Assembly (NCBI GenBank): GCA_025355505.1
Contig: JANXZM010000017.1
Span: 1 to 64,000 of the forward strand
From: Acidobacteriaceae bacterium
Lineage (GTDB): Bacteria > Acidobacteriota > Terriglobia > Terriglobales > Acidobacteriaceae
Length of the DNA stretch: 64,000 nucleotides
Direction of reading: 5' to 3'
The notes beneath the pieces are model-generated. The model saw only the letters and a list, made by a program, of their open reading frames with translations. It was not told the origin of the DNA and ran no database searches. Positions 1 through 64,000 of the stretch are shown here, piece after piece. The first letter of the stretch is position 1, and each line of letters starts with the position of its first letter. The position numbers and the translations under genes are program-made.

Positions 1-130
1 CAAAGAGCAAGAGCAACACCAAAAGCTGCCTAAGAAGCAAGAACAAAACCTGGGGGTCCAGCACTACCGCAAGGGTGCAGCCGCCTCGGACACTCTACGT
101 GTCTCTTGACAACGCCGCCAAGGTTATAGA

Positions 131-220
131 GGGTGGCCCACCCTCGTCCACAGCCTGTTCTTCTTTTCCCATAGCAGAACGTGGGTGCCCCATCCTTGCG
201 TTTTTTGCAAGGGTGGGCGG
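131..220. repeat. REP-like palindromic repeats left of the transposase
   Basis: A GGGTGGCCCACCC palindrome lies at 131-143. A longer unit at 181-220 carries a hairpin with arms CCCATCCTTGC (189-199) and GCAAGGGTGGG (207-217), pairing with one G-T wobble around a seven-base loop. The same unit recurs in inverted orientation on the other side of the transposase gene (832-875). This is the arrangement expected of REP elements mobilised by a RAYT enzyme. Confidence 0.7.
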
Positions 221-248
221 CGATGCTGCTGATAGCGTAATGTTTGTC

Positions 249-803
249 ATGCCTCGCGGCCTGCATCGCTACTACGGCGCCGATCAGTTGCACTTTATCA
301 CGTGTTCTTGTTATCGCCGCATGCCTCTTCCGCGTTCCGCAGGGAGCCGCGACCGATTACTCTCCGTGTTAGAACAAACCCGCAAGCGCTACCGGTTCGT
401 GGTGGTGGGATATGTCGTAATGCCGGAACATATCCACTTACTGCTGACCGAGCCTGAGGTCGGAACGCCTTCGACGGTGATGCAGGTGTTGAAACAGCGC
501 ACGGCTCGTGCCTTATTGCCGAAAAGAAAACCGTGCGATCCACGCCAGATCAAGCTGTTTGGGGAGACTCCCGCGCGAGCGCCGTTCTGGCAGACGCGTT
601 TCTATGACTTCAATGTTTGGACGGAGAAGAAGCGGGTGGAGAAACTGCGGTATATGCACCGCAATCCGGTGAAGCGAGGTCTGACGGCGGCACCTGAGGA
701 TTGGCGCTGGAGCAGTTATCGTTTCTATCTTCTCGGCGAATCTGGAACCGTGCGGGGGAATGAGGGCTGGGGGAAGATTTCGTTTCGGGCACACGCGGCG
801 TGA
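249..803 (+). CDS. REP-associated tyrosine transposase (RAYT, Y1/HUH type)
   Basis: This is a 184-residue protein of the TnpA_REP / Y1 transposase family, single-strand endonucleases that nick and join at REP hairpins. The HUH motif appears as MPEHIHLLL near residues 60-68. Near the C-terminus, YMHRNPVKRGL followed by W-R-W-S-S-Y is the signature that distinguishes RAYTs from IS200/IS605 TnpA. The likely catalytic tyrosine is in YMHRNPV. I chose the ATG at 249 because the product then starts M-P-R-G-L-H-R-Y-Y, typical of the family; an ATG at 240 is also possible, and the frame stays open upstream only through repeat DNA. The gene stands alone and is flanked by inverted copies of a palindromic repeat, its probable substrate. 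It appears intact. Confidence 0.88.
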   Translation: MPRGLHRYYGADQLHFITCSCYRRMPLPRSAGSRDRLLSVLEQTRKRYRFVVVGYVVMPEHIHLLLTEPEVGTPSTVMQVLKQRTARALLPKRKPCDPRQIKLFGETPARAPFWQTRFYDFNVWTEKKRVEKLRYMHRNPVKRGLTAAPEDWRWSSYRFYLLGESGTVRGNEGWGKISFRAHAA

Positions 804-831
804 AAGGCAAAGCCCATGGTGCGATCAGTCT

Positions 832-970
832 GCCACCCACCCTTCGCAAAAACCCGCGAAGGATGGGGCACCCACTGTCGGGTTATGTAAGCGGAAGGCT
901 GGGCCACCCGCCACCCACAGTTGTGTGATTGGAAAGGAAACCAAAACCGAAGCGTGGGCCACCCGCCAGC
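832..970. repeat. REP-like palindromic repeats right of the transposase
   Basis: The unit at 832-875 is the reverse complement of the unit at 181-220 with a few changes. Its hairpin arms are CCCACCCTTCGC (836-847) and GCGAAGGATGGG (856-867), one mismatch. Two shorter GGGCCACCCGCCA half-units follow near 901 and 957. Together with the left-hand copies they bracket the transposase as an imperfect inverted repeat. No gene is visible between 804 and 1016. Confidence 0.7.
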
Positions 971-1016
971 GGTCACCTGACATACGCCGGGGCGGAACTC
1001 ACCTACCCGTTCCGGC

Positions 1017-1244
1017 TTATTTCCAGATTTGTTCGTTGGTCAGATCGACCTTGGGGCCGTCGGAGACAATCAGCGGGAACTGCACTCTCTGAGGACGCGG
1101 GTGCCGGTCTTGCAGGAGTACCCTCTCAATCCCCGCAAGAACCAGTTCGCGCACCGCACGCCCGCTGGCGGCCGCTTGCGCTTCCAGCTTCCGGTATAGG
1201 GGTGCCGGAATGTCAACGGTAGTGCGAACGGAATCCGGTTTCAT
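1017..1244 (-). CDS. Ribbon-helix-helix (CopG-like) protein, orphan antitoxin candidate
   Basis: This 75-residue protein begins MKPDSVRTTVDIPAPLYRKL, a classic ribbon-helix-helix strand (RTTVDIP) followed by two helices. The tail, FPLIVSDGPKVDLTNEQI, resembles the C-terminal part of RHH antitoxins that sit upstream of PIN-domain toxins, where that tail contacts the toxin. No toxin follows it: the next 200 bases on this strand are repeat DNA and then the transposase on the opposite strand. It may be an orphan left after loss of its toxin, or a stand-alone repressor. It diverges from the VapBC-type pair that starts 82 bases away on the other strand. Confidence 0.7.
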   Translation of the reverse strand: MKPDSVRTTVDIPAPLYRKLEAQAAASGRAVRELVLAGIERVLLQDRHPRPQRVQFPLIVSDGPKVDLTNEQIWK

Positions 1245-1289
1245 GAATGCTATTCTCCCACGCGTGCCGTACTATGGAAGCAATTCCCC

Positions 1290-1319
1290 TTGACTTAGCT
1301 AAGCAAAGTTAGCTAACAT
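1290..1319 (+). promoter_or_regulatory. Promoter and double-palindrome operator of the toxin-antitoxin pair
   Basis: A sigma70-like promoter is visible: TTGACT at 1290-1295, an 18-base spacer and TAACAT at 1314-1319. The predicted transcript start is at or just before the antitoxin ATG (1326), so the mRNA would be leaderless or nearly so. Two identical self-complementary octamers, TTAGCTAA at 1295-1302 and 1309-1316, lie 14 bases apart centre to centre and cover the spacer and both box edges. That geometry fits autorepression by the dimeric antitoxin, alone or with toxin. Confidence 0.65.
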
Positions 1320-1325
1320 GTATTT

Positions 1326-1562
1326 ATGGAAACCATCACCATCCATAAGGCCAAAACCGAACTTTCGCGGTTGATTAAGAAGGCTTGCCGGGGCGAGGAG
1401 ATCGTCATTGCCCGCGGAAAGACTCCGGTTGCCAAACTCGTGCCCTTGCACAAAACAACGCAAAAACGGGTGCCAGGTCTCTGGAAAGGACTGGTCACCT
1501 GCACGCCCGACGCGTTCGATCCACTGACCGATCAAGAGCTGAAAGATTTGGGCTTCGAATAG
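1326..1562 (+). CDS. VapB-type antitoxin (Phd/YefM-like fold)
   Basis: A 78-residue antitoxin begins METITIHKAKTELSRLIKKA, the beta-strand plus helix of Phd/YefM-type DNA-binding antitoxins, followed by G-E-E-I-V-I-A-R-G-K-T-P-V-A-K-L, the most conserved part of the family. The C-terminal half (LWKGLVTCTPDAFDPLTDQEL) is the flexible toxin-neutralising tail, with the usual 'F-D-P-L' element. It is three bases upstream of the PIN toxin gene and surely co-transcribed with it. It probably represses its own promoter at the TTAGCTAA repeats. Family membership is firm; the toxin pairing is inferred from adjacency. Confidence 0.9.
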   Translation: METITIHKAKTELSRLIKKACRGEEIVIARGKTPVAKLVPLHKTTQKRVPGLWKGLVTCTPDAFDPLTDQELKDLGFE

Positions 1563-1565
1563 GTT

Positions 1566-1970
1566 GTGAAAGTGGTCGATCATGCGAAGGAAGTTCTGCT
1601 CGATACCCATACGCTCATCTGGTGGATGGTCGATCCCGCTCGACTATCGAAAGAGGCGGCGGCTATCCTCGCCGACACTGGCAGTCGCATTCTGGTTTCG
1701 GCGGTCGTGGCTTGGGAACTAGCCATCAAGATTAATGCTGGCAAGATTCAGCCCTCGTCGCTACTTTTAGGCTTGGACGGCGCTTTCGCTAAGCAGACTT
1801 TTGCGGAGTTGCCCATCAGTTTGGAGCATGCGGTCAAGGCGGGCCTGCTGCCATTGCATCATCGCGACCCATTCGACCGCTTGCTGGTTTCACAGGCACT
1901 CGTATTGGGCATACCAATCGTCAGTGCCGACCGAACACTCGATGCTTATGGGGTACGCCGGATTTGGTGA
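1566..1970 (+). CDS. PIN-domain ribonuclease toxin (VapC-like)
   Basis: This 134-residue PIN-domain protein is the toxin partner of the preceding antitoxin; VapC enzymes are Mg-dependent endoribonucleases that usually cut tRNA or rRNA. The acidic active-site residues are in place: the Asp of LLDTHTLIWW near residue 13, the Glu of VAWELAIK near 51, the Asp of HHRDPFDRLL and the Asp of SADRTLD near the C-terminus. The start is a GTG three bases after the antitoxin stop. The HHRDPFDR signature places it in the subgroup often annotated as 'type II toxin-antitoxin system VapC'. The gene looks complete, so the pair is probably active. Confidence 0.92.
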   Translation: MKVVDHAKEVLLDTHTLIWWMVDPARLSKEAAAILADTGSRILVSAVVAWELAIKINAGKIQPSSLLLGLDGAFAKQTFAELPISLEHAVKAGLLPLHHRDPFDRLLVSQALVLGIPIVSADRTLDAYGVRRIW

Positions 1971-2052
1971 TGTGCAGTCTGCGAGCGACCTTCCCGTTCA
2001 CCCGCCCGTTTTCCCCGCCCGCTGCTAATCCTCACATCCTCAGAGGCTTACA

Positions 2053-2081
2053 TTGACCTGAGGGTGCATCTTTGGATACCC
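2053..2081 (+). promoter_or_regulatory. Possible promoter of the ispH-shc operon
   Basis: TTGACC (2053-2058), a 17-base spacer and GATACC (2076-2081) form a weak sigma70-like promoter about 40 bases before the ispH start. A nine-base direct repeat, TACCCTTAG, occurs at 2077-2085 and 2110-2118, the second copy touching the start codon. The repeat could bind a regulator or be chance. No strong alternative promoter is visible between the toxin gene and ispH. Confidence 0.35.
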
Positions 2082-2117
2082 TTAGAGCATCTTTTGCAAT
2101 GAAGAAGTGTACCCTTA

Positions 2118-3125
2118 GTGGGTGGGGGCTACGACTTGTCTGAAACCGGGAATTTACACACCAAGACCTTACTGCTTCTGAAGCCGCGCGGATTCTGCGC
2201 TGGAGTGGTGCGGGCGATCGATATTGTCCGGATTGCGCTGGAGGCGTTTGGGCGGCCGATTTATGTGCGCAAGGAAATTGTCCACAACCGCTTTGTGGTG
2301 GAGGAACTGCAGCAGAAGGGCGCGATTTTTGTCGATAGCGTCGACGAAGTGCCCGAGGGCGAACGCGTCATTTACAGCGCCCACGGCGTTTCTCCGGAAG
2401 TGCGCGAGGCCAGCAAGCTGCGTAATTTGCGCGTGATTGATGCTACGTGTCCGCTGGTCACCAAGGTACACGTGGAGGCGGTGAAGTTCGCGAAGGAAGG
2501 CTATTCGCTGATCCTGATTGGCCATCGGGATCATGACGAAGTGATTGGCACGCTCGGCGAGGCGCCCACGGTGACTCAGGTGGTGGGGTCGCCCGCGGAA
2601 GTTGCGTCGGTGACGTTGCCCGACCCTAACCGCGTCGCGTATTTGACGCAGACTACGCTCAGTTTGGACGAGACACGCGACATTATCGGCGCGCTGCGAA
2701 AGCGATTCCCGAATATTAAGGGTCCGGCGGCGCAGGATATCTGCTATGCCACGGAAAACCGGCAGGTCGCGGTGAAGCACGTGGCCTCCGACGCCGACTT
2801 ACTGCTGGTGGTTGGCTCCGATAATAGTTCAAATTCCAAGCGGTTGGTGGAAGTTGCTCGAAGTTTGGGCACCCCGGCGCATCTAATTGACGATTGCCGC
2901 GACATTCAGCCGGAGTGGTTGAATGGGGTGAAGACGGTGGCCCTGACCGCGGGAGCATCGGCTCCCGAACATCTGGTGCAGGAAGTGGTGGAGTACTTGG
3001 CGGGACAGGGCTTTGGCAACGTGCAGGAGTTGGAAATCATGCCGGAAAATGTTCGCTTTGGATTGCCGCCGGAGATCGTCGCAACGATTGCCGCGGCACC
3101 GGCTATGGCTGCCATGGAGTCCTAG
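2118..3125 (+). CDS. ispH: 4-hydroxy-3-methylbut-2-enyl diphosphate reductase
   Basis: IspH (LytB) is the [4Fe-4S] enzyme that makes IPP and DMAPP in the last step of the MEP isoprenoid pathway. The three cluster-binding cysteines are in GFCAGV near residue 27, DATCP near 114 and DICYATENRQ near 211. The family motifs FVDSVDEVPEG and SAHGVSPEVR are also present, and the length of 335 residues is normal. The start is a GTG at 2118; a TTG 18 bases downstream is a possible alternative. Its stop codon abuts the ATG of squalene-hopene cyclase, so isoprenoid precursor supply is transcriptionally tied to hopanoid formation here. Confidence 0.95.
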   Translation: MGGGYDLSETGNLHTKTLLLLKPRGFCAGVVRAIDIVRIALEAFGRPIYVRKEIVHNRFVVEELQQKGAIFVDSVDEVPEGERVIYSAHGVSPEVREASKLRNLRVIDATCPLVTKVHVEAVKFAKEGYSLILIGHRDHDEVIGTLGEAPTVTQVVGSPAEVASVTLPDPNRVAYLTQTTLSLDETRDIIGALRKRFPNIKGPAAQDICYATENRQVAVKHVASDADLLLVVGSDNSSNSKRLVEVARSLGTPAHLIDDCRDIQPEWLNGVKTVALTAGASAPEHLVQEVVEYLAGQGFGNVQELEIMPENVRFGLPPEIVATIAAAPAMAAMES

Positions 3126-5105
3126 ATGGAAGAACCCTCCCCGCATAGTTCGGTTGAAAGTTCGGCCTCTGCGCCGCAGATGCGATTTGGAAAGATTGAG
3201 GATCTGGGCAGGCGGGTGGCGGTCGCGGTGGATGAGGCTCGCAGCTATCTGTTCTCGCAGCAATACGAAGAGGGATACTGGTGCGGAGAACTGGAAGCCG
3301 ATACCACCCTTGAATCCGATTACATCCTGCTGCACGTGTTGCTTGGCACGGGCAACCAGGAACGATTTGACAAGGCTGCCCGCTACATCCTGAAGCACCA
3401 GAATGAAGACGGTGGATGGAGCATCTACGCCAGCGGGCCTTCCAACATCAGCGCTTCGGTGAAAGCGTACTTTGGGCTGAAGCTGGCTGGATTCACCTTG
3501 GATGATCCCGCGCTGGCACGGGCCCGCAAGAAGATTCTCGAGATGGGTGGCGTGACCGAAGTCAATACATTCACCAAGATCTATCTTTGTTTTTTTGGGC
3601 AATACGATTACGACGCGGTGCCGGCGGTTCCGCCGGAGATCGTGCTGTTTCCCAACTGGTTCTGGTTCAATATCTACGAAATTTCTTCGTGGTCGCGGGC
3701 GATTCTGGTGCCGCTTTCGATCTGCTACGCCAAGAAGCCATTCAAGAAGATTCCGGACGAAATGGGCGTGGAAGAGCTCTTTGTGGGCGGGCGCGACAAG
3801 TCGCGGATGCATTTGCACTGGGCCAAGAAGCTGGTTTCGTGGCGCAACTTTTTTTTGGTTCTGGACCGGATTGCCCATTGGGCAGAGCGGGTGCACATCC
3901 GTCCGCTGCGTTCGATTGCGCTTAGGCAGGCGGAGAAGTGGATGCTGGAGCGCTTCGAGATGAGCGACGGTCTGGGAGCGATTTATCCCTCGATGATGAA
4001 CGCCATCATCGCGCTGCGTTGTCTGGGGTATTCGGTGGACGATCCGCAATTTATCCGCGCGATGGACGAGTTTGAGAAGCTGGGGATCGAAGAGGGCGAC
4101 ACTTTCCGTATGCAGCCGTGCATGTCTCCGGTGTGGGATACGGCATACGCTCTGTTTGCCTTGGGCGAGGCTGGGGTTCCGGCAACCGATCCGCGGCTGG
4201 TGAAGTGCGCCGACTGGATATTGCAAAAGCAGGTGCGCAAGCCCGGAGACTGGAAGGTGAAGAATCCGAAAGGCGAACCCGGCGGCTGGTACTTCGAGTT
4301 CAACAATGAGTTCTATCCCGACGTGGACGACAGCGCCATGGTCTGCCTGGGGCTGAGCCGGGTTGAACATCCGAACGGGCGCTATCAGGCCGAGTCGGTG
4401 CAGCGCGCGATCGATTGGATATTGTCGATGCAGTGCAAGAATGGGGGATGGGCGTCGTTCGACAAGGACAACGACCGCATGGTGTTCCAGTATGTGCCGT
4501 TTGCCGATCACAACGCCATGCTTGATCCTGCAACCGTCGACATCACGGGCCGCATACTGGAGTGTCTTGCAACCTACGGATACAAGCAGAACCATCCGGC
4601 GGTGCAGCGGGCGATCAAATTTATTCGTAAAGAGCAGGAGCCGGATGGAAGCTGGTTCGGACGCTGGGGCGTGAACTACATCTACGGCACGATGCAGGTG
4701 TTGCGGGGTCTGGAAGCGATGGCGGTGGACCGTAACGATCCTATGATCCAGCAGGCGGCGGAGTGGATGCGATCGGTGCAGAACGCCGATGGCGGCTGGG
4801 GCGAGACGGTGGGGTCGTATGACGATCCGAACCTTAGAGGGCAAGGCGACAGCACGGCGTCGCAGACGGCGTGGGCAATCATGGGACTGCTGGCTGTAGG
4901 GGACACGCGCAGCGAATGTGTGACCCGCGGCATGGCGTATCTTCTGCGCACGCAGAAGAAAGACGGTTCATGGGACGAGCTTTTCTACACGGGAACGGGA
5001 TTTCCGCGCGTGTTCTATCTGATGTACCACTTGTACCGCGAGTATTTTCCGCTGATCGCGCTGACGACTTATTCGAAAGTGATGGCGGAGAAGAGTGCAA
5101 GTTAG
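3126..5105 (+). CDS. shc: Squalene-hopene cyclase
   Basis: This 659-residue class II triterpene cyclase converts squalene to hopene/hopanol at the membrane. The catalytic acid motif D-V-D-D is at residues 399-402 (YPDVDDSAM). Repeated QW motifs are easy to see, for example NEDGGWSIY, CKNGGWASFDKD, EPDGSWFGRWGVNYIYGT and NADGGWGE. The ATG follows the ispH stop directly with no spacing. The next genes are hopanoid side-chain and squalene-forming genes, confirming hopene rather than another cyclic terpenoid as the product. A 653-residue antisense frame overlaps it and is rejected. Confidence 0.97.
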   Translation: MEEPSPHSSVESSASAPQMRFGKIEDLGRRVAVAVDEARSYLFSQQYEEGYWCGELEADTTLESDYILLHVLLGTGNQERFDKAARYILKHQNEDGGWSIYASGPSNISASVKAYFGLKLAGFTLDDPALARARKKILEMGGVTEVNTFTKIYLCFFGQYDYDAVPAVPPEIVLFPNWFWFNIYEISSWSRAILVPLSICYAKKPFKKIPDEMGVEELFVGGRDKSRMHLHWAKKLVSWRNFFLVLDRIAHWAERVHIRPLRSIALRQAEKWMLERFEMSDGLGAIYPSMMNAIIALRCLGYSVDDPQFIRAMDEFEKLGIEEGDTFRMQPCMSPVWDTAYALFALGEAGVPATDPRLVKCADWILQKQVRKPGDWKVKNPKGEPGGWYFEFNNEFYPDVDDSAMVCLGLSRVEHPNGRYQAESVQRAIDWILSMQCKNGGWASFDKDNDRMVFQYVPFADHNAMLDPATVDITGRILECLATYGYKQNHPAVQRAIKFIRKEQEPDGSWFGRWGVNYIYGTMQVLRGLEAMAVDRNDPMIQQAAEWMRSVQNADGGWGETVGSYDDPNLRGQGDSTASQTAWAIMGLLAVGDTRSECVTRGMAYLLRTQKKDGSWDELFYTGTGFPRVFYLMYHLYREYFPLIALTTYSKVMAEKSAS

Positions 5106-5158
5106 CAGTCCAGCCTTTAGCATCTCAGCGGCTGTGGTCAGCGGAAAGAGATACGGCG

Positions 5159-5575
5159 ATGAAGTGGAAGGCGTTTGCGGTCTGGATCGCAGTGCCATTT
5201 CTGTCTGCGATTGTCGTACCGAAAGCCTTGTACAGATTCTCTGGTCACGCGGAAGGCTCACCCAAATACAGTTTTTGGATATTGTCATTTATTTTGGCAA
5301 TTTGTACCGTCTTGGCCGCGGTTGGCACTCTCGCAGTTTGGGTATTGCGAATTAGACGAGTTTGGATGGGAGTCATTGGAGGAATAGTTGCAGGTGCGGG
5401 AAGCGTGGCCCTTGCGGCTTGGTTTGCGATGACTTTCTACGGTGGTTTTGAGAATGAGATAGGTATTTATCTGGGCGCTCTATCTCTTGGCCCTGGAAGT
5501 TGTTTGGCGGGGTCCTATGCGGGTTTCTTGCGCTCTCGAGAAAACCAAGCTGTCGAAAGACGTGGATTGCTGTGA
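5159..5575 (+). CDS. Small multi-span membrane protein of unknown function
   Basis: I do not recognise this 138-residue protein. From the ATG at 5159 it reads MKWKAFAVWIAVPFLSAIVV, then at least three more hydrophobic stretches (FWILSFILAICTVLAAVGTL; GVIGGIVAGAGSVALAAWFA; IGIYLGALSLGPGSCLAGSY), giving about four membrane segments and a short basic tail. The open frame extends 96 codons upstream inside shc, but that part is a shadow. It sits between shc (54 bases upstream) and hpnA (20 bases downstream) in the same direction, so it is probably co-transcribed. A role in hopanoid metabolism is guilt by association only. Confidence 0.6.
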   Translation: MKWKAFAVWIAVPFLSAIVVPKALYRFSGHAEGSPKYSFWILSFILAICTVLAAVGTLAVWVLRIRRVWMGVIGGIVAGAGSVALAAWFAMTFYGGFENEIGIYLGALSLGPGSCLAGSYAGFLRSRENQAVERRGLL

Positions 5576-5595
5576 GATTGAAGTCTGAAAGCTGA

Positions 5596-6585
5596 ATGCT
5601 TGCTTTTGTTACTGGCGCTACGGGATTTCTGGGCAGTCATGTTGCGCGCGTCCTGGCGGAACAGGGAGCCGAGTTGCGGCTGCTGGTGCGGCCTACGAGC
5701 GATCTGCGGAACCTTGATGGCCTGAACGCGGATCGAGTCGAGGGCGATCTGCGCGATGCGGCTTCGATTGAGAAGGCGCTCTCCGGCTGCGACGTCGTAT
5801 TTCACGTGGCGGCAGACTACCGGCTGTGGGTGCGGGATCCCGACCAGATGTATGGTTCGAATGTCGAGGGGACGCGGTGGTTGCTGGAAGCGGCGCGGAA
5901 ACAAGGGGTGCGGCGAGTGGTGTACACGTCGAGCGTGGCGACGATGGGCTTCACTATGAACCGCGCCAACGTAGCGGATGAACAGAGTCCAGTCGGCATC
6001 GAGGACATGATCGGACATTACAAGCGTTCAAAATTCATGGCGGAGCAAGTCGCAGTCGAAGTCGCGAGATCTGGAGTGGATGTGGTGGTGGTGAATCCCA
6101 CGACGCCGATTGGCGAGCGCGATATCAAACCGACACCGACCGGGCGAATCGTCGTGGATTTCTTGAAGCGAAAATTTCCGGCGTACGTGGAAACGGGCTT
6201 GAACCTGGTGGATGCGACTGAGTGCGCGCGTGGTCATATCCAGGCGCTGGAGAAGGGAAGATCAGGCGAGCGCTACATTCTGGGCGGAGAGAATCTCACG
6301 CTGAAGCAGATTCTGGACCGGCTGGCGGCGATCACAGGATTGAAGTCGCCGACCGTAAAGCTGCCTTACATTGTTGCGCTGGCGGCTGGAGTGGTGGATG
6401 AGATGGTGACGGGACGGCTTCTGGGGCGCGAGCCGCGCGCGACGATTGACGCTGTGCGCATGGGACGCAAGAGGATGTTTGTGAGTTCAGCGAAAGCGGA
6501 ACGGGAACTGGGTTGGCGGACGGTTCCAGTGGATGGGGCGTTGCGCCGGTCGGTGGACTGGTTTCGTGACCACGGATATGTCTAG
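5596..6585 (+). CDS. hpnA: Hopanoid-associated NAD-dependent sugar epimerase/reductase HpnA
   Basis: HpnA is an extended short-chain dehydrogenase related to dihydroflavonol reductases, found with hopanoid genes; its exact reaction is unsettled. The 329-residue product opens with a nucleotide-binding loop, VTGATGFLGSHVARVL, and has the catalytic Y-x-x-x-K as HYKRSK near residue 141, plus YTSSVATMGF (the catalytic Ser/Thr region). The conserved family segment FHVAADYRLWVRDPDQMYG is present. It overlaps the next gene by eight bases (TATGTCTAG region), which indicates translational coupling with hpnG. Confidence 0.92.
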   Translation: MLAFVTGATGFLGSHVARVLAEQGAELRLLVRPTSDLRNLDGLNADRVEGDLRDAASIEKALSGCDVVFHVAADYRLWVRDPDQMYGSNVEGTRWLLEAARKQGVRRVVYTSSVATMGFTMNRANVADEQSPVGIEDMIGHYKRSKFMAEQVAVEVARSGVDVVVVNPTTPIGERDIKPTPTGRIVVDFLKRKFPAYVETGLNLVDATECARGHIQALEKGRSGERYILGGENLTLKQILDRLAAITGLKSPTVKLPYIVALAAGVVDEMVTGRLLGREPRATIDAVRMGRKRMFVSSAKAERELGWRTVPVDGALRRSVDWFRDHGYV

Positions 6586-7294
6586 GATCGCCATCATCGC
6601 CGCGATGGAACGCGAAGTGCGACCGCTCATCCGAAGCTGGAAGGTCAGGATGATCGAACACGGTGGACGACGGTATCGTCTTTTTGAAAATGGAGACGCA
6701 GCTGTGATATGCGGCGGGATTGGAGCCGAAGTCGCGCGCCGAGCTACCGAGGCGGTGATTCGGGAAATTAACCCGGTGCGAGTGATCTCAGCCGGTTTTG
6801 CGGGAGCGCTGGATGGTTCCCTGCAGGTTGGGCGTATTCTTGAGCCGCGGACGGTGATCAATGCTGCGGACGGTGTCAGGACAGAAGTCGGATCGGGTGA
6901 GGGAATCTTGGTGACTTGCGCGAGCGTGGCCGGCAAGGAGCAGAAAATTCGACTTGGCAAAGTTTATGGCGCGAGTGCGGTGGACATGGAAGCCGCAGCC
7001 GTGGCGCAAGGAGCGCAGGCGCGGGGAGTCGAGTTCGCAGCTTTGAAAGCGATTTCCGACGCCGCCGATTTCAGGCTGCCGGCGATGGATCGTTTTGTGG
7101 CGAACGACGGGAGCTTTCACACCGTGAAATTTGCGTGTCATGTGGCGCTGCGCCCGTGGCTTTGGGGGACTACCGTTGCGTTGGCGCGGAACACTTCCAA
7201 GGCAAGCCATGCGCTTTGCGGCGCGCTCGTGAGTTACCTCGGTCGTGAGAAGCTGAGTCGGAGAACGATGCAGGGTAGCGTGACGGCACGATGA
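6578..7294 (+). CDS. hpnG: HpnG, adenosylhopane nucleoside phosphorylase
   Basis: HpnG belongs to the purine-nucleoside-phosphorylase/MTA-nucleosidase superfamily and removes adenine from adenosylhopane to give phosphoribohopane/ribosylhopane, the branch point to bacteriohopanetetrol. The 238-residue protein starts MSRIAIIAAMEREVRPLI at an ATG inside the end of hpnA. It carries the phosphorylase motif SAGFAGALDGSLQVG, and AVDMEAAAVAQ is the ribose-contacting M-E pair typical of the fold. The substrate-forming radical SAM enzyme HpnH is not in this window and must be elsewhere if the pathway is complete. The stop overlaps an upstream ATG of the next frame, but that start is not used. Confidence 0.9.
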   Translation: MSRIAIIAAMEREVRPLIRSWKVRMIEHGGRRYRLFENGDAAVICGGIGAEVARRATEAVIREINPVRVISAGFAGALDGSLQVGRILEPRTVINAADGVRTEVGSGEGILVTCASVAGKEQKIRLGKVYGASAVDMEAAAVAQGAQARGVEFAALKAISDAADFRLPAMDRFVANDGSFHTVKFACHVALRPWLWGTTVALARNTSKASHALCGALVSYLGREKLSRRTMQGSVTAR

Positions 7295-7302
7295 ATCATA
7301 CG

Positions 7303-7360
7303 GTGGAGGGACGGGCGTCTCTCCCATGCGGCCGGGCGGGGACGCCTGGCGCTCCACTAA
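7303..7360. repeat. GC-rich dispersed palindromic repeat (family A, copy 1)
   Basis: A unit of the form TGGAGGGACGGGCGTCTC...GCCGGGCGGGGACG...GGCGCTCCA lies between hpnG and the first dehydrogenase. It recurs at 9597-9651, in shortened form at 15691-15720, and as a simple hairpin at 39546-39577. It opens the reading frame upstream of the dehydrogenase and creates a false N-terminal extension. The ends TGGAG and CTCCA are complementary. Confidence 0.75.
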
Positions 7361-7392
7361 CAAGCTCGATAGGGGAAACAATAGGGTCTGCT

Positions 7393-8523
7393 ATGGCAAT
7401 TACTCGGCCATCGACGTTGGTCGTCGAAAGCGAAAGGCGGGAGATTCCTTCCGTGATGAGGGCCGCCGTGTATCGCGGGGTGAACGACGTGCGCCTGGAA
7501 GAAGTGCCGGTGCCTGAAATTGGGCCCGGGGAGATTCTGGTTCGTGTCCACACCTGCGGGATCTGCGGGACCGATCTTAAGAAAATCGCTACCGGTTCTC
7601 ACTCCGCGCCGCGTATTTTTGGTCACGAATTTTCGGGTGTGGTCGCGAAAGTGGGGGAAGGCGTTCGCAAGTTCAGCATCGGCGAACGCGTAGTGGTGTT
7701 TCATCACATTCCGTGCGGAGAATGTTATTACTGCCGCCACAAGACGTTCGCGCAGTGCGCCACCTACAAGAAAGTTGGTTGCACGGCCGGGTTTGAGGCT
7801 TCGGGTGGAGGGTTTGCGGAATATGTCCGGGTGATGGACTGGATTGTGGAGAAGGGAACGGTGCGAATTCCGGACGGTGTCAGCTTCGAGCAGGCTTGTT
7901 TTGTGGAGCCAGTGAATACATGCATCAAAGGTATTGAGACCCTTGGTTTGCAAGCGGAGGAGACGGTGCTTGTGATTGGACAGGGTCCAATTGGTCTAAT
8001 CCTTGCGACCTTGGCGAAGCGGTTGGGGGCCCGGGTGATTACTTCCGATTTGCATCCGGCGAGGCTTACAATAGCGAATAGCTTCGGCCTGAAACTGACA
8101 ATTGATGCTTCCAAGGTTGATGCCGGAGAAGTGGTGCGCGGAATGACAGAAGGACGCGGGGCTGATGCCGTGATTTTGGCAGTCGGGGGGAGCGGCCTGA
8201 TCCGGCCCGCGATGGATGCGGCGCGTCCGGGAGGCCGGGTTTTGCTGTTTGCGCAGACGGTAAGGGGCGAGGCCGCGATTGACCCGGCGGCAGTGTGCGT
8301 GGATGAGAAGGCTTTGCTGGGATCCTACAGTGCATCTGTCGAATTGCAGGAGGAATCAGTGCGGTTCGTGATGAATCGTGAAATGGATCTGGAACGGCTC
8401 ATCAGCCACCGTTTCGCGCTGCAAAGCGGTGTAGAAGCGCTGAATCTGGCTGCCCATCCTCAAGCGGACTCGATGAAGATCGTCATCCAACCGGGCAGCG
8501 AGTGGGAAGGACATCAACTGTGA
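7393..8523 (+). CDS. Zinc-dependent medium-chain dehydrogenase, hopanoid operon (first of two)
   Basis: This 376-residue MDR-family dehydrogenase resembles sorbitol/threonine dehydrogenases. Catalytic zinc ligands are in CGICGTDLKK and GHEFSG; structural zinc cysteines are in PCGECYYCRHKTFAQC. The Rossmann loop is VIGQGPIGLILATLAKRLGA and strand beta-2 ends in S-D-L, an acidic residue that favours NAD(H). I chose the ATG at 7393, preceded by AGGG with good spacing; the longer frame from 7291 is repeat DNA, and an ATG at 7456 (MRAAVYRG) is another option. It lies between hpnG and a second dehydrogenase, overlapping the latter's GTG. A role in oxidising or reducing the ribose-derived hopanoid side chain is inferred. 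Confidence 0.85.
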   Translation: MAITRPSTLVVESERREIPSVMRAAVYRGVNDVRLEEVPVPEIGPGEILVRVHTCGICGTDLKKIATGSHSAPRIFGHEFSGVVAKVGEGVRKFSIGERVVVFHHIPCGECYYCRHKTFAQCATYKKVGCTAGFEASGGGFAEYVRVMDWIVEKGTVRIPDGVSFEQACFVEPVNTCIKGIETLGLQAEETVLVIGQGPIGLILATLAKRLGARVITSDLHPARLTIANSFGLKLTIDASKVDAGEVVRGMTEGRGADAVILAVGGSGLIRPAMDAARPGGRVLLFAQTVRGEAAIDPAAVCVDEKALLGSYSASVELQEESVRFVMNREMDLERLISHRFALQSGVEALNLAAHPQADSMKIVIQPGSEWEGHQL

Positions 8524-8531
8524 ATGGCAAG

Positions 8532-9569
8532 ATGACGGCTGCCGTGCTCTACGGCAAAGAAGACATCAAGATAGAAAGAGTGCCGATCCCGCGTGTGGGT
8601 GACGGCGAAGTTCTGGTAAAAGTGCACGTGGCGCTGACCTGCGGCACGGATTTGAAGGTGTATCAGCGGGGCTATCATGCCCGAATGATTGTGCCGCCAG
8701 CGTTGTTCGGGCATGAACTGGCCGGCACGGTCGAGGAAGTAGGAGAGGGCGTCCGCGGCTTCAAGAAGGGCATGCGCGTGGTCGCGCTCAACTCCGCTCC
8801 CTGCGGCATGTGCTTTTATTGCTCGAAGCACCAGCTAAACCTCTGCGAAGATTTGCTGTTTAACAATGGGGCCTACGCCGAGTACATCCGGATTCCGCGG
8901 CGTATTGTGGAAGCCAATATGCTTGTGGTGCCTTCGAATGTGAGTTTCGAAGATGCCGCGATGACCGAGCCGCTGGCGTGTGTTCTCCGAGGCCTGCATG
9001 AAACGGGAGTGGAGATCGGCGACACTGTGGCGGTGATCGGGGGCGGACCGATCGGCCTGATGTTTGTGCAGGTGGCCAAGGCAATCGGCTGCAATGTGAT
9101 CGCGGTCGTCAAGCGCGATTCGCAGGTCGCACTGGCGCGCAAAAAGGGTGCGCACGAAGTCGTGCAGATTACAAAGGTGAAAGATCCAGTAGAGGCGGTA
9201 CGCGAGTTGAGTCCGGAGAGGCGCGGCGCCGATGTAGCGATCGAAGCCGTAGGGCGCCCGGAAGCCTGGGAGTGGGCGGTGCAGATGGTTCGCAAAGGCG
9301 GCACCGTGAATTTTTTCGGCGGGTGCGCGTCGGGAACCAAGGTAGAGTTAGACACCAATCGCCTGCACTACTCGGAAATCACCTTGAAGGCGACGTTCCA
9401 TCACACGCCGGAGACGGTGCGCCGGGCGTTCGGTTTGATTGCGGAGAAGAAAGTTCTTGGCACCGACTACATAACCGGCGAAGCGCCGCTTTCGCGTTTG
9501 CACGATGTGCTGCGCCACATGCTGAACCGCAACGGGGATATCAAGACTGCAATCATCCCGGGTCACTAG
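8532..9569 (+). CDS. Zinc-dependent medium-chain dehydrogenase, hopanoid operon (second of two)
   Basis: A 345-residue paralogue of the preceding gene. Zinc-site motifs are TCGTDLKVYQ, GHELAGTV and PCGMCFYCSKHQLNLC. The Rossmann loop is VIGGGPIGLMFVQVAKAIGC, but strand beta-2 ends in V-V-K-R, basic instead of acidic, which suggests NADP(H) in contrast to its neighbour. The ATG at 8532 (MTAAVLYG) is the most family-like start; a GTG at 8520 overlapping the previous stop is possible. The two genes probably act in sequence on a polyol or aldose-like intermediate of the hopanoid side chain. No hpn name is assigned to either. Confidence 0.85.
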   Translation: MTAAVLYGKEDIKIERVPIPRVGDGEVLVKVHVALTCGTDLKVYQRGYHARMIVPPALFGHELAGTVEEVGEGVRGFKKGMRVVALNSAPCGMCFYCSKHQLNLCEDLLFNNGAYAEYIRIPRRIVEANMLVVPSNVSFEDAAMTEPLACVLRGLHETGVEIGDTVAVIGGGPIGLMFVQVAKAIGCNVIAVVKRDSQVALARKKGAHEVVQITKVKDPVEAVRELSPERRGADVAIEAVGRPEAWEWAVQMVRKGGTVNFFGGCASGTKVELDTNRLHYSEITLKATFHHTPETVRRAFGLIAEKKVLGTDYITGEAPLSRLHDVLRHMLNRNGDIKTAIIPGH

Positions 9570-9596
9570 TATCGTGACGGTGTGATACCCATGCGA

Positions 9597-9651
9597 TGGA
9601 GGGACGGGCGTCTCGCCCGTCCGCCGGGCGGGGACGCCCGGCGCTCCACGA
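9597..9651. repeat. GC-rich dispersed palindromic repeat (family A, copy 2)
   Basis: A nearly identical copy of the 7303-7360 unit lies before hpnC. Internal arms GACGGGCG and CGCCCGTC pair directly, and GCCGGGCG with CGCCCGGC. As at copy 1, the repeat is free of stops in one frame and lengthens the apparent hpnC reading frame by 34 codons. Confidence 0.75.
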
Positions 9652-9683
9652 ACACGCTGTGTCCTCTGTGGTTAAGAATTTCG

Positions 9684-10625
9684 ATGACAACTGCTGCCGG
9701 CCATTCCCCGACTGCGCCGCCGCTCTCCTCCCCTTGGAGTGCGCTGGCGCCGGAGTACGCCATCCCCGACCATGCGCCATCGGAAGCCGAAGCGAGGGAA
9801 TATTGCCGCCGCCTGGCGCGTTCGCATTACGAAAACTTTTCGGTTGCGTCATGGTTTCTCCCAGCCCATCTGCGGCAGCACTTCTACAACGTCTACGCCT
9901 ATTGCCGCATCGCGGACGATCTGGCTGATGAGGTGGGCGACACCGCTACGTCTCTGCAGTTGCTCGATCAGTGGGAGACGGAGTTGGGTGCGTGTTATGC
10001 CGGTCGGGCGCGACATCCGGTATTTGTCGCGCTTGCGGAAACCGTTCACAAGTTCGAAATTCCGAAACATGAGTTCGCGGATCTGCTGACCGCGTTCCGG
10101 CAGGACCAGAGCATCAGCCGCTATGAAACGTTTAACGATGTGCTCGGCTATTGCCGGTTTTCTGCGAATCCGGTCGGGCACCTGGTGCTGTACCTCTGCG
10201 GATACCGGGATTGCGAGCGGCAGCAGCTTTCCGATGCCACCTGCACCGCGTTGCAGCTTGCGAACTTTTGGCAAGACGTAAGCGCGGATTTTGCCAAGGG
10301 ACGAATTTATCTTCCACTTGAAGACCTGCGCCGCTTCGGCGTGAGCGAAGAAGCGATACGAGAGGGCGAAAATACTTCCGCGTTCTGCGAGATGCTTAAG
10401 TTTGAAGTCGAACGCGCGAGGGAATGGTTCAAGCAAGGCCTGCCACTAATCGCAAAGGTTGACCGCGCACTGGCCACCGACATTGAACTCTTCAGCCGCG
10501 GCGGGCAGGAAATACTGAAGGCAATCGAAGGTCAACATCACGCAGTATTGGGCAGGCGTCCCGCCATCTCCAAGAGCCGCAAGCTGGCGCTGGTCGCCCG
10601 TGCCGCGCTGGGGAAGCTGCGATGA
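9684..10625 (+). CDS. hpnC: HpnC, squalene synthase subunit-type prenyltransferase
   Basis: HpnC, with HpnD and HpnE, forms the three-enzyme bacterial route from farnesyl diphosphate to squalene; HpnC converts presqualene diphosphate to hydroxysqualene. The 313-residue all-helical protein has the aspartate-rich motifs YCRIADDLADEV (near residue 74) and NFWQDVSADFAKGRIYLP (near 196). I start it at the ATG at 9684 (MTTAAGHS), downstream of the repeat. It overlaps hpnD by four bases (ATGA). Confidence 0.95.
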   Translation: MTTAAGHSPTAPPLSSPWSALAPEYAIPDHAPSEAEAREYCRRLARSHYENFSVASWFLPAHLRQHFYNVYAYCRIADDLADEVGDTATSLQLLDQWETELGACYAGRARHPVFVALAETVHKFEIPKHEFADLLTAFRQDQSISRYETFNDVLGYCRFSANPVGHLVLYLCGYRDCERQQLSDATCTALQLANFWQDVSADFAKGRIYLPLEDLRRFGVSEEAIREGENTSAFCEMLKFEVERAREWFKQGLPLIAKVDRALATDIELFSRGGQEILKAIEGQHHAVLGRRPAISKSRKLALVARAALGKLR

Positions 10626-11563
10626 GCACCGCCGTGGGAAACGCGCCCGTGCAGTTTTCGCCTACAGCTTCACAGCTTGATATGGCGTACTCCGTCTGTC
10701 GGAGCATTGCGCGCTCGGCGGCCAAAAATTTCTATTATGGGTTTGTGGTTCTTCCACTGCGAAAACGCAACGCGCTGAGCGCAGTGTATGCCTTCATGCG
10801 GCGCTGCGACGACATCGCCGACGACATCACGCTGAGCCCGGATGAGCGCCACAACAATCTGGCGGAATGGCTGGACAAAGTGCACAGCGCTTTGGCTGCA
10901 CAACCAACGGATGATCCGGTGCTGCTGGCGCTGACCGATGCGCAGCGCACTTACCAGATTCCGATTGGGCTTCTGGACCAGCTAGCCTTCGGTACGGCTG
11001 CGGATCTGGACTACCGCCAAGCAGAGCCCTCGGCCGCTGCACCGCTGGTGGCGCGGTACCAGAGTTTTGAAGAATTGCGCCAGTATTGCTACGGTGTGGC
11101 ATCGGTCGTCGGACTGGTGTGTATCAGAATTTTCGGATATCGCGATCCCGCCGCGGAGGCGCTGGCCGAACGTTGCGGTCTGGCATTTCAGCTCACAAAT
11201 ATTATTCGTGACGTCAAAGAAGACGTGGCCATAGGCCGGGTTTATCTTCCGCAAGAGGATCTGGCGCAGTGGGGTCTATCTGCCGCCGACCTGGCCGCGC
11301 CGCAAATTGATATTGCCCGCATCCGTCCGCTGCTGGCGATGGAGGCCGACCGGGCTCGCGACTGCTACCGCGCCGGAGAAGAACTAATACCGCTGGTGAA
11401 TGAAGACAGTCAGCCCGCCCTGTGGGTGCTCATTACCATCTACCGTCGCCTGCTGGAAAAGATTGCTTCGAAACAGTACGACGTCTTCAGTGAGCGCGTC
11501 CGATTAACGGTTCCCGAGAAGCTTGCCGTCTTGGGAAAGGGAATGCTGAATCGTCTGCTGTGA
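10622..11563 (+). CDS. hpnD: HpnD, presqualene diphosphate synthase
   Basis: HpnD condenses two farnesyl diphosphates to presqualene diphosphate. The 313-residue protein has AYSVCRSIARSAAKNFYYGF at the N-terminus, FMRRCDDIADD as the first Asp-rich motif (near residue 60) and NIIRDVKEDVAIGRVYLP as the second (near 197). Both ends overlap its neighbours (four bases with hpnC, TGATG with hpnE), the usual sign of coupled translation and equimolar production of the three squalene enzymes. Confidence 0.95.
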   Translation: MSTAVGNAPVQFSPTASQLDMAYSVCRSIARSAAKNFYYGFVVLPLRKRNALSAVYAFMRRCDDIADDITLSPDERHNNLAEWLDKVHSALAAQPTDDPVLLALTDAQRTYQIPIGLLDQLAFGTAADLDYRQAEPSAAAPLVARYQSFEELRQYCYGVASVVGLVCIRIFGYRDPAAEALAERCGLAFQLTNIIRDVKEDVAIGRVYLPQEDLAQWGLSAADLAAPQIDIARIRPLLAMEADRARDCYRAGEELIPLVNEDSQPALWVLITIYRRLLEKIASKQYDVFSERVRLTVPEKLAVLGKGMLNRLL

Positions 11564-12993
11564 TGCCGCCCTCGATCGATTCTAATACGACACATTTTTC
11601 CACAGTCGCCGTAGCCGGAGGCGGGTTAGCCGGCCTTGCCGCTGGATGCGCACTGGCGGAAGCCGGCTTTCGCGTGACCCTGTTTGAGCGCCGCCCTTAT
11701 CTCGGTGGGCGTGCCTCTTCTTATCAACATCCCGGCACCGGCGAAATTGTCGACAATTGCCAGCATGTGTTGCTCGGCTGCTGCACCAACCTGCTTGATT
11801 TCTATGGGCGCGCGGGAGTTCAGGACAAGATTCGCTGGTATGAGAAGCTGACGTTTCTGGAGCCTGGAGGACGGGCGTCCGTGATCGCACCGTCGAGGCT
11901 CCCCGCTCCGCTGCACACCGCTTTGGCATTTCTCCGGGCAGACTGTTTGAGTTTTCGCGACAAGATAGCGATCAGCCGCGCCATGGCAGCGCTGGTCCCG
12001 GCGGCTCCAGCGGATTGCGGCGAGTCGTTTCTCGACTGGCTAAAACGCCACGGACAAACTGAGCCAGCCATCGAGCGTTTCTGGAAGACAATACTGGTCA
12101 GCGCCTTGAATGAAGATCTCGATCAGGTTTCCCTCCCCTATGCGGCGCAGGTGGTGCGCGAGTCGTTTCTTAAATCCGCCGCCGCCGGACGCATGGGAAT
12201 TCCAAGCGTGCCGCTTACCGACCTGTACCGCACTGCAGGAGACTACATTCGCGCCCGCGGTGGGGACATCCAGTTGCGCGCCGGCGTGGAGTCGTTTCGA
12301 GCGGACGCCTCCGGGGTAAGTGTGACGGCCAACGGGCAGGAGCAGAGATTCGACTATCTGGTTATGGCTGTTCCGTTCGATGTGCTGGGGCGCATGTTGC
12401 CCGATACTTTGTTGGCCGCGCCTTTGGTCGCCGCACTCGGCCAGTTCTCGACGTCACCGATCACCGGCATCCATCTCTGGTTCGATCGTCAAATCAGCGA
12501 CCTTGATCACGCCGTCCTGCTCGACCGCACCATTCAGTGGATGTTTCACAAATCGCGACTTATCGAAGCTCGCGAAAACGATGCTCGGAATAACGGCAGC
12601 GGGAGCTACGTTGAGCTGGTTGTAAGCTGTTCCCGAAGCCTGATTGAAAAGTCGAAGGCGGAGATCGTGGAGATGGCGGTGAAAGAAGCGCAGGAATTTT
12701 TCCCGGGTGCGCGCGAAGCGAGACTGCTGAAATCGACTGTGATCAAGGAAATGCACGCCACGTATTCGCCGCGTCCGGGAATCGACCAGCACCGGCCGAA
12801 GCCCGAAACGGCATGGCCGCGAGTCTTTCTGGCAGGCGATTGGACCGCGACCGGCTGGCCCGCCACCATGGAGGGCGCGGTTCGCAGCGGGTATCTTGGG
12901 GCGGAAGCATTGGCGAGGTTCGCCGGCAGGAAAAGGCCCAGTTTTCTGGTCCCCGATCTCGCCCCGAGTGGCTTGATGAAACTGTTTGGATGA
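11563..12993 (+). CDS. hpnE: HpnE, hydroxysqualene dehydroxylase (FAD-dependent)
   Basis: HpnE is a flavin amine-oxidase/phytoene-desaturase-like protein that reduces hydroxysqualene to squalene. The 476-residue product carries a dinucleotide-binding loop, AGGGLAGLAAGCALAEAG, then FERRPYLGGRASS, the usual R-x-x-x-L-G-G-R element, and a C-terminal FAD-contact motif FLAGDWTATGWPATMEGAV. The ATG at 11563 overlaps the hpnD stop; a GTG one codon earlier is possible. It completes the squalene module that feeds the cyclase upstream. Confidence 0.93.
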   Translation: MPPSIDSNTTHFSTVAVAGGGLAGLAAGCALAEAGFRVTLFERRPYLGGRASSYQHPGTGEIVDNCQHVLLGCCTNLLDFYGRAGVQDKIRWYEKLTFLEPGGRASVIAPSRLPAPLHTALAFLRADCLSFRDKIAISRAMAALVPAAPADCGESFLDWLKRHGQTEPAIERFWKTILVSALNEDLDQVSLPYAAQVVRESFLKSAAAGRMGIPSVPLTDLYRTAGDYIRARGGDIQLRAGVESFRADASGVSVTANGQEQRFDYLVMAVPFDVLGRMLPDTLLAAPLVAALGQFSTSPITGIHLWFDRQISDLDHAVLLDRTIQWMFHKSRLIEARENDARNNGSGSYVELVVSCSRSLIEKSKAEIVEMAVKEAQEFFPGAREARLLKSTVIKEMHATYSPRPGIDQHRPKPETAWPRVFLAGDWTATGWPATMEGAVRSGYLGAEALARFAGRKRPSFLVPDLAPSGLMKLFG

Positions 12994-12994
12994 G

Positions 12995-13105
12995 ATGTAC
13001 TTCGCCGATGCGCGGACCTTCCTCGACTTCAATTACTTCGGTTTGAAATCCTGGGTTACCTGGATGCCCTTCTCAAGAAGTTTCGCGGAACATACGATCT
13101 TATAA
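12995..13105 (+). CDS. Possible 36-residue ORF between hpnE and the PilZ gene
   Basis: An ATG one base after the hpnE stop opens a 36-codon frame rich in aromatic residues (it begins MYFADARTFLDF and includes FNYFGLKSWVTWM) that stops two bases before the PilZ start. It fills the gap exactly. I see no ribosome-binding site and no family. The same DNA in the PilZ frame also reads without stops but lacks a start codon. It may be a small protein or chance. Confidence 0.2.
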   Translation: MYFADARTFLDFNYFGLKSWVTWMPFSRSFAEHTIL

Positions 13106-13107
13106 AC

Positions 13108-13698
13108 ATGCCTGAGCGCACCAACGAAGAAGACGATCGCCGCAGTAGTCCGCGATTCCTCTGCGGTGGTCAGGTGAAGATCAGTTGCCTACCGTCAGAC
13201 GGCATTGTTTTTCCCGGGAATATCCGCGACCTGGGCCTCGGCGGATGCTGTGTCGATACCACGCTGCCGATTGATCATGGCGTGCGAACTGAAATTGTCG
13301 TGCGCGTCAACGCTGCTTTGTTCCGGGTCGTGGGTGAAGTGAGGGCGATTCGGGGCGGCTCCGCAGCTTGCGTAGAGTTCGTTCACTTGAGTGCCGGCGG
13401 AAAAGCCATACTCGTAGACCTGGTCAGGGAGTTGGCGAGGTTGCAGACGGTAATGAACAAGCTCAGATCTGACCGCCGCGAGATGGATGCGGAGTCGTTC
13501 CGCAGGCAACTGGAAAACAGAAAGCTTCAAGCGGCGATGTTGAGCGGGCGGTTTCGTTTCCTGGGGACAAACCCGGAAGCAGAGAGTTCGGGAGAGAGTT
13601 GGGAAGCAAGTTCGGGAGGGGACCAGCCTACATCCGGGGGCAAGGATGTGATCGGGGAAGGGCAGCCGCTTGTGATCCCCGTCGATCTATTTGGTTAG
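13108..13698 (+). CDS. PilZ-domain protein
   Basis: A 196-residue protein with an N-terminal PilZ domain, the common c-di-GMP receptor module. The first motif is RRSSPRF near residues 11-17 (the R-x-x-x-R element) and the second is NIRDLGLGGC near 38-47, a variant of D/N-x-S-x-x-G in which the serine is replaced by Leu, so ligand binding is uncertain. The second half is a charged helix (ARLQTVMNKLRSDRREMD) and a low-complexity Gly/Ser tail. It follows hpnE in the same direction. Any link to membrane composition is speculation. Confidence 0.75.
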   Translation: MPERTNEEDDRRSSPRFLCGGQVKISCLPSDGIVFPGNIRDLGLGGCCVDTTLPIDHGVRTEIVVRVNAALFRVVGEVRAIRGGSAACVEFVHLSAGGKAILVDLVRELARLQTVMNKLRSDRREMDAESFRRQLENRKLQAAMLSGRFRFLGTNPEAESSGESWEASSGGDQPTSGGKDVIGEGQPLVIPVDLFG

Positions 13699-13704
13699 TG
13701 CAAT

Positions 13705-14085
13705 TCAGATCGCCATCAGCACCACGCCACCGGCTACCAGCAATGCCGCAATCCAGCGCCGACGCCCCACGCGTTCGTGTAGGAATATGCGTGCGGCGAC
13801 CGCGTTGGCCACAAAGGTGAGTGAGGCCGAAGCGGGCACAACCAAACTGAGATTTCCCCACGAAAGGCCGAAGAGAAGACTGTAGAACGCGACCCCCATT
13901 GCCATCAAGCCGAGAGCGAACGTAGGGGTTGCAAGCACGCGCCCAAGCACCGCCAATACCCCGCGCCGCTTCCAGAGTTCACCGACGTCTCCAACTCGTT
14001 TCATGGAGTAGGAAAGCAGCACGTCTCCGGTGGTCGAGGCCAGAATGATGAGCCCAATCGCGGCCCAGGCGTAGAGGTCTTTCAA
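13705..14085 (-). CDS. Four-helix DMT (EamA/SMR-like) transporter subunit B
   Basis: A 126-residue membrane protein with four predicted helices, half the length of a normal EamA transporter: residues 5-25, 46-66, 70-90 and 105-125. The segment GLSWGNLSLVVPASASLTFVANAV followed by FLHERVGRRRW resembles the conserved P-x-x-x-L...E-x-x-x-x-x-x-W end of small multidrug resistance and ArnE/ArnF-type proteins. It overlaps the next upstream gene (14082-14522) by four bases, so the two are probably subunits of an antiparallel heterodimer. The substrate is unknown; undecaprenyl- or hopanoid-linked lipids are possible. Confidence 0.7.
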   Translation of the reverse strand: MKDLYAWAAIGLIILASTTGDVLLSYSMKRVGDVGELWKRRGVLAVLGRVLATPTFALGLMAMGVAFYSLLFGLSWGNLSLVVPASASLTFVANAVAARIFLHERVGRRRWIAALLVAGGVVLMAI

Positions 14086-14522
14086 GACTCCACCTCAGGG
14101 GAAACCGCGGCACGGGGAACCTCTGGGGACTCCCGCTGTTCGGGAACCGAGGTAACCGAGGGACCAGCGGCGACAGAGCCGACGCCGGCGGCGATGAGCG
14201 CGATTCCGAGCCAGCGCGTCGGCGAGATTTCTTCATGAAGACGGAAGTGCCCAATCAAAGCGACGAGCACATAGGCGAGCGATGTGGCCGGCAGAACATA
14301 GGTGAGGTCGGCCCAGGAAAGCGCGGACATGTAACAGGCGAAAAACGCCAGCAGAAAAAAGATTCCCGCGGCTACCCAGGGATTGAGGATGGCGAGTAGA
14401 AGGCCGGAAAGATCGTGCGGGGAAACATGGCCGAGAGCTTTCATACCGCGAGCCAGCAGGGAATCGCCCGCTGTGCTGAAAACGGTGATTCCCGCCAGGA
14501 CGAAGTATTTTCGAAATGTCAC
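14082..14522 (-). CDS. Four-helix DMT (EamA/SMR-like) transporter subunit A
   Basis: A 146-residue partner of the downstream gene with the same design: STAGDSLLARGMKALG after the first helix (the partner has STTGDVLLSYSMKRVG at the same place), LSWADLTYVLPATSLAYVLVAL in helix 3, and FRLHEEISPTRWLGIALIAAG in helix 4. The last 30 residues are a hydrophilic tail of repeated Glu, Pro and Ser. The two genes are clear paralogues. The start is an ATG near 14522 that diverges from the DUF4062 gene. Confidence 0.7.
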   Translation of the reverse strand: MTFRKYFVLAGITVFSTAGDSLLARGMKALGHVSPHDLSGLLLAILNPWVAAGIFFLLAFFACYMSALSWADLTYVLPATSLAYVLVALIGHFRLHEEISPTRWLGIALIAAGVGSVAAGPSVTSVPEQRESPEVPRAAVSPEVES

Positions 14523-14630
14523 TTGATCTCCGACTGCTTATGATTGCTGTGCAGCATAACTGCATTATTTCACATCGGGTGAGCGGGACCTTGCGCTCCA
14601 CTCCGCGAATCGCGCTACAATCAAGCGCGC

Positions 14631-15671
14631 ATGGACAAGCGTTACCAAGTGTTTATCAGCTCGACGTATGCCGACCTAAAAGAGGAACGGCGAGCTGTGA
14701 TTCAAACGGTTATAGAGTCGAACTGCATACCCGCAGGGATGGAGTTGTTTCCGGCTGCTGATGAGGAACAGCTAGCCTTTATCAAACGAGTGATAGACGA
14801 TTGTGACTATTACCTTCTCATCGTCGGTGGAAGGTACGGCTCGGTTGACGAAAGTGGAATTAGCTACACGGAGCAAGAATACGATTACGCGGTGAGTCGC
14901 AGCCTTAAGGTCATCGCGCTACTTCACGAAAATCCGGGGAAGATTTCGTTAGAAAACTCGGAGCCGGAACCGGCAGGCAGGGAGAAGTTGCGGAAGTTTA
15001 GGGATAAGGTTTCCAGTGGACGCCTTGTGAAGTTCTGGAAGGACGCGGCAGAGCTGCCTGGTCTAGTGTCGATAAACCTGTCGCGCGCAATGAATGCGTA
15101 TCCGGCCGTTGGTTGGGTCAGGGCTGACAAAGTAGCGAACGTAGAAGTTCTCGGCGAAATCAATGAAGTCCGGAAGCAGAATACCGAGTTACAGGTGGAG
15201 ATCGGTAAATATCAGGAGGCGTTAGCTAGGCTTGCCTCACCTCCCGCTCTAAAGGACTTGGCCGGGTTGGATGAGGAAATCAAACTCGCAGGCAGGTACT
15301 GGAGCAACTTCTACAATGGCTTTCGGATCTGGCACGTTAAAACGACATGGCGCAAGATTTTTGCGTATATTTCCCCCTACTTGCTGAAGGTTCCTACTGC
15401 CAAGACAGTTAAGGGAATTCTCGCGCCCGCATTAGTCAAGGACGCGAGCGTTGGAGAGGAGAAGGTCCAAAACGAAGAGATGGATGACCAAGATTTTCAG
15501 ACCGTCGGAGTTCAGTTGAGGGCGCTGGGACTAGTAAAGATTGAACATACTCAAACCATGTCGGGCGGTATGAACCTCTTCTGGTCGTTTACCGCCGCAG
15601 GTGAGCGACTTATGGTGGAGACTCGGGCGATCCGAACAAAAAAACCTGCCGCCGGCAAATCCGTCATCTGA
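14631..15671 (+). CDS. DUF4062 protein with C-terminal winged-helix-like region
   Basis: A 346-residue protein. The N-terminal 90 residues are a DUF4062 domain: [19 protein letters not shown], then [15 protein letters not shown] and [20 protein letters not shown], a TIR/nucleoside-deoxyribosyltransferase-like Rossmannoid layout with a conserved Glu. A helical middle ([20 protein letters not shown], possible coiled coil near 180-200) leads to a C-terminal domain ending [16 protein letters not shown]... [12 protein letters not shown], which reads like a winged helix. DUF4062 is often fused to NTPase or effector modules in signalling or defence genes; here it stands alone. A TACAAT box at 14616-14621 predicts a very short leader. 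Its place in the hopanoid region may be an insertion. Confidence 0.75.
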
Positions 15672-15690
15672 CGCCCACGGCATCCTAGTG

Positions 15691-15720
15691 GCCGGGCGGG
15701 GACGCCCGGCGCTCCATTAA
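15691..15720. repeat. GC-rich dispersed repeat (family A, partial copy 3)
   Basis: The right half of the family A unit (GCCGGGCGGGGACGCCCGGC then GCTCCA) sits between the convergent DUF4062 and hpnJ genes, where its hairpin could also serve as a bidirectional terminator. Confidence 0.65.
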
Positions 15721-15724
15721 GCCG

Positions 15725-17197
15725 CTAGGCCTTGACCGGTGCCGGGGCAGTCGATTCTTCCTTGCGGTTTTCCTTGACCCACTTATGTCGCTGCGAGCGC
15801 AGCTTAAGGAAGGTCCGAGCATCTTTGTACAAGCGCTTGCGTTCGGAGTTGTCGAAAATAGCCTTCCTCAAAATGCGGTACGCAGCCTTTGGGCGGAAAT
15901 AATAAGCGTCGTAGAACTGATGGACTGCCTCCATAATTTCCGCGGCAGGCAGGTCGGGATATTCGATCTGCACCATCTGGTGGCCGCCATCGTCGACCAT
16001 TTTGGTGTCGCTGGTCATGAAGCCATTTTTCATTGCGAACTCGTGCAGTTCCGTTCCAGGGTAAGCATGCGCCACTGAAACCTGAATTGTTTCCACGTCG
16101 AGTTCCTTGGCGAAGTTGATCGTGTTCTTGATGGTCTCGCGAGTTTCTCCCGGCAGGCCGAGGATGAAATCGCCGTGGACCACCAGTCCCAGCTTGTGGC
16201 AATCCTTGGTGAACTGGCGGGCGCGCTCGATGGTCGCACCTTTCTTGATGTTCTTCAGAATCTGTTGATCGCCCGATTCGTAGCCCACAATGAGGAGCCG
16301 GCAACCGGCTTCCTTCATGGCCTTAAGCGTTTCGTAGTCAGTGGTGACGCGCGATGTGCACGACCAGGTCAGTTTCAGCGGTTTCAACTTGGCGCACAAT
16401 TCGACGGTGCGGGCCTTTTGCAAATTGAAGGTATCGTCGTCGAAGAAAAATTCCTTGACGTAGGGCCAGTAGTCTTTCGCCTTGGCCATTTCACGCGCCA
16501 CGTCGTCGGTGGAGCGCTTGCGCCATGGGTGACCGCTGAGCGTCTGGGGCCAGAGGCAGAACGTGCATTGCGCCGGGCATCCACGGGTGGTGTAGAGAGA
16601 CACAAAGGGATGGAGCAGGAAAGGCACGTTGTAGCGGCGGACATCCAAGTCGCGGCGGTAAACGTCGGTCACGTGCGGCAGGGCGTCGAGATTCTCGATG
16701 GTCGGCCGGTCGGGATTGTGCAGCACGTGCCCATTCTTGCGGTAGGATATGCCAAGAATATCTTCGATGGGTTTGCCCTGGGCGTATTCGACGATGGAGT
16801 AGTCGAATTCCTTGCGGCAGGCTATGTCAATGACCTTCGCTTCCATCAAAGACTTCTCGGGCAGCACGCTGACGTGGGGTCCGACGAAGGCGACTTTGAT
16901 GTGAGGATTGCTATCTTTGATGGCCTCAGCGATGCGGACGTCGCCGGGGAATCCCGGAGTGCTGGTGAACAGCACAAGCAGTTCGTAGTCCTTGCAGGTG
17001 CGGATCGTTTCTTCCGCCGTGATGTGGTGAGGCGGGGCGTCGAGCAACCGCGCGCCTTCGAGCATTCCCGTTGGATAGGCGAGCCAGACCGGATACCAAT
17101 ACGATTCGATCTCACGCGTAGCGGGCCAGCGCGAACCTGCGCCCCCATCGAAATTCTCAAACGAAGGCGGATTCAAAAACAGTGTTTTCAATGGCAT
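15725..17197 (-). CDS. hpnJ: HpnJ, B12-binding radical SAM enzyme of hopanoid biosynthesis
   Basis: HpnJ is required for the cyclitol ether head group of composite hopanoids (ring contraction of the sugar attached to bacteriohopanetetrol). The 490-residue protein starts MPLKTLFLNPPSFENFDGGA, the family's characteristic opening; a longer frame begins at 17236. Residues 50-150 form a cobalamin-binding-type domain (TPGFPGDVRIAEAI, VGPHVSVLPE). The radical SAM cysteines are in GCPAQCTFC (C-x3-C-x2-C). Further family segments are FFFDDDTFNLQKARTVELC and GDFILGLPGET. The usual partners hpnI and hpnK are absent here. The gene is convergent with the DUF4062 gene. Confidence 0.85.
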   Translation of the reverse strand: MPLKTLFLNPPSFENFDGGAGSRWPATREIESYWYPVWLAYPTGMLEGARLLDAPPHHITAEETIRTCKDYELLVLFTSTPGFPGDVRIAEAIKDSNPHIKVAFVGPHVSVLPEKSLMEAKVIDIACRKEFDYSIVEYAQGKPIEDILGISYRKNGHVLHNPDRPTIENLDALPHVTDVYRRDLDVRRYNVPFLLHPFVSLYTTRGCPAQCTFCLWPQTLSGHPWRKRSTDDVAREMAKAKDYWPYVKEFFFDDDTFNLQKARTVELCAKLKPLKLTWSCTSRVTTDYETLKAMKEAGCRLLIVGYESGDQQILKNIKKGATIERARQFTKDCHKLGLVVHGDFILGLPGETRETIKNTINFAKELDVETIQVSVAHAYPGTELHEFAMKNGFMTSDTKMVDDGGHQMVQIEYPDLPAAEIMEAVHQFYDAYYFRPKAAYRILRKAIFDNSERKRLYKDARTFLKLRSQRHKWVKENRKEESTAPAPVKA

Positions 17198-17408
17198 ATT
17201 GTAAGTCTCTATTTTAGCATTCTTCGGAGCAAACAACCCGCAACCGACGCTACCATTCCGGTACGTCCCAAACGGCGTTGAAAAGCGTGGAAAGCTTCAT
17301 CTAAGTGTGCCTTAGGGGGGCTGAAACCGCAAAAGAACCTTGCCGAACGTCGTTTTGGCGCATTGAGGCGCGAGAATCGTGTAGCGGCTGGATGCGCTGT
17401 CGGATGCG

Positions 17409-18731
17409 TCATTTTGGAGCGGGGATTGGCAGCGCCCACTTTTCCAAATCTCCGGTGGCCCGCAGCAGGTTCACGCGGACTCGCTGGTACTCAAAATCAG
17501 CGTCCTGAAAAAGCAGATAGCGTTCGGCTGCCTGCACCCGCGCATCGGCCAACTCGTGCAAGGTGCCAGTCTTGGCGTCGATGCGGGTTTGGGCCGCTTC
17601 CAGACCCGATTGTGCCAGTTGATATTCCAACTTTGCCACCTCGCGGGCGGCATCGAGTTGCTCAGCGGCACGCTGTAGTTTCAGTGTTTCCTCCGCCACC
17701 TGATTGCGAATGGCCTCCGCTTGTTTCCTCGCCTTGAGAGCTTCGGCCTCAGCCGCCTCGGCCCGTGCGCGTTGGCTGGTGTTGAACAGCGGGATGCGCA
17801 GGGCAAAGCCGATCGTGGCATTGTCCTGCTGGAAGTGAGTGTAGTACTGGCTGTAGTTGTTGAAGGTGGAAAGCCGCGCATACTGAGCAGAGAAATCGAG
17901 CGATGGGTACAAAGCGCGATGCTCGCCCAAAGCTCGCATCGCTTCCGCCAGAGAATGGTGCTCGGCCAACTTGATGGCGGGGCTGGAGGCAATCGCTTTC
18001 CGCGAAAGATCTTCTTCCGCAGTGACGGGCGGCAAAACGGGAATGGTTTCGGGCGCGAGTTCGATGGAGGAAATCGGCAAGCCGGTGAGGGTCGAAAGGT
18101 GGCGACGAAGGACCTCGGCGGAGCCACGCGCCTCGATTCGGTGTAGGCGGACGCGCGCTGCGGTGAGCTTGGCTTTGTTCAAGTCCACGGCGCTGTCCAC
18201 GCCTTCGTGCAGGCGCGCCGTCACCGCTTGTTCCATTTGTTGCGCCTGAGCTTCGTCCTGCTGCAAGCGCAGGAGTCGCGCCTCCCACCTCGCCAGCTCA
18301 GCATAAGTCAGCACGACATCCTGGATGACGGCGTCGCGCTGATCTTTATCTTGAAACTCGGACGCATGCCACTCAATCTTCGCTGCGTTCAAGAACTGCC
18401 GCTGGGCAGGGTTGAAAACCGTACTTTGCGCTACGGCATTCACCAGTGCCGGCGCGGACCCTCCGATGGCGAGGGGGTTTCCATAGGACCAGCCAAGGCC
18501 CGAACCGACGGTGACTTGCGGCAAGTAATTGTTGCGAAGTTCCCGGTAGGAGGCGAAGGCGCGCTGCACGTCGGCATTGGCAATCGCCGAAGTCGTGCTG
18601 TGCGCGAGCGCCAGCCGAATGGCTCGTTCGAGGGGTAATGGTTCAGCCTGGACGCGCGCTGCGATCAGTAATACGGCCGCAAATAAGGCGAGCAGCTTTT
18701 TGCCGTGCAAAGGCGGCACTCGGAGAGTCAT
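17409..18731 (-). CDS. TolC-family outer-membrane efflux protein
   Basis: A 440-residue TolC/OMF protein with a Sec signal (KKLLALFAAVLLIAARVQA) and two copies of the alpha-barrel repeat. The first begins LPLERAIRLALAHSTTSA, and the second covers the helical region LAEHHSLAEAMRALGEHRALYPSLDF. It forms the outer-membrane channel of a tripartite exporter. It is last in a three-gene set with a TPR protein and an HlyD-type adaptor; the inner-membrane transporter is not adjacent. Confidence 0.85.
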   Translation of the reverse strand: MTLRVPPLHGKKLLALFAAVLLIAARVQAEPLPLERAIRLALAHSTTSAIANADVQRAFASYRELRNNYLPQVTVGSGLGWSYGNPLAIGGSAPALVNAVAQSTVFNPAQRQFLNAAKIEWHASEFQDKDQRDAVIQDVVLTYAELARWEARLLRLQQDEAQAQQMEQAVTARLHEGVDSAVDLNKAKLTAARVRLHRIEARGSAEVLRRHLSTLTGLPISSIELAPETIPVLPPVTAEEDLSRKAIASSPAIKLAEHHSLAEAMRALGEHRALYPSLDFSAQYARLSTFNNYSQYYTHFQQDNATIGFALRIPLFNTSQRARAEAAEAEALKARKQAEAIRNQVAEETLKLQRAAEQLDAAREVAKLEYQLAQSGLEAAQTRIDAKTGTLHELADARVQAAERYLLFQDADFEYQRVRVNLLRATGDLEKWALPIPAPK

Positions 18732-18875
18732 CTCGTCACCTTCATCTCGTCACTACATGGATCAGGCCGCGGCTGCGCAGCGATGCACAAATTGTAGTGT
18801 GCCGGGCGCGAGCCGCGCAGTGGCTTTTGAAAGTCATTTGAGATGCCAGTAGGCCCAGGTGAAATCTCGCCATCC

Positions 18876-19841
18876 TCAGTGGGCAACTCGGTTGAGTGCT
18901 TGCTGGGCTATACCGAAGTTCCGGGCCAGTGACAAGGAAGCGCGGTATTCCTGGGCAGCACCTGCTTTGTCTCCTTGTTTTTCCAGCAACATGCCCAGCA
19001 GATAGTGGGCTTTGAACGCGGGAGCCGCCTCTACCGGGCCGGCGGCGAGATAGCGGTGCAATAGTTCCGTGGCGAACGGATAGCTGCGACCGGCGCGATA
19101 CAGCATACCGGATGCTTCAAACAGAACATCGAGTTTAGGAATAGGCGCCTGGCTAAGTTTGACGATGGCTTGCTCCATTTCGTCGAAGCGCTTCTGGCGA
19201 CGGAGAAATAAAGCAAGGTTGAGCCACGCTTCCGCGTCACCCTGGCTGAGGTCGATGTACTGGTGATATTCCCGTTCGGCGGTGGTGGCGTCTTTTTTCT
19301 GTTCGGCGAGACGCGCGTAAACCCAGTGCTCACGGGCGGGGTTCACGGTTGCAATGGACCGCGCTTGCTCTCGGGCCTTCTGTTCTCCGCCACCGACAAT
19401 TCCCGGCGCTGCAAGATAGAACTCCGCCAGATCGAGCCGGGCATCCACGTCTTTCGGATTCAGTTGCACCGCGCGCTCGAATTCTCCGCGCACCTTTCCG
19501 GCCAGACTTGCCGCCGATATGAAATTTACCCGATCCGCTTTTTCGCCGTACACGCGACCCAGCCACAGATGGAAGAGGCTGTTGGCCGGATCGAGCGAGA
19601 CTGCTTTCCTGCAGAAGGATTCCGCACGGTCCCATTCTTCGAGTGTGAAGTAAGCACGGCAGAGAAGGTTGGACGATTCCGCATCCGCAGGAGAAGAAGA
19701 GAGACGGCCATTCAATTCGGCGATGGCCTCATCGATGTGGCCGGCCGCCAGCTTGTCCTTGGCAGAGTCCGCGAAGCTGGCGGTCAACGAAGCAAAGAGC
19801 AATAGTAAAATGAGCACCACTCTGGAAGCGCGCGTGATCAT
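18876..19841 (-). CDS. Exported TPR-repeat protein
   Basis: A 321-residue protein with a Sec signal (VVLILLLLFASLTASFA) followed by TPR repeats: GHIDEAIAELNGRLSSSPADAESSNLL, EEWDRAESFCRKAVSLDPANSLFHLWLGRVYG and others to the C-terminus. It abuts the adaptor gene (19842) with no spacer, so it is translated with the exporter. It could scaffold the exporter or bind the exported substrate. Nothing more specific can be read. Confidence 0.8.
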   Translation of the reverse strand: MITRASRVVLILLLLFASLTASFADSAKDKLAAGHIDEAIAELNGRLSSSPADAESSNLLCRAYFTLEEWDRAESFCRKAVSLDPANSLFHLWLGRVYGEKADRVNFISAASLAGKVRGEFERAVQLNPKDVDARLDLAEFYLAAPGIVGGGEQKAREQARSIATVNPAREHWVYARLAEQKKDATTAEREYHQYIDLSQGDAEAWLNLALFLRRQKRFDEMEQAIVKLSQAPIPKLDVLFEASGMLYRAGRSYPFATELLHRYLAAGPVEAAPAFKAHYLLGMLLEKQGDKAGAAQEYRASLSLARNFGIAQQALNRVAH

Positions 19842-21086
19842 CTAGAACTTGACCTGGGTTCCGTCGCCAATCGGTTTGCCGTTCGACGAATTGATCGCCA
19901 CCACGTCTTTGGCGGAGAGGCCGCGTTTTATTTCAACCTGGGTGAGATTGGAAAGGGAAGTCTCGACTTCCCGGCGCTTGAGTTCGTGGCCGGAAACCTG
20001 CAAGACATACGGCTTGGAGTCGTCCATGCGCACAGCCTCTCGCGGTACCACCAGCACGTTGTCGTGCTCGGCAACGACGATCGTCACACCGACGTTTATA
20101 TTGGGCAAGAGCTTCAAATCCTTGTTATCTACGATGCTGGTCGTCTCGCCGACGTTGCGCGAACCGCGCAACCTAACCGTAGATGGGATGGCCGTCACGA
20201 TGGCCGGCCACACCCATCCAGGGACGGCGTCCCAGGTAATCTCGATGGGATTTCCGGGAGCCAGCCTGCCAACATCGGGCTCATCGACGAAAGCGCGGAC
20301 CAGCACTTTTCGCAGATTGGCCACTTGCAACAGAAGATCTCCAGCCGCAACGAAGCCGCCTTGCTTGGCGGGCAGCGAATACACGATGCCATCGAAAGGA
20401 GCGCGGACATTGGATTTCGCCAGAACGTTCTGCGCGGCATCGTAGGCGGCCTGCGCTTCCGCTTGCTGAGCCTCGACGCGCGCTAACTCCGCATTCGAAT
20501 ATCGTTTGGTCTGCTTTTGCCGGAGAAAGGTGAGTTGGGCATCGGCGCGGGCAAGAGCGTTTTCCGCTTCTCGCGCTTCTCCCGCCGAGGCTGCGCCCTG
20601 CCGCTCAAGTTTTTTCAGCGCCTCCAGATTGCGTTGCGCGGAATCGCGGTCGGTGCCAGCCTTTACCAGTTGGGCTTCGAGGCTGAGCACGTCTTCCTGG
20701 TTCCCGCCTCGTTTCGCGGCGCTCAGATCGGCCTGCGCTGCTCGCAATTGCGTCCGGCTACGAGCCGCCTGAGCCCGCGCGTCGGCGTCATCCAGAACGA
20801 CCAGCAACTGGCCCTTCTTGACGGAGTCGCCTTCCTTGACCAAAACGCGCCGCACACTGGTCGAGACCGGAGCGTGGGCCTCAAAGTTATTGACCGGCTC
20901 AATTTTTCCATTGGTGGAAACCAGGCTGCGGATCACGCTCTGCTCGACGATGGCGGTTCGCACCGGCACTGCGTCATCGCGATGCGAGACGAAAGCAGCG
21001 AGGACGATCACCGCCCCGAGGATCGCAAGCGCCGTTACCCACCAACGCCGCGGCTGGCGTCCCGAACTGTTTCCATTCAATGGCAT
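19842..21086 (-). CDS. HlyD-family periplasmic adaptor subunit
   Basis: A 414-residue membrane-fusion protein with an N-terminal membrane anchor (WWVTALAILGAVIVLAAFVS). The first lipoyl half is NFEAHAPVSTSVRRVLVKEGDSVKKGQLL, followed by a long helical hairpin (about residues 95-200) and the second lipoyl half VRAPFDGIVYSLPAKQGGFVAAGDLLL, then beta-barrel and membrane-proximal domains (NINVGVTIVVAEHDNVLVVP). The ATG at 21086 is chosen; frames reaching 21176 are upstream extension. Such proteins link an ABC/MacB or RND pump to TolC, but no pump gene is next to it. Confidence 0.85.
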   Translation of the reverse strand: MPLNGNSSGRQPRRWWVTALAILGAVIVLAAFVSHRDDAVPVRTAIVEQSVIRSLVSTNGKIEPVNNFEAHAPVSTSVRRVLVKEGDSVKKGQLLVVLDDADARAQAARSRTQLRAAQADLSAAKRGGNQEDVLSLEAQLVKAGTDRDSAQRNLEALKKLERQGAASAGEAREAENALARADAQLTFLRQKQTKRYSNAELARVEAQQAEAQAAYDAAQNVLAKSNVRAPFDGIVYSLPAKQGGFVAAGDLLLQVANLRKVLVRAFVDEPDVGRLAPGNPIEITWDAVPGWVWPAIVTAIPSTVRLRGSRNVGETTSIVDNKDLKLLPNINVGVTIVVAEHDNVLVVPREAVRMDDSKPYVLQVSGHELKRREVETSLSNLTQVEIKRGLSAKDVVAINSSNGKPIGDGTQVKF

Positions 21087-21322
21087 GCAGAGAAGAACGT
21101 AAGTTTCAATGTATATCATCCACGCGCTGCGGCGAGCTGGCAAATGCACGTTGCGGACTTGCCTGCTTAGATGCATCGCGCAGACGGTCTGCGTCAGGCG
21201 CAGTGCGGGATTGTTCCTGAATTACGCAGGCTCGGACGGCGCTCGTCCGGGGGGGGCGACCGTGGCTCGCCGTTGTTGTCTCGGCCGATCGATTGTGAAT
21301 CCGCTCTAGGTACAATAGGCAG

Positions 21323-21745
21323 ATGCGAAAGCCTCCCCGTTCCACATCTCCCCGCTACAGTGCGGAGCACGCCAGCGCCGGTCTTGATCACGATTTCCCG
21401 GAAATTGAAACCTGGCCGAACCAGTTTCCGGGATACGAGATTGTTGTGGAGGATCCCGAATTCACGTCCGTCTGCCCGAAGACGGGCTTGCCGGACTTTG
21501 GCAACATCGTGATTCGCTACCAGCCCGATCGCCTGTGCCTGGAGTTGAAATCGTTAAAGGAATATCTCCAGGCGTATCGAAACCTGGGAATTTTTCAGGA
21601 GAACATTGTGAACCAGGTGCTTGAGGATGTCGTTCGCTGGGCCAAACCGGTGTGGGCAGAGGTGAAAGGTGAGTTTCGTCCGCGCGGGGGGATTTCGACA
21701 GTCGTGATAGCGAGGTGGCCGAAGGAGAAGAAAAGTCAGAAGTGA
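21323..21745 (+). CDS. queF: QueF, NADPH-dependent 7-cyano-7-deazaguanine reductase
   Basis: QueF reduces the nitrile preQ0 to preQ1 in queuosine biosynthesis. The 140-residue protein is the short (type I, YkvM-like) form. The nucleophilic cysteine is in EFTSVCPKTGLPDFG, followed by the family signature LELKSLKEYLQAYRNLGIFQENIVNQVLED. A TACAAT box at 21311-21316 sits seven bases before the ATG, so the mRNA is likely leaderless and no preQ1 riboswitch can precede it. It diverges from the exporter set. A second queuosine-related gene lies at 53968. Confidence 0.95.
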   Translation: MRKPPRSTSPRYSAEHASAGLDHDFPEIETWPNQFPGYEIVVEDPEFTSVCPKTGLPDFGNIVIRYQPDRLCLELKSLKEYLQAYRNLGIFQENIVNQVLEDVVRWAKPVWAEVKGEFRPRGGISTVVIARWPKEKKSQK

Positions 21746-21841
21746 TTGGGAGTGTGCTGAGGCTTCCCCCCGCACTCTAGTGGGACGCGGCCGCCGCCTT
21801 CCGCGCGCCCTCTTCTTCGCCGTGTTATATTCCCACGCTAA

Positions 21842-23095
21842 GTGACTCCGGCCAAACTCTATCCCCGAACCGCGCTGGCTCTGCTGACCGCGCTGAACCT
21901 TTTGAACTACATTGACCGCTCGGTGTTGTTTGCCGTGCAGCCGCTGGTGCAGTCGGAATTCCATCTCTCCAATACCCAGGTGGGATATCTCACCAGCGCT
22001 TTCCTCGGGTTCTATATGGTAGCGGCGCCATTTGTAAGCCCGCTGGCCGACCGCTATTCGCGCAAGCGGATCATCGTGCTCGGCGCGATTTTCTGGAGCG
22101 CGCTGACGTTGCTCACCGCCTTCACCCACACCTACTGGGAGTTGCTGGTGCGGCATACGCTGGTCGGCGTGGGCGAAGCGACCTTCGTCACCATCGCACC
22201 CACGTTCGTCGCGGACCTTTTTCCGGAAAGTAAACGCGGCCGCATCTTTGGCGTGTTCTACATGGCCATCCCCGTGGGAACAGCGGTTGGATACCTGCTC
22301 GGCGGCAAACTCGGTCCCGATTTCGGTTGGAGGTTTCCTTTCTACATTGCCGCGGCTCCGGGCTTCCTGTTGGCGCTGGCCATTGCCTTTCTTCCGGAGC
22401 CCCCACGCGGCCAATTTGACTCCCTGAAAGAAACTCCGGAGCGGGGAACGATTTTCGGGCTGGCGCGAAATCCCGCGTTCTGGTTCGTCACGCTCGGCAT
22501 GGCAGCGGGCACGTTTTCTCTCGGTGGAATACAGGTGTGGATGCCAACTTTCCTGTCGGTCGCGCGGGGCTACAGTCTGAAACAGGCCAACGAAATCTTC
22601 GGCGCAATCGTTGTGGTCTGCGGCATCGTGGCTGCTCTGGCGGGTGGTTGGTTGGGAGATCGCTTGTTGCCCCACATGAAGGGCTCCTATTATTTTGTCT
22701 CGGCGCTCAGCATGGCTTTGGGAGTGCCGTTCATGATTGTCGCCCTTTTTGCGAAGGGACCCATCATGCTGCCCGCGATCGCGCTGGCAGCGTTTTTTCT
22801 GCTGGTGAATACCTCGCCGTTGAATACCGCGCTGGTCAACGCGGTGGGCGCGCACATCCGCGTTACGGCGATCGCAGTGAACATATTTCTTTTTCATCTG
22901 TTCGGAGATGTGCCTTCGCCAACCTTGATGGGATACGTGGCCGACCGCCACTCGCTCCAGGCCGCCTTTATTCTGCCTGTGATCGCCATGGGCATTTCCT
23001 CTGCCGTACTATTTTACGGCATGCGATTTGCCCCACCACTGCGGGTCAGTGAAGATTCGGCGGCATCGCAAGTCCCCTCGGGAGCATCTTCCTAA
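21842..23095 (+). CDS. MFS transporter (spinster-like)
   Basis: A 417-residue, twelve-helix major facilitator protein. It has LNLLNYIDRSVLFAVQPLVQ in helix 1 (the N-Y-x-D-R motif of the Spns family), the loop 2-3 signature PLADRYSRKRI, and VGVGEATFVTIAPTFVADLF in helix 4. The start is a GTG at 21842. It ends six bases before the glycosyltransferase start, so the two probably form an operon. Spinster-like proteins often move lipids or small organic anions; the substrate here is unknown. Confidence 0.85.
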   Translation: MTPAKLYPRTALALLTALNLLNYIDRSVLFAVQPLVQSEFHLSNTQVGYLTSAFLGFYMVAAPFVSPLADRYSRKRIIVLGAIFWSALTLLTAFTHTYWELLVRHTLVGVGEATFVTIAPTFVADLFPESKRGRIFGVFYMAIPVGTAVGYLLGGKLGPDFGWRFPFYIAAAPGFLLALAIAFLPEPPRGQFDSLKETPERGTIFGLARNPAFWFVTLGMAAGTFSLGGIQVWMPTFLSVARGYSLKQANEIFGAIVVVCGIVAALAGGWLGDRLLPHMKGSYYFVSALSMALGVPFMIVALFAKGPIMLPAIALAAFFLLVNTSPLNTALVNAVGAHIRVTAIAVNIFLFHLFGDVPSPTLMGYVADRHSLQAAFILPVIAMGISSAVLFYGMRFAPPLRVSEDSAASQVPSGASS

Positions 23096-23100
23096 GCAGA

Positions 23101-24348
23101 ATGCACTGGCAAACATTTCAAACGTTTCACTGGATAGCAGGCGGCATCCTCGCACTGGCCTGGTTTTCGCGCATCGTGGAAGCGGCATTTGGCATGCCGC
23201 ATATCGCCGATATCGCGCGGCCCGAATGGGACCGCGGGCCGACGACCCCAAATGGCGAGCCTAGAGTCAGCATTATCGTTCCGGCACGCAACGAGGAAGA
23301 AGATATTCGCGAGACGCTCGTGCAGTTGCTCGCCCTCGATTACTCGAACTACGAAATCATTGCCGTCAACGACCGCTCGACGGACCGTACCGGCCGGATC
23401 ATGGATGAGGTTGCCGCGAGCGCTGCGAATGTTTTTTTCGATGCCGCCCTCTCGCCAGCGGACGCAGAGGCGGACAAGAGTGTCCGCCCTAGACGGCTGA
23501 AGGTGATCCACATTGCGGAACTGCCATCGGGGTGGCTCGGCAAGACGCACGCCATGTGGACGGCCTGCCAGCAGGCGACCGGCGACTGGTTGTTATTCAC
23601 CGATGGCGATGTACTGTTCAAGCCCGACGCGCTTCGACGCGCCGTCGCCTATGCCGAAGCGGAGCGGGCCGACCACGTAGTCCTTTTCCCGCGCATGATC
23701 ATGAAGCGGCCGAGCGAGAAAATGATGATCGCATTCTTTCAGGCGCTTTTCGTTTTCGGACACCGTCCGTGGAAAGTTGCCGATCCCAAAGCGCGCGACC
23801 ACATGGGCGTGGGCGCCTTCAACATGGTTCGGCGATCGGTGTATGACGCGGTCGGGACGTATCGCGCCTTGCGCATGGAAGTGCTCGACGACATGAAACT
23901 GGGTAAGGTGATCAAAAACGCAGGCTTCGCGCAGCGCAATGTTTTTGGAGAAGATCTGATTTCCCTTCACTGGGCCAAGGGTGCTTTCGGCATCGTCAAC
24001 AATCTCACGAAGAACTTTTTTGCCGTGCTTTCTTTCCAGTGGCCGCGAACCGTGGCCTGCATCGTGGGCCTCGGCTTTCTGAATCTCGGGCCATTTCTTG
24101 GCGTCTGGCTGGCCCATGGATGGGCGCGAATTCCATATGCCATTGCGCTAGGCTCGCTGTTTCTGATTTATTACGGCATGTCGGTCAGGTCGGCCGTCCC
24201 GTCCTATTATTTCTTCCTGCATCCGGTCAGCGCCAGTTTGTTCATGTACACACTGTTGCGCTCCATGGTTCACACTCTCGCGAACGACGGCATCGTATGG
24301 CGGGGGACGAAGTATCGGCTAGAAGAGTTGCGCAAAGGGATGGTGTGA
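23101..24348 (+). CDS. Membrane-bound family 2 glycosyltransferase
   Basis: A 415-residue GT2 enzyme with an N-terminal membrane segment, a GT-A domain (VSIIVPARNEEEDIRETL near residues 57-74, NDRSTDRTG, and the metal-binding LLFTDGDVLF near 160), and two or three C-terminal membrane helices. The sequence resembles HpnB/carotenoid-type transferases in layout, but I cannot assign it to HpnB or HpnI with confidence, so no symbol is given. Residues about 118-131 (ADAEADKSVRPR) are encoded over a perfect palindrome and look like a repeat inserted in frame. It is downstream of the MFS gene and may glycosylate a terpenoid lipid. Confidence 0.75.
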   Translation: MHWQTFQTFHWIAGGILALAWFSRIVEAAFGMPHIADIARPEWDRGPTTPNGEPRVSIIVPARNEEEDIRETLVQLLALDYSNYEIIAVNDRSTDRTGRIMDEVAASAANVFFDAALSPADAEADKSVRPRRLKVIHIAELPSGWLGKTHAMWTACQQATGDWLLFTDGDVLFKPDALRRAVAYAEAERADHVVLFPRMIMKRPSEKMMIAFFQALFVFGHRPWKVADPKARDHMGVGAFNMVRRSVYDAVGTYRALRMEVLDDMKLGKVIKNAGFAQRNVFGEDLISLHWAKGAFGIVNNLTKNFFAVLSFQWPRTVACIVGLGFLNLGPFLGVWLAHGWARIPYAIALGSLFLIYYGMSVRSAVPSYYFFLHPVSASLFMYTLLRSMVHTLANDGIVWRGTKYRLEELRKGMV

Positions 24349-24526
24349 AGTAAGTCACGAGTAACTGTGCTGACTCGCAGGTGTCTGGGTGACATCGCGT
24401 ATTGCATTTTCCGGGCGCCAGATTCTACTATTGAGGTGCGCTACAGGTAGCAGTTCATGTCTAAGAATGGCGCACTTTGTCTGAATGGGACAGTCTGCCC
24501 CCGCATCCCCACGGGAGACAGTCTGA
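24349..24526. other. Intergenic stretch, no gene seen
   Basis: The 178 bases after the glycosyltransferase contain two GACAGTCTG motifs (around 24489 and 24518) and the in-frame TGA at 24524 that bounds the broken beta-barrel gene. No promoter or coding potential is evident. The motif pair suggests an inserted or rearranged repeat that removed the 5' part of the next gene. Confidence 0.4.
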
Positions 24527-24949
24527 TTTCAATTTCGCAAAGGCTGGAACGCCTCCTTAACCGGCAACTTCAATAAGTCGCTTGGCGTGACGGCGGATTT
24601 CGGCGGCGCCTACAAGACGGTCAACGTTGGGGGCGTCAACGTGTCTACTAAGCTTTACACCTATACCGGCGGTCCTGTTGTGAATCTGAATTCTGGGGGC
24701 AAGGTAAACCCATTTGTCCACGCACTGTTCGGAGGGGCCCATGCGAGCGGGTCGGCATCGTTTGGCGGGTCGTCCGGGTGGGCCTCCATTAACGGGTTCA
24801 CCATGATGTTCGGTGGCGGCGTAGATGCCAAAGTCAACAGCGCCATCGCGGTTCGTGTCATTCAAGCGGACTGGGCTTACTTTCGTTTTAATGGAGCCAG
24901 CGACAGCCACAACGTGAGAATCTCAACCGGTATCGTGTTCCGCTTCTAG
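24527..24949 (+). pseudogene. 5'-truncated outer-membrane beta-barrel gene
   Basis: The frame reads F-Q-F-R-K-G-W-N-A-S-L-T-G-N-F from just after a TGA at 24524, then alternating strands such as LGVTADFGGAYKTVNVGG, VNPFVHALFGGAHASGS and RISTGIVFRF at the end. The terminal aromatic residue is the usual C-terminal signal of outer-membrane barrels. Homologues of this type are about 180-220 residues with a signal peptide; here the signal and first strands are missing. A GTG at 24587 could give a 120-residue fragment, but that would not be exported. I treat it as a decayed porin-like gene. Confidence 0.6.
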
Positions 24950-25002
24950 GTTTGCAGTAAGTGACTGAGGCTGTTTGAAGCCGTCGTGCTCAAGCAGCCT
25001 TT

Positions 25003-25539
25003 TTACTGGGGCTCTTCCGGATCTTCGATTGAAATCGGCGAGCCCTGCTTCTTGTGCTTCGTTTTTTTGGCTTTGGGATGGCTGAACTTCCCGGGGCTGT
25101 AGCGGCCATGGCGCTCGACGTCATAGTCCGTGGGTACCGGAGGAACCACGAGGAAAGCGCCTTCGCCCAGTTGTTGGGTGTGGCGCAAGATGATCTGCGC
25201 GCGTCCGTTGTAGTCCTGGATCGTACCCTTGATTTCAATCTGTTGGCCTTCGAGCTGGCGAAGGTCGCCAACTTTTCTGAGGTCGTCCGGAAATACGATC
25301 ACGGTGAAGGGACACGCCTTTGAATCTTTGCAGAAGTTGAGGAAGGTGACGCCGTTGCTGCCATCTTCCACGAGCAGCACGGTTCCGCTGACGCACTGGG
25401 TCGCGCCGACATGCTTGCTGGCTTCGGCGAATGAGACGCAGTCGTGCTTGGAAGGATTGCTCGCGGAGCAAACCCCGCTCATTGTAATCACGGCAGCAAG
25501 AACGGTCCCGAGCAAAAAAGTCAGAGTAAGGAAACGCAT
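25003..25539 (-). CDS. Small exported OB-fold-like protein
   Basis: A 178-residue protein with a signal peptide (MRFLTLTFLLGTVLAAVITM). The core reads ATQCVSGTVLLVEDGSNGVTFLNFC, then FTVIVFPDDLRKVG, LEGQQIEIKGTIQDYNGRAQIILRH. That is the order of strands in OB-fold domains found beside secreted nucleases and in YhcR-like proteins (V-x-G-x-V...T-F-L-N-F...F-x-V-I-x-F...G-x-I-x-x-Y-x-G-R-x-x-I). The C-terminus is Lys/His/Pro-rich. The ATG at 25539 gives the signal peptide; the longer frame from 25632 does not. A nucleic-acid-related periplasmic role is possible but not shown. Confidence 0.65.
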   Translation of the reverse strand: MRFLTLTFLLGTVLAAVITMSGVCSASNPSKHDCVSFAEASKHVGATQCVSGTVLLVEDGSNGVTFLNFCKDSKACPFTVIVFPDDLRKVGDLRQLEGQQIEIKGTIQDYNGRAQIILRHTQQLGEGAFLVVPPVPTDYDVERHGRYSPGKFSHPKAKKTKHKKQGSPISIEDPEEPQ

Positions 25540-25700
25540 GAGGGCTGAGGCGCAAAGAAGTGCGTCCTCAGTTTTATTGTAGGCGTGGAGAAGAGATCCC
25601 AAGCGAAGCGACACGAAAAGTTTCGCGGCCACTTCCCGAAAAGGGAACTTGCGGCACCGGGATCCCCAGCACGCCTGGTTTTGGCGTGATGGGGTGGAGC

Positions 25701-25719
25701 GCCGAGGCCGGGCCTCGGC
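25701..25719. repeat. Perfect GC palindrome
   Basis: GCCGAGGCC (25701-25709), one base, GGCCTCGGC (25711-25719) form a perfect nine-base-pair inverted repeat in the gap between the secreted OB-fold gene and the anti-sigma-antagonist gene. It resembles other GC palindromes in the window but is not the same unit as family A. Confidence 0.6.
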
Positions 25720-25758
25720 CTGCCATAGTTCTGGCGGCTACAAGCACCGCGCGTGCTG

Positions 25759-26106
25759 CTACTTGCTGAAAGACTTCACCGCTTCTACCTCTTCGTCCTT
25801 CACATCGAAGACGGTGTAGAGCTTGGTGATCTGGAGCAGGTCGTGCACTTTCTTGGTGAGGTTGAGCAGTTTAAGTTCTCCGCCCTGGTTTTTGGAAGTG
25901 GTGAAGGCGCTGACCAGCTCGCCGATACCTGAGCTGTCGATATAGTTCACGTCGCCGAGGTTCAACAGGATCTTTTTCTGTCCCTTGGAAAGCAGGTCGC
26001 GCACCGTTTCACGCAGAACTATGCTGCCTTCGCCGAGGGTGATTCGGCCGCTAAGATCGACAATCGTGACGCCATCCACCTGACGAGTACTGGACTTCAT
26101 GCTCAC
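25759..26106 (-). CDS. STAS-domain anti-sigma factor antagonist (RsbV/SpoIIAA-like)
   Basis: A 115-residue STAS protein: [22 protein letters not shown], then [22 protein letters not shown]. The first Ser of DSSGIG (near residue 58) is the usual phosphorylation site. It overlaps the kinase gene by four bases (ATGA), so this is a classic partner-switch pair. The partner would free or hold a sigma factor not encoded here. Confidence 0.92.
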
Positions 26107-26609
26107 TGGGGAGCCTCCTTGGAGTCCGCGGGGTTACCGTGGACATGCTTGACCATTCTAAGTTCGGTGCCCGTTTGGGATGGGTGGATTTCCACCACAT
26201 CCATGAACGAGCGTATCAGGAAAATGCCTCGCCCCGATGTTTTCATCAGGTTGTCCGGCGCCAATGGATCTGGAATCTTGCTGGCGTCAAGCCCTTTGCC
26301 CTGATCGCGGATGCTGATGACAAGGTCGTGGGCGGTACGTTCAAACGCAAGTGTGACTTTCTTGCTCGGGTCGTAGGCATTGCCATGCAAAACCGCGTTA
26401 ACGGCGGCTTCTCGCACCGCCATGGAGATCTTCATGATCTCCTCGTCGTCAAAGCCAGCTTCCGCGGCCATGCGGCCAGCTGTTTCTTCGGCGTTGTTCA
26501 CCGTCTCCAGCGTCGAATCGAGCGTATAGGAGACGCGGTCTACGGACATAGAGCGAACGGTTCCCTGAGTAGGCCTTCGCCTCGCTAGCGACGTTGACGC
26601 CGGACTCAT
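26103..26609 (-). CDS. Anti-sigma factor serine kinase (RsbW-like ATPase)
   Basis: An HATPase_c_2 protein. The N-box is [18 protein letters not shown], the G1 box is [16 protein letters not shown] and the G2 box is [13 protein letters not shown], so nucleotide binding looks intact. I chose the ATG at 26609 (MSPAST, 168 residues); an ATG at 26549 ([12 protein letters not shown], 148 residues) fits the domain start better, and a longer frame to 26738 would overlap trpF. It phosphorylates the antagonist encoded just downstream. Confidence 0.87.
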
Positions 26610-26721
26610 CGTGCTGGTCCGAATGCGGTTGACGGGCGAATTGAGAGTTTGCCTGTAGGTCTCGGAAAAGTCAACGTGATACCCGAGGTTGTCCTTCCAG
26701 CCCAGACAAAGCGGCCACATT

Positions 26722-27396
26722 TCATAGTGCACTTGCACTGCGCACGGCTGCGAAGAATCGCTTTAGCTTGGTCGCATCCAGCTTGCCATCGATTCGCACG
26801 CCCGAACACAGATCGAGCCCGTACGGGCCCACCCCTTCCATTGCCTCGCCTACGTTCTCCGGCGTGAGTCCTCCAGCCAGAAACAACGGGATGTCGATGC
26901 GTTCCCGGATTGCGCGACTGACGTCCCAATCGTGAGTTCTGCCCGTGCCGCCCAATTCCTTGACCGTGAGTTTCTGGTTGCCGGAGTCGAGCAGGATCGC
27001 GTCCACATGCGGCGCCACCCGCGCGGCCTCCTCTACGGACTCGGGACCTGCCACGTGGACGACCTGAACCACCGAAATGCCAGGCAAAGCATCCTTCAGA
27101 TCGCGATGTGTGCCGCTGGTGAGATGGTCGCAGATCTGGATGGTGTTGGTCCGGCAGAAGCGCTGTTGCCGGATGATGTCGGCAACTCTTTGCCGCGAAG
27201 TCAGCAGAAATGTTCCGATCGCAGGTGGAACGGTCGCGGCAATCTCCGCGATAAGCGCATCGCTGATGACGCCCGGCCCACTCGGCATGTTTGAAACCAG
27301 GCCCAGCGCGGATGCGCCACACTGGATGGCCAGAGCCGCTTCGTCAATACTGCCGATGCAGCAAATTTTTACTCGTGGTGTAAGCGTTGGTTTCAT
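26722..27396 (-). CDS. TrpF-like phosphoribosylanthranilate isomerase-family protein
   Basis: A 224-residue (beta-alpha)8 protein of the TrpF family. The N-terminal catalytic Cys is in RVKICCIGSIDEAAL (normally V-K-I-C-G), the catalytic Asp is in AILLDSG, and the phosphate-binding loops are PLFLAGGLTPENV and GLDLCSGV. The G-to-C change after the catalytic Cys and LVSNMPSGPGVI in place of the usual F-x-x-x-S-x-R-x-V are departures from ordinary TrpF. No other tryptophan gene is present. It follows the aldehyde dehydrogenase by about 100 bases. It may be true TrpF placed away from trp genes, or a paralogue acting on another sugar-phosphate adduct. Confidence 0.75.
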   Translation of the reverse strand: MKPTLTPRVKICCIGSIDEAALAIQCGASALGLVSNMPSGPGVISDALIAEIAATVPPAIGTFLLTSRQRVADIIRQQRFCRTNTIQICDHLTSGTHRDLKDALPGISVVQVVHVAGPESVEEAARVAPHVDAILLDSGNQKLTVKELGGTGRTHDWDVSRAIRERIDIPLFLAGGLTPENVGEAMEGVGPYGLDLCSGVRIDGKLDATKLKRFFAAVRSASAL

Positions 27397-27497
27397 GGGA
27401 TTTTCCCCGTGATCCTCTGTGTCCCCCGTGGTAAAAGCCTTTTGAAACTACAGGGGACACAGAGGTACGCAGGGTAGAACAACGAGTTGTCAGAATC

Positions 27498-29909
27498 CTA
27501 CTCGCCGTAAGGAACCCAGATGTTCTTCACCTGGATCGCGTGTTCAAGAAACCAGCGGCCCTCGGCCAGTTTCGGGTTGAACCAGTCGATGGAGCGGCCT
27601 TCGTTTGTCCAAACCTGCTTCAGATTGCCCACCGACATTGCCTTGGCGGCCGCCGCGCTGGCCTCATCGCCGAAGCACCAGATGGCATCGACGTCGTCGT
27701 GTTCGGCGAGTGTCTTCAGAAGCTGCGACGTATATCCGGTCACAATATTCAATGCGCCGCCGGGCAGATCGCTGGTATCGAAAAGCTGGTAGAGATCGCC
27801 GGTAATCAAAGGATAGGCTTCTGAAGGAACGGCAATGACCGTGTTTCCCATGGCGAGAGCGGGCATCACGAGTGAAAGAAAACCGAGCAGCGGCGCCTCC
27901 CGCGGGCAGATGAGGCCCATCGTCCCAATCGCCTCGTTCATTGCAATCGCAACATTCCGGAACGGAGGAATGTGCACTGCGCCGTCAAACTTATCGGCCC
28001 ACGCCGCATACGAGAAGATGCGTTCGATACCGAGATTCACTTCCGCGGCAGCCTGCTTTTCGCCTACAACGGCGGAGAGGCGATGCGCAATTTCGTCGCG
28101 CCGTTGTGAAAGATTCTCCGCGCTGTAGTAAAGAACCTGGGCGCGATTGTGCGCGGTAGCCTTTGTCCACGATGCGGCCTTGCGCGCAGCCTCGACTGCG
28201 TTGCGTATGTCTTTGCGATTGCCGAGCGGAGCTTCACCCAGCAATCGTCCGTCGGCCGCACGCACTTGCATGCTGTAGCCGGAGTCCGGACGCGCCTGCT
28301 TGCCGCCGATGTAGAGCTTGACGGTTCGATCGATGGCAGGAGTATCGATGGCTGGAGTGTGGGCAGGAGTGCTGGAGTCTTCTTCCGATTCCGCCCCGAT
28401 TGGCGCGGCTGTTTTCTGTGCTGGAAGTGCCGGGGCACTCTTGAACCATGGCGGCTCCAAATATTCGAGCAGGCCTTCTCGTCCACCTTCGCGTCCGTAA
28501 CCGCTCTCGCGGTAGCCGCCAAAGCCGCAGGAAGCGTCGAACAAATTCGTGCAGTTTACCCAGACCACTCCCGCTTTAAGTTGCGCCGCAACATGCAAGG
28601 CGACGTTGATGCTCTCGCTCCAGACACAGGCCGCCAAACCGTAAACCGTGTTGTTGGCCAGTTCCACGGCTTCGGCAGGCGTGCGGAAGGTCATCGCCGC
28701 GAGTACCGGTCCGAAGATTTCCTGCTGCGCAACAATCGAGGTCGGATGCACATTGCTCAGAAGCGTCGGGGGATAGTAGAACCCGCGCGCCGGCAAAGTA
28801 ACCTGCGGCTGCCAGCAGGTCGCGCCGTCGGCAACGCCCTGATCCACCAGTTTGCGGATGCGATCAAGTTGCACTTGTGCGACGATCGCTCCGATGTCGA
28901 TGGCTTTGTCGAGCGGAGCGCCGATTCGCAAAGTGCTCATGCGGTCCTGAATTTTTGCAATCAAGACTTCGGCGATGCTCTCCTGCATCAGCAGACGCGA
29001 GCCCGCGCAACATACCTGCCCCTGATTGAACCAGATTCCGTCCACCAGGCCTTCCACCGTGCTATCGAGGTCGGCGTCTTCAAAGACGATGAATGGAGAC
29101 TTGCCGCCGAGCTCAAGCGAAAGGCGCTTGTGGCTGGTCGCCGTAGCTGCGCGAATCGCGCGTCCGACCTCGGTCGATCCGGTGAACGCGATCTTGTCCA
29201 CGTCCGGATGCTTGACCAGCGCCTCGCCGGTCGCACCGTCTCCAGTGACGATGTTGACCACACCGGCGGGCAAGCCAGCTTCCTGGCAAATTTCCGCGAA
29301 GGCCAGCGCGGTCAGTGAAGTAAATTCAGCGGGCTTCAACACGACCGTGTTTCCTGTCGCCAGCGCAGGCGCAATTTTCCACGCAAGCATCAGCAGCGGG
29401 AAGTTCCACGGGATGATTTGGCCGACAACTCCGCAGGCCACGTACTCGGGAAATTCCTGCTCCAGAAGTTGCGCCCAACCCGCATGGTGATAGAAATGTC
29501 GCGCGACCAACGGAATGTCGATGTCGCGACTTTCGCGGATGGGCTTGCCATTGTCCATCGTCTCCAGAACCGATAGCAGGCGGGAATGCTTCTGCACCAG
29601 CCGTGCGATGGCATACAGGTAGCGTGCGCGGGAATGCGGAGTGAGCGCTTGCCATCCAGAAGACGCCGCCCGCGCGGCCTTGACCGCGGCGTCAACGTCC
29701 GCCGCCGACCCTTGCGCAACCGATGCGAGCTTCTCCCCGTTCGAAGGATCCACGGTGTCGAAGTACTCTCCCGCCGCGGGCGCCTGCCATGCGCCGTCGA
29801 TAAAATGTTGAAGGCGGTGGCCATGACGCCCCAGCCAGGCCAGCGCTTCTTTCGAATCTTCTGGAGCGGGCCCGTATTCCATACTCACAAACTTTTCGGC
29901 AATGCTCAT
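27498..29909 (-). CDS. Two-domain aldehyde dehydrogenase (ALDH16 type)
   Basis: An 803-residue fusion of two ALDH modules. The first (to about residue 500) is complete: FTGSTEVGRAI, the Glu in LELGGKSPFIV, the nucleophilic Cys in NQGQVCCAGSRLL, and EIFGPVLA. After a Pro/Ala/Glu linker (about 500-535) a second module repeats the N-terminal fold (YIGGKQARPDSGYSMQV, GTMGLICPREAPLLGF, GGALNIVTGYTSQLLKTLAEHD) but ends without Glu/Cys catalytic motifs. That is the architecture of ALDH16, whose second domain is non-catalytic. It lies in a series with deoC; DeoC releases acetaldehyde, a sensible substrate. The assignment to ALDH16 is from architecture, the substrate from context. Confidence 0.88.
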   Translation of the reverse strand: MSIAEKFVSMEYGPAPEDSKEALAWLGRHGHRLQHFIDGAWQAPAAGEYFDTVDPSNGEKLASVAQGSAADVDAAVKAARAASSGWQALTPHSRARYLYAIARLVQKHSRLLSVLETMDNGKPIRESRDIDIPLVARHFYHHAGWAQLLEQEFPEYVACGVVGQIIPWNFPLLMLAWKIAPALATGNTVVLKPAEFTSLTALAFAEICQEAGLPAGVVNIVTGDGATGEALVKHPDVDKIAFTGSTEVGRAIRAATATSHKRLSLELGGKSPFIVFEDADLDSTVEGLVDGIWFNQGQVCCAGSRLLMQESIAEVLIAKIQDRMSTLRIGAPLDKAIDIGAIVAQVQLDRIRKLVDQGVADGATCWQPQVTLPARGFYYPPTLLSNVHPTSIVAQQEIFGPVLAAMTFRTPAEAVELANNTVYGLAACVWSESINVALHVAAQLKAGVVWVNCTNLFDASCGFGGYRESGYGREGGREGLLEYLEPPWFKSAPALPAQKTAAPIGAESEEDSSTPAHTPAIDTPAIDRTVKLYIGGKQARPDSGYSMQVRAADGRLLGEAPLGNRKDIRNAVEAARKAASWTKATAHNRAQVLYYSAENLSQRRDEIAHRLSAVVGEKQAAAEVNLGIERIFSYAAWADKFDGAVHIPPFRNVAIAMNEAIGTMGLICPREAPLLGFLSLVMPALAMGNTVIAVPSEAYPLITGDLYQLFDTSDLPGGALNIVTGYTSQLLKTLAEHDDVDAIWCFGDEASAAAAKAMSVGNLKQVWTNEGRSIDWFNPKLAEGRWFLEHAIQVKNIWVPYGE

Positions 29910-29988
29910 TTGGTGTTTTGCTCGATTCCTTCTTCAGATTCTGTTGAGACACCCGGCAGTCCTAAGTTTGGGCCGGCCGCGTGTCGGG

Positions 29989-30291
29989 TCAAACCTCGCG
30001 ACTGTCGAACAAAAGCACGTGCGCAGTTTCGAAGGTTTGCGCGTCCGCCGCTACGGCTTGCCCCTCCGCGCTCGCGAAGGCCTTTTGGATTGCCGTCATA
30101 TCGTCGAAGTGCAACAACGCGACCATATGAAAGCCGGACGGCCCGGACGGTGTCACAACCGGACTTTGGCTGACCTCATACTTCCTAAGACCGGGGATTT
30201 TCTTTGCGAGTGGAACGTGCGTGCCGAAGTAATGTTTGTCAAAAGCGGCTGCATCCTTCGGAATCTTGTAGATCACCACCAGTCGAGCCAT
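29989..30291 (-). CDS. EthD-family dimeric alpha-beta barrel protein
   Basis: A 100-residue protein: MARLVVIYKIPKDAAAFDKH, then HVPLAKKIPGLRKYEVSQ and FHMVALLHFDDMTAIQKAF, ending near FDSREV. That is the EthD/dimeric alpha-beta barrel pattern, with the conserved H-V-P-L-A-K-K-I-P-G-L element. Relatives assist or carry out monooxygenase or lactone chemistry, and many have no known reaction. It sits between deoC and the aldehyde dehydrogenase with gaps of about 80-90 bases. Confidence 0.8.
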   Translation of the reverse strand: MARLVVIYKIPKDAAAFDKHYFGTHVPLAKKIPGLRKYEVSQSPVVTPSGPSGFHMVALLHFDDMTAIQKAFASAEGQAVAADAQTFETAHVLLFDSREV

Positions 30292-30378
30292 TGCATTTCT
30301 CCCATCTTGAAGTTCTTTTCCGCTAATTCTCCAGCGGCGATTGCAGGTTGTCGAGCTGCTCGGAATGTCCGTTCGGGC

Positions 30379-31452
30379 TCACGCCATCGGATGCCGATAT
30401 TCGGCTGAATAACGTCCGGTCGCATGATGCTCCAGTTGGCGCTCGATGTCGCCCAGCAAGCCGCTGGCTCCGAAACGGAACATTTCCGCCCGCAGCCACG
30501 AGGGGCCAAGCTCCTCTTTGATCATCGCCAGCCAATCGATCGACTGCTTCGCCGTACGGATGCCGCCTGCCGGCTTGAAGCCTACCGCCATTCCCGTTTG
30601 CTGTGCATATTCGCGGATGGCGCGACTCATCACCAAGCCGACCGGCAAGGTCGCGTTGGTCGGCTCTTTACCCGTCGAAGTCTTAATAAAGTCAGCGCCC
30701 GCCATCATGGCGACCACGCTCGCACGCCCCACGTTGCGCAGCGTCAGCAGATCCCCGGTTCCAAGGATCACTTTCATGTGCGCCGATCCACAGGCTTGCT
30801 TGAAAGCTGCCACCTCGTCGTAGAGCGCCTGCCAGCGTCCGCCGAAAACATGCGATCGAGTAATGACCACGTCGATCTCATGCGCGCCCGCCTCCACCGA
30901 TCGCCGAATCTCCGCCACACGCTCCGCCAGCGGCGATAGGCCCGCGGGGAAGCCGGTGGACACGGCAGCGACATGTACCCCGCTGCCTTCGAGCGCGTGC
31001 AGAGCGGTTTCCACAAACGTGTGGTACACGCAGATGGCAGCGACCTTAATTTGCAGATCTTCAATCCCCAGCTTCTGTTCCAATTCTTGCTGGATGGGGT
31101 GCCGACCCTTCGCGCACAAACGGCGGACGCGCTCGTCGGTGTCATCGCCGGAAAGAGTGGTCAGATCCATGCAGGTAATCGAGCGCAGAAGCCACGCTGC
31201 CTGCCATTCTTTTTTTACCGTTCGTCGTGCGACATGGGATTGAGCGCGCCGTTCGACCGCGCTGGTGTTGACCCGCACTTCCCGAACCCAATCGAGGTTG
31301 AGAGGGATGCCGGTATTGGGCAGCAGAGGGCGTCCGGCGAGGATTGCAATCACACTTCCGCTGTGCGACTCGCGGCGCACGTCCTCTCGACCGTTCGGGT
31401 CGTGAGAAACACGGTGTCCGACATTCCGAAACTCGTTGTGTTCGACTGGCAT
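30379..31452 (-). CDS. deoC: Deoxyribose-phosphate aldolase
   Basis: A 357-residue class I aldolase that splits 2-deoxyribose 5-phosphate into glyceraldehyde 3-phosphate and acetaldehyde. The Schiff-base Lys is in ADFIKTSTGK and the proton-relay Lys in FKPAGGIRTAKQ; EIDVVITRSHVFGGRW matches the substrate loop. It is longer than the roughly 220-250-residue bacterial form, with an N-terminal extension of about 90 residues, closer to the eukaryotic-like group. The ATG at 31452 has GGAG eight bases upstream and is preferred over the GTG at 31464. No phosphopentomutase gene is in the window, so supply of its substrate needs a gene elsewhere. Confidence 0.93.
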   Translation of the reverse strand: MPVEHNEFRNVGHRVSHDPNGREDVRRESHSGSVIAILAGRPLLPNTGIPLNLDWVREVRVNTSAVERRAQSHVARRTVKKEWQAAWLLRSITCMDLTTLSGDDTDERVRRLCAKGRHPIQQELEQKLGIEDLQIKVAAICVYHTFVETALHALEGSGVHVAAVSTGFPAGLSPLAERVAEIRRSVEAGAHEIDVVITRSHVFGGRWQALYDEVAAFKQACGSAHMKVILGTGDLLTLRNVGRASVVAMMAGADFIKTSTGKEPTNATLPVGLVMSRAIREYAQQTGMAVGFKPAGGIRTAKQSIDWLAMIKEELGPSWLRAEMFRFGASGLLGDIERQLEHHATGRYSAEYRHPMA

Positions 31453-31464
31453 TAAGCGCTCCAC

Positions 31465-31771
31465 AAAAAACGCGGGTTTCGTATCAGGGCATCGCTTTAG
31501 CTTTGGCGATACCGCGCAGTTCCGAGATTGGATGCCCCTTCAGGGGCTGGGCATCGAGATCGGAAACTTGTCGCAGCCTGTTCTTTGCCGTGCAATTGTA
31601 CGGCAGACGCGACGAAAGATGCATCAGGGAATGCGCGTATCTGGTTCAACATCACCGCTGGCTTTCCACGGTTCGGCAGGAGTGTGCGTTTCGTCTTGAC
31701 ACCTGGGACTTTGCACCGCTAAGCTACGGCGCGATCCCTACATCCCGCGATTCGCGATCTGGAGGTCAGTT
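31465..31771. promoter_or_regulatory. Divergent intergenic region with promoter of the first nucleoside hydrolase
   Basis: This 307-base gap separates deoC (leftward) from the first nucleoside hydrolase (rightward). A consensus TTGACA lies at 31696-31701, followed after 18 bases by TAAGCT (31720-31725). A perfect GGAGG ribosome-binding site at 31760-31764 precedes a CTG codon at 31772 by seven bases. A TGA at 31697-31699 closes the hydrolase frame upstream, so the start must lie in this interval. I see no small gene or RNA structure of note in 31465-31690. Confidence 0.5.
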
Positions 31772-32848
31772 CTGAACAACCCGGGCCGTTGTTTTCGAGT
31801 CAACCAAAAGTTTTTTATCGCCGCGATTCTCTCCGCATTTTTCGTAATTACGCTGGTAATCCCCGCGTCCAGCGCGACCAAGAAAATCATTATCGACACC
31901 GATCCAGGCACCGACGACGCGATGGCCCTGATGCTGGCGTTGAACTCGCCTGAATTGGATATCCGCGCCATTACCGTCGTACCCGGCAATGTGACCGCCA
32001 AGCAGGGATTGGAGAATGCGCTGCGCATGATGTCGCTGGCCAATCGTTGCGATATCCCCGTCGCGGCTGGAGCCCAGCATCCGCTTTTGCAGAAGTTGAT
32101 CACCGCGGAGATGTGGCACGGTAAAAATGGATTAGCCAATATCGAATTGCCGCCGAGCAAATGCAAAGTGGATTCGCGGTATGGCCCGGACCTGATCATC
32201 GAGATGGTGCACGCGGCTCCGCATGAGATCACGCTGGTCCCGGTGGGCCCGCTCACCAACATCGCGCTCGCCGTAGAGAAGGATCCATCCATCGTTCCGC
32301 TGGTGAAGGAAGTCATCATCATGGGCGGCTCGATCACCGGCGGCAATGTGAACGCTTCCGCCGAAGCGAACATTTATAACGACCCCGAAGCCGCGCAGAT
32401 TGTTTTCCAGGCCGGTTGGCCGCTGACCATGGTTGGCCTCGATGTCGGTGACAAGACGTCGCTTTCCTCGAAGTACCTCGAACAACTCGGACAGACCCAC
32501 GGGCCCATGAACGATTTCATCTACCAGGTGGCGCACTACCTGATTGATCTGTCGGCCAAGTTCGGTACCGACGGCACGCCCATGTATGATCCCCTCGCGG
32601 TCGGCGTGGCCATTGACGCAACGCTTGTGAAAGCGCCACCGATGCACGTGGATGTCGAAACCCGAGGCGAGTTCACGCGCGGCGAGACGGTCGCCAATCG
32701 CCACGGCATGATCGAGCGCAACGTGCTGCACGGCGACCGCTACATTATTGAAGGCCTCGACAAAGTCGAGCCCAATGCGAAGGTCTGCGTCGACGTTGAA
32801 GCAGATCGTTTCCTGCAACTATTTGTTTCGAGAATTCGCGGCAAGTAG
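31772..32848 (+). CDS. Exported nucleoside hydrolase, canonical type (IUNH 1), CTG start
   Basis: Inosine-uridine-type nucleoside hydrolases cleave ribonucleosides to base and ribose with a bound Ca2+. Counting from the CTG at 31772 (358 residues), the signal peptide runs through FFIAAILSAFFVITLVIPASSA and the metal site DTDPGTDD is at residues 42-49. Other conserved parts are VVPGNVTA (Asn of the ribose site), VGPLTNIALA and AEANIYNDPEAA. The usual H-D pair near the C-terminus is Y-D here (MYDPLAV). Starting at the first ATG (31922) would delete the metal site and the export signal, so the CTG with its GGAGG is the only sensible start; no ATG, GTG or TTG exists between it and the upstream stop. 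A sugar transporter gene follows 42 bases later. Confidence 0.82.
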   Translation: MNNPGRCFRVNQKFFIAAILSAFFVITLVIPASSATKKIIIDTDPGTDDAMALMLALNSPELDIRAITVVPGNVTAKQGLENALRMMSLANRCDIPVAAGAQHPLLQKLITAEMWHGKNGLANIELPPSKCKVDSRYGPDLIIEMVHAAPHEITLVPVGPLTNIALAVEKDPSIVPLVKEVIIMGGSITGGNVNASAEANIYNDPEAAQIVFQAGWPLTMVGLDVGDKTSLSSKYLEQLGQTHGPMNDFIYQVAHYLIDLSAKFGTDGTPMYDPLAVGVAIDATLVKAPPMHVDVETRGEFTRGETVANRHGMIERNVLHGDRYIIEGLDKVEPNAKVCVDVEADRFLQLFVSRIRGK

Positions 32849-32890
32849 ACTCGCGCGAGTAACTCAGGACGATCATTTCAAGGAGAAGCG

Positions 32891-33868
32891 ATGTTCACAC
32901 CCCATACTCTGGGTATTGCACTGTTCATGATGATTACGAGCGCCATTTGCTGGGGCTCATGGGCGAACACCTACAAGGGCGTCAAGAATTATCGCTTCGA
33001 GTTGTTTTACTGGGACTACGCCGTCGGTATCTTTTTGGTGTCGTTGATCCTCGCGTTTACCATGGGAAGCACCGGCAATGACGCTACCAGTTTCTTGAAC
33101 AACGTGCGGTCGGCGGATACCAATAACATCGTCTCCGTCATGGTCGGAGGCGCCATCTTCAATTTGGCGAATCTGCTGTTGGTGGCGGCGATTGATATGG
33201 CCGGACTCGCCATCGCATTCCCGGTTGCCATCGGAATCGCGCTCGTCGTCGGCGTGATTTCGAGCTATGCCATCCAGCCCAAGGGAAATGCAGCGCTGCT
33301 CGCCGGGGGCGTTCTGTGCGCCCTCATCGCCGTCGTTCTCGACGGAAAAGCCTATGGCAGTCTGGCAATCGCCGGTCGCAAGGTTTCGAAGAAGAGCATC
33401 GTCGTCTGCGTGGTCTCTGGTGTTCTGATGGGGCTCTGGGCTCCTTTTGTGACGCGAGCGATGACCAACGGCAACCCACTCGGTCCATACAGCATCGCCG
33501 TTTTTCTTACCCTCGGTGCGCTGCTCTCCTGTTCAATCTGGAACGTTTATTTCATGAAGCGGCCGCTGGTCGGTGAGCCCGTAAGTTTCGCGGGTTATTT
33601 CAGCGGACCCATGTCCGGCCACGTCCTCGGACTGCTTGGCGGATTCATCTGGGGCATCGGCATGGTTTTCAATTTGGTCGCTGCCAGCTTCACCGGCGTA
33701 GCGATTTCCTACGCCATCGGGCAATCCGCGCCCATGGTCGCCGCGCTCTGGGGCGTTCTTGCCTGGAAGGAATTTGAAGGCGCACCCGGCAAAGCCAAGA
33801 TTTACCTGGCCCTGATGTTTGTCTTCTACGGCATCGGGATTCTCCTGGTGGCGCGGGCAAATGGCTGA
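32891..33868 (+). CDS. GRP-family (RbsU/GlcU-like) sugar transporter
   Basis: A 325-residue, ten-helix DMT-superfamily protein. It starts TLGIALFMMITSAICWGSWAN, then YRFELFYWDYAVGIF, and has WGIGMVFNLVAASFTGVAISYAIGQSAPMVAALWG in the second half, a match to the glucose/ribose porter type rather than EamA exporters. It lies 42 bases after an exported nucleoside hydrolase with AAGGAGAAGCG before its ATG. A ribose import role fits: the hydrolase frees ribose in the periplasm and ribokinase is encoded at 49103. Confidence 0.8.
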   Translation: MFTPHTLGIALFMMITSAICWGSWANTYKGVKNYRFELFYWDYAVGIFLVSLILAFTMGSTGNDATSFLNNVRSADTNNIVSVMVGGAIFNLANLLLVAAIDMAGLAIAFPVAIGIALVVGVISSYAIQPKGNAALLAGGVLCALIAVVLDGKAYGSLAIAGRKVSKKSIVVCVVSGVLMGLWAPFVTRAMTNGNPLGPYSIAVFLTLGALLSCSIWNVYFMKRPLVGEPVSFAGYFSGPMSGHVLGLLGGFIWGIGMVFNLVAASFTGVAISYAIGQSAPMVAALWGVLAWKEFEGAPGKAKIYLALMFVFYGIGILLVARANG

Positions 33869-33892
33869 ACCAAGCGGCGAAAAAGCCCACCT

Positions 33893-33954
33893 GTAGAGAC
33901 GGGGCTTGCCCCGTCTCGCTCTGCGGCAGGAGACGCGGCAAGCCGCGTGTCTAC
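33893..33954. repeat. Nested palindromic repeat
   Basis: Two hairpins stand side by side: GAGACGGGGC (33896-33905) with GCCCCGTCTC (33908-33917), perfect; and AGACGCGGC (33931-33939) with GCCGCGTGTCT (33942-33952), one bulge. The outer ends GTAGAGAC and GTGTCTAC also pair with one mismatch, giving a cloverleaf-like element. It follows the sugar transporter and may act as a terminator or as a mobile REP/MITE-type unit. Confidence 0.7.
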
Positions 33955-34019
33955 GGGAAATCAGGTTTAGGGGTTGGGCACTCCCATACGGCTTTTCCGA
34001 CCTCCTGTGAAGATGCGCC

Positions 34020-34533
34020 GTTTTTTTTGACATCGCCAACGACGGCGGGCCTGACGTCTTCATCGCCAACGGACCCGTCTATCCCGAAGTCAGCGGCAAA
34101 GGTCTCAACAACACATTTCGCGACATCTCACTCGATTCCGGCGCCGGCATCACCACGCCGTTCAACAGCCACGGAGTAGCCGCCGCCGAGATTCTTGTGA
34201 ACAACAGTCACGATCGTCCCAGCCTGCTAAAAAGAATTTAGGCGAACACGGCAACGGGATTCTCCTGAAATTGGAAGGAACGAAGTCCAATCGCGTCGGC
34301 ATTGGCACCAAGGTCAGGGTCCGCGTGGGCGATCATCGGCAGACGCAGGAGGTTCGCAGTGGCGGCGGATACATCTAGCAGAGTGACTTCCGCCTGCATT
34401 TTGGCTGGGCAAAGCCAGCAAAGCCGATGGCTTTGAGATTCGCTGGCCGAGTGGTCGAATGCAGCGCCTGGAAAACGTACCGGGCAACCGGATCGCACAA
34501 ATACGCGAAAGCATAGGTAGTATGAAAAATTGA
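34020..34533 (+). pseudogene. Decayed CRTAC1/ASPIC-UnbV gene remnant
   Basis: The 3' part of a VCBS/ASPIC-UnbV gene is readable in pieces: DIANDGGPDVFIANGPVYPE, FNSHGVAAAEILVNNSHDR, then a TAG (34239-34241) and frame change, LLKLEGTKSNRVGIGTKV and TQEVRSGGGYI followed by another TAG (34376-34378), then QSDFRLHFGWAKPAK. A third frame supplies EIRWPSGRMQRLENVPGNR and IAQIRESIGSMKN before a final stop near 34531. At least two stops and two or three frameshifts rule out function. The intact gene at 45011-48940 carries the same domain, so this is a relic of a paralogue. Confidence 0.8.
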
Positions 34534-34569
34534 AGTTGCAGCACTTTCGCCGAGTCACCACAAAAACCC

Positions 34570-34598
34570 TTGACTTTGCCCGTCTAATCTATTTATAT
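34570..34598 (+). promoter_or_regulatory. Promoter of the TonB-dependent receptor gene
   Basis: TTGACT (34570-34575), a 17-base spacer and TTATAT (34593-34598) form a good sigma70-like promoter with an AT-rich downstream edge. The leader would be about 115 bases. It includes an imperfect hairpin, CACTC/GAGTG plus TCTC/GAGA (34677-34701), that ends just before the AAGG-GGGG ribosome-binding site (34708-34716) of the receptor. Translational control by this hairpin is possible. Confidence 0.55.
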
Positions 34599-34720
34599 GA
34601 CCCATCGTTAAAAAAGGGACGGTCCCGGTGTTTTAGCGGCGAGGTTTCAGCCGTGACGGGGTCGAGCCCGAATCGCCACTCCTCTCGTGAAGAGATGAGT
34701 GGAAGCCAAGGTGGGGACTG

Positions 34721-37700
34721 ATGCTAAAAAGCAAAGCGCTGCTCGTAGCGGCTCTGTGTTCCGTGTTTTCCCTCTGTCCACTTCTCTACAGCCAGGCGAA
34801 CGGCAGTCTTTCCGGAACGGTGGCCGACAAAACCGGCTCCGTCATCTCCGGAGCGACGGTGAAAATCACTTCGCAGGCCACCGGCACAACGCGCGAAGTG
34901 AAGACCGACGACTCCGGCCACTACATCGCGCCTTTCATGGCTGTATCGATTTACACCATCCGAGTGGAGTCTCAGGGTTTCCAGACCACCGAGCAGAAAG
35001 ACATTCGTCTGCAAGTTGACGAACAGCGCGAAATCAATTTTGCGCTCAATCTTGCGTCGGTCAGCCAGACGGTGGACGTCAGCGCTACCCAGGTTGCTGT
35101 AGAGACAACCAACCCGACTCTCGGCCAGGTCATCACCGAACAACAGGTGTCTGACCTTCCTTTGAATGGACGCAATTTCGTTCAACTGGCCACCCTGACG
35201 CCCGGCGTGACCTCTGAAACCAACCCGAACAGCTTCTTCAACGGCGGGCCGAGCAGCGAGGTTTCGACGCGCGGATCGTTCTCGCTGTCAGTCGGCGGAT
35301 CGCGTGCCAGCAGCACGGATTGGCTTTTTGACGGTGTGGACAACAACGAGTTGACTGCGGGCGGCATCGCAGTGATCCCGTCGATTGATGCGATTCAGGA
35401 ATTCAAGGTTCTCACGTACAACTACTCTGCCGAGTACGGTACCCGCGCGGGTCCGACGGTACTGGTCACCTCGAAGTCGGGATCCAACCAGTTCCACGGA
35501 ACGCTGTTCGAATTCTTCCGCAACACGTCGCTCGACGCCAAGAGCTATTTCGCTATTTCCAAGGAGAAGTTCAATCTGAATCAGTTTGGAGGATCACTCG
35601 GCGGTGCGCTGCAGAAGGACAAGACCTTCTTCTTTGTTGACTATCAGGCGAAGAGACAGCGGCACGGCATCCCGAACTCCGGGCTTGTGCCTTCGCTCGC
35701 GATGCTGGGAGGAGACTTCACCCGTGATCCTTCCGGGACTAAAACGCTGGACCAGATCTATAACCCGTACAGCACAAACTACAACGGCGGCAACCCCACC
35801 CGCGACCCGTTCTATTGCACTTCCGCGGGCGTCGCAGCTCCGGTAAATGCCGATGGAACCCAGACCGCGACCGTATTCGGTGCGTGTAACGTCATTCCCC
35901 AGGACTTGATCAGCCCGGTTTCGAAGCAAATTTTCGCGTCGACCGCCTACTACCCTCTTCCCAACGTCACCGGCAACCCAAACGTCAACTACTCGAGCGT
36001 ACCGGTAAGAAAACTGAACGAAGGCTCGTTTGACATTCGGCTAGACCATAATTTCTCGGGGAAGGACTCTGTGTTTGCCCGCTTCAGCTACGATCAAGCG
36101 GATTCCTACGTTCCGGGCGGGTCTCCTGGCTTCGGCGAAGCCAGTGGGTTTGCCAGCAATCAGCTCATCGCCAATCACGGGCGAAACGTTGCAATATCAG
36201 AAACGCACATCTTTAACGATCACAACATCAACCAGTTCTCTGCCGGATTTAATCGCATATTTAACCACATCAAATCGCAGGGTGACCGGAGTTGTGCGGC
36301 AGCAAAGCTGGGTATAGGCGGCGCTGACATCAACAGTTTTTGTGGTAATTCCGGCGGCATATCGCAATCGACCAAGGATTGCGTCAGTTGCGGCATGACC
36401 TCGACACTGGTCGGCGGGGGGTTCTGGGCGCTTGGCGATCGAGGCTTCGCACCATTCCAGGGCGGCACGAACGTATTTTCGATAGCCGACTCGTTCGATA
36501 TGATTCGGGGACATCACAACATCCGCATTGGCGGCAGCATCCGCGCTAATCAGATGAACGTCGAGACCAACGCTTTCCAGGATGGATTTTTCGTTTTCAC
36601 GAATTTGTGGAGTGCCAAAACCGACTTTTCGGGCGGCAACAACATGGCCGATTTTGCGTTAGGGCTGACCAGTTTGGCGATCCACGATCAGACGTTCAAG
36701 GGCGCTACCACGGGCCGTCGCTGGAAGCTGTTTCGACCCTTCATTCAGGACGATTGGCGAATTACCAATAACCTTACCCTGAACATTGGCGTGGCTTGGG
36801 CGCTGGTGACACCGATTACCGAGGCCCACAATCGTCAGGCAAATTTTGACATTGCCAGCCTCAAACTTCTCATTCCTGGAGTCAATTCTGACGGTCGCGT
36901 GGGAATCCAGTTTGACAAAACAGCCGTAGAGCCGCGCATAGGTTTGGCGTGGAAACCGTTTGGGTCGCAGAATACGGCCATACGAGCCGGGTACGCGATT
37001 TTCCACGACTCTTCCTGGAACCAGGGTGCTCAGGGTCTCTGGGAAAATCCTCCATTCTTCGCGGAATCGGACTTCTTCGGCTTTACTGCGCAAGGATGCC
37101 CCTCGGCGACGGTGCCCTTGGGTGGAACCTCGTTTTGCAACGCGAGCTTTACCGCTTCAGGGGCTCCTGGGATTCAAGGCTTGACGATGTCTCAGGGATT
37201 CCCGGTCTTCACGACGCCACCTGATCCGGGTAGCTTCACTGGTACCTTCCAGGGGCAGAATCTTAACTTCAAACAAGGTCAGGTACAGCAGTTCAACCTG
37301 AATATTGAACGTCAGATGCCCGGTAATGTTGTAGTGACGGCTGGGTATGCCGGATCTCGTGCCCATCACATCCTGGTCGACGGCATGAATATGAACGTGG
37401 CCCAGCCCAGCGCGTGTGGTGTCGTTGCTGGGTACACTTTGGGCTGCGGGATCGTCACTCCGCCTGCGGGCCCCTTTACCGTGGTTGCGGGCAGCATAAG
37501 TACGGGGCTAGCCCACTATGACTCGCTCCAGGTCAAAGCTGAGACTAAGAGCATAAGGCATGGTCTCTACGCACTGTTGGGCTACACCTACGCGCGCGCT
37601 TTTGACAGCGGGTACAACGATGGTCTCGGGAGTGGAGCTGGCGTGACGTACTATCCCCTGACTGGCACCAAGCACGCCGACTGGGCCCTATCTCAAATCG

Positions 37701-38326
37701 CCCTGAATCATCAGTTCACTGCCAGCGTGATCTATGACCTGCCCTTCGGCAAAGGCAAGCAGTTTGGCAATGGGTGGAGCGGGCCACTAAACACTGCCTT
37801 TGGAGATTGGCAGATCACCGTAATTGAAAAAGCGACCACCGGGTTCCCGGTCTTCATGGTCGCGAGCAACAATCAATCCGGTGTGAACCTGACGAACAAC
37901 GGAAATAACGCTAACCGGCCCGTGGAAATCAGCGATCCGCACAAATCAGGGATAGTCTCCACAAACAAGAACCCGCGATGCCAAATTTTGGCTTCGCAAG
38001 GTGGCTTGGCGGCGGATAGAGTGGGGACGACAGGGGCGTGGTTTAATCCCTGCGCGTTTGACGACGCGCCAGGAGGAGAACTTGGAACTGCAAACCGCGC
38101 ACCGTTGTATGGCCCACGCTATGTGAACACAGACTTCTCGGCAATCAAGCAATTTGTAGTCCGCGAGGGCATGCATTTGGAGTTCCGGGCTGAGATGTTT
38201 AATCTCTTCAACCATAACCAGCTTGGGATGCCTGCGGCCGATCTGAACTCTGCCAACTTCGGAGCGATCACTAGCTCTGTAAACAACCCGCGCCTGGTTC
38301 AGTTCGCCCTCAAGCTGAACTTCTAG
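34721..38326 (+). CDS. TonB-dependent receptor with carboxypeptidase-regulatory-like N-terminus (Oar-like)
   Basis: A 1201-residue outer-membrane protein. After a signal peptide (residues 1-26, ending LLYSQA) it has a carboxypeptidase-regulatory-like beta-sandwich, GSLSGTVADKTGSVISGATV to about residue 110, then a plug region (LPLNGRNFVQLATLTPGV, VGGSRASSTDWLFDGVDNNE, FKVLTYNYSAEYG) and a barrel ending LVQFALKLNF with a terminal Phe. This design is common in Acidobacteria. It is the only large outer-membrane receptor in the window and is placed between the first and second nucleoside hydrolase genes, so import of nucleosides or nucleic-acid fragments is a reasonable inference. It could be gated by a TonB system elsewhere. 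Confidence 0.92.
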   Translation: MLKSKALLVAALCSVFSLCPLLYSQANGSLSGTVADKTGSVISGATVKITSQATGTTREVKTDDSGHYIAPFMAVSIYTIRVESQGFQTTEQKDIRLQVDEQREINFALNLASVSQTVDVSATQVAVETTNPTLGQVITEQQVSDLPLNGRNFVQLATLTPGVTSETNPNSFFNGGPSSEVSTRGSFSLSVGGSRASSTDWLFDGVDNNELTAGGIAVIPSIDAIQEFKVLTYNYSAEYGTRAGPTVLVTSKSGSNQFHGTLFEFFRNTSLDAKSYFAISKEKFNLNQFGGSLGGALQKDKTFFFVDYQAKRQRHGIPNSGLVPSLAMLGGDFTRDPSGTKTLDQIYNPYSTNYNGGNPTRDPFYCTSAGVAAPVNADGTQTATVFGACNVIPQDLISPVSKQIFASTAYYPLPNVTGNPNVNYSSVPVRKLNEGSFDIRLDHNFSGKDSVFARFSYDQADSYVPGGSPGFGEASGFASNQLIANHGRNVAISETHIFNDHNINQFSAGFNRIFNHIKSQGDRSCAAAKLGIGGADINSFCGNSGGISQSTKDCVSCGMTSTLVGGGFWALGDRGFAPFQGGTNVFSIADSFDMIRGHHNIRIGGSIRANQMNVETNAFQDGFFVFTNLWSAKTDFSGGNNMADFALGLTSLAIHDQTFKGATTGRRWKLFRPFIQDDWRITNNLTLNIGVAWALVTPITEAHNRQANFDIASLKLLIPGVNSDGRVGIQFDKTAVEPRIGLAWKPFGSQNTAIRAGYAIFHDSSWNQGAQGLWENPPFFAESDFFGFTAQGCPSATVPLGGTSFCNASFTASGAPGIQGLTMSQGFPVFTTPPDPGSFTGTFQGQNLNFKQGQVQQFNLNIERQMPGNVVVTAGYAGSRAHHILVDGMNMNVAQPSACGVVAGYTLGCGIVTPPAGPFTVVAGSISTGLAHYDSLQVKAETKSIRHGLYALLGYTYARAFDSGYNDGLGSGAGVTYYPLTGTKHADWALSQIALNHQFTASVIYDLPFGKGKQFGNGWSGPLNTAFGDWQITVIEKATTGFPVFMVASNNQSGVNLTNNGNNANRPVEISDPHKSGIVSTNKNPRCQILASQGGLAADRVGTTGAWFNPCAFDDAPGGELGTANRAPLYGPRYVNTDFSAIKQFVVREGMHLEFRAEMFNLFNHNQLGMPAADLNSANFGAITSSVNNPRLVQFALKLNF

Positions 38327-38355
38327 GGGCGTTCTGCGTTGAGTGGTTCAACTTC

Positions 38356-38403
38356 GGGCAGACTGAGTAATCTGGTTCAACCCAGACCAAGCTCAGTCTG
38401 CCC
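38356..38403 (+). terminator. Strong stem-loop after the TonB receptor gene
   Basis: GGGCAGACTGAG (38356-38367) and CTCAGTCTGCCC (38392-38403) form a perfect 12-base-pair stem. Its loop holds a smaller TCTGG/CCAGA hairpin. Only a weak T run (TTAACTTT) follows. It lies 30 bases after the receptor stop and 40 bases before the next hydrolase start, so it may terminate, attenuate or protect the receptor message. Confidence 0.6.
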
Positions 38404-38442
38404 TTAACTTTCCAATCCAATACGCTGCCGGGGAATGTTGAT

Positions 38443-39546
38443 ATGCTGATTCGCTGCACGCGGCAACTCGCGCTAAAGTGTCTGCTCGCTCTTTTGCTCG
38501 CCAACGCCGCCTCGGCCCAGAAAATCAAAGTCATCGTGGATCAGGACGCCCGTGGGCCCGGCACCAGCGACCAGCAGGCGCTGCTGGTTTTCCTGCAGTC
38601 GGAGAAGTTTGACGTGCTTGGCATCACCACCGTCAGCGGCGATCAGTGGGTGAAAGAAGAGACGCAGCACACGCTCCGCATGTTAGAGATAGCCGGGCGC
38701 ACCGACGTTCCCGTCATCGAGGGCGCCGAGTTTCCGCTGCTTAACAGCAAAGAAGAGACCGAGCGCTGGGAAGCCATCTACGGCCAGTTCGAATACAAGG
38801 GATGCTGGACCGAACACTTCCAGGCGAAGCGCTCTACCATCTACGACGAGCCCTACCATGCGCCCGAGGTTGTGCCTCCCATGAAGGAAGGCGAGCCGCA
38901 CATTCACGCGCAGCCCGGCACCGCTGCCGAGTTCATCGTGCAGATGGTGCACAAGTATCCCGGCGAAGTCGTGCTGTGGGCGGGCGGCCCGCTGACGAAC
39001 TATGCGCTGGCACTGAAGCTTGATCCATCGGTTGCGACGCTCGCGAAAGAGTTCGTCATGATGGGCGGAGGACTCTACGCCGACAAGGGCGGCATCGATC
39101 CCGGAGCCATCGAGGCCCGTCGCGAATTCAACTGGTGGTTTGATCCGGAAGCGACTCGCATCGTCCTGCGCGCGCCCTGGAAGAAAGTGACCATCACTCC
39201 CATCGATATCTCAGTCAAAACGCGGTTTACAAGCGAGATGAAAGCCACCATCACCAAGGCCGGCACTCCCGTGAGCGAGTATCTGGAGAAGTATTCGTTG
39301 CCCGGCTATATGTGGGATGAAATCGCCGGTGCCGCGCTCATCGATCCCTCCATCATCACGGGCCAGAAGCAGCTCTACATGGATATCGACGTCGATCACG
39401 GCGCCAGCTACGGCAAGACAATCTTCTGGAACTCGACCGCGAAGGTTCCACCTTACTTGCGCCTGGCGAATGTGCAGTTCGACATCGATGCCGAGAAGTT
39501 CTACAAGATTTACATAGACCTGATGAAGCGCCCGGCCCGAAAATAG
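38443..39546 (+). CDS. Exported nucleoside-hydrolase-family protein, divergent subfamily (IUNH 2)
   Basis: A 367-residue member of the nucleoside hydrolase fold with a Sec signal (LALKCLLALLLANAASA). The first motif is changed: VDQDARGPGTSDQQALL at residues 32-48 in place of D-T-D-P-G-x-D-D-A. Asp33, Asp35 and Asp43 remain, but three residues are inserted and one Asp of the D-D pair is lost. The ribose-site Asn is replaced (VSGDQW), REFNWWFDPEATRIV keeps the Glu and Asn of the family, and the C-terminal H-D is W-D (YMWDEIAGAALIDPS, Asp about 292). Three more genes here share these changes. Hydrolase activity is probable but untested; substrate unknown. Confidence 0.8.
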   Translation: MLIRCTRQLALKCLLALLLANAASAQKIKVIVDQDARGPGTSDQQALLVFLQSEKFDVLGITTVSGDQWVKEETQHTLRMLEIAGRTDVPVIEGAEFPLLNSKEETERWEAIYGQFEYKGCWTEHFQAKRSTIYDEPYHAPEVVPPMKEGEPHIHAQPGTAAEFIVQMVHKYPGEVVLWAGGPLTNYALALKLDPSVATLAKEFVMMGGGLYADKGGIDPGAIEARREFNWWFDPEATRIVLRAPWKKVTITPIDISVKTRFTSEMKATITKAGTPVSEYLEKYSLPGYMWDEIAGAALIDPSIITGQKQLYMDIDVDHGASYGKTIFWNSTAKVPPYLRLANVQFDIDAEKFYKIYIDLMKRPARK

Positions 39547-39577
39547 TGGAGCGGACGGGCGTCCCCGCCCGTCCACT
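39546..39577. repeat. Hairpin related to family A repeat
   Basis: GGACGGGCG (39553-39561) and CGCCCGTCC (39566-39574) form a perfect nine-base-pair stem between two hydrolase genes. The flanks GTGGAG and CCAC echo the ends of the family A units at 7303 and 9597. It could act as a transcript stabiliser or terminator. Confidence 0.65.
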
Positions 39578-39634
39578 GCTTGACTTGGCTGTTAAAATCG
39601 AAATCAGTGAGGCCAGAAACCAGGAGATTCCCTA

Positions 39635-40741
39635 GTGAAACCCAGTGCCATTCGTGGTTTGAACCACTTCAAACGCAATTCCATCTTTCCGCTGTTCGTC
39701 GTCCTGCTGGCGACCTGCTTCGCCTCAGCGCAGCCGCGGCGTAAAGTGATCATCAATCAGGATTGCTCCGGTCCCGGAGGCAGCAACCTGCAGACCCTGC
39801 TGGTGATGATCCAGTCGCCGCAGGTCGAGGTGCTTGGGATCACGGTGGTCAGCGGAGACCAGTGGCGCGACGAAGAGGTAGCGCACACGCTGCGTCTGCT
39901 CGAAATTATTGGACGCACCGACATTCCCGTAGTGCCGGGCGCAGCGTTCCCGCTGGTCCGAAGCCACGAGGAAGCGCAACATTGGCAGGAGCGCTACGGC
40001 AAAGTGGCCTACGCCGGCGCGTGGGATGATCGCTGGTGGCACGAGCCCTTCGTTATTCCCAGGCTTCCGGAAGGGCAGCCGACCACCAAAGCCGCGGATG
40101 AAGATGCTGCCCACTTTCTGATTCGAATGGTCCACAAGTATCCTCATAAGGTCACGATCTACGAGGGCGGCCCCATGACCAACCTGGCGCTCGCCATTTC
40201 AATCGATCCGCAATTTCCCGGACTGGCCGAGGAGTTAGTCTTCATGGGGGGAAGCATCGGGCCCCAAACCGACAACGCCGAATTCATCAACAACCCGCGT
40301 CACGAATTCAACTTCTGGTTTGATCCCGACGCTGCGTACGTGGTGTTACGCGCGCCGTGGAAAAAGATCGTTTGCACGCCCACGGACATCTCAGTGAAGA
40401 CGAGCCTGACGCCCGCCATGATCCAGCAGATCGACAAGGCTGGAACTCCGCTGGCACACTACGTGGCCCGCTTCTTCCAGGAGTTTCCAGGCTCCGATAT
40501 TATGTGGGACGAACTGGCAGCGGCGGCGTGGATCGATCCGTCCATCATCACGAAGAAAGAAACGCGTTACATGAGCGTCGATCTGGATCGCGGAGCCGGA
40601 TACGGCAACACGCTGACTTGGTCGGAGAAAGACAAACCAGCACGGACGGTGCAGCCGGTAGAGATCCAGGTTGACTTGGATAAAGAAAAGTTTTATGGGA
40701 TGTTCGTGAGACTGATGAGCGCCGCGACACCCGCCCGCTGA
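39635..40741 (+). CDS. Exported nucleoside-hydrolase-family protein, divergent subfamily (IUNH 3)
   Basis: A 368-residue paralogue. It starts at a GTG with CAGGAG eight bases upstream and has a signal peptide (FPLFVVLLATCFASA). The metal-site region is the most altered of the set: INQDCSGPGGSNLQTLL, with Asn41 for the first Asp and Ser50-Asn51 where others keep an Asp, so only Asp43 remains. HEFNFWFDPDAAYVVL and IMWDELAAAAWIDPS are retained. Loss of two metal ligands suggests weak or absent Ca2+ binding; it may be a binding protein or act by another mechanism. Confidence 0.8.
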   Translation: MKPSAIRGLNHFKRNSIFPLFVVLLATCFASAQPRRKVIINQDCSGPGGSNLQTLLVMIQSPQVEVLGITVVSGDQWRDEEVAHTLRLLEIIGRTDIPVVPGAAFPLVRSHEEAQHWQERYGKVAYAGAWDDRWWHEPFVIPRLPEGQPTTKAADEDAAHFLIRMVHKYPHKVTIYEGGPMTNLALAISIDPQFPGLAEELVFMGGSIGPQTDNAEFINNPRHEFNFWFDPDAAYVVLRAPWKKIVCTPTDISVKTSLTPAMIQQIDKAGTPLAHYVARFFQEFPGSDIMWDELAAAAWIDPSIITKKETRYMSVDLDRGAGYGNTLTWSEKDKPARTVQPVEIQVDLDKEKFYGMFVRLMSAATPAR

Positions 40742-40753
40742 CGGGGTAAAAGT

Positions 40754-42358
40754 TCAAGGCTGGGGCGACGAGGCGGAATTCCGGCTACGAAGCGAGATTA
40801 CAAACTGCTGAATCTCGCGCCGCTGATGCTCGGCATTATCCTTTGTTTTCATGGATAAAAGTTGGTGACGTTGAAGTTCTTCTTGAGCTTTGGTTTTGTC
40901 GCCGGTTCGCCGATAAGCCTGCGCCAATCGATAGTGCGTTTCTTCGAGCTCGGGACTGACTTCGATCGCTTTTTGATACGCGGAAATTGCACGCGAAAAA
41001 TCCGCGCGCTGCGAGTGGAGAATCCCCAGTTGCAGATATGCGGCACCAAGCTTCGGATCAAGATGCACCGCCTTCTGCAGCAGCGACTCGACCTGCGCTG
41101 AACGCTCGTTGTTACTTTCCACGTCACGGTTGACCGAACCCGCCGATTGTTTCCAAAGACTGACGGCGTAATAGTAGTTCGCGAGCGCGTTGTCCGGTTG
41201 CAGTTGCGCGAATCGCTTCAATCTCTCCACCGATGCTTGCGATGGAGGGGTCTCCACACTTTGCATTCTCCCCAGAAAAAGGTACGGAGTTGGATTGTCA
41301 GGAGCGAGATCGGACGCGTCCACGAGAGACTGTGCCGCTTGATCGTAGGAACCACGAGCGTACAAAGATACGCCGAGCGCGACCTGCATCCGCACGGACT
41401 TTGGAAACAGGCGATTGCCTTTTGTGAAAACCTCGGTGGCCGGTTCCAGCGCGCGATGAATCAGAAGTTCGGTTCCCCAATCGAACAGGTTCGGTTCGCT
41501 GGGGTCAAGTTGCGCCGCACGCTGGTACTCCCGAACCGCCTCCAGTGGCTTGCCTAACTTCTCCTCGAGCTCGCCCAGCAGGTGATGAGATTCGGGATCT
41601 TTGGGGTTGAGCAGGGAAGCCCGCTCCAGGAAAGGAGCTGCTTCAGCAGTCTTTTCATTATCGGCGAGAAATTCTCCAAGCCGCCGATTCGCCGCAAAGT
41701 TATCCGGATCGAGTGCCACCGTTGCGCGTAAAGATCTTTCTGTCGCGGGAGATGTCGCCGCCCTGGAACTAGCAGCCGAGTCATTACTCAATGAGACCGT
41801 CGCCTTGGCGAGCGCTTCGGTGGTTCGCAGCACTGTATCGGAACCGTGTCCACCGGAATTTGTGGCTTGGGTCACGCCCGCCACCGTGAACTGAGGTTCA
41901 TCAAAAAACTTGGGTGCTTGTGCGGGCTTTTCCGCCGCGTGCGTTCGTGGAAGAGCGCCAGGCAGTTCAGAAGCTTTTGTGGACGCGAGAAAGAGATCAA
42001 TCTTTGTCGTTTGTTTTCGCGCGAGGTTCACGGGACCGACGGTTGCCCGCTCGTATCCGCTCATCTCTGCGCGGAGAGTGTACGCGCCCGCTTGAAGCGC
42101 CGCAAAGCGATACCGTCCTTCGGAATCTGTGTGCGTGCTCTGGGCAGGTGTAGCGAGGGCCTGCATTCCAGTTCCGAGGTTCAAGAAGACGGTCGCGTTC
42201 GCCACCGGCCTGCGAGTGGAATCGCGCACATACCCATGCACCGTGGCGGCGCCCACCGATTCTTGAGACTGTGCTCGATCCGGAGCAAGAGTGGCTATTG
42301 CCGCTACGACGCAGAGGGCGACATAAAGTGCAGTTTGGCTGAAGTGGCCAGCGGTCAC
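40754..42358 (-). CDS. Exported carboxypeptidase-regulatory-like and TPR protein
   Basis: A 534-residue protein with a signal peptide (LYVALCVVAAIATLA), an N-terminal carboxypeptidase-regulatory-like domain (GAATVHGYVRDSTRRPVANA to VNLARKQTTKIDLFL, residues about 36-116), a low-complexity linker, and TPR repeats from about residue 205 (VALDPDNFAANRRLGEFLAD; KDPESHHLLGELEEKLGKP) to the end. It is convergent with IUNH 3 and diverges from IUNH 4. The beta-sandwich is the same kind as in the TonB receptor, so it may assist substrate handling in the periplasm. Confidence 0.82.
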   Translation of the reverse strand: MTAGHFSQTALYVALCVVAAIATLAPDRAQSQESVGAATVHGYVRDSTRRPVANATVFLNLGTGMQALATPAQSTHTDSEGRYRFAALQAGAYTLRAEMSGYERATVGPVNLARKQTTKIDLFLASTKASELPGALPRTHAAEKPAQAPKFFDEPQFTVAGVTQATNSGGHGSDTVLRTTEALAKATVSLSNDSAASSRAATSPATERSLRATVALDPDNFAANRRLGEFLADNEKTAEAAPFLERASLLNPKDPESHHLLGELEEKLGKPLEAVREYQRAAQLDPSEPNLFDWGTELLIHRALEPATEVFTKGNRLFPKSVRMQVALGVSLYARGSYDQAAQSLVDASDLAPDNPTPYLFLGRMQSVETPPSQASVERLKRFAQLQPDNALANYYYAVSLWKQSAGSVNRDVESNNERSAQVESLLQKAVHLDPKLGAAYLQLGILHSQRADFSRAISAYQKAIEVSPELEETHYRLAQAYRRTGDKTKAQEELQRHQLLSMKTKDNAEHQRREIQQFVISLRSRNSASSPQP

Positions 42359-42551
42359 GCAGATCGACTCCTAGAGAAACACAGAAAGCGGCAGCTCCCT
42401 AAATTATACGGAATCGGCCGTGATCATTGCCTGGCATTCTTTTCCCGGGCACCCTCGTCTGCAATTCATGCGTTGCCATCAATAAATTGGTAGAGACTCA
42501 TGAATAGGCTTTACAATGGCACGCTTTCCCTGCGGCGAACATGGTAGATCG

Positions 42552-42620
42552 TTTGATGCACAAAAGCTGTACGATCTCTATGTCACGTTGATGAAGCCGC
42601 CCGCTAGCCAAGCAGGGCAA
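42552..42620 (+). pseudogene. Remnant C-terminus of a lost nucleoside hydrolase copy
   Basis: The frame reads FDAQKLYDLYVTLMKPPASQ, which matches the last residues of the divergent hydrolases (FDIDAEKFYKIYIDLMKRPA in IUNH 2; VDLDTDRFYKMFVDLLRAPT in IUNH 5). No body of a gene precedes it. It is directly upstream of IUNH 4 and runs into that gene's ribosome-binding site. This is the trace of a deleted seventh copy. Confidence 0.65.
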
Positions 42621-42639
42621 GATTCAAGGAGAAGCGCAC

Positions 42640-43857
42640 GTGGATTCAAAAAAAGAAATTTTTCGCTTTACCCGGCGCCAATTTGTAACGTCGTCCGCGG
42701 CCGTTTTGGCCACCAGCGGTTTGGCCCACCAGGCCAACGCCATCACCTCAGTCGCTGGAAAACGTTCAGAGCAGGGCCAGTCCAACGGAAGGTCCGACGG
42801 CGGGATTGGTCGCGGTCCCTTCCGCGTCATCATTGACACCGACCCTGGAGTGGACGACGCTCTGGCGCTCTTGCTGGCCATGCGTTCGCCGGAGCTGAAG
42901 ATTGAAGCCATCACTCCGGTTGCAGGGAACGTGCCGCTGGACCTGACGTTGCCGAACGCCTTGCGCATGGTTGAAATCGCGGGCCGCACCGATATTCCCG
43001 TGGCCGCGGGCGCCAGGGCTCCTCTAATGCGTCGCCTGGTGACGGCAACCTACGCGCATGGCGAGAACGGATTGGGCGGCGCCGTGTTTCCTGAGCCAAC
43101 AACCAAGCCGGTTGCCACGCCTGCCGCAGAGATGATTCTCCAGATCGTTCGCAAGTATCCCGGCGAGGTGACGCTGATCGCCATTGGACCCCTGACGAAC
43201 ATTGCAACCGCCCTCAATTCCGATCCGCAACTCGCCAGCATGGTTCGAGGATTGGTCATGATGGGCGGCTCGCTTTCGGGAGGAAACATCACGCCCGCGG
43301 CCGAGTTTAATGTTTACGTGGATCCGGAGGCTGCGCGGATTGTCTTTCAATCTGGAATTCCAGTGACCATGGTTGGCCTCGACGTCACGCGCAGGACGTC
43401 TCTTACCGACGAGCACGTGCGCACGCTTGAAGCCGCCCAGAACCCGGTGAGCCAGGCCGCGGCCAAGATTGGACGCAACGCGATCAACCACAACCGCGAG
43501 CGCGGATATTTGGTCGGGCCGAACATGCACGACTCGCTCGCCGTTGCCGGGTTTCTCGATCCGTCGATTCTGAAATTTCAGGATTATTACGTCGATGTCG
43601 AGACGACAGGCGAACTCACGGCCGGCGAAACCCTGGGCTACACCCCCGTTGGCGGCGATTTACGGCGCCGCCCCGGGATGGAGAAGGATGCGGCGGCCAC
43701 GAACATGCCGATTCGCGGGTCGGCCCCGACTCTAGCCGGCACAAAAACGTCTCCCGTGCTGCGCGATAAGTTTGTTCCTAACACGAAGGTTGCGGTGGAG
43801 GTAGATTCTTCGAAGTTTTTCGATCTTCTCATTGGGCGATTGTCAGGGAGTAAGTAA
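42640..43857 (+). CDS. Tat-exported nucleoside hydrolase, canonical type (IUNH 4)
   Basis: A 405-residue nucleoside hydrolase with a twin-arginine signal: FTRRQFVTSSAAVLATSGL at residues 10-28. The metal site is canonical, DTDPGVDDALALLL at 66-79; further motifs are PVAGNVPLDLTL (ribose-site Asn), GPLTNIATAL, AEFNVYVDPEAARIV and MHDSLAVAGFLDPS, which keeps both His and Asp. The start is a GTG at 42640 with AAGGAGAAG upstream. Compared with ordinary enzymes (about 310-320 residues) it has an insertion between 330 and 385 (GDLRRRPGMEKDAAATN...). It is the best candidate for a fully active enzyme in this set. Tat export implies folding before export. Confidence 0.9.
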   Translation: MDSKKEIFRFTRRQFVTSSAAVLATSGLAHQANAITSVAGKRSEQGQSNGRSDGGIGRGPFRVIIDTDPGVDDALALLLAMRSPELKIEAITPVAGNVPLDLTLPNALRMVEIAGRTDIPVAAGARAPLMRRLVTATYAHGENGLGGAVFPEPTTKPVATPAAEMILQIVRKYPGEVTLIAIGPLTNIATALNSDPQLASMVRGLVMMGGSLSGGNITPAAEFNVYVDPEAARIVFQSGIPVTMVGLDVTRRTSLTDEHVRTLEAAQNPVSQAAAKIGRNAINHNRERGYLVGPNMHDSLAVAGFLDPSILKFQDYYVDVETTGELTAGETLGYTPVGGDLRRRPGMEKDAAATNMPIRGSAPTLAGTKTSPVLRDKFVPNTKVAVEVDSSKFFDLLIGRLSGSK

Positions 43858-43899
43858 CATCGTTAAGAGCGAGAAGTTCAACAAGTGAGAGGTGCATGA

Positions 43900-45003
43900 A
43901 TGAAGCTGGACCGATTTCGGAGTTTTATCACGGTGGTAACTTTCATTCTAATGACATGTCTTGTGTCCCAAAGCCAAGACAAGCGCAAGATCGTTATCGA
44001 TCAGGACGCGGCCGGACCCGCCGGCACCGACCAGCAAGCGATACTCTTGCTCATCCAGTCTCCGCAAGCGGAAGTCTTAGGCATCACGGTGGTGACGGGC
44101 GATGCCTGGCTTACCGAAGAAGTCGCGCACACTCTGCGGATGCTGGAACTCATCGGACGAACCGACATTCCCGTGGTACGCGGAGCCGAGTATCCGTTGG
44201 TCAGAACAAAAGAAGAGACGGAGCATTGGGAACAACGCTATGGCTCGGTTCAGTGGCTTGGCGCCTGGACTCCGCGCGTGTATCACGCGCCCCGCGAACT
44301 GGGACCGATGCCGGAAGGGAAGCCAACCACCAAGGCCTCCGACGAAGATGCCGCTCACTTTCTGGTGCGCATAGTTCGTAAGTATCCGCACGAAGTCACG
44401 ATCTATGAGGGCGGACCCATGACAAATCTGGCTCTCGCGATCTCCATCGACCCGGAATTTGCGAGTCTAGCCAAAGAGTTGGTGTTCATGGGCGCAAGCC
44501 TGAATCCGTGGACCGATGATCCCGAGTTTGCAAACATGCCGCGCCATGAATTCAACATCTGGTTCGATCCGGAAGCGGCTCACATTGTGCTGCGGGCTCC
44601 CTGGAAGAAGATTGTCTGCACCCCGGTAGATATTTCCGTGAAGACAAGGATGACCAATGAACTGGTCGACAAGGTTAAGGCCGGTAACTCGCCAGCAGCG
44701 CAATACATCGGCAAGTATGCGCAGCTGCGTGGCTCCTATAACTATCTGTGGGACGAGCTTACATCCGCGGCATGGCTTGACCCAGGCCTGATTACAAAGA
44801 AAGAAAACCGATTCATGGACGTGAACCTGGATCGCGGCCCGGGCTACGGAGACACTCTAACCTGGACAGATCGAGATAAGCCCACGCGCGATGTGCAGTC
44901 GGTGGAAATACAAGTCGATTTGGATACCGACAGGTTCTATAAGATGTTTGTGGATCTGTTGCGCGCTCCGACGCCGCAGCCGGGCAAAGCCTCGACGCCC
45001 TAG
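43900..45003 (+). CDS. Exported nucleoside-hydrolase-family protein, divergent subfamily (IUNH 5)
   Basis: A 367-residue paralogue with a Sec signal (FITVVTFILMTCLVSQS). The rebuilt metal-site motif is VIDQDAAGPAGTDQQAILL, keeping Asp34, Asp36 and Asp44. The rest follows the subfamily: VVTGDAWLTEEVAHTLRM, EGGPMTNLALAIS, HEFNIWFDPEAAHIVLRAP, YLWDELTSAAWLDPG. It is 42 bases downstream of IUNH 4, so the canonical and divergent enzymes are probably co-transcribed. Confidence 0.8.
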   Translation: MKLDRFRSFITVVTFILMTCLVSQSQDKRKIVIDQDAAGPAGTDQQAILLLIQSPQAEVLGITVVTGDAWLTEEVAHTLRMLELIGRTDIPVVRGAEYPLVRTKEETEHWEQRYGSVQWLGAWTPRVYHAPRELGPMPEGKPTTKASDEDAAHFLVRIVRKYPHEVTIYEGGPMTNLALAISIDPEFASLAKELVFMGASLNPWTDDPEFANMPRHEFNIWFDPEAAHIVLRAPWKKIVCTPVDISVKTRMTNELVDKVKAGNSPAAQYIGKYAQLRGSYNYLWDELTSAAWLDPGLITKKENRFMDVNLDRGPGYGDTLTWTDRDKPTRDVQSVEIQVDLDTDRFYKMFVDLLRAPTPQPGKASTP

Positions 45004-45010
45004 CGACGAG

Positions 45011-48000
45011 CTAGCGGCCCAACTGATCCATCATCGTCTGCGCTTGCGGATGCCCTGGATGCTGCTTGAGTAGTTCGAGCAGCACGGCGCGAGCTTTCTC
45101 CGGCGCGTCCTCGAGTACGTAGACACGGGCAAGATTCAAGTAGGACTGATCGAACGCAGGCGCCACGCGGGTGCACTCTTCAAAGCTTGCCACGGCCTCA
45201 TCCCGCCGCTGCGTGCGCAGATAGAGAATCCCCAGGTTGTTAAGGGCCTCGGGGTAAACCGGACGCAGTTTCAGCGCCTTCTGCAGCGAATCGAAGGCTC
45301 GCGCGGTGTCGTTATTTTGCGCAAACACCATCCCTAAACCGTAGTTCGCCTCGGCATCGTTGGGGCTGACTTGGAGCGCGCGCTCGTAGGTTTTGTGCGC
45401 ATCATCCCAGCGTTTCTGCCGGCGATAGGCGCTGCCCAGATTATCGAGCGCAATCAGATGATCGGGACTAAGCTTGAGGGCTTCTTGAAAGGAGTCAATT
45501 GCTTCGCCCGTGCGCCCTTCTCGCGCGGCCAGCAAGCCGAGGTTGTTCCAGGAATTTGCCAACGTGTCGGGATAGCTCGCGCGAAGTTTGAGTGCGCGTT
45601 CAAAACTCTCCCGCGCTTCGGCCGTCTTCTGCTGGTTCAGATACACGCTTCCAATGCCATAGAGAGCTTCGGCGCTTGAAGGATCGTCGCGCAAGGCAAT
45701 GCGGAATGAAGCTGCGGCCTGATCCATATAGCCGCGCTGAAAAAACACCGAACCGTAGGAGAGATAGTTGCGTCCAAATTCGATTGTGTCCGTCACGCCG
45801 GGAAAGGGAAGTGCTCTGGCTAATCGTTCCGCGTTGGCTTTGGGAATGTGCTGGAAGTCCTGTTCAACGTGCTCCGGGTTCACCGGCCCCTGATAAACCT
45901 TAACGATTTCACCCAGCGCGTTGATCAGGAATGATGTTGGAAGATCGAGGTCACGATGCCGGTCAAAGAGGTAGCGATAAAGAATGTTGTAGATGCCGGC
46001 CACATCCTCCGACCCGCGCAGGATCGGGAACGAAAGACGATGCTGCCGCGTCAGAGCTTGGACGCTTTCCGCATCGGCGGGGCTGTCCAGATTCACCGAA
46101 AGCAGTTGGAGGCCCTGAGCCGCCCAAGCCGCGTGGCGCTGATTGAAAGCGGTCCACTCTTTTTTGTATCCCTCAGCTCCGGAGGCCCAAAAATTAAGGA
46201 GCACCGGCTTTCCGCGCAGCGACGAGAGAGTGAACGAAGAAAGCGTTCGTACCTGCCCACCGAAATCAGGAAGGGAGAAGTCGGGCGCCTCGACCGGCGC
46301 AACCAACCACGTCTCGGCCGTGGTGGGAAGTGTTTCGATTTCCTGTGGCTTCGCGTCTGCTGGATTAGCATTGGTGGGCTGGCGTCGCCCCGGCGGCGTG
46401 CTGAAAGCCTCGATTCGAGATGGTTCGGACCCTTCTTCAACCCACACCCGGCTGTTGATCGGGAGATATTGGAGTTCCTGCGCCAGTCCACTCGGCCAGC
46501 GAATCGAGGTGCGCACCGGGCCTTTGGCCGCTCCCAGGCCAAAGAAGACATCCTTGCTGTGCTGCGAAAGAAATCCCGATCCAGCTTGCAGCGACCGGGT
46601 CTGGCGGCCTAGTTCAGTTTCCACCGTGACTACCGCGCCGATGGCGTCACGATTGCTTTTCGTACCGCGCATGCGGAACGCGATGGAAGGAGGCAGGTTC
46701 TCCATGACGTTCTTCAATAGCCGCAACTGCGGACCATTGCGGTTCTTCAGGAACAATTCCTGACGGCCGTCGTGATCGAAATCCGCGAGCGCAAACGCCC
46801 GCCCGTCCTCCAGAAAGTCCAGTCCCACCGCGCCTGAAATATCGGAGAACGTTCCATCGCCGTTATTCGCGTAGAAAATATTCCGCTCGTATCCGCTCCA
46901 GGTGCCATCGGCGCGGATCAACTCGTTGATCGCGCTCCATCCCTGTTCGTAGTCGTGAGACGACTTGGCCTCCTCGGGCGAATAGGCAACCACCTGACGC
47001 CAGAAAAAGCTGTTCAGATCCTCGCGCGAGGGACCGGTAACCATGCCGTTCGCGATGTAGAGATCGGGAAAGCCGTCATGATCAAAATCCCAGGCGTCGC
47101 TCGACCACGCCCAGCGCCCGATCCCAACGCCAGCAGCGCGCGTTGTATCCTGGAAAGCGTTGCCATTGTGAAGCTTATTGTGAAAGAGCGAATTGCCCAT
47201 GGCGTGTTTTTGATAGAGCGCTCGCGGTTCCATGGGCGCGTCTTTCTGGAAGACATCCTGCATTGAGATGCGTTCGCCCGCCGCCGTCCACATATCCGCC
47301 ACGTAGAGGTCTTCGGCGCCGTCATTGTCATAGTCAAACCAGCAGACGCTCATCCCCGCGCCGACATCTTCAGCTCCCGCTTGCGAAGCAATGTCAGTAA
47401 AAGTGCCGTTGGCGTTGTTGCGATAAAGATTCTTGCGCCCGAAATCATTCACCACGTAAAGATCGGGCCAGCCGTCATGGTTGAAGTCGCTCCAGCCGCA
47501 ACAAAAGCTGTAGCGTGTGTTGTTCTGGTTGAGACTGGTCTCTGCAGTTACGTCGCGAAAGGTGCCATCCCGGTTGTTGCGCATCATGAAATTGGGAGGC
47601 CCATTCTCGGCGTCAAAATAAGGAGACGGATACTTATACTGGCCCGTGCCCTGGTAATAGACATACAGGCAGAAGTAGATATCGAGCCAGCCGTCGCGGT
47701 CATAGTCTGCAACCGCCGCTCCCGTAAACGTGCCTAGGGGGGGATTGGCGAACTGAAATGCGTCCGCCTTCTGACGAAAGTTGCCGCCGCCTTCGTTCAG
47801 GAACAACATGGGGCCGGTCGCGCGTACGACGATTAAATCCTGACGCCCGTCATTGTCGACGTCGACAAAAAGGGCGCAGGCTGTATTTTCGATGACGCCA
47901 ACGCCCGACGCTTCGGTGATGTCCTCAAAGGTTCCGTCGCCGCGATTTCTATATAGCCGGTTGGGAAGGCCGCCCGGCTGGCAGACATAAAGGTCGTCAA

Positions 48001-48940
48001 ATCCATCGCCATCGATATCGCCAACCGAAACGCCGTTGTGCCCGTAGATATCAATGCCGCAAGCGCCGTCGAGCACCGTGCGCCAGTAGTCGGTTCCGTG
48101 CAGCAGTTGCGAAGAGTAGGACGCATTGGCCCCGAGCGCGGCGGTCGTGATGTCGACATAGCTGGGGGCGGTGGAGCGGCTCTGGGTTTCATCGAGCGCC
48201 TGCCAGCTCCGCACTCGGAAGTCGCCCGACGCAGAGCGTTCCCAGGCAAGCTGCCAGTACCCGACGCGTTGTTCACGGTAGAAGTCGTGCCCGGTTGCTA
48301 CCAATTCATATCGGATGCGAGTTTGTAGCTGACCGGGGGATAGCGCCGCCGCCGGCATGGAACCAGCGTCAATACGGATCACCTGAAATTCAGCAGTGAG
48401 TATCTTCGAAAAGCTACTCATGACAGAACGCAGTTCCTGCAGAAATACGTCCCGCCCAAGTGTCGTCTCCCGCTTAAATATATTGTGATGGACTTCGATG
48501 GTCGGGCCCGGGCGCAGGACTCGGGATTCAGCAGTCCGTGGAGAAGCTCCCGAGAAATTCGGCAGAAGAACTTTCTCGATCGCTTTCAGATCTTGCGGAG
48601 ACTGCAGCAGGCCAGAACTCCACTCCGCGAAGATGGCTGCAATCTGGTCAGCGTATTTTTCAGTGACAAAATCGTCAAGGCCAGCTTGTGTTTTAAGGAG
48701 TAAAGCATCGAGGAGCCTGGGCATCCGATAGTGAGGATGCAGGTGAAATTCACTATTTAACAAGCCCGCGCCTGCAGAGTCAAAACCGTAGAGGGAGGGG
48801 AAGCCGAGACCGCGGAGACCTGCGGGAATTAGCGCCGCCGAGGCTCCCTGGCAGCACCGAATCAAAAAGTCGCGCCGACCAAGGTCGAGGGGGCCTGGGG
48901 CGGCCGAGTTCCGCATCTTCTCTGGCCGACTCAGAACCAT
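45011..48940 (-). CDS. Multidomain CRTAC1-type protein: VCBS/FG-GAP, ASPIC-UnbV, redoxin-like and TPR
   Basis: A 1309-residue exported protein. A twin-arginine signal (GRRDFLIRCCQGASAALIPA) is followed by an unassigned region to about 285, then FG-GAP/VCBS repeats with Ca-binding loops such as DIDGDGFDDLYV, DYDRDGWLDIYF and DFNHDGWPDLYV, an ASPIC-UnbV domain (MRGTKSNRDAIGAVVTVETE, about 770-850), a thioredoxin-like domain (about 895-1070) and TPRs to the end. In the thioredoxin-like part the W-C-x-x-C site is replaced by NFWASGAEGYK, so it cannot do thiol-disulfide exchange. Function is unknown; such proteins are abundant in Acidobacteria. A decayed relative is at 34020-34533. Confidence 0.85.
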   Translation of the reverse strand: MVLSRPEKMRNSAAPGPLDLGRRDFLIRCCQGASAALIPAGLRGLGFPSLYGFDSAGAGLLNSEFHLHPHYRMPRLLDALLLKTQAGLDDFVTEKYADQIAAIFAEWSSGLLQSPQDLKAIEKVLLPNFSGASPRTAESRVLRPGPTIEVHHNIFKRETTLGRDVFLQELRSVMSSFSKILTAEFQVIRIDAGSMPAAALSPGQLQTRIRYELVATGHDFYREQRVGYWQLAWERSASGDFRVRSWQALDETQSRSTAPSYVDITTAALGANASYSSQLLHGTDYWRTVLDGACGIDIYGHNGVSVGDIDGDGFDDLYVCQPGGLPNRLYRNRGDGTFEDITEASGVGVIENTACALFVDVDNDGRQDLIVVRATGPMLFLNEGGGNFRQKADAFQFANPPLGTFTGAAVADYDRDGWLDIYFCLYVYYQGTGQYKYPSPYFDAENGPPNFMMRNNRDGTFRDVTAETSLNQNNTRYSFCCGWSDFNHDGWPDLYVVNDFGRKNLYRNNANGTFTDIASQAGAEDVGAGMSVCWFDYDNDGAEDLYVADMWTAAGERISMQDVFQKDAPMEPRALYQKHAMGNSLFHNKLHNGNAFQDTTRAAGVGIGRWAWSSDAWDFDHDGFPDLYIANGMVTGPSREDLNSFFWRQVVAYSPEEAKSSHDYEQGWSAINELIRADGTWSGYERNIFYANNGDGTFSDISGAVGLDFLEDGRAFALADFDHDGRQELFLKNRNGPQLRLLKNVMENLPPSIAFRMRGTKSNRDAIGAVVTVETELGRQTRSLQAGSGFLSQHSKDVFFGLGAAKGPVRTSIRWPSGLAQELQYLPINSRVWVEEGSEPSRIEAFSTPPGRRQPTNANPADAKPQEIETLPTTAETWLVAPVEAPDFSLPDFGGQVRTLSSFTLSSLRGKPVLLNFWASGAEGYKKEWTAFNQRHAAWAAQGLQLLSVNLDSPADAESVQALTRQHRLSFPILRGSEDVAGIYNILYRYLFDRHRDLDLPTSFLINALGEIVKVYQGPVNPEHVEQDFQHIPKANAERLARALPFPGVTDTIEFGRNYLSYGSVFFQRGYMDQAAASFRIALRDDPSSAEALYGIGSVYLNQQKTAEARESFERALKLRASYPDTLANSWNNLGLLAAREGRTGEAIDSFQEALKLSPDHLIALDNLGSAYRRQKRWDDAHKTYERALQVSPNDAEANYGLGMVFAQNNDTARAFDSLQKALKLRPVYPEALNNLGILYLRTQRRDEAVASFEECTRVAPAFDQSYLNLARVYVLEDAPEKARAVLLELLKQHPGHPQAQTMMDQLGR

Positions 48941-49102
48941 GTCTCCCGGATACCCACGTGTGGCCTGAAATTAACACCCGCCCACACCACCGTCAAGATT
49001 GGCCCGTCACGATTGCGCAGCATTTCATGAAGATCGAATGATCACTATATGTTAGGCTAACGTCCTTTGGCACATCTAAACTCGTTCATCGGAGAGTCTC
49101 CT

Positions 49103-50074
49103 TTGCCCGTACCTCGAATCACAGTCGTCGGCAGCTATGCGACCGGTCTGACCATGAAAGTAAAGCGCCTGCCGAGCACTGGGGAGACGCTTCTGGGAAC
49201 GGGCTATCGCGTGGACTACGGCGGCAAAGGCTCGAACCAAGCCGTGGGCAGCGCCCGGCTCGGAGCGAACGTCCACTTCGTCGCCAGGATTGGGAAAGAT
49301 GCCTTTGGGGAAATGGCGCTAAGACTCTATCGCGACGAAGGCATCGATGTCGCTGACGTAAAACAAACGGCCGAGGCGCCCACCGGAGTGGGTTTCATCA
49401 TGGTGGAAGCGGCGAGCGGCCATAACTGCATCGTTATTGATCCGGGAGCAAATGAGCTTCTCAGCGCTGAGGACATCTCCGACTGCGCCGCCTTCCAATC
49501 GACCTCGGTCGTATTGACGCAGCTCGAGATTCCCGTAGCGACGGCCGAGGCTGCTTTGCGTCTCGGACGCGCGGCTGGCGCCATCACGATTCTCAATCCT
49601 GCGCCGGTCCGCCCTCTTCCCTCGTCCGTTTTGCAGTTGGTGGACGTTCTCACCCCCAATCAGGTTGAAGCCAAAGTACTCACCGGACGAAGTCCAGATG
49701 CGGTGATCGCACCCGAACAACTCGCGCGCGAACTAATTCGCAGTGGCGTAAATCAGGTCGTCATGACCTTGGGCGAAAGGGGAGCGCTGATCGTGACTTC
49801 ATCCTCGTCCACGCATGTTCCCGCGATATCCGTTTCGGCAGTTGACACCACGGGCGCAGGAGATGCCTTCAACGCGGGCCTCGCGACCGCCCTCGCTTCA
49901 GGTGCTAGTCTGGAAGCTGCCGTGCAGTTTGCCGTGGTCACGGGCGGTCTCGCGGTTACAAGAGAAGGTGTGATTCCTTCCTTGCCCAGCCAAAACGAAA
50001 TCCGTCAGTTCTATCAGGAGCGTGGAACGACGCTTCCAGATTGGTTTGCAGACGGCCCGGCAGGTAAGGCATGA
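49103..50074 (+). CDS. rbsK: Ribokinase (PfkB family)
   Basis: A 323-residue sugar kinase that makes ribose 5-phosphate. PfkB signatures are GGKGSNQAVGSARLGA near residues 38-53 and DTTGAGDAFNAGLA near 250, where the Asp of G-A-G-D is the catalytic base; LTQLEIP and VLTPNQVEAKVL are typical ribokinase segments. I chose a TTG start at 49103 because GGAGAG lies six bases before it; the frame could begin at a TTG at 49067. It is in line with the RhaT-like transporter downstream. In context it would trap ribose released by the periplasmic hydrolases. Confidence 0.92.
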   Translation: MPVPRITVVGSYATGLTMKVKRLPSTGETLLGTGYRVDYGGKGSNQAVGSARLGANVHFVARIGKDAFGEMALRLYRDEGIDVADVKQTAEAPTGVGFIMVEAASGHNCIVIDPGANELLSAEDISDCAAFQSTSVVLTQLEIPVATAEAALRLGRAAGAITILNPAPVRPLPSSVLQLVDVLTPNQVEAKVLTGRSPDAVIAPEQLARELIRSGVNQVVMTLGERGALIVTSSSSTHVPAISVSAVDTTGAGDAFNAGLATALASGASLEAAVQFAVVTGGLAVTREGVIPSLPSQNEIRQFYQERGTTLPDWFADGPAGKA

Positions 50075-50141
50075 AGTCTGCAGGTGTGAATTCGATCACG
50101 GGTGATTTTATCAAGGTCGCGCGGGCTCAGACCCCTCTACA

Positions 50142-51164
50142 ATGACGCTTATGCCTTTGCTCCTTGGTTTTTTTCTTGTGCTGCTGGCCGGCTTGCTGCA
50201 GGGAACCTTCATTCTTCCCATGACGCTGGTTCGCAAGTGGTCGTGGGAGCACACTTGGGCAACTTTCTCGCTGCTCGGCATGGTCGTCTTTAATTGGATG
50301 ATCACCCTGGTTTTAGTCCCCAACATTTTTGCGGTTTACATTGCGTCGCCACCGCGGGATCTCGCGATTCTCGCGCTGTTTGGACTGGGCTGGGGAGTGG
50401 GTGCGGTTTTGTTCGGCCTCGGCATGGCGAGGCTGGGGATGGCTCTCGGCTATCCCATCATCATGGGCCTCATCGCGAGCCTGGGCGGGTTGATCCCGCT
50501 GCTCGTGTTCTTCCCGCAGACCCTCTTCACGCCGAGGGGTCTGGTGCTGCTCGCCGGAACAGCCGTCGTGATCGTGGGCATTGTTGCTTGCTCCGTGGCC
50601 GGTTCCCGCAGAACGCCGTCCACAACTAAGTCAAACGCAGCGCCCTCCAATGCCCTGACCGCCGGATTGGTGATTGCTATCGTTGCCGGTATTCTTTCCT
50701 GTTTGCCGAACGTTGGCATGGCTTTCGCCAAGAACGTAACCGGGGTTGCGGAAACACTGGGCATCTCCCATGCGTCGTCAGGAAACACAGTCTGGGCGCT
50801 TCTGTTCACGCTGGGGAGCGTTGCCAACCTTGCCTATTGCCTGTACCTGATGATTAGCAAGAAAACGCTTCGCCAATACTGGAACACCGAGACACCGCGC
50901 AACTTGAGCTTGAGCGCCCTGATGGCGCTGATGTGGATTGGCAGCTTTTATCTCTATGGAGCCGGCGCCGCACGGCTGGGACGTTGGGGTCTGGTGGCAG
51001 GTTGGCCGCTGTTCATCTCGATTTCGATTGTCATGGGCAACATCTGGGGATTATGGAGGGGCGAGTGGCAAGGTGCACCCGCTTCCGCTCGCCGGCTATT
51101 GAATCTTGGTCTGGTGATTCTGATCGTAGCGGTGATCGTGGTTGCGCTCAGCAATTCTTTTTAG
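50142..51164 (+). CDS. RhaT-like sugar transporter
   Basis: A 340-residue, ten-helix protein of the L-rhamnose/proton symporter type: FFLVLLAGLLQGTFILPMTL, KWSWEHTWATFSLLGMVVFN, FGLGWGVGAVLFGLGMARLG and SLSALMALMWIGSFYLYGAG. A TACAAT box (50138-50143) overlaps the ATG at 50142, so translation may begin at the ATG at 50151. It is 67 bases after ribokinase in the same direction. Ribose is the natural guess for the substrate, with rhamnose or another pentose possible. Confidence 0.85.
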   Translation: MTLMPLLLGFFLVLLAGLLQGTFILPMTLVRKWSWEHTWATFSLLGMVVFNWMITLVLVPNIFAVYIASPPRDLAILALFGLGWGVGAVLFGLGMARLGMALGYPIIMGLIASLGGLIPLLVFFPQTLFTPRGLVLLAGTAVVIVGIVACSVAGSRRTPSTTKSNAAPSNALTAGLVIAIVAGILSCLPNVGMAFAKNVTGVAETLGISHASSGNTVWALLFTLGSVANLAYCLYLMISKKTLRQYWNTETPRNLSLSALMALMWIGSFYLYGAGAARLGRWGLVAGWPLFISISIVMGNIWGLWRGEWQGAPASARRLLNLGLVILIVAVIVVALSNSF

Positions 51165-51191
51165 TGAAAGCGCCGACCAAGGAGGAATTGC

Positions 51192-52523
51192 ATGTCAGAG
51201 TCTTCTCCGTTTCTGCTTACCCCGCAGCCTCGCGCCCGCTGGATGCGACTGGATACCGCGCAACTGCTGAAGCGTTTTTATTTTTGCGAGCGCATGGTTG
51301 TAGTTTGTAGTGCGGCTTGGATCCCCGCGATTGCTCCTCTCGAAATCAAGACCGGCCTTGCTCGCTGCGTCTGGCAGAGCGCGGAAACGGCACATGCCTT
51401 GAGGAACCGAGTGTTCGAACTTCGATTTCCCACCCGCCTGCTTGAAGAAGAAGGAGCCGATCAAGCGCTGATTGAGATCTTCAGCGCCGTGAAGGATTCT
51501 CCCTCGGTTTCGGCATTCCTCATGAGCGTTGGACAGAGCCTGCTGCCCGCGTTGCGCAATTCCTATCAGTCTTATCTAGCGGCGTCCGATTCGATTGCAG
51601 ACGGTCCCACGCACCGCTTTCTTTCACTCGCACTCACGGAAAAACTCGAGCAGATTGCCGCGTTCGAATCCTGGACGCAGTCCGAACTCTCCCGGAATCC
51701 CGAGTCGCGCAGCGGCGCACTGGAGTGGACAAACGCAGTTGCCAGCCGTCTTTTACAGGTAGGAGGAGTAGGAGTGGACTCGTCGCCTGCGGCGGCTGCT
51801 ACCGGGGCTTTGCCAGGCTCGAAGGTATATTCCATTCCCGAGCGGCCCGCCCGTGATTCGCGCTTCTGGCCATGCCGCTTCTACTGGCCAGATGTGGTCG
51901 ATCCCGTTTTCCCTTACGGCGAGGGGATGCAGTTGCAACTGCGCTCGGCGATCAGCCACCTGAATGAAGTTTGGGCGATTGAAGCTGGCGGCCTGATGCT
52001 GAGTTCGTTTGCCGAAGTATTGCCCTGGGAGTGGATTCACGATGCTGCGCGCTGGACTTACGATGAGTCTCGCCACTGCCGCATGGGCTATGAACGTCTC
52101 ATGGCCTGGGGTTTCGATCCGGCGCAGATTCCCCTTGGAACTTACATTTATGACAGCGCTTCCGGAGAAGATCCAATCTATCGGCTGGGCATGCTGTATT
52201 TTTTCGAGACCAAGAACATCCGCCACAAGCTAACCCGTGCGCAGCTGTTTCACGCCTGCGGCGACTCTCTGAGCGAGCACGATATGGATTTCGACTGGGC
52301 CGACGAAACCATTCATGCCGGTTACGGCAAACACTGGCTCAGGGAGTTACTGGCGGTGCGAGGGGAAGATCCCGCTGCTCACGACCAGGTCAGGGAACGA
52401 TGTGGGAAGATGGTGAGTGACTACGTGGCCACGGCAACCGAAGACGAAGTGATCGGCATCAAGAAGATTGCGACCGCGCTGATGACCAAGGCAGCGCAGA
52501 AGTCGTCGAATCATGAGGAGTGA
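51192..52523 (+). CDS. Ferritin-like diiron protein of unknown function
   Basis: A 443-residue protein I cannot name. Three E-x-x-H type motifs are visible: SAETAHALRNRVFELR (about residue 60), RWTYDESRHCRMGYERL (about 290) and DWADETIHAGYGKHW (about 380), with EAGGLMLSSFAEVLPWEWIHD supplying a further Glu. This spacing is that of a ferritin-like four-helix diiron site in the C-terminal half. The N-terminal half may be a degenerate repeat. It follows the RhaT-like gene by 27 bases with AAGGAGGAA before its ATG. An oxidase or oxygenase acting on a nucleoside- or sugar-derived compound is conceivable but not shown. Confidence 0.65.
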   Translation: MSESSPFLLTPQPRARWMRLDTAQLLKRFYFCERMVVVCSAAWIPAIAPLEIKTGLARCVWQSAETAHALRNRVFELRFPTRLLEEEGADQALIEIFSAVKDSPSVSAFLMSVGQSLLPALRNSYQSYLAASDSIADGPTHRFLSLALTEKLEQIAAFESWTQSELSRNPESRSGALEWTNAVASRLLQVGGVGVDSSPAAAATGALPGSKVYSIPERPARDSRFWPCRFYWPDVVDPVFPYGEGMQLQLRSAISHLNEVWAIEAGGLMLSSFAEVLPWEWIHDAARWTYDESRHCRMGYERLMAWGFDPAQIPLGTYIYDSASGEDPIYRLGMLYFFETKNIRHKLTRAQLFHACGDSLSEHDMDFDWADETIHAGYGKHWLRELLAVRGEDPAAHDQVRERCGKMVSDYVATATEDEVIGIKKIATALMTKAAQKSSNHEE

Positions 52524-52641
52524 TCGTCGGGAGCGATCGACGACCGGGCAATAAGCTGAGGTCGCTATAATGATCCGGTCATTATTGATCCGTGCATTAC
52601 TGATCGAATCGTTGCTGCTGACATTGATCTTGACCTTGACG

Positions 52642-53946
52642 ATGAAACTCGGCGCCAGAGCCAACACAACTCGATGCCTTCGGCTGTGGATTCTGTTTGC
52701 ACTGGCCGCGTTGATGCTCGTATCGTTTGGCGGCCAAAATGCTGAATCTCAAGCAAGGCCTGCCGTACGACCAATCGCCTCGGACTCGCCGGATGCTCAC
52801 CTGGGCCGAGCCTACGACGCCCTGAAAGAAGATCGATACGAAGTGGCCGCCGTCGAATTTCGAGCTGCCCTCAAGCTGGATCCCAAGTTGACTCTCAGGG
52901 CGCGCTTTCCTCTGGCGGTCGCGCTATTCGAAATGAAGAAGCCCGACGAAGCGCGGCAGGAGTTTGAAGCCGTCCGCCGTGAAACCGGAGATCATCCCAA
53001 CATCTCGTATTATGTGGGGCGCCTTGATTTGGACGAGCTGCACTTCGAAAGCGCGATCCGGAATTTAAATCAGGCAATCATTAACCAGCCTTTTCCTGAC
53101 ACCGCGTACTATCTCGGTTTCGCATACTTCAAGCAGGGCGATCTGGCGGCCGCTGAAAAGTGGCTGAATGAGGCAACCCAATCGATGCCGCACGACGCCC
53201 GCGTGCAATATCAGCTCAGCCTCGTGTATCGCAAGCAAGGGCGGGAGCAGGAGGCAAAGGAAGCGCTGGCACTTTCGGGAGGACAACGGCAGCGCAATTT
53301 GAGCGAAAGCCAGCTGCGGATCGAATGCGCGCAAAAACTTGACCAAGCTCCCCGCGAGGAAGCGCACGCAGTTTGCGAGCCACTCTATGATCCGAACGAC
53401 GCGGAAAAACTGACAGAGCTCGGCACTATCTACGGCCAGCACGGCGACGTCGAAGCCGCCGTGAAACCATTGCGCCGCGCAGCGGAACTCGCCCCGCAAT
53501 CGCCGCAGATGCAATACAACCTTGCGCTCGCTTACTACCAGCTCCATCAATTTGAAGAGGCGCGCACGCCCCTCGGCAACGCGGTCACGCGCTGGCCCGA
53601 TATATTTCAACTTGCAGCCCTGTATGGTGCGGTCCTGTCAAAGCTCGGGGAGGATCTCCCGGCGTATCAGGCGCTCCAGCGCGCGCACCAACTCAACGCA
53701 CAGGATGGCTCGACCGTCGATCTGCTTTACCTCGCAACGCTCTCGCTCGCCCGCAAGGCTCAGAGCGCCCGCCAATTTTCCGATGCTGTCCGCTATTTTC
53801 ATGAGGCGGCAAAACTAAAATCGCAGGAGCCCGCCCCCCACCGCGGCCTTGCGGACGTCTACAAACTCACCGGTCGCGCGGCGCAGGCAGCTACTGAGCG
53901 AAAAGAAGCTGACCGACTAGCCAGCGCCTTCGATAAAACTCAATAA
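52642..53946 (+). CDS. Exported TPR protein
   Basis: From the ATG at 52642 this is a 434-residue protein with a signal peptide (LWILFALAALMLVSFG) and about ten TPRs: HLGRAYDALKEDRYEVAAVE, KPDEARQEFEAVRR, DTAYYLGFAYFKQGDLAAAE and so on. The frame opens earlier, at 52570, but that ATG overlaps a TATAAT box (52566-52571), and the extra segment is a three-fold 15-base repeat coding for hydrophobic residues (I-R-S-L-L, I-R-A-L-L, I-E-S-L-L). Either start is possible. It precedes the queuosine-salvage gene by 21 bases and is likely co-transcribed. Confidence 0.8.
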   Translation: MKLGARANTTRCLRLWILFALAALMLVSFGGQNAESQARPAVRPIASDSPDAHLGRAYDALKEDRYEVAAVEFRAALKLDPKLTLRARFPLAVALFEMKKPDEARQEFEAVRRETGDHPNISYYVGRLDLDELHFESAIRNLNQAIINQPFPDTAYYLGFAYFKQGDLAAAEKWLNEATQSMPHDARVQYQLSLVYRKQGREQEAKEALALSGGQRQRNLSESQLRIECAQKLDQAPREEAHAVCEPLYDPNDAEKLTELGTIYGQHGDVEAAVKPLRRAAELAPQSPQMQYNLALAYYQLHQFEEARTPLGNAVTRWPDIFQLAALYGAVLSKLGEDLPAYQALQRAHQLNAQDGSTVDLLYLATLSLARKAQSARQFSDAVRYFHEAAKLKSQEPAPHRGLADVYKLTGRAAQAATERKEADRLASAFDKTQ

Positions 53947-53967
53947 GCGAAACTCACAGAGGGGACC

Positions 53968-54984
53968 ATGGGTACAAATCACGACTTGCGTTGGCCGAAA
54001 TTGACAGGCAGTCCGGTGCTCGACAGCGTTCATCCCGTCATTGAGAGCTCGCGCGACGTGCACACCCACGTGGACAAAATCGCCGACGTCGCCCGCTGGA
54101 TGGCATACGAAGAGCTGCCCATGCCCGACTACGCTCTGCCCTTTGGCATCGGTGCCGGCGACGTTCACCAGACCATCGACTTCATCCTCACTACCGCCTG
54201 CATCGACACCGCGTTCACCGATTTTTCCAGCCACATAAAATTTCAGGTGGATTACGCCGGCCACAACTGGTCTGACTCCGACGCGCTGTTCGCTTGTATG
54301 AAGCGGGCCATTGACAAAGGCATCCCCATCCTCGACGGTGTATTTCTCGCTAAGGTTACACGGGCAGAGATGGCAACGCTGTTCGCCGGCAATATCGAGC
54401 TGCCGATGCTCGACGACAAAATGCAGATCCTGCACCAGGTGGGAGCCACGTTGACCGCAAAATATGGCGGGCGGTTCCACAACTTCGTAGAGTCGTGCGG
54501 GCCGCGTTTGTACGACAAAGGCAATGGGCTGATCGATCGCCTGGTAGCTGAATTCCAGCGATTCAACGATGTCAGCGACTACGACGGCCATGCCATCAAA
54601 ATCTACAAGCTGCCGCAACTCGCAATATGGTTTTTGTATACAAGCTTGCAAAAGTCGGAAAAGTTCCAGATTGAAGACATCGACAAGATGACCGCGTTTG
54701 CCGATTACATCGTTCCCGTGGCGCTACGGCTGCTTGGTTTGACGAGCTATTCGAAGGATCTCGAACAGGCCATCAACTCTTATCAGATGATTCCCCGCGA
54801 CAGCCGCCAAGAGGTGGAAATTCGCGCTCATTGCGTCTACGCGCTCGCACTGCTGGCTGAAGAAATTAACAAACTACGCCCGCCCGATCTGCAAATCATC
54901 ATGCCGCAATTAGACGCACGGTTATGGACGCACTACCACACGACGTGGTGGCCTCACCATCTGACCAAGACCATCATGTACTGA
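53968..54984 (+). CDS. Queuosine 5'-phosphate N-glycosylase (Qng1/DUF2419 salvage protein)
   Basis: A 338-residue DUF2419 protein. This family frees the base queuine from queuosine 5'-monophosphate during salvage. Recognisable segments are RAIDKGIPILDGVFLAKVT, MPMLDD-type MQILHQVGATLTAKYGGRF, TAFADYIVPVALRLLGL, and the very conserved DSRQEVEIRAHCVYALALL. No signal peptide is present, so it acts in the cytoplasm. It is surrounded by nucleoside-cleaving genes, which extends the salvage theme to modified nucleosides. QueF for de novo preQ1 synthesis is at 21323, so the organism may combine synthesis and salvage, or use Qng1 to recycle or degrade. Confidence 0.85.
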   Translation: MGTNHDLRWPKLTGSPVLDSVHPVIESSRDVHTHVDKIADVARWMAYEELPMPDYALPFGIGAGDVHQTIDFILTTACIDTAFTDFSSHIKFQVDYAGHNWSDSDALFACMKRAIDKGIPILDGVFLAKVTRAEMATLFAGNIELPMLDDKMQILHQVGATLTAKYGGRFHNFVESCGPRLYDKGNGLIDRLVAEFQRFNDVSDYDGHAIKIYKLPQLAIWFLYTSLQKSEKFQIEDIDKMTAFADYIVPVALRLLGLTSYSKDLEQAINSYQMIPRDSRQEVEIRAHCVYALALLAEEINKLRPPDLQIIMPQLDARLWTHYHTTWWPHHLTKTIMY

Positions 54985-55302
54985 AAATCATTTGTTGTTG
55001 GCGTGCGCGGCAAGGAATTGCTTCACGGCCTGTGGCGTATAGGCCACCGCGCTGAACGGTTTGGAAAAAACGGTTTTAAAGGTGGTCATGCGCTGCTTTC
55101 CGCGGCTGTTGGAAAGAATCAGCGCGATGAGCGGTTTTTTAGTCTGGTGGTTGAAGCTGCTGGTACAAGATCCGGCGTTCTCCTGCCGTTGTTGACAACC
55201 AACACCATTCAATATGTAATCATCCGGTTCTTTCAGCTTCATTCTAATGTTGTTGCGAATCGGCGCTGATCGAAAATCACGTTATTCAGGAGCATTGATC
55301 CC
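54985..55302. other. Intergenic region without a supported gene
   Basis: The 318 bases between the queuosine-salvage gene and IUNH 6 contain a minus-strand frame of 84 codons (54988-55242) ending AVKQFLAAHANNK, without a ribosome-binding site or a family. A CAGGAG site (55289-55294) serves the next gene. I see no clear promoter or hairpin. Confidence 0.4.
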
Positions 55303-56409
55303 GTGAGACGCGCAACCCTCTGCATAGTGGCTGTTGTTGTTCTTGCTTCCGTTTTCGCCAAATCCGATACGCGCCGCAAAGTGATCCTTGATCAGGATGC
55401 GCGCGGGCCTGCCACAACCGACCAGCAGTCCATGCTTCTCGTCCTGCAATCGCCGGAGATCGAAACCCTCGGCATCACCATCGTCAGCGGCGATCAGTGG
55501 CGCGATGAAGAGGTTGCGCATACTCTCCGCATGCTGGAGCTTACCGGACACACGGGAGTCAAGGTTTACCCCGGAGCCGTGTTTCCGTTGATTAACAGCC
55601 GGGAGGAAATCAAGCGTTGGGAAAAATTGTACGGTGTCGTGGGCTACCAGGGCGCGTGGAACGAGCACAAGGTAGCGCCCGCCGCGGGTTCCACTTACAC
55701 CGGCGCGTGGAATTCTGGTGCCTATCGTGGGCCCTTCGAGGTCCCGAACCCGCTGCCGGAAGGCAATCCCTCGTTGAAACCCGAGACCGAAGACGCCGCC
55801 CACTTCATGATCCGAATGGTGCACCAGTATCCTCATGAAGTCACAATCTACGCTGGCGGCCCGCTGACCAATCTCGCGCTAGCCATCAGCCTTGACCCGA
55901 CATTTTCTGAGTTGGCACAGGAACTGGTCGTCATGGGAGGCAGCATCGCGCCCGTAGTGCCTATGGACTGGGCTCAGTCCAACCGCCGCGAATTCAACTT
56001 TTGGTGGGATCCGGAGGCCGTCCACATTGTTTTGCGTGCGCCCTGGAAGAAGATTACCGTCACCACGGTCGATATTTCGGTCAAGACTCGTCTGACGAAA
56101 GCGATGATCGATCAGATCGCCAAAGCCGGAACGCCCGCCGCCGATTACATTGGCAAGTGGGCCGACGAAGAGTTTTTGTGGGACGAATTGGCTGCAGCGG
56201 CATGGATGCACCCCAGCATCATCACGAAGGAAGAGTCGGTTTATATGGACATGGACATCTCCCACGGCGCTGGTTACGGCAACACGCTTGTCTGGCTTCC
56301 GGGAAATCAGCCTGGGCTCGGCGAGCAGATCGTTCATGTGCAAACCGATCTGGACCTTGAACAATTCAACCGGACAGTGATCGACCTGCTGTCTCGGCCG
56401 CCAAAATGA
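55303..56409 (+). CDS. Exported nucleoside-hydrolase-family protein, divergent subfamily (IUNH 6)
   Basis: A 368-residue paralogue beginning at a GTG with CAGGAG upstream and a short signal peptide (LCIVAVVVLASVFA). The metal-site region is ILDQDARGPATTDQQSMLL, keeping Asp30, Asp32 and Asp40. An insertion around residues 120-150 (NEHKVAPAAGSTYTGAWNSG) resembles that in IUNH 2 in place but not in sequence. REFNFWWDPEAVHIVLRAP and LWDELAAAAWMHPS are as in the subfamily. It leads the pyrimidine cluster (cdd, phosphorylase, nupC) in the same direction. Confidence 0.8.
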   Translation: MRRATLCIVAVVVLASVFAKSDTRRKVILDQDARGPATTDQQSMLLVLQSPEIETLGITIVSGDQWRDEEVAHTLRMLELTGHTGVKVYPGAVFPLINSREEIKRWEKLYGVVGYQGAWNEHKVAPAAGSTYTGAWNSGAYRGPFEVPNPLPEGNPSLKPETEDAAHFMIRMVHQYPHEVTIYAGGPLTNLALAISLDPTFSELAQELVVMGGSIAPVVPMDWAQSNRREFNFWWDPEAVHIVLRAPWKKITVTTVDISVKTRLTKAMIDQIAKAGTPAADYIGKWADEEFLWDELAAAAWMHPSIITKEESVYMDMDISHGAGYGNTLVWLPGNQPGLGEQIVHVQTDLDLEQFNRTVIDLLSRPPK

Positions 56410-56498
56410 CAGCGATATTTCCCACATTCTCGTACTATCCGGCGGAAGGTCGGTTTACAATTGCCCACCACGCGATGTTCCGTTTCGACTGATTGACT

Positions 56499-56909
56499 AT
56501 GCCGAAGAAGAAACGACCTGCAGGCATGCGCGAGCGCCTGGTGCGCTCCGCGCGCAAAGTAATGAAGAATGCCTACGCGCCGTTCTCTAATTTTCGAGTG
56601 GGCGCAGCCATCCTCACATCCAAAGGGCAAGTATTCGTGGGATGCAACGTCGAGAACTCTTCTTACGGAATGACAAACTGTGCCGAGCGCACTGCGATTT
56701 TTTCCGCCATCGCCAAGCTTGGTCCGGAACTGGAGATTAGCGCGGTCGCCGTTGCCAACGATCACGGTGTTCCGTGCTCGCCCTGCGGCGCTTGCCGCCA
56801 AGTCATCTATGAATTCGGGGCGCACGCCATCGTCTTCTACCAGGGCAAAAAAGGTCCGAAGCAAAGCCGCATCACCGATCTTCTGCCAGATGGTTTTCGC
56901 CTCAAGTGA
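56499..56909 (+). CDS. cdd: Cytidine deaminase
   Basis: A 136-residue homotetramer-type cytidine deaminase, converting (deoxy)cytidine to (deoxy)uridine. Zinc ligands are the Cys of NCAERTA and the two Cys of PCSPCGACRQ; the catalytic Glu follows the first Cys. AYAPFSNFRVGAAI and CNVENSSYG are the substrate loops. ATG at 56499 is chosen over the TTG two codons earlier. Its stop overlaps the GTG of the phosphorylase gene (GTGA), so the two are translationally coupled. Confidence 0.95.
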   Translation: MPKKKRPAGMRERLVRSARKVMKNAYAPFSNFRVGAAILTSKGQVFVGCNVENSSYGMTNCAERTAIFSAIAKLGPELEISAVAVANDHGVPCSPCGACRQVIYEFGAHAIVFYQGKKGPKQSRITDLLPDGFRLK

Positions 56910-58255
56910 GCCAGCCGATGGTTTCGCAAGCCCCGTTCCGCGTCATCGACCTTATCCGCAAAAAGCGCGATGGCGGCCCCTTATCCGCCGCTGAAATCGG
57001 ATACCTCGTCGATGGCTGCACGCAAGGCAGCATTCCCGACTACCAGATGGCAGCATGGCTTATGGCAGTTGTGCTGCGAGGCATGACTCGCGAAGAAACT
57101 GCCGCCCTCACGCATGCCATGCTGCATTCCGGCGAAGTTCTCGATCTCAGCTTCCTTCCCGCAAAAAAAGTGGACAAGCACTCCACCGGCGGCGTTGGCG
57201 ACAAGACCTCGCTCGTGCTTGCCCCGCTGGTCGCCGCCGGCGGCCTCTTCGTCCCCATGATTAGCGGCCGAGGATTGGGCCACACCGGCGGCACGCTCGA
57301 CAAACTTGAATCCATCCCCGGATTTCGCGTAGGTCTTCCGGTATTTGAATTTCATCGCGTTCTCAAAGCCTGCGGATGTTCCATGATTGGCCAGACCGAG
57401 AAAATCGCTCCCGCTGATCGCAAGTTGTACGCGTTGCGCGACGTTACCGGCACGGTCGAGAGCCCGTATCTCATCTGCGCTTCGATCATGAGCAAGAAGC
57501 TCGCCGAAGGCACCGACGCCCTGGTGCTCGACGTGAAGACGGGCTCCGGCGCGTTCATGAAAAAGGAGGAAGACGCTGTCTTCCTCGCTGAACTCATGGT
57601 GGAAACCGGCGAACGCATGGGCAAGCAGATGGTCGCGCTCATCACCGACATGAACCAGCCGCTTGGCCGCATGGTTGGCAACGCCCTCGAAGTGCAGGAG
57701 TGCATCGAAGTATTACACGGCGGCGGACCGGCGGACCTGCGCGACCTCTGCCTCGAGTTGGCGGCCTGGATGTTCTTTCTCGGCGGTTCGTCAAAGACGG
57801 TGGCGCAGGGCAGGCAACTGTCAGAGCAAATCATCGCCTCCGGAAAGGCCTTCGAGAGGTTCCGCCAGATGGTCGAGTTGCAGGGAGGCGATATCAGCGC
57901 GATTGACGATCCCACGCGCCTGCCCGGCACCGAGCACTTCGTCGATGTGCCCAGTCCACGCACCGGATATGTGACGGCCATCCTGTGCGAACAGGTTGGT
58001 ACCGCGTGCGTCATTCTCGGCGGAGGCCGCGAACGGAAAGAAGATTCGGTCGATCCCGCTGTAGGCATCGTTGTGCATAAAAAGATCGGCGACAGAGTTT
58101 CGGTCGGCGAGCCGCTCTGCACCATCCACTGCCACTCGGACGCACAAGCCGCGCACGCAAAAACGTTGCTGGAAGAGAGCTATCAAATTGCGGCCGCCGC
58201 ACCCGCGCACAAAACATCCTTGGTTCAACGTGTGATTTATAAAGGGGAACACTAG
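56906..58255 (+). CDS. Pyrimidine-nucleoside (thymidine) phosphorylase
   Basis: A 449-residue member of the thymidine/pyrimidine-nucleoside phosphorylase family: VIDLIRKKRDGGPLSAAEIG, DKHSTGGVGDKTSLVLAPLV (phosphate site), SGRGLGHTGGTLDKLESIPG, and LVLDVKTGSGAFMKKEEDA. It splits uridine, deoxyuridine or thymidine with phosphate. The start is a GTG overlapping cdd. It could be deoA or pdp; the family does not tell them apart here, so no symbol is given. It abuts the transporter gene at 58256. Confidence 0.93.
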   Translation: MSQPMVSQAPFRVIDLIRKKRDGGPLSAAEIGYLVDGCTQGSIPDYQMAAWLMAVVLRGMTREETAALTHAMLHSGEVLDLSFLPAKKVDKHSTGGVGDKTSLVLAPLVAAGGLFVPMISGRGLGHTGGTLDKLESIPGFRVGLPVFEFHRVLKACGCSMIGQTEKIAPADRKLYALRDVTGTVESPYLICASIMSKKLAEGTDALVLDVKTGSGAFMKKEEDAVFLAELMVETGERMGKQMVALITDMNQPLGRMVGNALEVQECIEVLHGGGPADLRDLCLELAAWMFFLGGSSKTVAQGRQLSEQIIASGKAFERFRQMVELQGGDISAIDDPTRLPGTEHFVDVPSPRTGYVTAILCEQVGTACVILGGGRERKEDSVDPAVGIVVHKKIGDRVSVGEPLCTIHCHSDAQAAHAKTLLEESYQIAAAAPAHKTSLVQRVIYKGEH

Positions 58256-59491
58256 ATGGGACGTTTCACTGGCATTCTCGGTCTGCTCACCATGTTGGGC
58301 CTCGCCTACGCCTTCTCCACCAACCGCCGCGCGATAAACAAGAAAACGGTTGCCTGGGGCTTGGGCCTGCAAGTCGTCTTTGCCATCTTTGTCCTGAAGA
58401 TTGAGCTCGGTCGAGTACTCTTCCAGAAAGCCGGAGACGCCGTCAACCAATTGCTCAGCTATGCCTTCGTCGGATCGAAGTTTGTGTTTGGGGAACTTGG
58501 TGCGCAGGGCTCCTCGATGGGATTCGTTTTCGCATTCCAGGTTTTACCAACTGTTATTTTTATCGCCGCCTTTTTCGCGGTGCTCTATCACTACGGAATC
58601 ATGCAATTCATCATCAAATTGGCCGCGAAGGTAATGACCCGCTTCATGGGAGCCAGCGGCGCCGAGTCTCTGAACGTGGCCGCGAGTATCTTCATGGGCC
58701 AGACCGAAGCTCCGCTCACCATCCGCCCGTTCCTCCCTTACCTCACGCGCTCCGAACTGATGACGGTGATGACCAGCGGCATGGCCCACGTCTCCGGCGG
58801 CATCATGGCTGCCTATATCGCCTTCGGCATCGCGCCCCAACATCTTCTAAGCGCGGTGATCATGACCGCCCCGGGTACCATCCTGATATCAAAAATGCTC
58901 GTGCCTGAGACGGAGGTTCCGAAGACCGCCGGCCGTGTCGTCATGAGCGACGAAGAAGAGAATGCCGAGAAAAGTGAAAACCTGCTGGGCGCGATTGCGC
59001 GCGGCACCAGCGACGGTTTGGGCCTTGCGCTCAATATCGCCGCCATGCTGATTGCATTCCTCGCGCTGATCGCTCTTGCCAACGGCGTCCTCGGTGGCAT
59101 TCACAGCCGGCTTGGAATGGTGTGGTTTCCCTCCAGCTTGCAGCAGATTTTCGGAGTATTGTTTGCCCCCGTCGCATGGGTCATCGGAATTCCATGGCGT
59201 GACTGCCCGGCTATCGGCAATCTCCTCGGCACGCGCATGGTGTTGAACGAACTGGTTGCTTTCTCCATGCTCGGACCACAGAGAGCCGTGCTCGACCCGC
59301 GCTCGTTTACGATCGCGACCTTCGCACTCTGCGGTTTTGCGAATTTCAGCTCGATCGGAATTCAGTTGGGCGGCATCGGTGCGCTCGCTCCCAACAAGCG
59401 AGGCGAACTGGCCCGTTTAGGCATTCGCGCCATGTTGGCCGGTACCATGGCCAACCTGATGTCGGCTTCGATTGCCGGCATGCTTCTGTGA
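58256..59491 (+). CDS. nupC: Concentrative nucleoside transporter (NupC/CNT family)
   Basis: A 411-residue inner-membrane symporter for nucleosides. Signature segments are LGRVLFQKAGDAVNQLLSYA, ASIFMGQTEAPLTIRPFLPY (the G-Q-x-E-A-P substrate site), MTSGMAHVSGGIMAAYIAFG, and NELVAFSMLGPQ and CGFANFSSIGIQLGGIGALA. The ATG follows the phosphorylase stop directly, with AAGGGG upstream. Together with cdd and the phosphorylase it forms a complete uptake-and-cleavage set for intact pyrimidine nucleosides. Confidence 0.95.
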   Translation: MGRFTGILGLLTMLGLAYAFSTNRRAINKKTVAWGLGLQVVFAIFVLKIELGRVLFQKAGDAVNQLLSYAFVGSKFVFGELGAQGSSMGFVFAFQVLPTVIFIAAFFAVLYHYGIMQFIIKLAAKVMTRFMGASGAESLNVAASIFMGQTEAPLTIRPFLPYLTRSELMTVMTSGMAHVSGGIMAAYIAFGIAPQHLLSAVIMTAPGTILISKMLVPETEVPKTAGRVVMSDEEENAEKSENLLGAIARGTSDGLGLALNIAAMLIAFLALIALANGVLGGIHSRLGMVWFPSSLQQIFGVLFAPVAWVIGIPWRDCPAIGNLLGTRMVLNELVAFSMLGPQRAVLDPRSFTIATFALCGFANFSSIGIQLGGIGALAPNKRGELARLGIRAMLAGTMANLMSASIAGMLL

Positions 59492-59502
59492 CGGAATGCG
59501 GA

Positions 59503-60126
59503 TCAAGCGGGCATTCGAGCTACTCTTTCGAGGATTTCGTTAGTAGTCACCAGCCTCGCTCCCAGACTCTGCAATTCAGTTAGCGCCTTGTTCCCAACTT
59601 CCGGCGCCAGGGTTTCAATCGCATCGCGGACCACAGCCACCCGCCGCTTCCGCTTCAGCAATCCCTTGACCGCGCAACTGACGCAGTATTCCGTCACGAC
59701 TCCAAATACGACAAATTCCGCGGCGCTGCCTAAGCGTTCCACCAGAGCGTTCGCATGGGCAGTCTCAAAAATATCCAGCGTCTGCTTTTCCAGGATAATC
59801 TGCTGATACTTGAATAGATCTTCCGGCAACCGGGCGTTAACGTTGTTTTCCAGCCGAACAAAATTCTCCGTCAGCGCCTCCGGGACAAGTTCCGCCCCCG
59901 CTGACCCTTTCAAGCAGTGTGGAGGAAACTGCTGAAACTCAGGATCATTCGCTGGATGAAAGCAGCCATGTGAAACCAGGAAGACTTCGCCGCGCCGCGC
60001 CGCATCCGTCAGCTTGCGGATGCTGGGCAGAAGTTTCTCGGCTCCGGGAACGTGCAGCTTCCCGCCGGGCAACATAAAATCAGCTTGCACATCCACTTCC
60101 CAAAAAATGTAGTCGCGAGATTGCAT
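59503..60126 (-). CDS. Nicotinamidase-like cysteine hydrolase (isochorismatase family)
   Basis: A 207-residue hydrolase with the catalytic triad of nicotinamidases: Asp in EVDVQADFMLPGG, Lys in HCLKGSAG, Cys in VVTEYCVSCAVKGLL. VSHGCFHPANDPEFQQFPPH includes the likely metal-site residues. I start it at the ATG at 60126, preceded by GGAGAG; a longer frame to 60177 exists. It could make nicotinate from nicotinamide or act on another amide. It diverges from an enamidase-like gene, which also belongs to nicotinate chemistry in one known pathway. Confidence 0.8.
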   Translation of the reverse strand: MQSRDYIFWEVDVQADFMLPGGKLHVPGAEKLLPSIRKLTDAARRGEVFLVSHGCFHPANDPEFQQFPPHCLKGSAGAELVPEALTENFVRLENNVNARLPEDLFKYQQIILEKQTLDIFETAHANALVERLGSAAEFVVFGVVTEYCVSCAVKGLLKRKRRVAVVRDAIETLAPEVGNKALTELQSLGARLVTTNEILERVARMPA

Positions 60127-60263
60127 TCCACTCTCCGTCGTCTGGATGCTTGTAACACATTCTTCCGCCGCTGGCAAAACTCAACTCACAGTTGCGCTTC
60201 CACCATTCATTTGTATACTAGCGGCCACTGAGTTCGCAGCAATTCCGCACCCGGAAGGGAACC

Positions 60264-61463
60264 ATGGCCCACGACGAACCATCGAAATCCGCAGTACAAA
60301 CGAAGCTGGTCATCCGCAATATCGGCCTCCTGCTCAGCGGAGACCTCACCAATCCCATCCTCGACGCCGACACAGTGGTCGCGATCGGCGATCGCATTGC
60401 TGCCGTTGGCAAAGAAAAAGATATCGACACTTCCGGAGCCACCGTCACCATCGACGCCAAATGCACAGCCCTCGCACCCGGTCTCATTGACAGCCACGTT
60501 CATCCCGTCTGCGGCGACTGGACGCCCCGCCAGAATCAGCTTGGCTGGATCGACAGCTATCTGCACGGCGGTGTCACCACCATGGTCTCAGCCGGCGAAG
60601 TACATACGCCCGGCCGTCCGAAAGATATCGTCGGCCTGAAAGCGATGGCCATCTTCGCTCAGCGCGTCTTTCAGGCATTTCGTCCCGGTGGAGTAAAAAT
60701 CTACGCCGGGGCTCCCATCCTCGAGCATGGCATGGTCGAGGACGACTTCAAAGAGCTCGCCGCCGCCGGAGTCAAGATACTCGGCGAAGTCGGCCTGGGC
60801 AGCGTGAAGGACGGAAAGACTGCGCACCAAATGGTCTCGTGGGCCCGCAAATACGGCATCCAGAGCACGATTCACACCGGAGGCCCTTCTATTCCCGGCT
60901 CCAGTCTGATCGACAAAGACATGGTGCTTGAAACCGACGCCGATGTCATTGGTCACGTGAACGGCGGCCACACCGCTCTTCCCGACAATCAGATTACGGC
61001 TCTGTGCGAAAGTTCCACACGGGCTCTTGAAATAGTGCACAACGGAAATGAGCGCGCCGGATTGCTCGCGCTTCGCACGGCGATGGAATTGAAACAGCTC
61101 CACCGCGTGATTCTAGGCACCGACTCGCCCGCCGGATCAGGCGTCCAGCCGCTCGGTATGGTGCGGATGATTGCTTTGTTGTCGTCGCTAGGAGAAATTC
61201 CCGCGGAAGTCGCCATCTGCCTCGCCACTGGAAACACTGCAAAAATGCGCAACCTCGATTGCGGCCTGATTGCGCCCGGACGGGAAGCCTCGTTCGTCCT
61301 GATGGACAAAGCTCAGCACTCAGCAGGGAAGAACCTGCTCGACAGCATTCAAAAAGGAGATCTGCCGGGAATCAGCATGATTATTATCGATGGAGTAATC
61401 AGCGCCCACCGCAGCCGCAACACACCCCCAGCAACGGTGGTGCCTGAGGTGGTGAATAGATGA
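60264..61463 (+). CDS. Enamidase-like amidohydrolase
   Basis: A 399-residue amidohydrolase-superfamily protein. Metal ligands are in GLIDSHVHPVCGDWTP, GEVGLGSVKDG (Glu/Lys region), TIHTGGPSIPGSS and HVNGGHTAL, and the final Asp is in ILGTDSPAGSGVQPLG. From memory the order VTTMVSAGEVHTPGRPKD, GVKIYAGAPILEHG, LATGNTA and HRSRNTPPA matches enamidase from anaerobic nicotinate degradation, which hydrolyses 6-oxo-tetrahydronicotinate. No signal peptide. AAGGGAACC precedes the ATG. It may act on a cyclic enamide from nicotinate or from pyrimidine breakdown. Confidence 0.82.
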   Translation: MAHDEPSKSAVQTKLVIRNIGLLLSGDLTNPILDADTVVAIGDRIAAVGKEKDIDTSGATVTIDAKCTALAPGLIDSHVHPVCGDWTPRQNQLGWIDSYLHGGVTTMVSAGEVHTPGRPKDIVGLKAMAIFAQRVFQAFRPGGVKIYAGAPILEHGMVEDDFKELAAAGVKILGEVGLGSVKDGKTAHQMVSWARKYGIQSTIHTGGPSIPGSSLIDKDMVLETDADVIGHVNGGHTALPDNQITALCESSTRALEIVHNGNERAGLLALRTAMELKQLHRVILGTDSPAGSGVQPLGMVRMIALLSSLGEIPAEVAICLATGNTAKMRNLDCGLIAPGREASFVLMDKAQHSAGKNLLDSIQKGDLPGISMIIIDGVISAHRSRNTPPATVVPEVVNR

Positions 61464-61494
61464 GGACAACCGGTGAGAAAATACAAAACTTGCT

Positions 61495-62901
61495 TTAGTG
61501 CATTCCCAGCGACGCGGCAACCGTCTTCTTATATTCACGCGCCTTAGCCATCGCTGCCTGCTTGTCGACGGTCAGCAACTTGCGGTCGCGCATGACGATT
61601 CGCCCGCCGATCATGACCGTCTGCACATCGCTCGCCTTCAATGCGTACGCGATTTGCGCGTAAACGTCATACATCGGCACGGCGTTCGGTTCGTCCAAAC
61701 CGATCAGAATCAGGTCCGCCTTTTTTCCTTGTTCGAGCGACCCAATCACTTTCTCCATGTGCAATGCCCTGGCGCCGTCGATCGTGGCCATTTCTACGAC
61801 GGCGAGAGCATTCAGTGCCAACGGATCCATTTTCGTAATTTTCGCTAGCTTGGCCGCCAAATCGATTTCTTCCATCAGGTCCAGGTCGTTGTTGCTGCCG
61901 GCCGGTCCGTCGGTTCCGAGGCCTACCGCAATTCCGGCAGCTCGCATCTCCGGCACGGGCGAAACGCCGCTCGCAATCATCATGTTGCTCGACGGGTTAT
62001 GTACGCAGCCCACATTGTGGTGCGCAAGAATCTTTCGGTCCGCCTCGTCGACAAAGATGCAGTGTGCGGCAACGACGTCGGGGCCCAGCACTCCGATTCG
62101 CTCCAGATATTGCACCGGCGATGCCCCGTTCTGATTCTCGCTGTCTTCCCACTCTTTTTTCATCTCAGCCACGTGAATTAGGATCGGCGCATGATATTTC
62201 CGTGCCAGAGCGGACGCGTCCTGCAACGTCTTTTGTGAGCAGGTGTAAATCGAATGAGGCGCCGCTGCCGCGTGAATGAGCGGGTCGCCTTGCCACTTCT
62301 TCAAAAACTTCTCGGTGTACTCAAGCATTGCGGCTTCGTTTTTATTATCGGGCGCGGGAAAATCGATAAGGGTTTCGCCCAGCACGCCGCGCATACCCGC
62401 TGCTTTGGTTTCCTCCGCCACCGCGTCTTCGAAGTAGTACATGTCCGCGAAGGTGGTCACGCCCGAGCGGATCAGTTCGGCTGCTGCGAGCCGCGTTCCC
62501 CATCGAACGAATTGCTCCGTAACGTTCTTTGCTTCTGCGGGGAAGATGTATTTGTGGAGCCAGTCAGTGAGGGTCACATCGTCGTGCAGGCCGCGGAACA
62601 GGGTCATCGGGACGTGGGTATGCCCGTTGATGAATCCCGGGAGCACCAGCTTGTTTTTCGCGTCAATCGTCTGCCGGCCCTTGTACCTGGTTTCGAGTTC
62701 GGCGCGGGGACCGGCTGCGACAATCGTATCCCCTGTTACGACGACTGCTCCGTCGTCGTATATGTGCCGTTGGCCGTCCATGGTGACGACTATGCCGGTG
62801 ATGATCGTATCGGCACGCTCTTTTGTGGTTTGCCCGTAGAGACAAAGTGAAAAGCAAACGTGAAACCCGCAGAACAGCCAGCAAATGCTTCTATTTGTCA
62901 T
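61495..62901 (-). CDS. Exported amidohydrolase of the adenosine/MTA/SAH deaminase type
   Basis: A 468-residue amidohydrolase with an N-terminal signal (SICWLFCGFHVCFSLCLYGQ). Motifs of the MtaD/TrzN-like deaminase group are present: LVLPGFINGHTHVPMTLFRG (two His), IHAAAAPHSIYTCS, LIHVAEMKKE (His and Glu), VAAHCIFVDE and GLGTDGPAGSNND (metal Asp). Most relatives are cytoplasmic; export places deamination of adenosine-like nucleosides in the periplasm beside the hydrolases. GAGGGCGAGGC precedes the ATG. The exact substrate could also be another N-heterocycle. Confidence 0.82.
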   Translation of the reverse strand: MTNRSICWLFCGFHVCFSLCLYGQTTKERADTIITGIVVTMDGQRHIYDDGAVVVTGDTIVAAGPRAELETRYKGRQTIDAKNKLVLPGFINGHTHVPMTLFRGLHDDVTLTDWLHKYIFPAEAKNVTEQFVRWGTRLAAAELIRSGVTTFADMYYFEDAVAEETKAAGMRGVLGETLIDFPAPDNKNEAAMLEYTEKFLKKWQGDPLIHAAAAPHSIYTCSQKTLQDASALARKYHAPILIHVAEMKKEWEDSENQNGASPVQYLERIGVLGPDVVAAHCIFVDEADRKILAHHNVGCVHNPSSNMMIASGVSPVPEMRAAGIAVGLGTDGPAGSNNDLDLMEEIDLAAKLAKITKMDPLALNALAVVEMATIDGARALHMEKVIGSLEQGKKADLILIGLDEPNAVPMYDVYAQIAYALKASDVQTVMIGGRIVMRDRKLLTVDKQAAMAKAREYKKTVAASLGMH

Positions 62902-63007
62902 GCCTCGCCCTCACATGAAGTCCTGAGATAAACAATTGGCCCGCTTAAGGTTTGCACGACCCGAGAGATCCCCGTGCATTCCCCTGTGATCTCTGTGGTG
63001 GTGGTTT

Positions 63008-63604
63008 TTACCGCAGTCCATCTTCGCCCTTAATCTGGTCTTTAGACAGTCCACCGACGCGGGGCAGCGGACGTCCGCTGTCGGTGACCGCAATCGCAAC
63101 CATAATCTCGTTCGCGCGAGGAGCATCGCTGATTCGCACTTCCATGCCATCAAAATGGCTGCGAACAAATGCGGCATCCTTATGACCCAGCGGAATGTCG
63201 AGCACCACTCCCATGCCGCCGCGCTTCTTGGAAGACGGAATCAGCGCCGCCCCTTTTCCCAGCACGCGCCGCACCAGCGTGCCCAGCTTGGGATGCAGAA
63301 TCGCTGCGGCATGCTCCAGTTCACCATTCTCGCCAACCGCTGCAGCCTTGCCGTAACTTTCGGCGGACGGTCCCTCTATACCCAATGCCGCAACCGCGCG
63401 CTGCGTCAGCAACTCGCCGAGCTCTTCGCCAATCGTCATCAACTTTGAAAGATCCTCAACGTACTGTCCCGCATACGGATTCTCAATCACCGCAACCGCC
63501 GCCGCACGCCGCGTCGGGGGATCGACCTTGCGTCCCATCTCCGTAAAAGTCTCCTCGACAAACGTCACGATCTTCCGGATCTTTGCTTGGATATTGGCTT
63601 TCAT
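63008..63604 (-). CDS. AA_synth (DUF1185) family protein, copy 1
   Basis: A 198-residue protein of the 'amino acid synthesis' family, whose biochemical role is not established. Typical segments are RRAAAVAVIENPYAGQYVED, ELGELLTQRAVAALG, YGKAAAVGENGELEHAAAIL, GKGAALIPSSKKRGGMGVVL, and HFDGMEVRISDAPRANEIMV. It overlaps the next upstream copy by four bases, so the two are co-translated paralogues and probably a heteromer. It precedes the exported amidohydrolase on the same strand. Confidence 0.85.
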   Translation of the reverse strand: MKANIQAKIRKIVTFVEETFTEMGRKVDPPTRRAAAVAVIENPYAGQYVEDLSKLMTIGEELGELLTQRAVAALGIEGPSAESYGKAAAVGENGELEHAAAILHPKLGTLVRRVLGKGAALIPSSKKRGGMGVVLDIPLGHKDAAFVRSHFDGMEVRISDAPRANEIMVAIAVTDSGRPLPRVGGLSKDQIKGEDGLR

Positions 63605-63999
63605 CGCAGCCCGTCCTCGTTCTTGATCTCCGACGCCTTCAACCCGCCGACGCGGGCATGCACCCGCGCCCCGGTCGTCATCACAAGCGCGAGCACAATC
63701 TCATCGGCGCGCGGAGCATCTGCAATCCCCACCTCCATCGCATCAAAATGACTGCGCACGTAGGAGGCGTTGATGTGGGTGATGGGAATGTCGAGGCGTG
63801 TTCCCGGGCCACCAACCTTCTTGGTTGACGCCACAATCGCCTTCGCGCCCCCGAGCACGTCGCGCATCGCGTATCCGCCAGGAACGTGCCAGAGCGCCCC
63901 GTGTTCGAGCTCTCCCGCTGAGCCCACAATCGCACCCTTGCCGTAGCTCTCCACCAGTTTCGGATCGCCGCCCAACGCAGCTACGAGCGACCGCGCCAT
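63601..63999 (-). CDS. AA_synth (DUF1185) family protein, copy 2 (runs off the window)
   Basis: The C-terminal 132 or so residues of a second family member: ARSLVAALGGDPKLVESYGK, GSAGELEHGALWHVPGGYAM, GAKAIVASTKKVGGPGTRLD, HFDAMEVGIADAPRADEIVL. The 5' end lies beyond the window, since the first 50-60 residues of the family are missing. It is clearly paralogous to copy 1 and overlaps it by four bases. Confidence 0.83.
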   Translation of the reverse strand: MARSLVAALGGDPKLVESYGKGAIVGSAGELEHGALWHVPGGYAMRDVLGGAKAIVASTKKVGGPGTRLDIPITHINASYVRSHFDAMEVGIADAPRADEIVLALVMTTGARVHARVGGLKASEIKNEDGLR

Positions 64000-64000
64000 C

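Follow-up and report, generated by a model that had tools for sequence, protein, structure and literature searches.

The DxDxxxDD fingerprint is diagnostic of nucleoside hydrolases (PMC11241417) and strictly conserved in the purine-specific enzymes (PMC10526354), and it is used both for annotating and for defining these enzymes. The window analysed here, a whole stretch of 64,000 nucleotides of acidobacterial DNA, encodes four nucleoside hydrolase homologues (IUNH 2, 3, 5 and 6) from which this fingerprint was absent in the alignment. For a branch that is under selection without the fingerprint, either the reaction runs with other residues or the annotated "hydrolases" do something else. Our favoured explanation, held with moderate confidence, is that the four proteins belong to an exported branch of nucleoside hydrolases that most likely still cleaves ribonucleosides in the periplasm, probably favouring purines.

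Nucleoside hydrolase homologues in the window

The hydrolase genes, their altered fingerprints (from the alignment) and the relevant neighbours were as follows.

31862..32848, + strand: IUNH 1, canonical DTDPGTDDA hydrolase; signal-like stretch upstream, usual start codon not found
32891..33868, + strand: ureide permease/sugar transport family transporter (PF07168, 69.9 bits)
34721..38326, + strand: Oar-type outer-membrane beta barrel, upstream of IUNH 2-3 (PF25183, 656 bits; PF13620)
38443..39546, + strand: IUNH 2, DQD-type nucleoside hydrolase homologue, clade member (PF01156, 189 bits); signal-like N-terminus (by eye)
38539..38577, + strand: IUNH 2 altered fingerprint DQDARGPGTSDQQ
39635..40741, + strand: IUNH 3, DQD-type, Asn at Asp8 and Asp15, Ser at Asp14 (PF01156, 198 bits)
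39755..39793, + strand: IUNH 3 altered fingerprint NQDCSGPGGSNLQ
42640..43857, + strand: IUNH 4, canonical DTDPGVDDA hydrolase, Tat-like RRQF N-terminus (PF01156, 324 bits)
43900..45003, + strand: IUNH 5, DQD-type hydrolase homologue, signal-like N-terminus (PF01156, 204 bits)
43999..44037, + strand: IUNH 5 altered fingerprint DQDAAGPAGTDQQ
44749..44757, + strand: IUNH 5 Trp-Asp-Glu at positions His241, Asp242 and 243 (alignment)
49067..50074, + strand: ribokinase (TIGR02152, 308.9 bits, passing the cut-off of 299.65)
55303..56409, + strand: IUNH 6, DQD-type hydrolase homologue, signal-like N-terminus (PF01156, 189 bits)
55390..55428, + strand: IUNH 6 altered fingerprint DQDARGPATTDQQ
61495..62901, - strand: TRZ/ATZ-type amidohydrolase, kin of 5'-deoxyadenosine/MTA/SAH deaminases, signal-like N-terminus (PF01979)

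All four DQD types passed the curated PF01156 cut-off of 34.2 bits, and they scored 74-117 bits against the NCBIfam equivalogs RihA, RihB, RihC and UriH, whose cut-offs (382-459) were not reached. The PF10518 TAT signal match of IUNH 4, which lies directly upstream of IUNH 5, was weak (12.3 bits, below cut-off). The amidohydrolase reached at best 444 bits in NCBIfam, where that model requires 540, and it also fell below the cut-offs of the other models shown. Genes for DeoC, DeoA, NupC and an aldehyde dehydrogenase were also found in the window, and a fifth DQD-type copy lies outside it in the same genome (C84, L008). A Qng1-type gene adjoins IUNH 6; since such a gene was near members in 3 of 78 loci alone, queuosine salvage, in which QueK hydrolases release queuine from queuosine, was set aside.

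Models of IUNH 5 and IUNH 3 (pLDDT 95.0 and 93.4) had nucleoside hydrolases as their best PDB matches, with Z 37.5 each and rmsd of 2.3 over 298 residues and 2.1 over 288 residues, respectively. The nucleoside hydrolase fold is thus predicted to be retained, and together with the conserved site residues this agrees with the first-pass annotation, which had the fold and part of the site persisting. The PDB matches listed for the models included no XopQ entry, and no inference was drawn from this.

Site residues, clade and selection

The motif D-Q-D-[AC]-x-G-P-x-x-[ST]-[DN]-x-Q had been ascribed to all four proteins; the alignment bore this out for IUNH 2, 5 and 6, but IUNH 3 starts with NQD, and the clade motif reads [DN][QE]DxxGPxx[ST][DN]. 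The proposed insertion was seen downstream of Asp10, where three additional residues with a Gly-Pro precede position 14. No gap interrupts the register between helix 1 and the Gly-Asn39 strand, which puts [ST] at Asp14 and [DN] at Asp15; all four have therefore lost Asp14. Position 15 is Asp in IUNH 2, 5 and 6 and Asn in IUNH 3. IUNH 3 differs at Asp8, Asp14 and Asp15 and keeps Asp10 and Asp242. Three further signatures of the four proteins matched what had been proposed: SGDQW/TGDAW (Asn to Asp at the ribose site), EFNxW[FW]DP (Glu and Asn retained) and [ML]WDE[LI] (C-terminal His-Asp to Trp-Asp).

The same pattern was found well beyond the window. Before counting, 127 non-identical ORFs of 330-430 aa were retained from L009-L086. 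Across the 111 DQD-type proteins of a 133-row alignment, Asp10, Gly-Pro, [ST]14, Trp at 39+2, Glu166, Asn168, Trp241 (the group II marker replacing the His ahead of the last metal Asp), Asp242 and Glu243 were kept in every one, and 31 of 329 columns were invariant, including D10, W+2, E166, N168, W241, D242 and E243. Candidates for the second group II Trp, of the beta3-alpha3 loop, were Trp110, present in 96/111, and the aromatic residues at 119 and 123, present in 111/111. Exceptions occurred among other clade members: Glu166 is Asp or Ala in three alphaproteobacterial members and Arg in one of three members in G302, which is from another family, the loop of L128 (G149) is one residue shorter, and in L112 (G061) Gly-Ala replaces Gly-Pro and Tyr replaces Trp241. 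NxD and SN are kept in most IUNH 3 orthologues, most IUNH 3-type proteins thus lacking Asp8.

Residues were tabulated for 203 proteins, 8 of 211 having been dropped for a gap at a scored site. Asp14 was missing from 145, which make up the whole clade. Glu243 was present in all 145 of these and in 0/58 proteins with Asp14; because the 145 form one clade, this swap counts as one evolutionary event. A sister-type protein from G302 has Tyr-Asp-Gln at the site, its FDEL stretch lying elsewhere in the protein, and the Glu243 count therefore holds. Within the clade, Asp10 and Asp242 were found in all 145 proteins, position 15 was Asp in 78, Asn in 66 and Ala in 1, and residue 241 was Trp in 144 and Tyr in 1 (L112). 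Catalytic nucleoside hydrolases of groups I-III have three metal aspartates, two in the fingerprint and one downstream. Judged by alignment, these positions persist as Asp10, Asp/Asn15 and Asp242, so that a rebuilt metal site, as the first-pass annotation worded it, is not supported; the changes fall mainly on ribose/proton-relay and leaving-group residues, Asp14 (ribose/proton relay) and His241 being lost. Two of the changes, His to Trp and Asn39 to Asp, have precedents among group II purine enzymes, including the characterised T. vivax IAG-NH. The new ones are Asp14 to Ser/Thr, the Gly-Pro loop insertion and a Glu straight after Asp242.

The DQD types formed a clade with support of 99/93 even when the motif columns were taken out of the alignment, and the clade plus its sister lineages had support of 100/100. 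The first tree was built without two truncated rows (L144, L133), and the motif-stripped tree without eight further long-branch rows including T. vivax. The motif marks a true clade, as the proposal of a distinct subfamily implied, and not four decayed copies. The clade covers part of Acidobacteriota and four alphaproteobacterial plasmids; records L071 and L075 bear the titles Nevskia and Betaproteobacteria, an assignment by title alone. Viral carriage was rejected, as none of 87 pattern matches in viral_contigs was a relative.

The presence of many paralogues would also suit duplicates decaying towards loss, and broken pieces with internal stops were found in G059, single stops in matches of G028, G053, G069 and G077, and a short IS-flanked copy in Gluconobacter. 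However, dN/dS was 0.049-0.154 for 14 DQD pairs (0.06-0.10 for IUNH 3) compared to 0.058-0.089 for 4 pairs of canonical IUNH 4, with synonymous sites near saturation in wider pairs, and each subtype's own loop is retained among its orthologues. The DQD types are under purifying selection resembling that on IUNH 4. This selection test refuted decay for the four window genes, and as a general explanation it is hardly credible.

Neighbouring genes and candidate functions

A ribokinase homologue was found in 22/78 loci by BLAST, compared to DeoC in 4/78, and was within reach in 13 of the 34 loci with full flanks (raw counts). All six full-length flanking kinases tested passed TIGR02152 (323-339 bits vs 299.65). 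An Oar-type barrel homologue was present in 40/78 genome_contigs loci (BLAST). A cruder motif count gave the PfkB motif in 20/75 loci and an outer-membrane barrel pattern in 22/75, and the BLAST counts are preferred. Ribokinase homologues also adjoin sister-type genes at L129 and L131, and a deaminase-type amidohydrolase adjoins a member in G302. On a Novosphingobium plasmid, genes for a TonB receptor, an M20 peptidase, a DQD-type hydrolase, a xanthine/uracil permease and an adenosine-deaminase-like protein (197.1 bits, under the TIGR01430 cut-off of 216.55) share one strand; the genes converging on this cluster were read as a putative Rut pathway. Neighbours of the ribokinase, outer-membrane receptor and deaminase-like kinds speak for cleavage of ribonucleosides in the periplasm. 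The branch would also indicate a nucleoside scavenging route in soil acidobacteria.

In the favoured explanation, the cation would sit on Asp10, Asp/Asn15, the Thr carbonyl and Asp242 as in the usual enzymes, and Asp10 would activate water. Base activation by stacking on Trp241 in the group II style may replace the His241-Asp14 proton relay, both members of which are gone, and the carboxylates formerly supplied by Asp14 would come from Glu243 and, mostly, Asp39. Released ribose would be taken up and phosphorylated by the neighbouring ribokinase, and the paralogues would split substrates among them. Trp at 241 is given as a group II marker, and in MD the His relay includes the third Asp of the fingerprint (PMC8910321 section 2.3; PMC10526354 section 3.2). 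Counted for this explanation, besides the clade support, invariant columns, purifying selection, models, neighbouring genes and genomes with a sole PF01156 match, were the co-occurrence of Trp ahead of the last Asp with Asp39 in T. vivax IAG-NH, and the longer-loop sister lineages that keep Asp14-Asp15 and already have Trp or Tyr at 241. Counted against it were the clade-wide loss of Asp14, the loss of Asp15 in nearly half of the clade, the loss of Asp8 in most IUNH 3-type proteins, the limited reach of ribokinase, the sub-cut-off score of the adenosine-deaminase-like protein, the incomplete conservation of Trp110 as candidate second stacking Trp, the non-universal Glu166, the single origin of the Glu243 swap, and XopQ and Sde_0182 as cases of the fold lacking nucleosidase activity; the DeoA, DeoC and aldehyde dehydrogenase neighbours suit deoxynucleosides equally.

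These last neighbours raise the reading that the proteins hydrolyse nucleosides with another sugar, 2'-deoxyribonucleosides or 2'-modified nucleosides, which we consider quite unlikely. Asp14 and position 39 presumably face the ribose and its 2'-OH, and their change would therefore relax the strict ribose rule. Such specificity is said to be common to all characterised isozymes (PMC8910321), so that change at ribose-contacting residues is suggestive. In L048, L062 and L074 the order DeoC, aldehyde dehydrogenase, PfkB kinase, outer-membrane barrel and IUNH 3-type gene runs on a single strand, and NupC is encoded in the window as well. However, DeoC is much rarer than ribokinase near members, and the flanking kinases carry Asn at the position where deoxyribokinase has Met. 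Since these kinases score as ribokinase, a pure deoxyribose route is weakened but kept as a rival.

Loss of Asp14, and often of Asp15, could also mean that the proteins are non-catalytic periplasmic binders of ribose or nucleosides, the hydrolase site serving as a sugar receptor that feeds uptake or sensing. Two cases indicate that the fold is possible without nucleosidase activity: XopQ, which binds ADP-ribose, shows none, and the Sde_0182 domain, also inactive, is believed to bind furanose (PMC8910321, sections 2.2.2 and 2.3.4). Several paralogues per genome and an outer-membrane receptor gene often nearby suit such binders. We nevertheless regard this reading as unlikely, given the invariance of Asp10, Glu166, Asn168, Asp242 and Trp241 in 111 rows (Glu166 not in the four further members), the fixation of a new acid at Glu243, the sugar-transporter-type genes already in the window, and genomes in which a DQD type stands alone. 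The DQD-type protein was the only PF01156 match in 8 of 12 genomes, which were picked for carrying a DQD-type gene and not drawn at random; six of these eight are ~99% complete.

The same genomes bear on the first-pass suggestion of partner, or regulatory, subunits of the adjoining canonical hydrolases: this role is contradicted, and was rejected, for the Ser14-Asn15 branch, where a DQD type is the sole match in nearly complete genomes. Among 99 DQD-type genes whose flanks were long enough, 14 have a canonical gene directly upstream, in one case with an overlap of 19 bases, and at L119 canonical, DQD-type and ribokinase genes follow in succession; a precedent is offered by the NSH1-NSH2 heterocomplex of A. 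thaliana (PMC8910321). However, a pattern search found no canonical gene directly upstream of the other 85, and a Tat-like RRx[FLMVI] stretch occurred in 30/46 canonical proteins vs 17/167 DQD types (loose pattern), so many would leave by different export routes. A partner role in general is highly improbable.

Comparison with known nucleoside hydrolases

Soil acidobacteria harbour an entire branch of secreted enzymes that split nucleosides, or relatives of such enzymes, in which the four-aspartate signature is consistently rewritten; this suggests that a well-studied reaction can run on a different set of active-site residues. Its natural variants (insertion with Asp14 kept; Asp14 lost and Asp15 kept; both lost) allow the roles of Asp14, His241 and the cation to be tested. 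Only tentatively do we propose a fourth mechanistic group, active without the His241-Asp14 relay, with the carboxylate moved to 243, Trp stacking, a weak or different cation in Asn15 subtypes and a specificity at the ribose 2'-OH that is loosened or altered (2'-deoxy- or 2'-modified nucleosides), and forming the sole hydrolase of the family in some soil acidobacteria.

The DQD types resemble group I enzymes (RihA/RihB/RihC and C. fasciculata IU-NH; PF01156) in predicted fold (Z 37.5) and at the Asp10, Asp242, Thr and Glu166/Asn168 positions. In contrast to group I, they lack DxDxxxDD and have three extra residues with Gly-Pro, Ser/Thr14, Asp/Asn15, Trp241 and Glu243.

Trp ahead of the last metal Asp is shared with group II (T. 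vivax IAG-NH, 1hoz) and the group I/II hybrid T. brucei IG-NH (3fz0), to which the fold match was lower (Z 34.3 and 35.2). The characterised T. vivax enzyme (PMC8910321) also has Asp at the Asn39 position but retains Asp14-Asp15. The tree placed it apart from the clade, albeit on a very long branch, and group II ancestry was set aside; the likeness at Trp241 and Asp39 would be convergence.

HopQ1/XopQ-like proteins share the fold and a non-standard aspartate motif. No nucleosidase activity was found for HopQ1 (PMC3608555), and XopQ is reported as a 2',3'-cAMP/cGMP phosphodiesterase (PMC11685791). However, their motif DXXXDXDD keeps the double Asp and is not fitted by the DQD-type motif, and a XopQ model search at E 1 gave no match for IUNH 2, 3, 5 and 6 and weak matches for IUNH 1 and 4. 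The DDQQS-like helix start that we take to be typical of Sde182-type proteins (PF07632) resembles [ST]DQQS of the DQD types; this kinship was set aside, since the PF07632 profile had no match at E 1 in the six window hydrolases.

The analysis also found two sister lineages, DTDFGxPP[QT]DD in other Acidobacteriota families and DSD[YF]NT[LM][SG]DDG on Burkholderiales plasmids. Both share the longer loop, E[FL]NxW and Trp or Tyr at 241 with the DQD types, but both keep Asp14-Asp15 and Asn39, and Glu243 is absent from them.

Hydrolase genes and their active-site residues

A profile search of the window (contig C106 of its genome G000, 4.16 Mb in 119 contigs) detected six PF01156 genes, IUNH 1 to 6, all above the Pfam cut-off. 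Two were canonical:

IUNH 1, about 31862-32848, canonical, DTDPGxDDA
IUNH 4, 42640-43857, canonical, DTDPGxDDA

DTDPGxDDA was absent from IUNH 2, 3, 5 and 6. These are called DQD-type, i.e. PF01156 proteins without the DxDxxxDD fingerprint and with the motif [DN][QE]DxxGPxx[ST][DN]. Outside the window, the same genome contained two further PF01156 genes, a canonical-like one with DTDTASDDA on contig C62 and a fifth DQD-type copy on C84. The N-termini of the window hydrolases appeared signal-like when judged by eye. For IUNH 1, the frame was open upstream of the signal-like stretch (31802-31930) and no in-frame ATG, GTG or TTG was found before it; the gene may begin at a less common codon, or a base may be in error.

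Alignment recovered the motif that the first-pass annotation had described for the four genes, except that IUNH 3 opens with NQD, together with the three inserted residues, the Asn-to-Asp and His-to-Trp changes and the retained E-F-N-x-W-x-D-P. As the alignment was gap-free between helix 1 and the Gly-Asn39 strand, the Ser/Thr falls at Asp14 and the Asp/Asn at Asp15, in C. fasciculata enzyme numbering.

Active-site positions in IUNH 5
D36: Asp10 position
T43: Asp14 position
D44: Asp15 position
D68: Asn39 position
W284: His241 position
D285: Asp242 position
E286: position 243

PMC8910321 and PMC10526354 describe three metal Asp residues, two inside DxDxxxDD and one downstream that is preceded by His, with Trp260 in group II. 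The HopQ1 residue equated here with Asp14 was assigned to ribose and that equated with Asp15 to calcium (PMC3608555, PMC11685791), and molecular dynamics work placed Asp14 and His241 in a single proton relay (PMC8910321). With Ser/Thr at the ribose-assigned and Asp/Asn at the calcium-assigned position, the proposal of a rebuilt metal site has to be shifted: the site is altered, but the residues missing are Asp14 and His241, the two of the proton relay, and judging from the alignment the metal first shell seems largely kept. Replacement of a ribose-assigned residue could also be read as altered sugar specificity, which we consider quite unlikely.

Phylogeny, conservation and distribution

A quick tree of 81 rows, computed without the motif columns, placed the DQD-type rows on one side of a single branch (SH-aLRT 95). 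Support was 99/93 in a careful 73-row tree, also built without motif columns and with the longest branches left out, confirming the motif as a clade marker; grouped with their nearest relatives, the sister lineages, the DQD-type proteins reached 100/100, again without these columns. IUNH 2, 3, 5 and 6 fell into separate subclades, and relatives elsewhere mostly retained the loop of the respective subtype. One sister lineage, with DTDFGxPP[QT]DD, was found in other Acidobacteriota families (loci L129, L130 and L131, and one in genome G302), and a second on Burkholderiales plasmids (L118, L145). The sister lineages have longer loops and retain Asp14-Asp15 and Asn39, and their position 241 is already Trp or Tyr. 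Since they combine these changes with a kept Asp14, loop growth and His241 loss likely came first and Asp14 loss with Glu243 gain later.

The scan of genome_contigs confirmed 240 relatives, and 78 loci were kept, the best 80 matches being listed. A 133-row alignment contained 111 DQD-type and 22 canonical rows. All 111 DQD-type rows kept Asp10, the insertion Gly-Pro, Ser/Thr14, a Trp two residues past position 39, Glu166, Asn168, Trp221, Trp235, Trp241, Asp242 and Glu243. Variation was observed at position 15 (Asp 61, Asn 50), position 39 (Asp 98, Asn 13) and the Asp8 position (Asp 78, Asn 33). Outside these rows, three plasmid members had Asp or Ala instead of Glu166, and one DQD-type copy of G302 had Arg. 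A wider table comprised 203 distinct proteins (8 of 211 were left out for gaps), and Asp10 was present in every one. Glu243 occurred in 145/145 proteins without Asp14, with Trp (144) or Tyr (1) at position 241, and in 0/58 proteins with Asp14. The Asp14-less proteins form one clade, so this swap counts as one event, not 145.

The dN/dS values were 0.049-0.154 for 14 DQD-type pairs and 0.058-0.089 for four canonical IUNH 4 pairs, synonymous sites being near saturation in the wider pairs. Loss of Asp14 would suit a pseudoenzyme that binds sugar, a reading we regard as unlikely.

Within the window's family, 27 of 100 genomes had a match at E <1e-60 (its own genome counted; G059 in broken pieces). 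Phylum-wide, 20 of 297 genomes passed E 1e-40, 15 being DQD-type and 5 sister-type by loop or score. Alphaproteobacterial plasmids of Novosphingobium (43% identity), Rhizobium, Devosia and Gluconobacter also carried members; the Gluconobacter one (L144:5641-6444) is short and adjoins an IS5-like element. No relative was found on viral contigs. L071 and L075 (titled Nevskia soli, Betaproteobacteria) carried acidobacterial-looking members and are probably mislabelled bins. In an E. coli plasmid hydrolase (L140:310-1293), neighboured by a LacI regulator and IS26, the fingerprint loop is extended by seven residues and the double Asp is retained.

Gene neighbourhood and solitary copies

Besides the hydrolases, the window island encodes an Oar-type outer-membrane barrel, ureide-permease-type and RhaT-type transporters, ribokinase, DeoC, a double aldehyde dehydrogenase, DeoA, NupC and a TRZ/ATZ amidohydrolase akin to adenosine-type deaminases. 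In the double dehydrogenase (27498-29909), two aldehyde dehydrogenase stretches share a single open frame; its homologues adjoin DeoC in L048, L062 and L078. Within the available flanks, Oar homologues were present at 40 of the 78 listed loci (23/34 with full flanks) and ribokinase homologues at 22 (13/34), as raw counts; all six flanking full-length kinases tested exceeded the ribokinase cut-off. In L048, L062 and L074, DeoC and aldehyde dehydrogenase came first, then a ribokinase-type gene and Oar, and last an IUNH 3-type gene.

In G302, from another family, 19.5 kb (L165) held three DQD-type members, one sister-type and one canonical hydrolase, a ureide-permease-type transporter, an Oar-type barrel, ASPIC/UnbV and an amidohydrolase. 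The Novosphingobium plasmid carried on one strand genes for a TonB receptor, M20 peptidase, the DQD-type hydrolase, xanthine/uracil permease and an adenosine-deaminase-like protein (197.1 bits, below the cut-off of 216.55); converging on this set are a luciferase-like monooxygenase gene and two others, which we interpret as RutA, RutD and RutB. No such neighbours were found for the Rhizobium and Devosia plasmid members, both having only a LysR-type regulator upstream.

The ureide-permease-type transporter (32891-33868) also adjoins nucleoside hydrolases in distant Acidobacteriota (L129, L131, L165), and L129 and L131 also have ribokinase there. In other work, a protein related by Pfam and encoded beside qng1 proved to transport preQ0/preQ1 (PMC11130926); here the cargo may be ribose or a base. 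A Q_salvage gene (PF10343, Qng1-type; 53968-54984) adjoins IUNH 6, with RhaT-type and DUF455 genes nearby, and is again found close to members in L009, L011 and L012.

The first-pass annotation had suggested partner subunits of the canonical enzymes. Among 99 DQD-type genes with enough flank, a canonical hydrolase lay directly upstream of 14 and another DQD-type gene of 11. However, whole-genome searches of 12 chosen genomes, each with a DQD-type gene, found it to be the sole PF01156 match in eight, six of them about 99% complete (G064, G187, G246, G254, G291, G320). A role as subunit of a canonical hydrolase is excluded in these genomes, which contradicts the suggestion for them; overall we rate it as very improbable. 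All six carried the Ser14-Asn15 loop, indicating that a strongly altered fingerprint occurs standing alone.

Predicted fold and comparison with known hydrolases

AlphaFold models of IUNH 5 (pLDDT 95.0, pTM 0.91) and IUNH 3 (pLDDT 93.4, pTM 0.89) matched nucleoside hydrolases, IUNH 5 also by Foldseek, with a best Z of 37.5 each. These best matches were 4kpo_A (rmsd 2.3 over 298) and 3b9x_B (rmsd 2.1 over 288), respectively. Against IUNH 5/IUNH 3, Z was 35.2/35.1 for IG-NH 3fz0 and 34.3/34.2 for T. vivax IAG-NH 3epx, ranks within 1 being ties; the best group I entries stood about 3 above T. vivax.

According to PMC8910321, Trp in place of His before the last metal Asp defines group II, stacking is held to raise the purine N7 pKa, and T. 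brucei IG-NH combines a group I fold with two Trp. For a second stacking Trp in DQD-type proteins, the candidate could be Trp110 (96/111 rows) or an aromatic at 119 or 123 (111/111) in the enlarged crossover segment.

We give about even odds to the DQD-type proteins being exported ribonucleoside hydrolases, likely purine-preferring, in which the leaving group would be activated through stacking and the carboxylate would have been relocated, putatively to Glu243. The observations behind this reading are sequence, clade, selection, fold prediction, neighbours and sole-copy genomes; export, catalysis, substrate, the role of Glu243 and the metal we infer.

In T. vivax IAG-NH, of which PDB 1r4f is the Trp260Ala entry, Asp occupies the Asn39 position (TDADC) and Trp260 precedes Asp261, both also seen in DQD-type proteins, so two of the changes first noticed are precedented in purine-specific enzymes; they probably arose separately in the two. 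No description of the DQD-type motif was found in the open-licence nucleoside hydrolase literature consulted (PMC10526354, PMC3608555, PMC11241417, PMC11685791, PMC8910321), and the non-standard motif described there, that of HopQ1/XopQ, differs from it.
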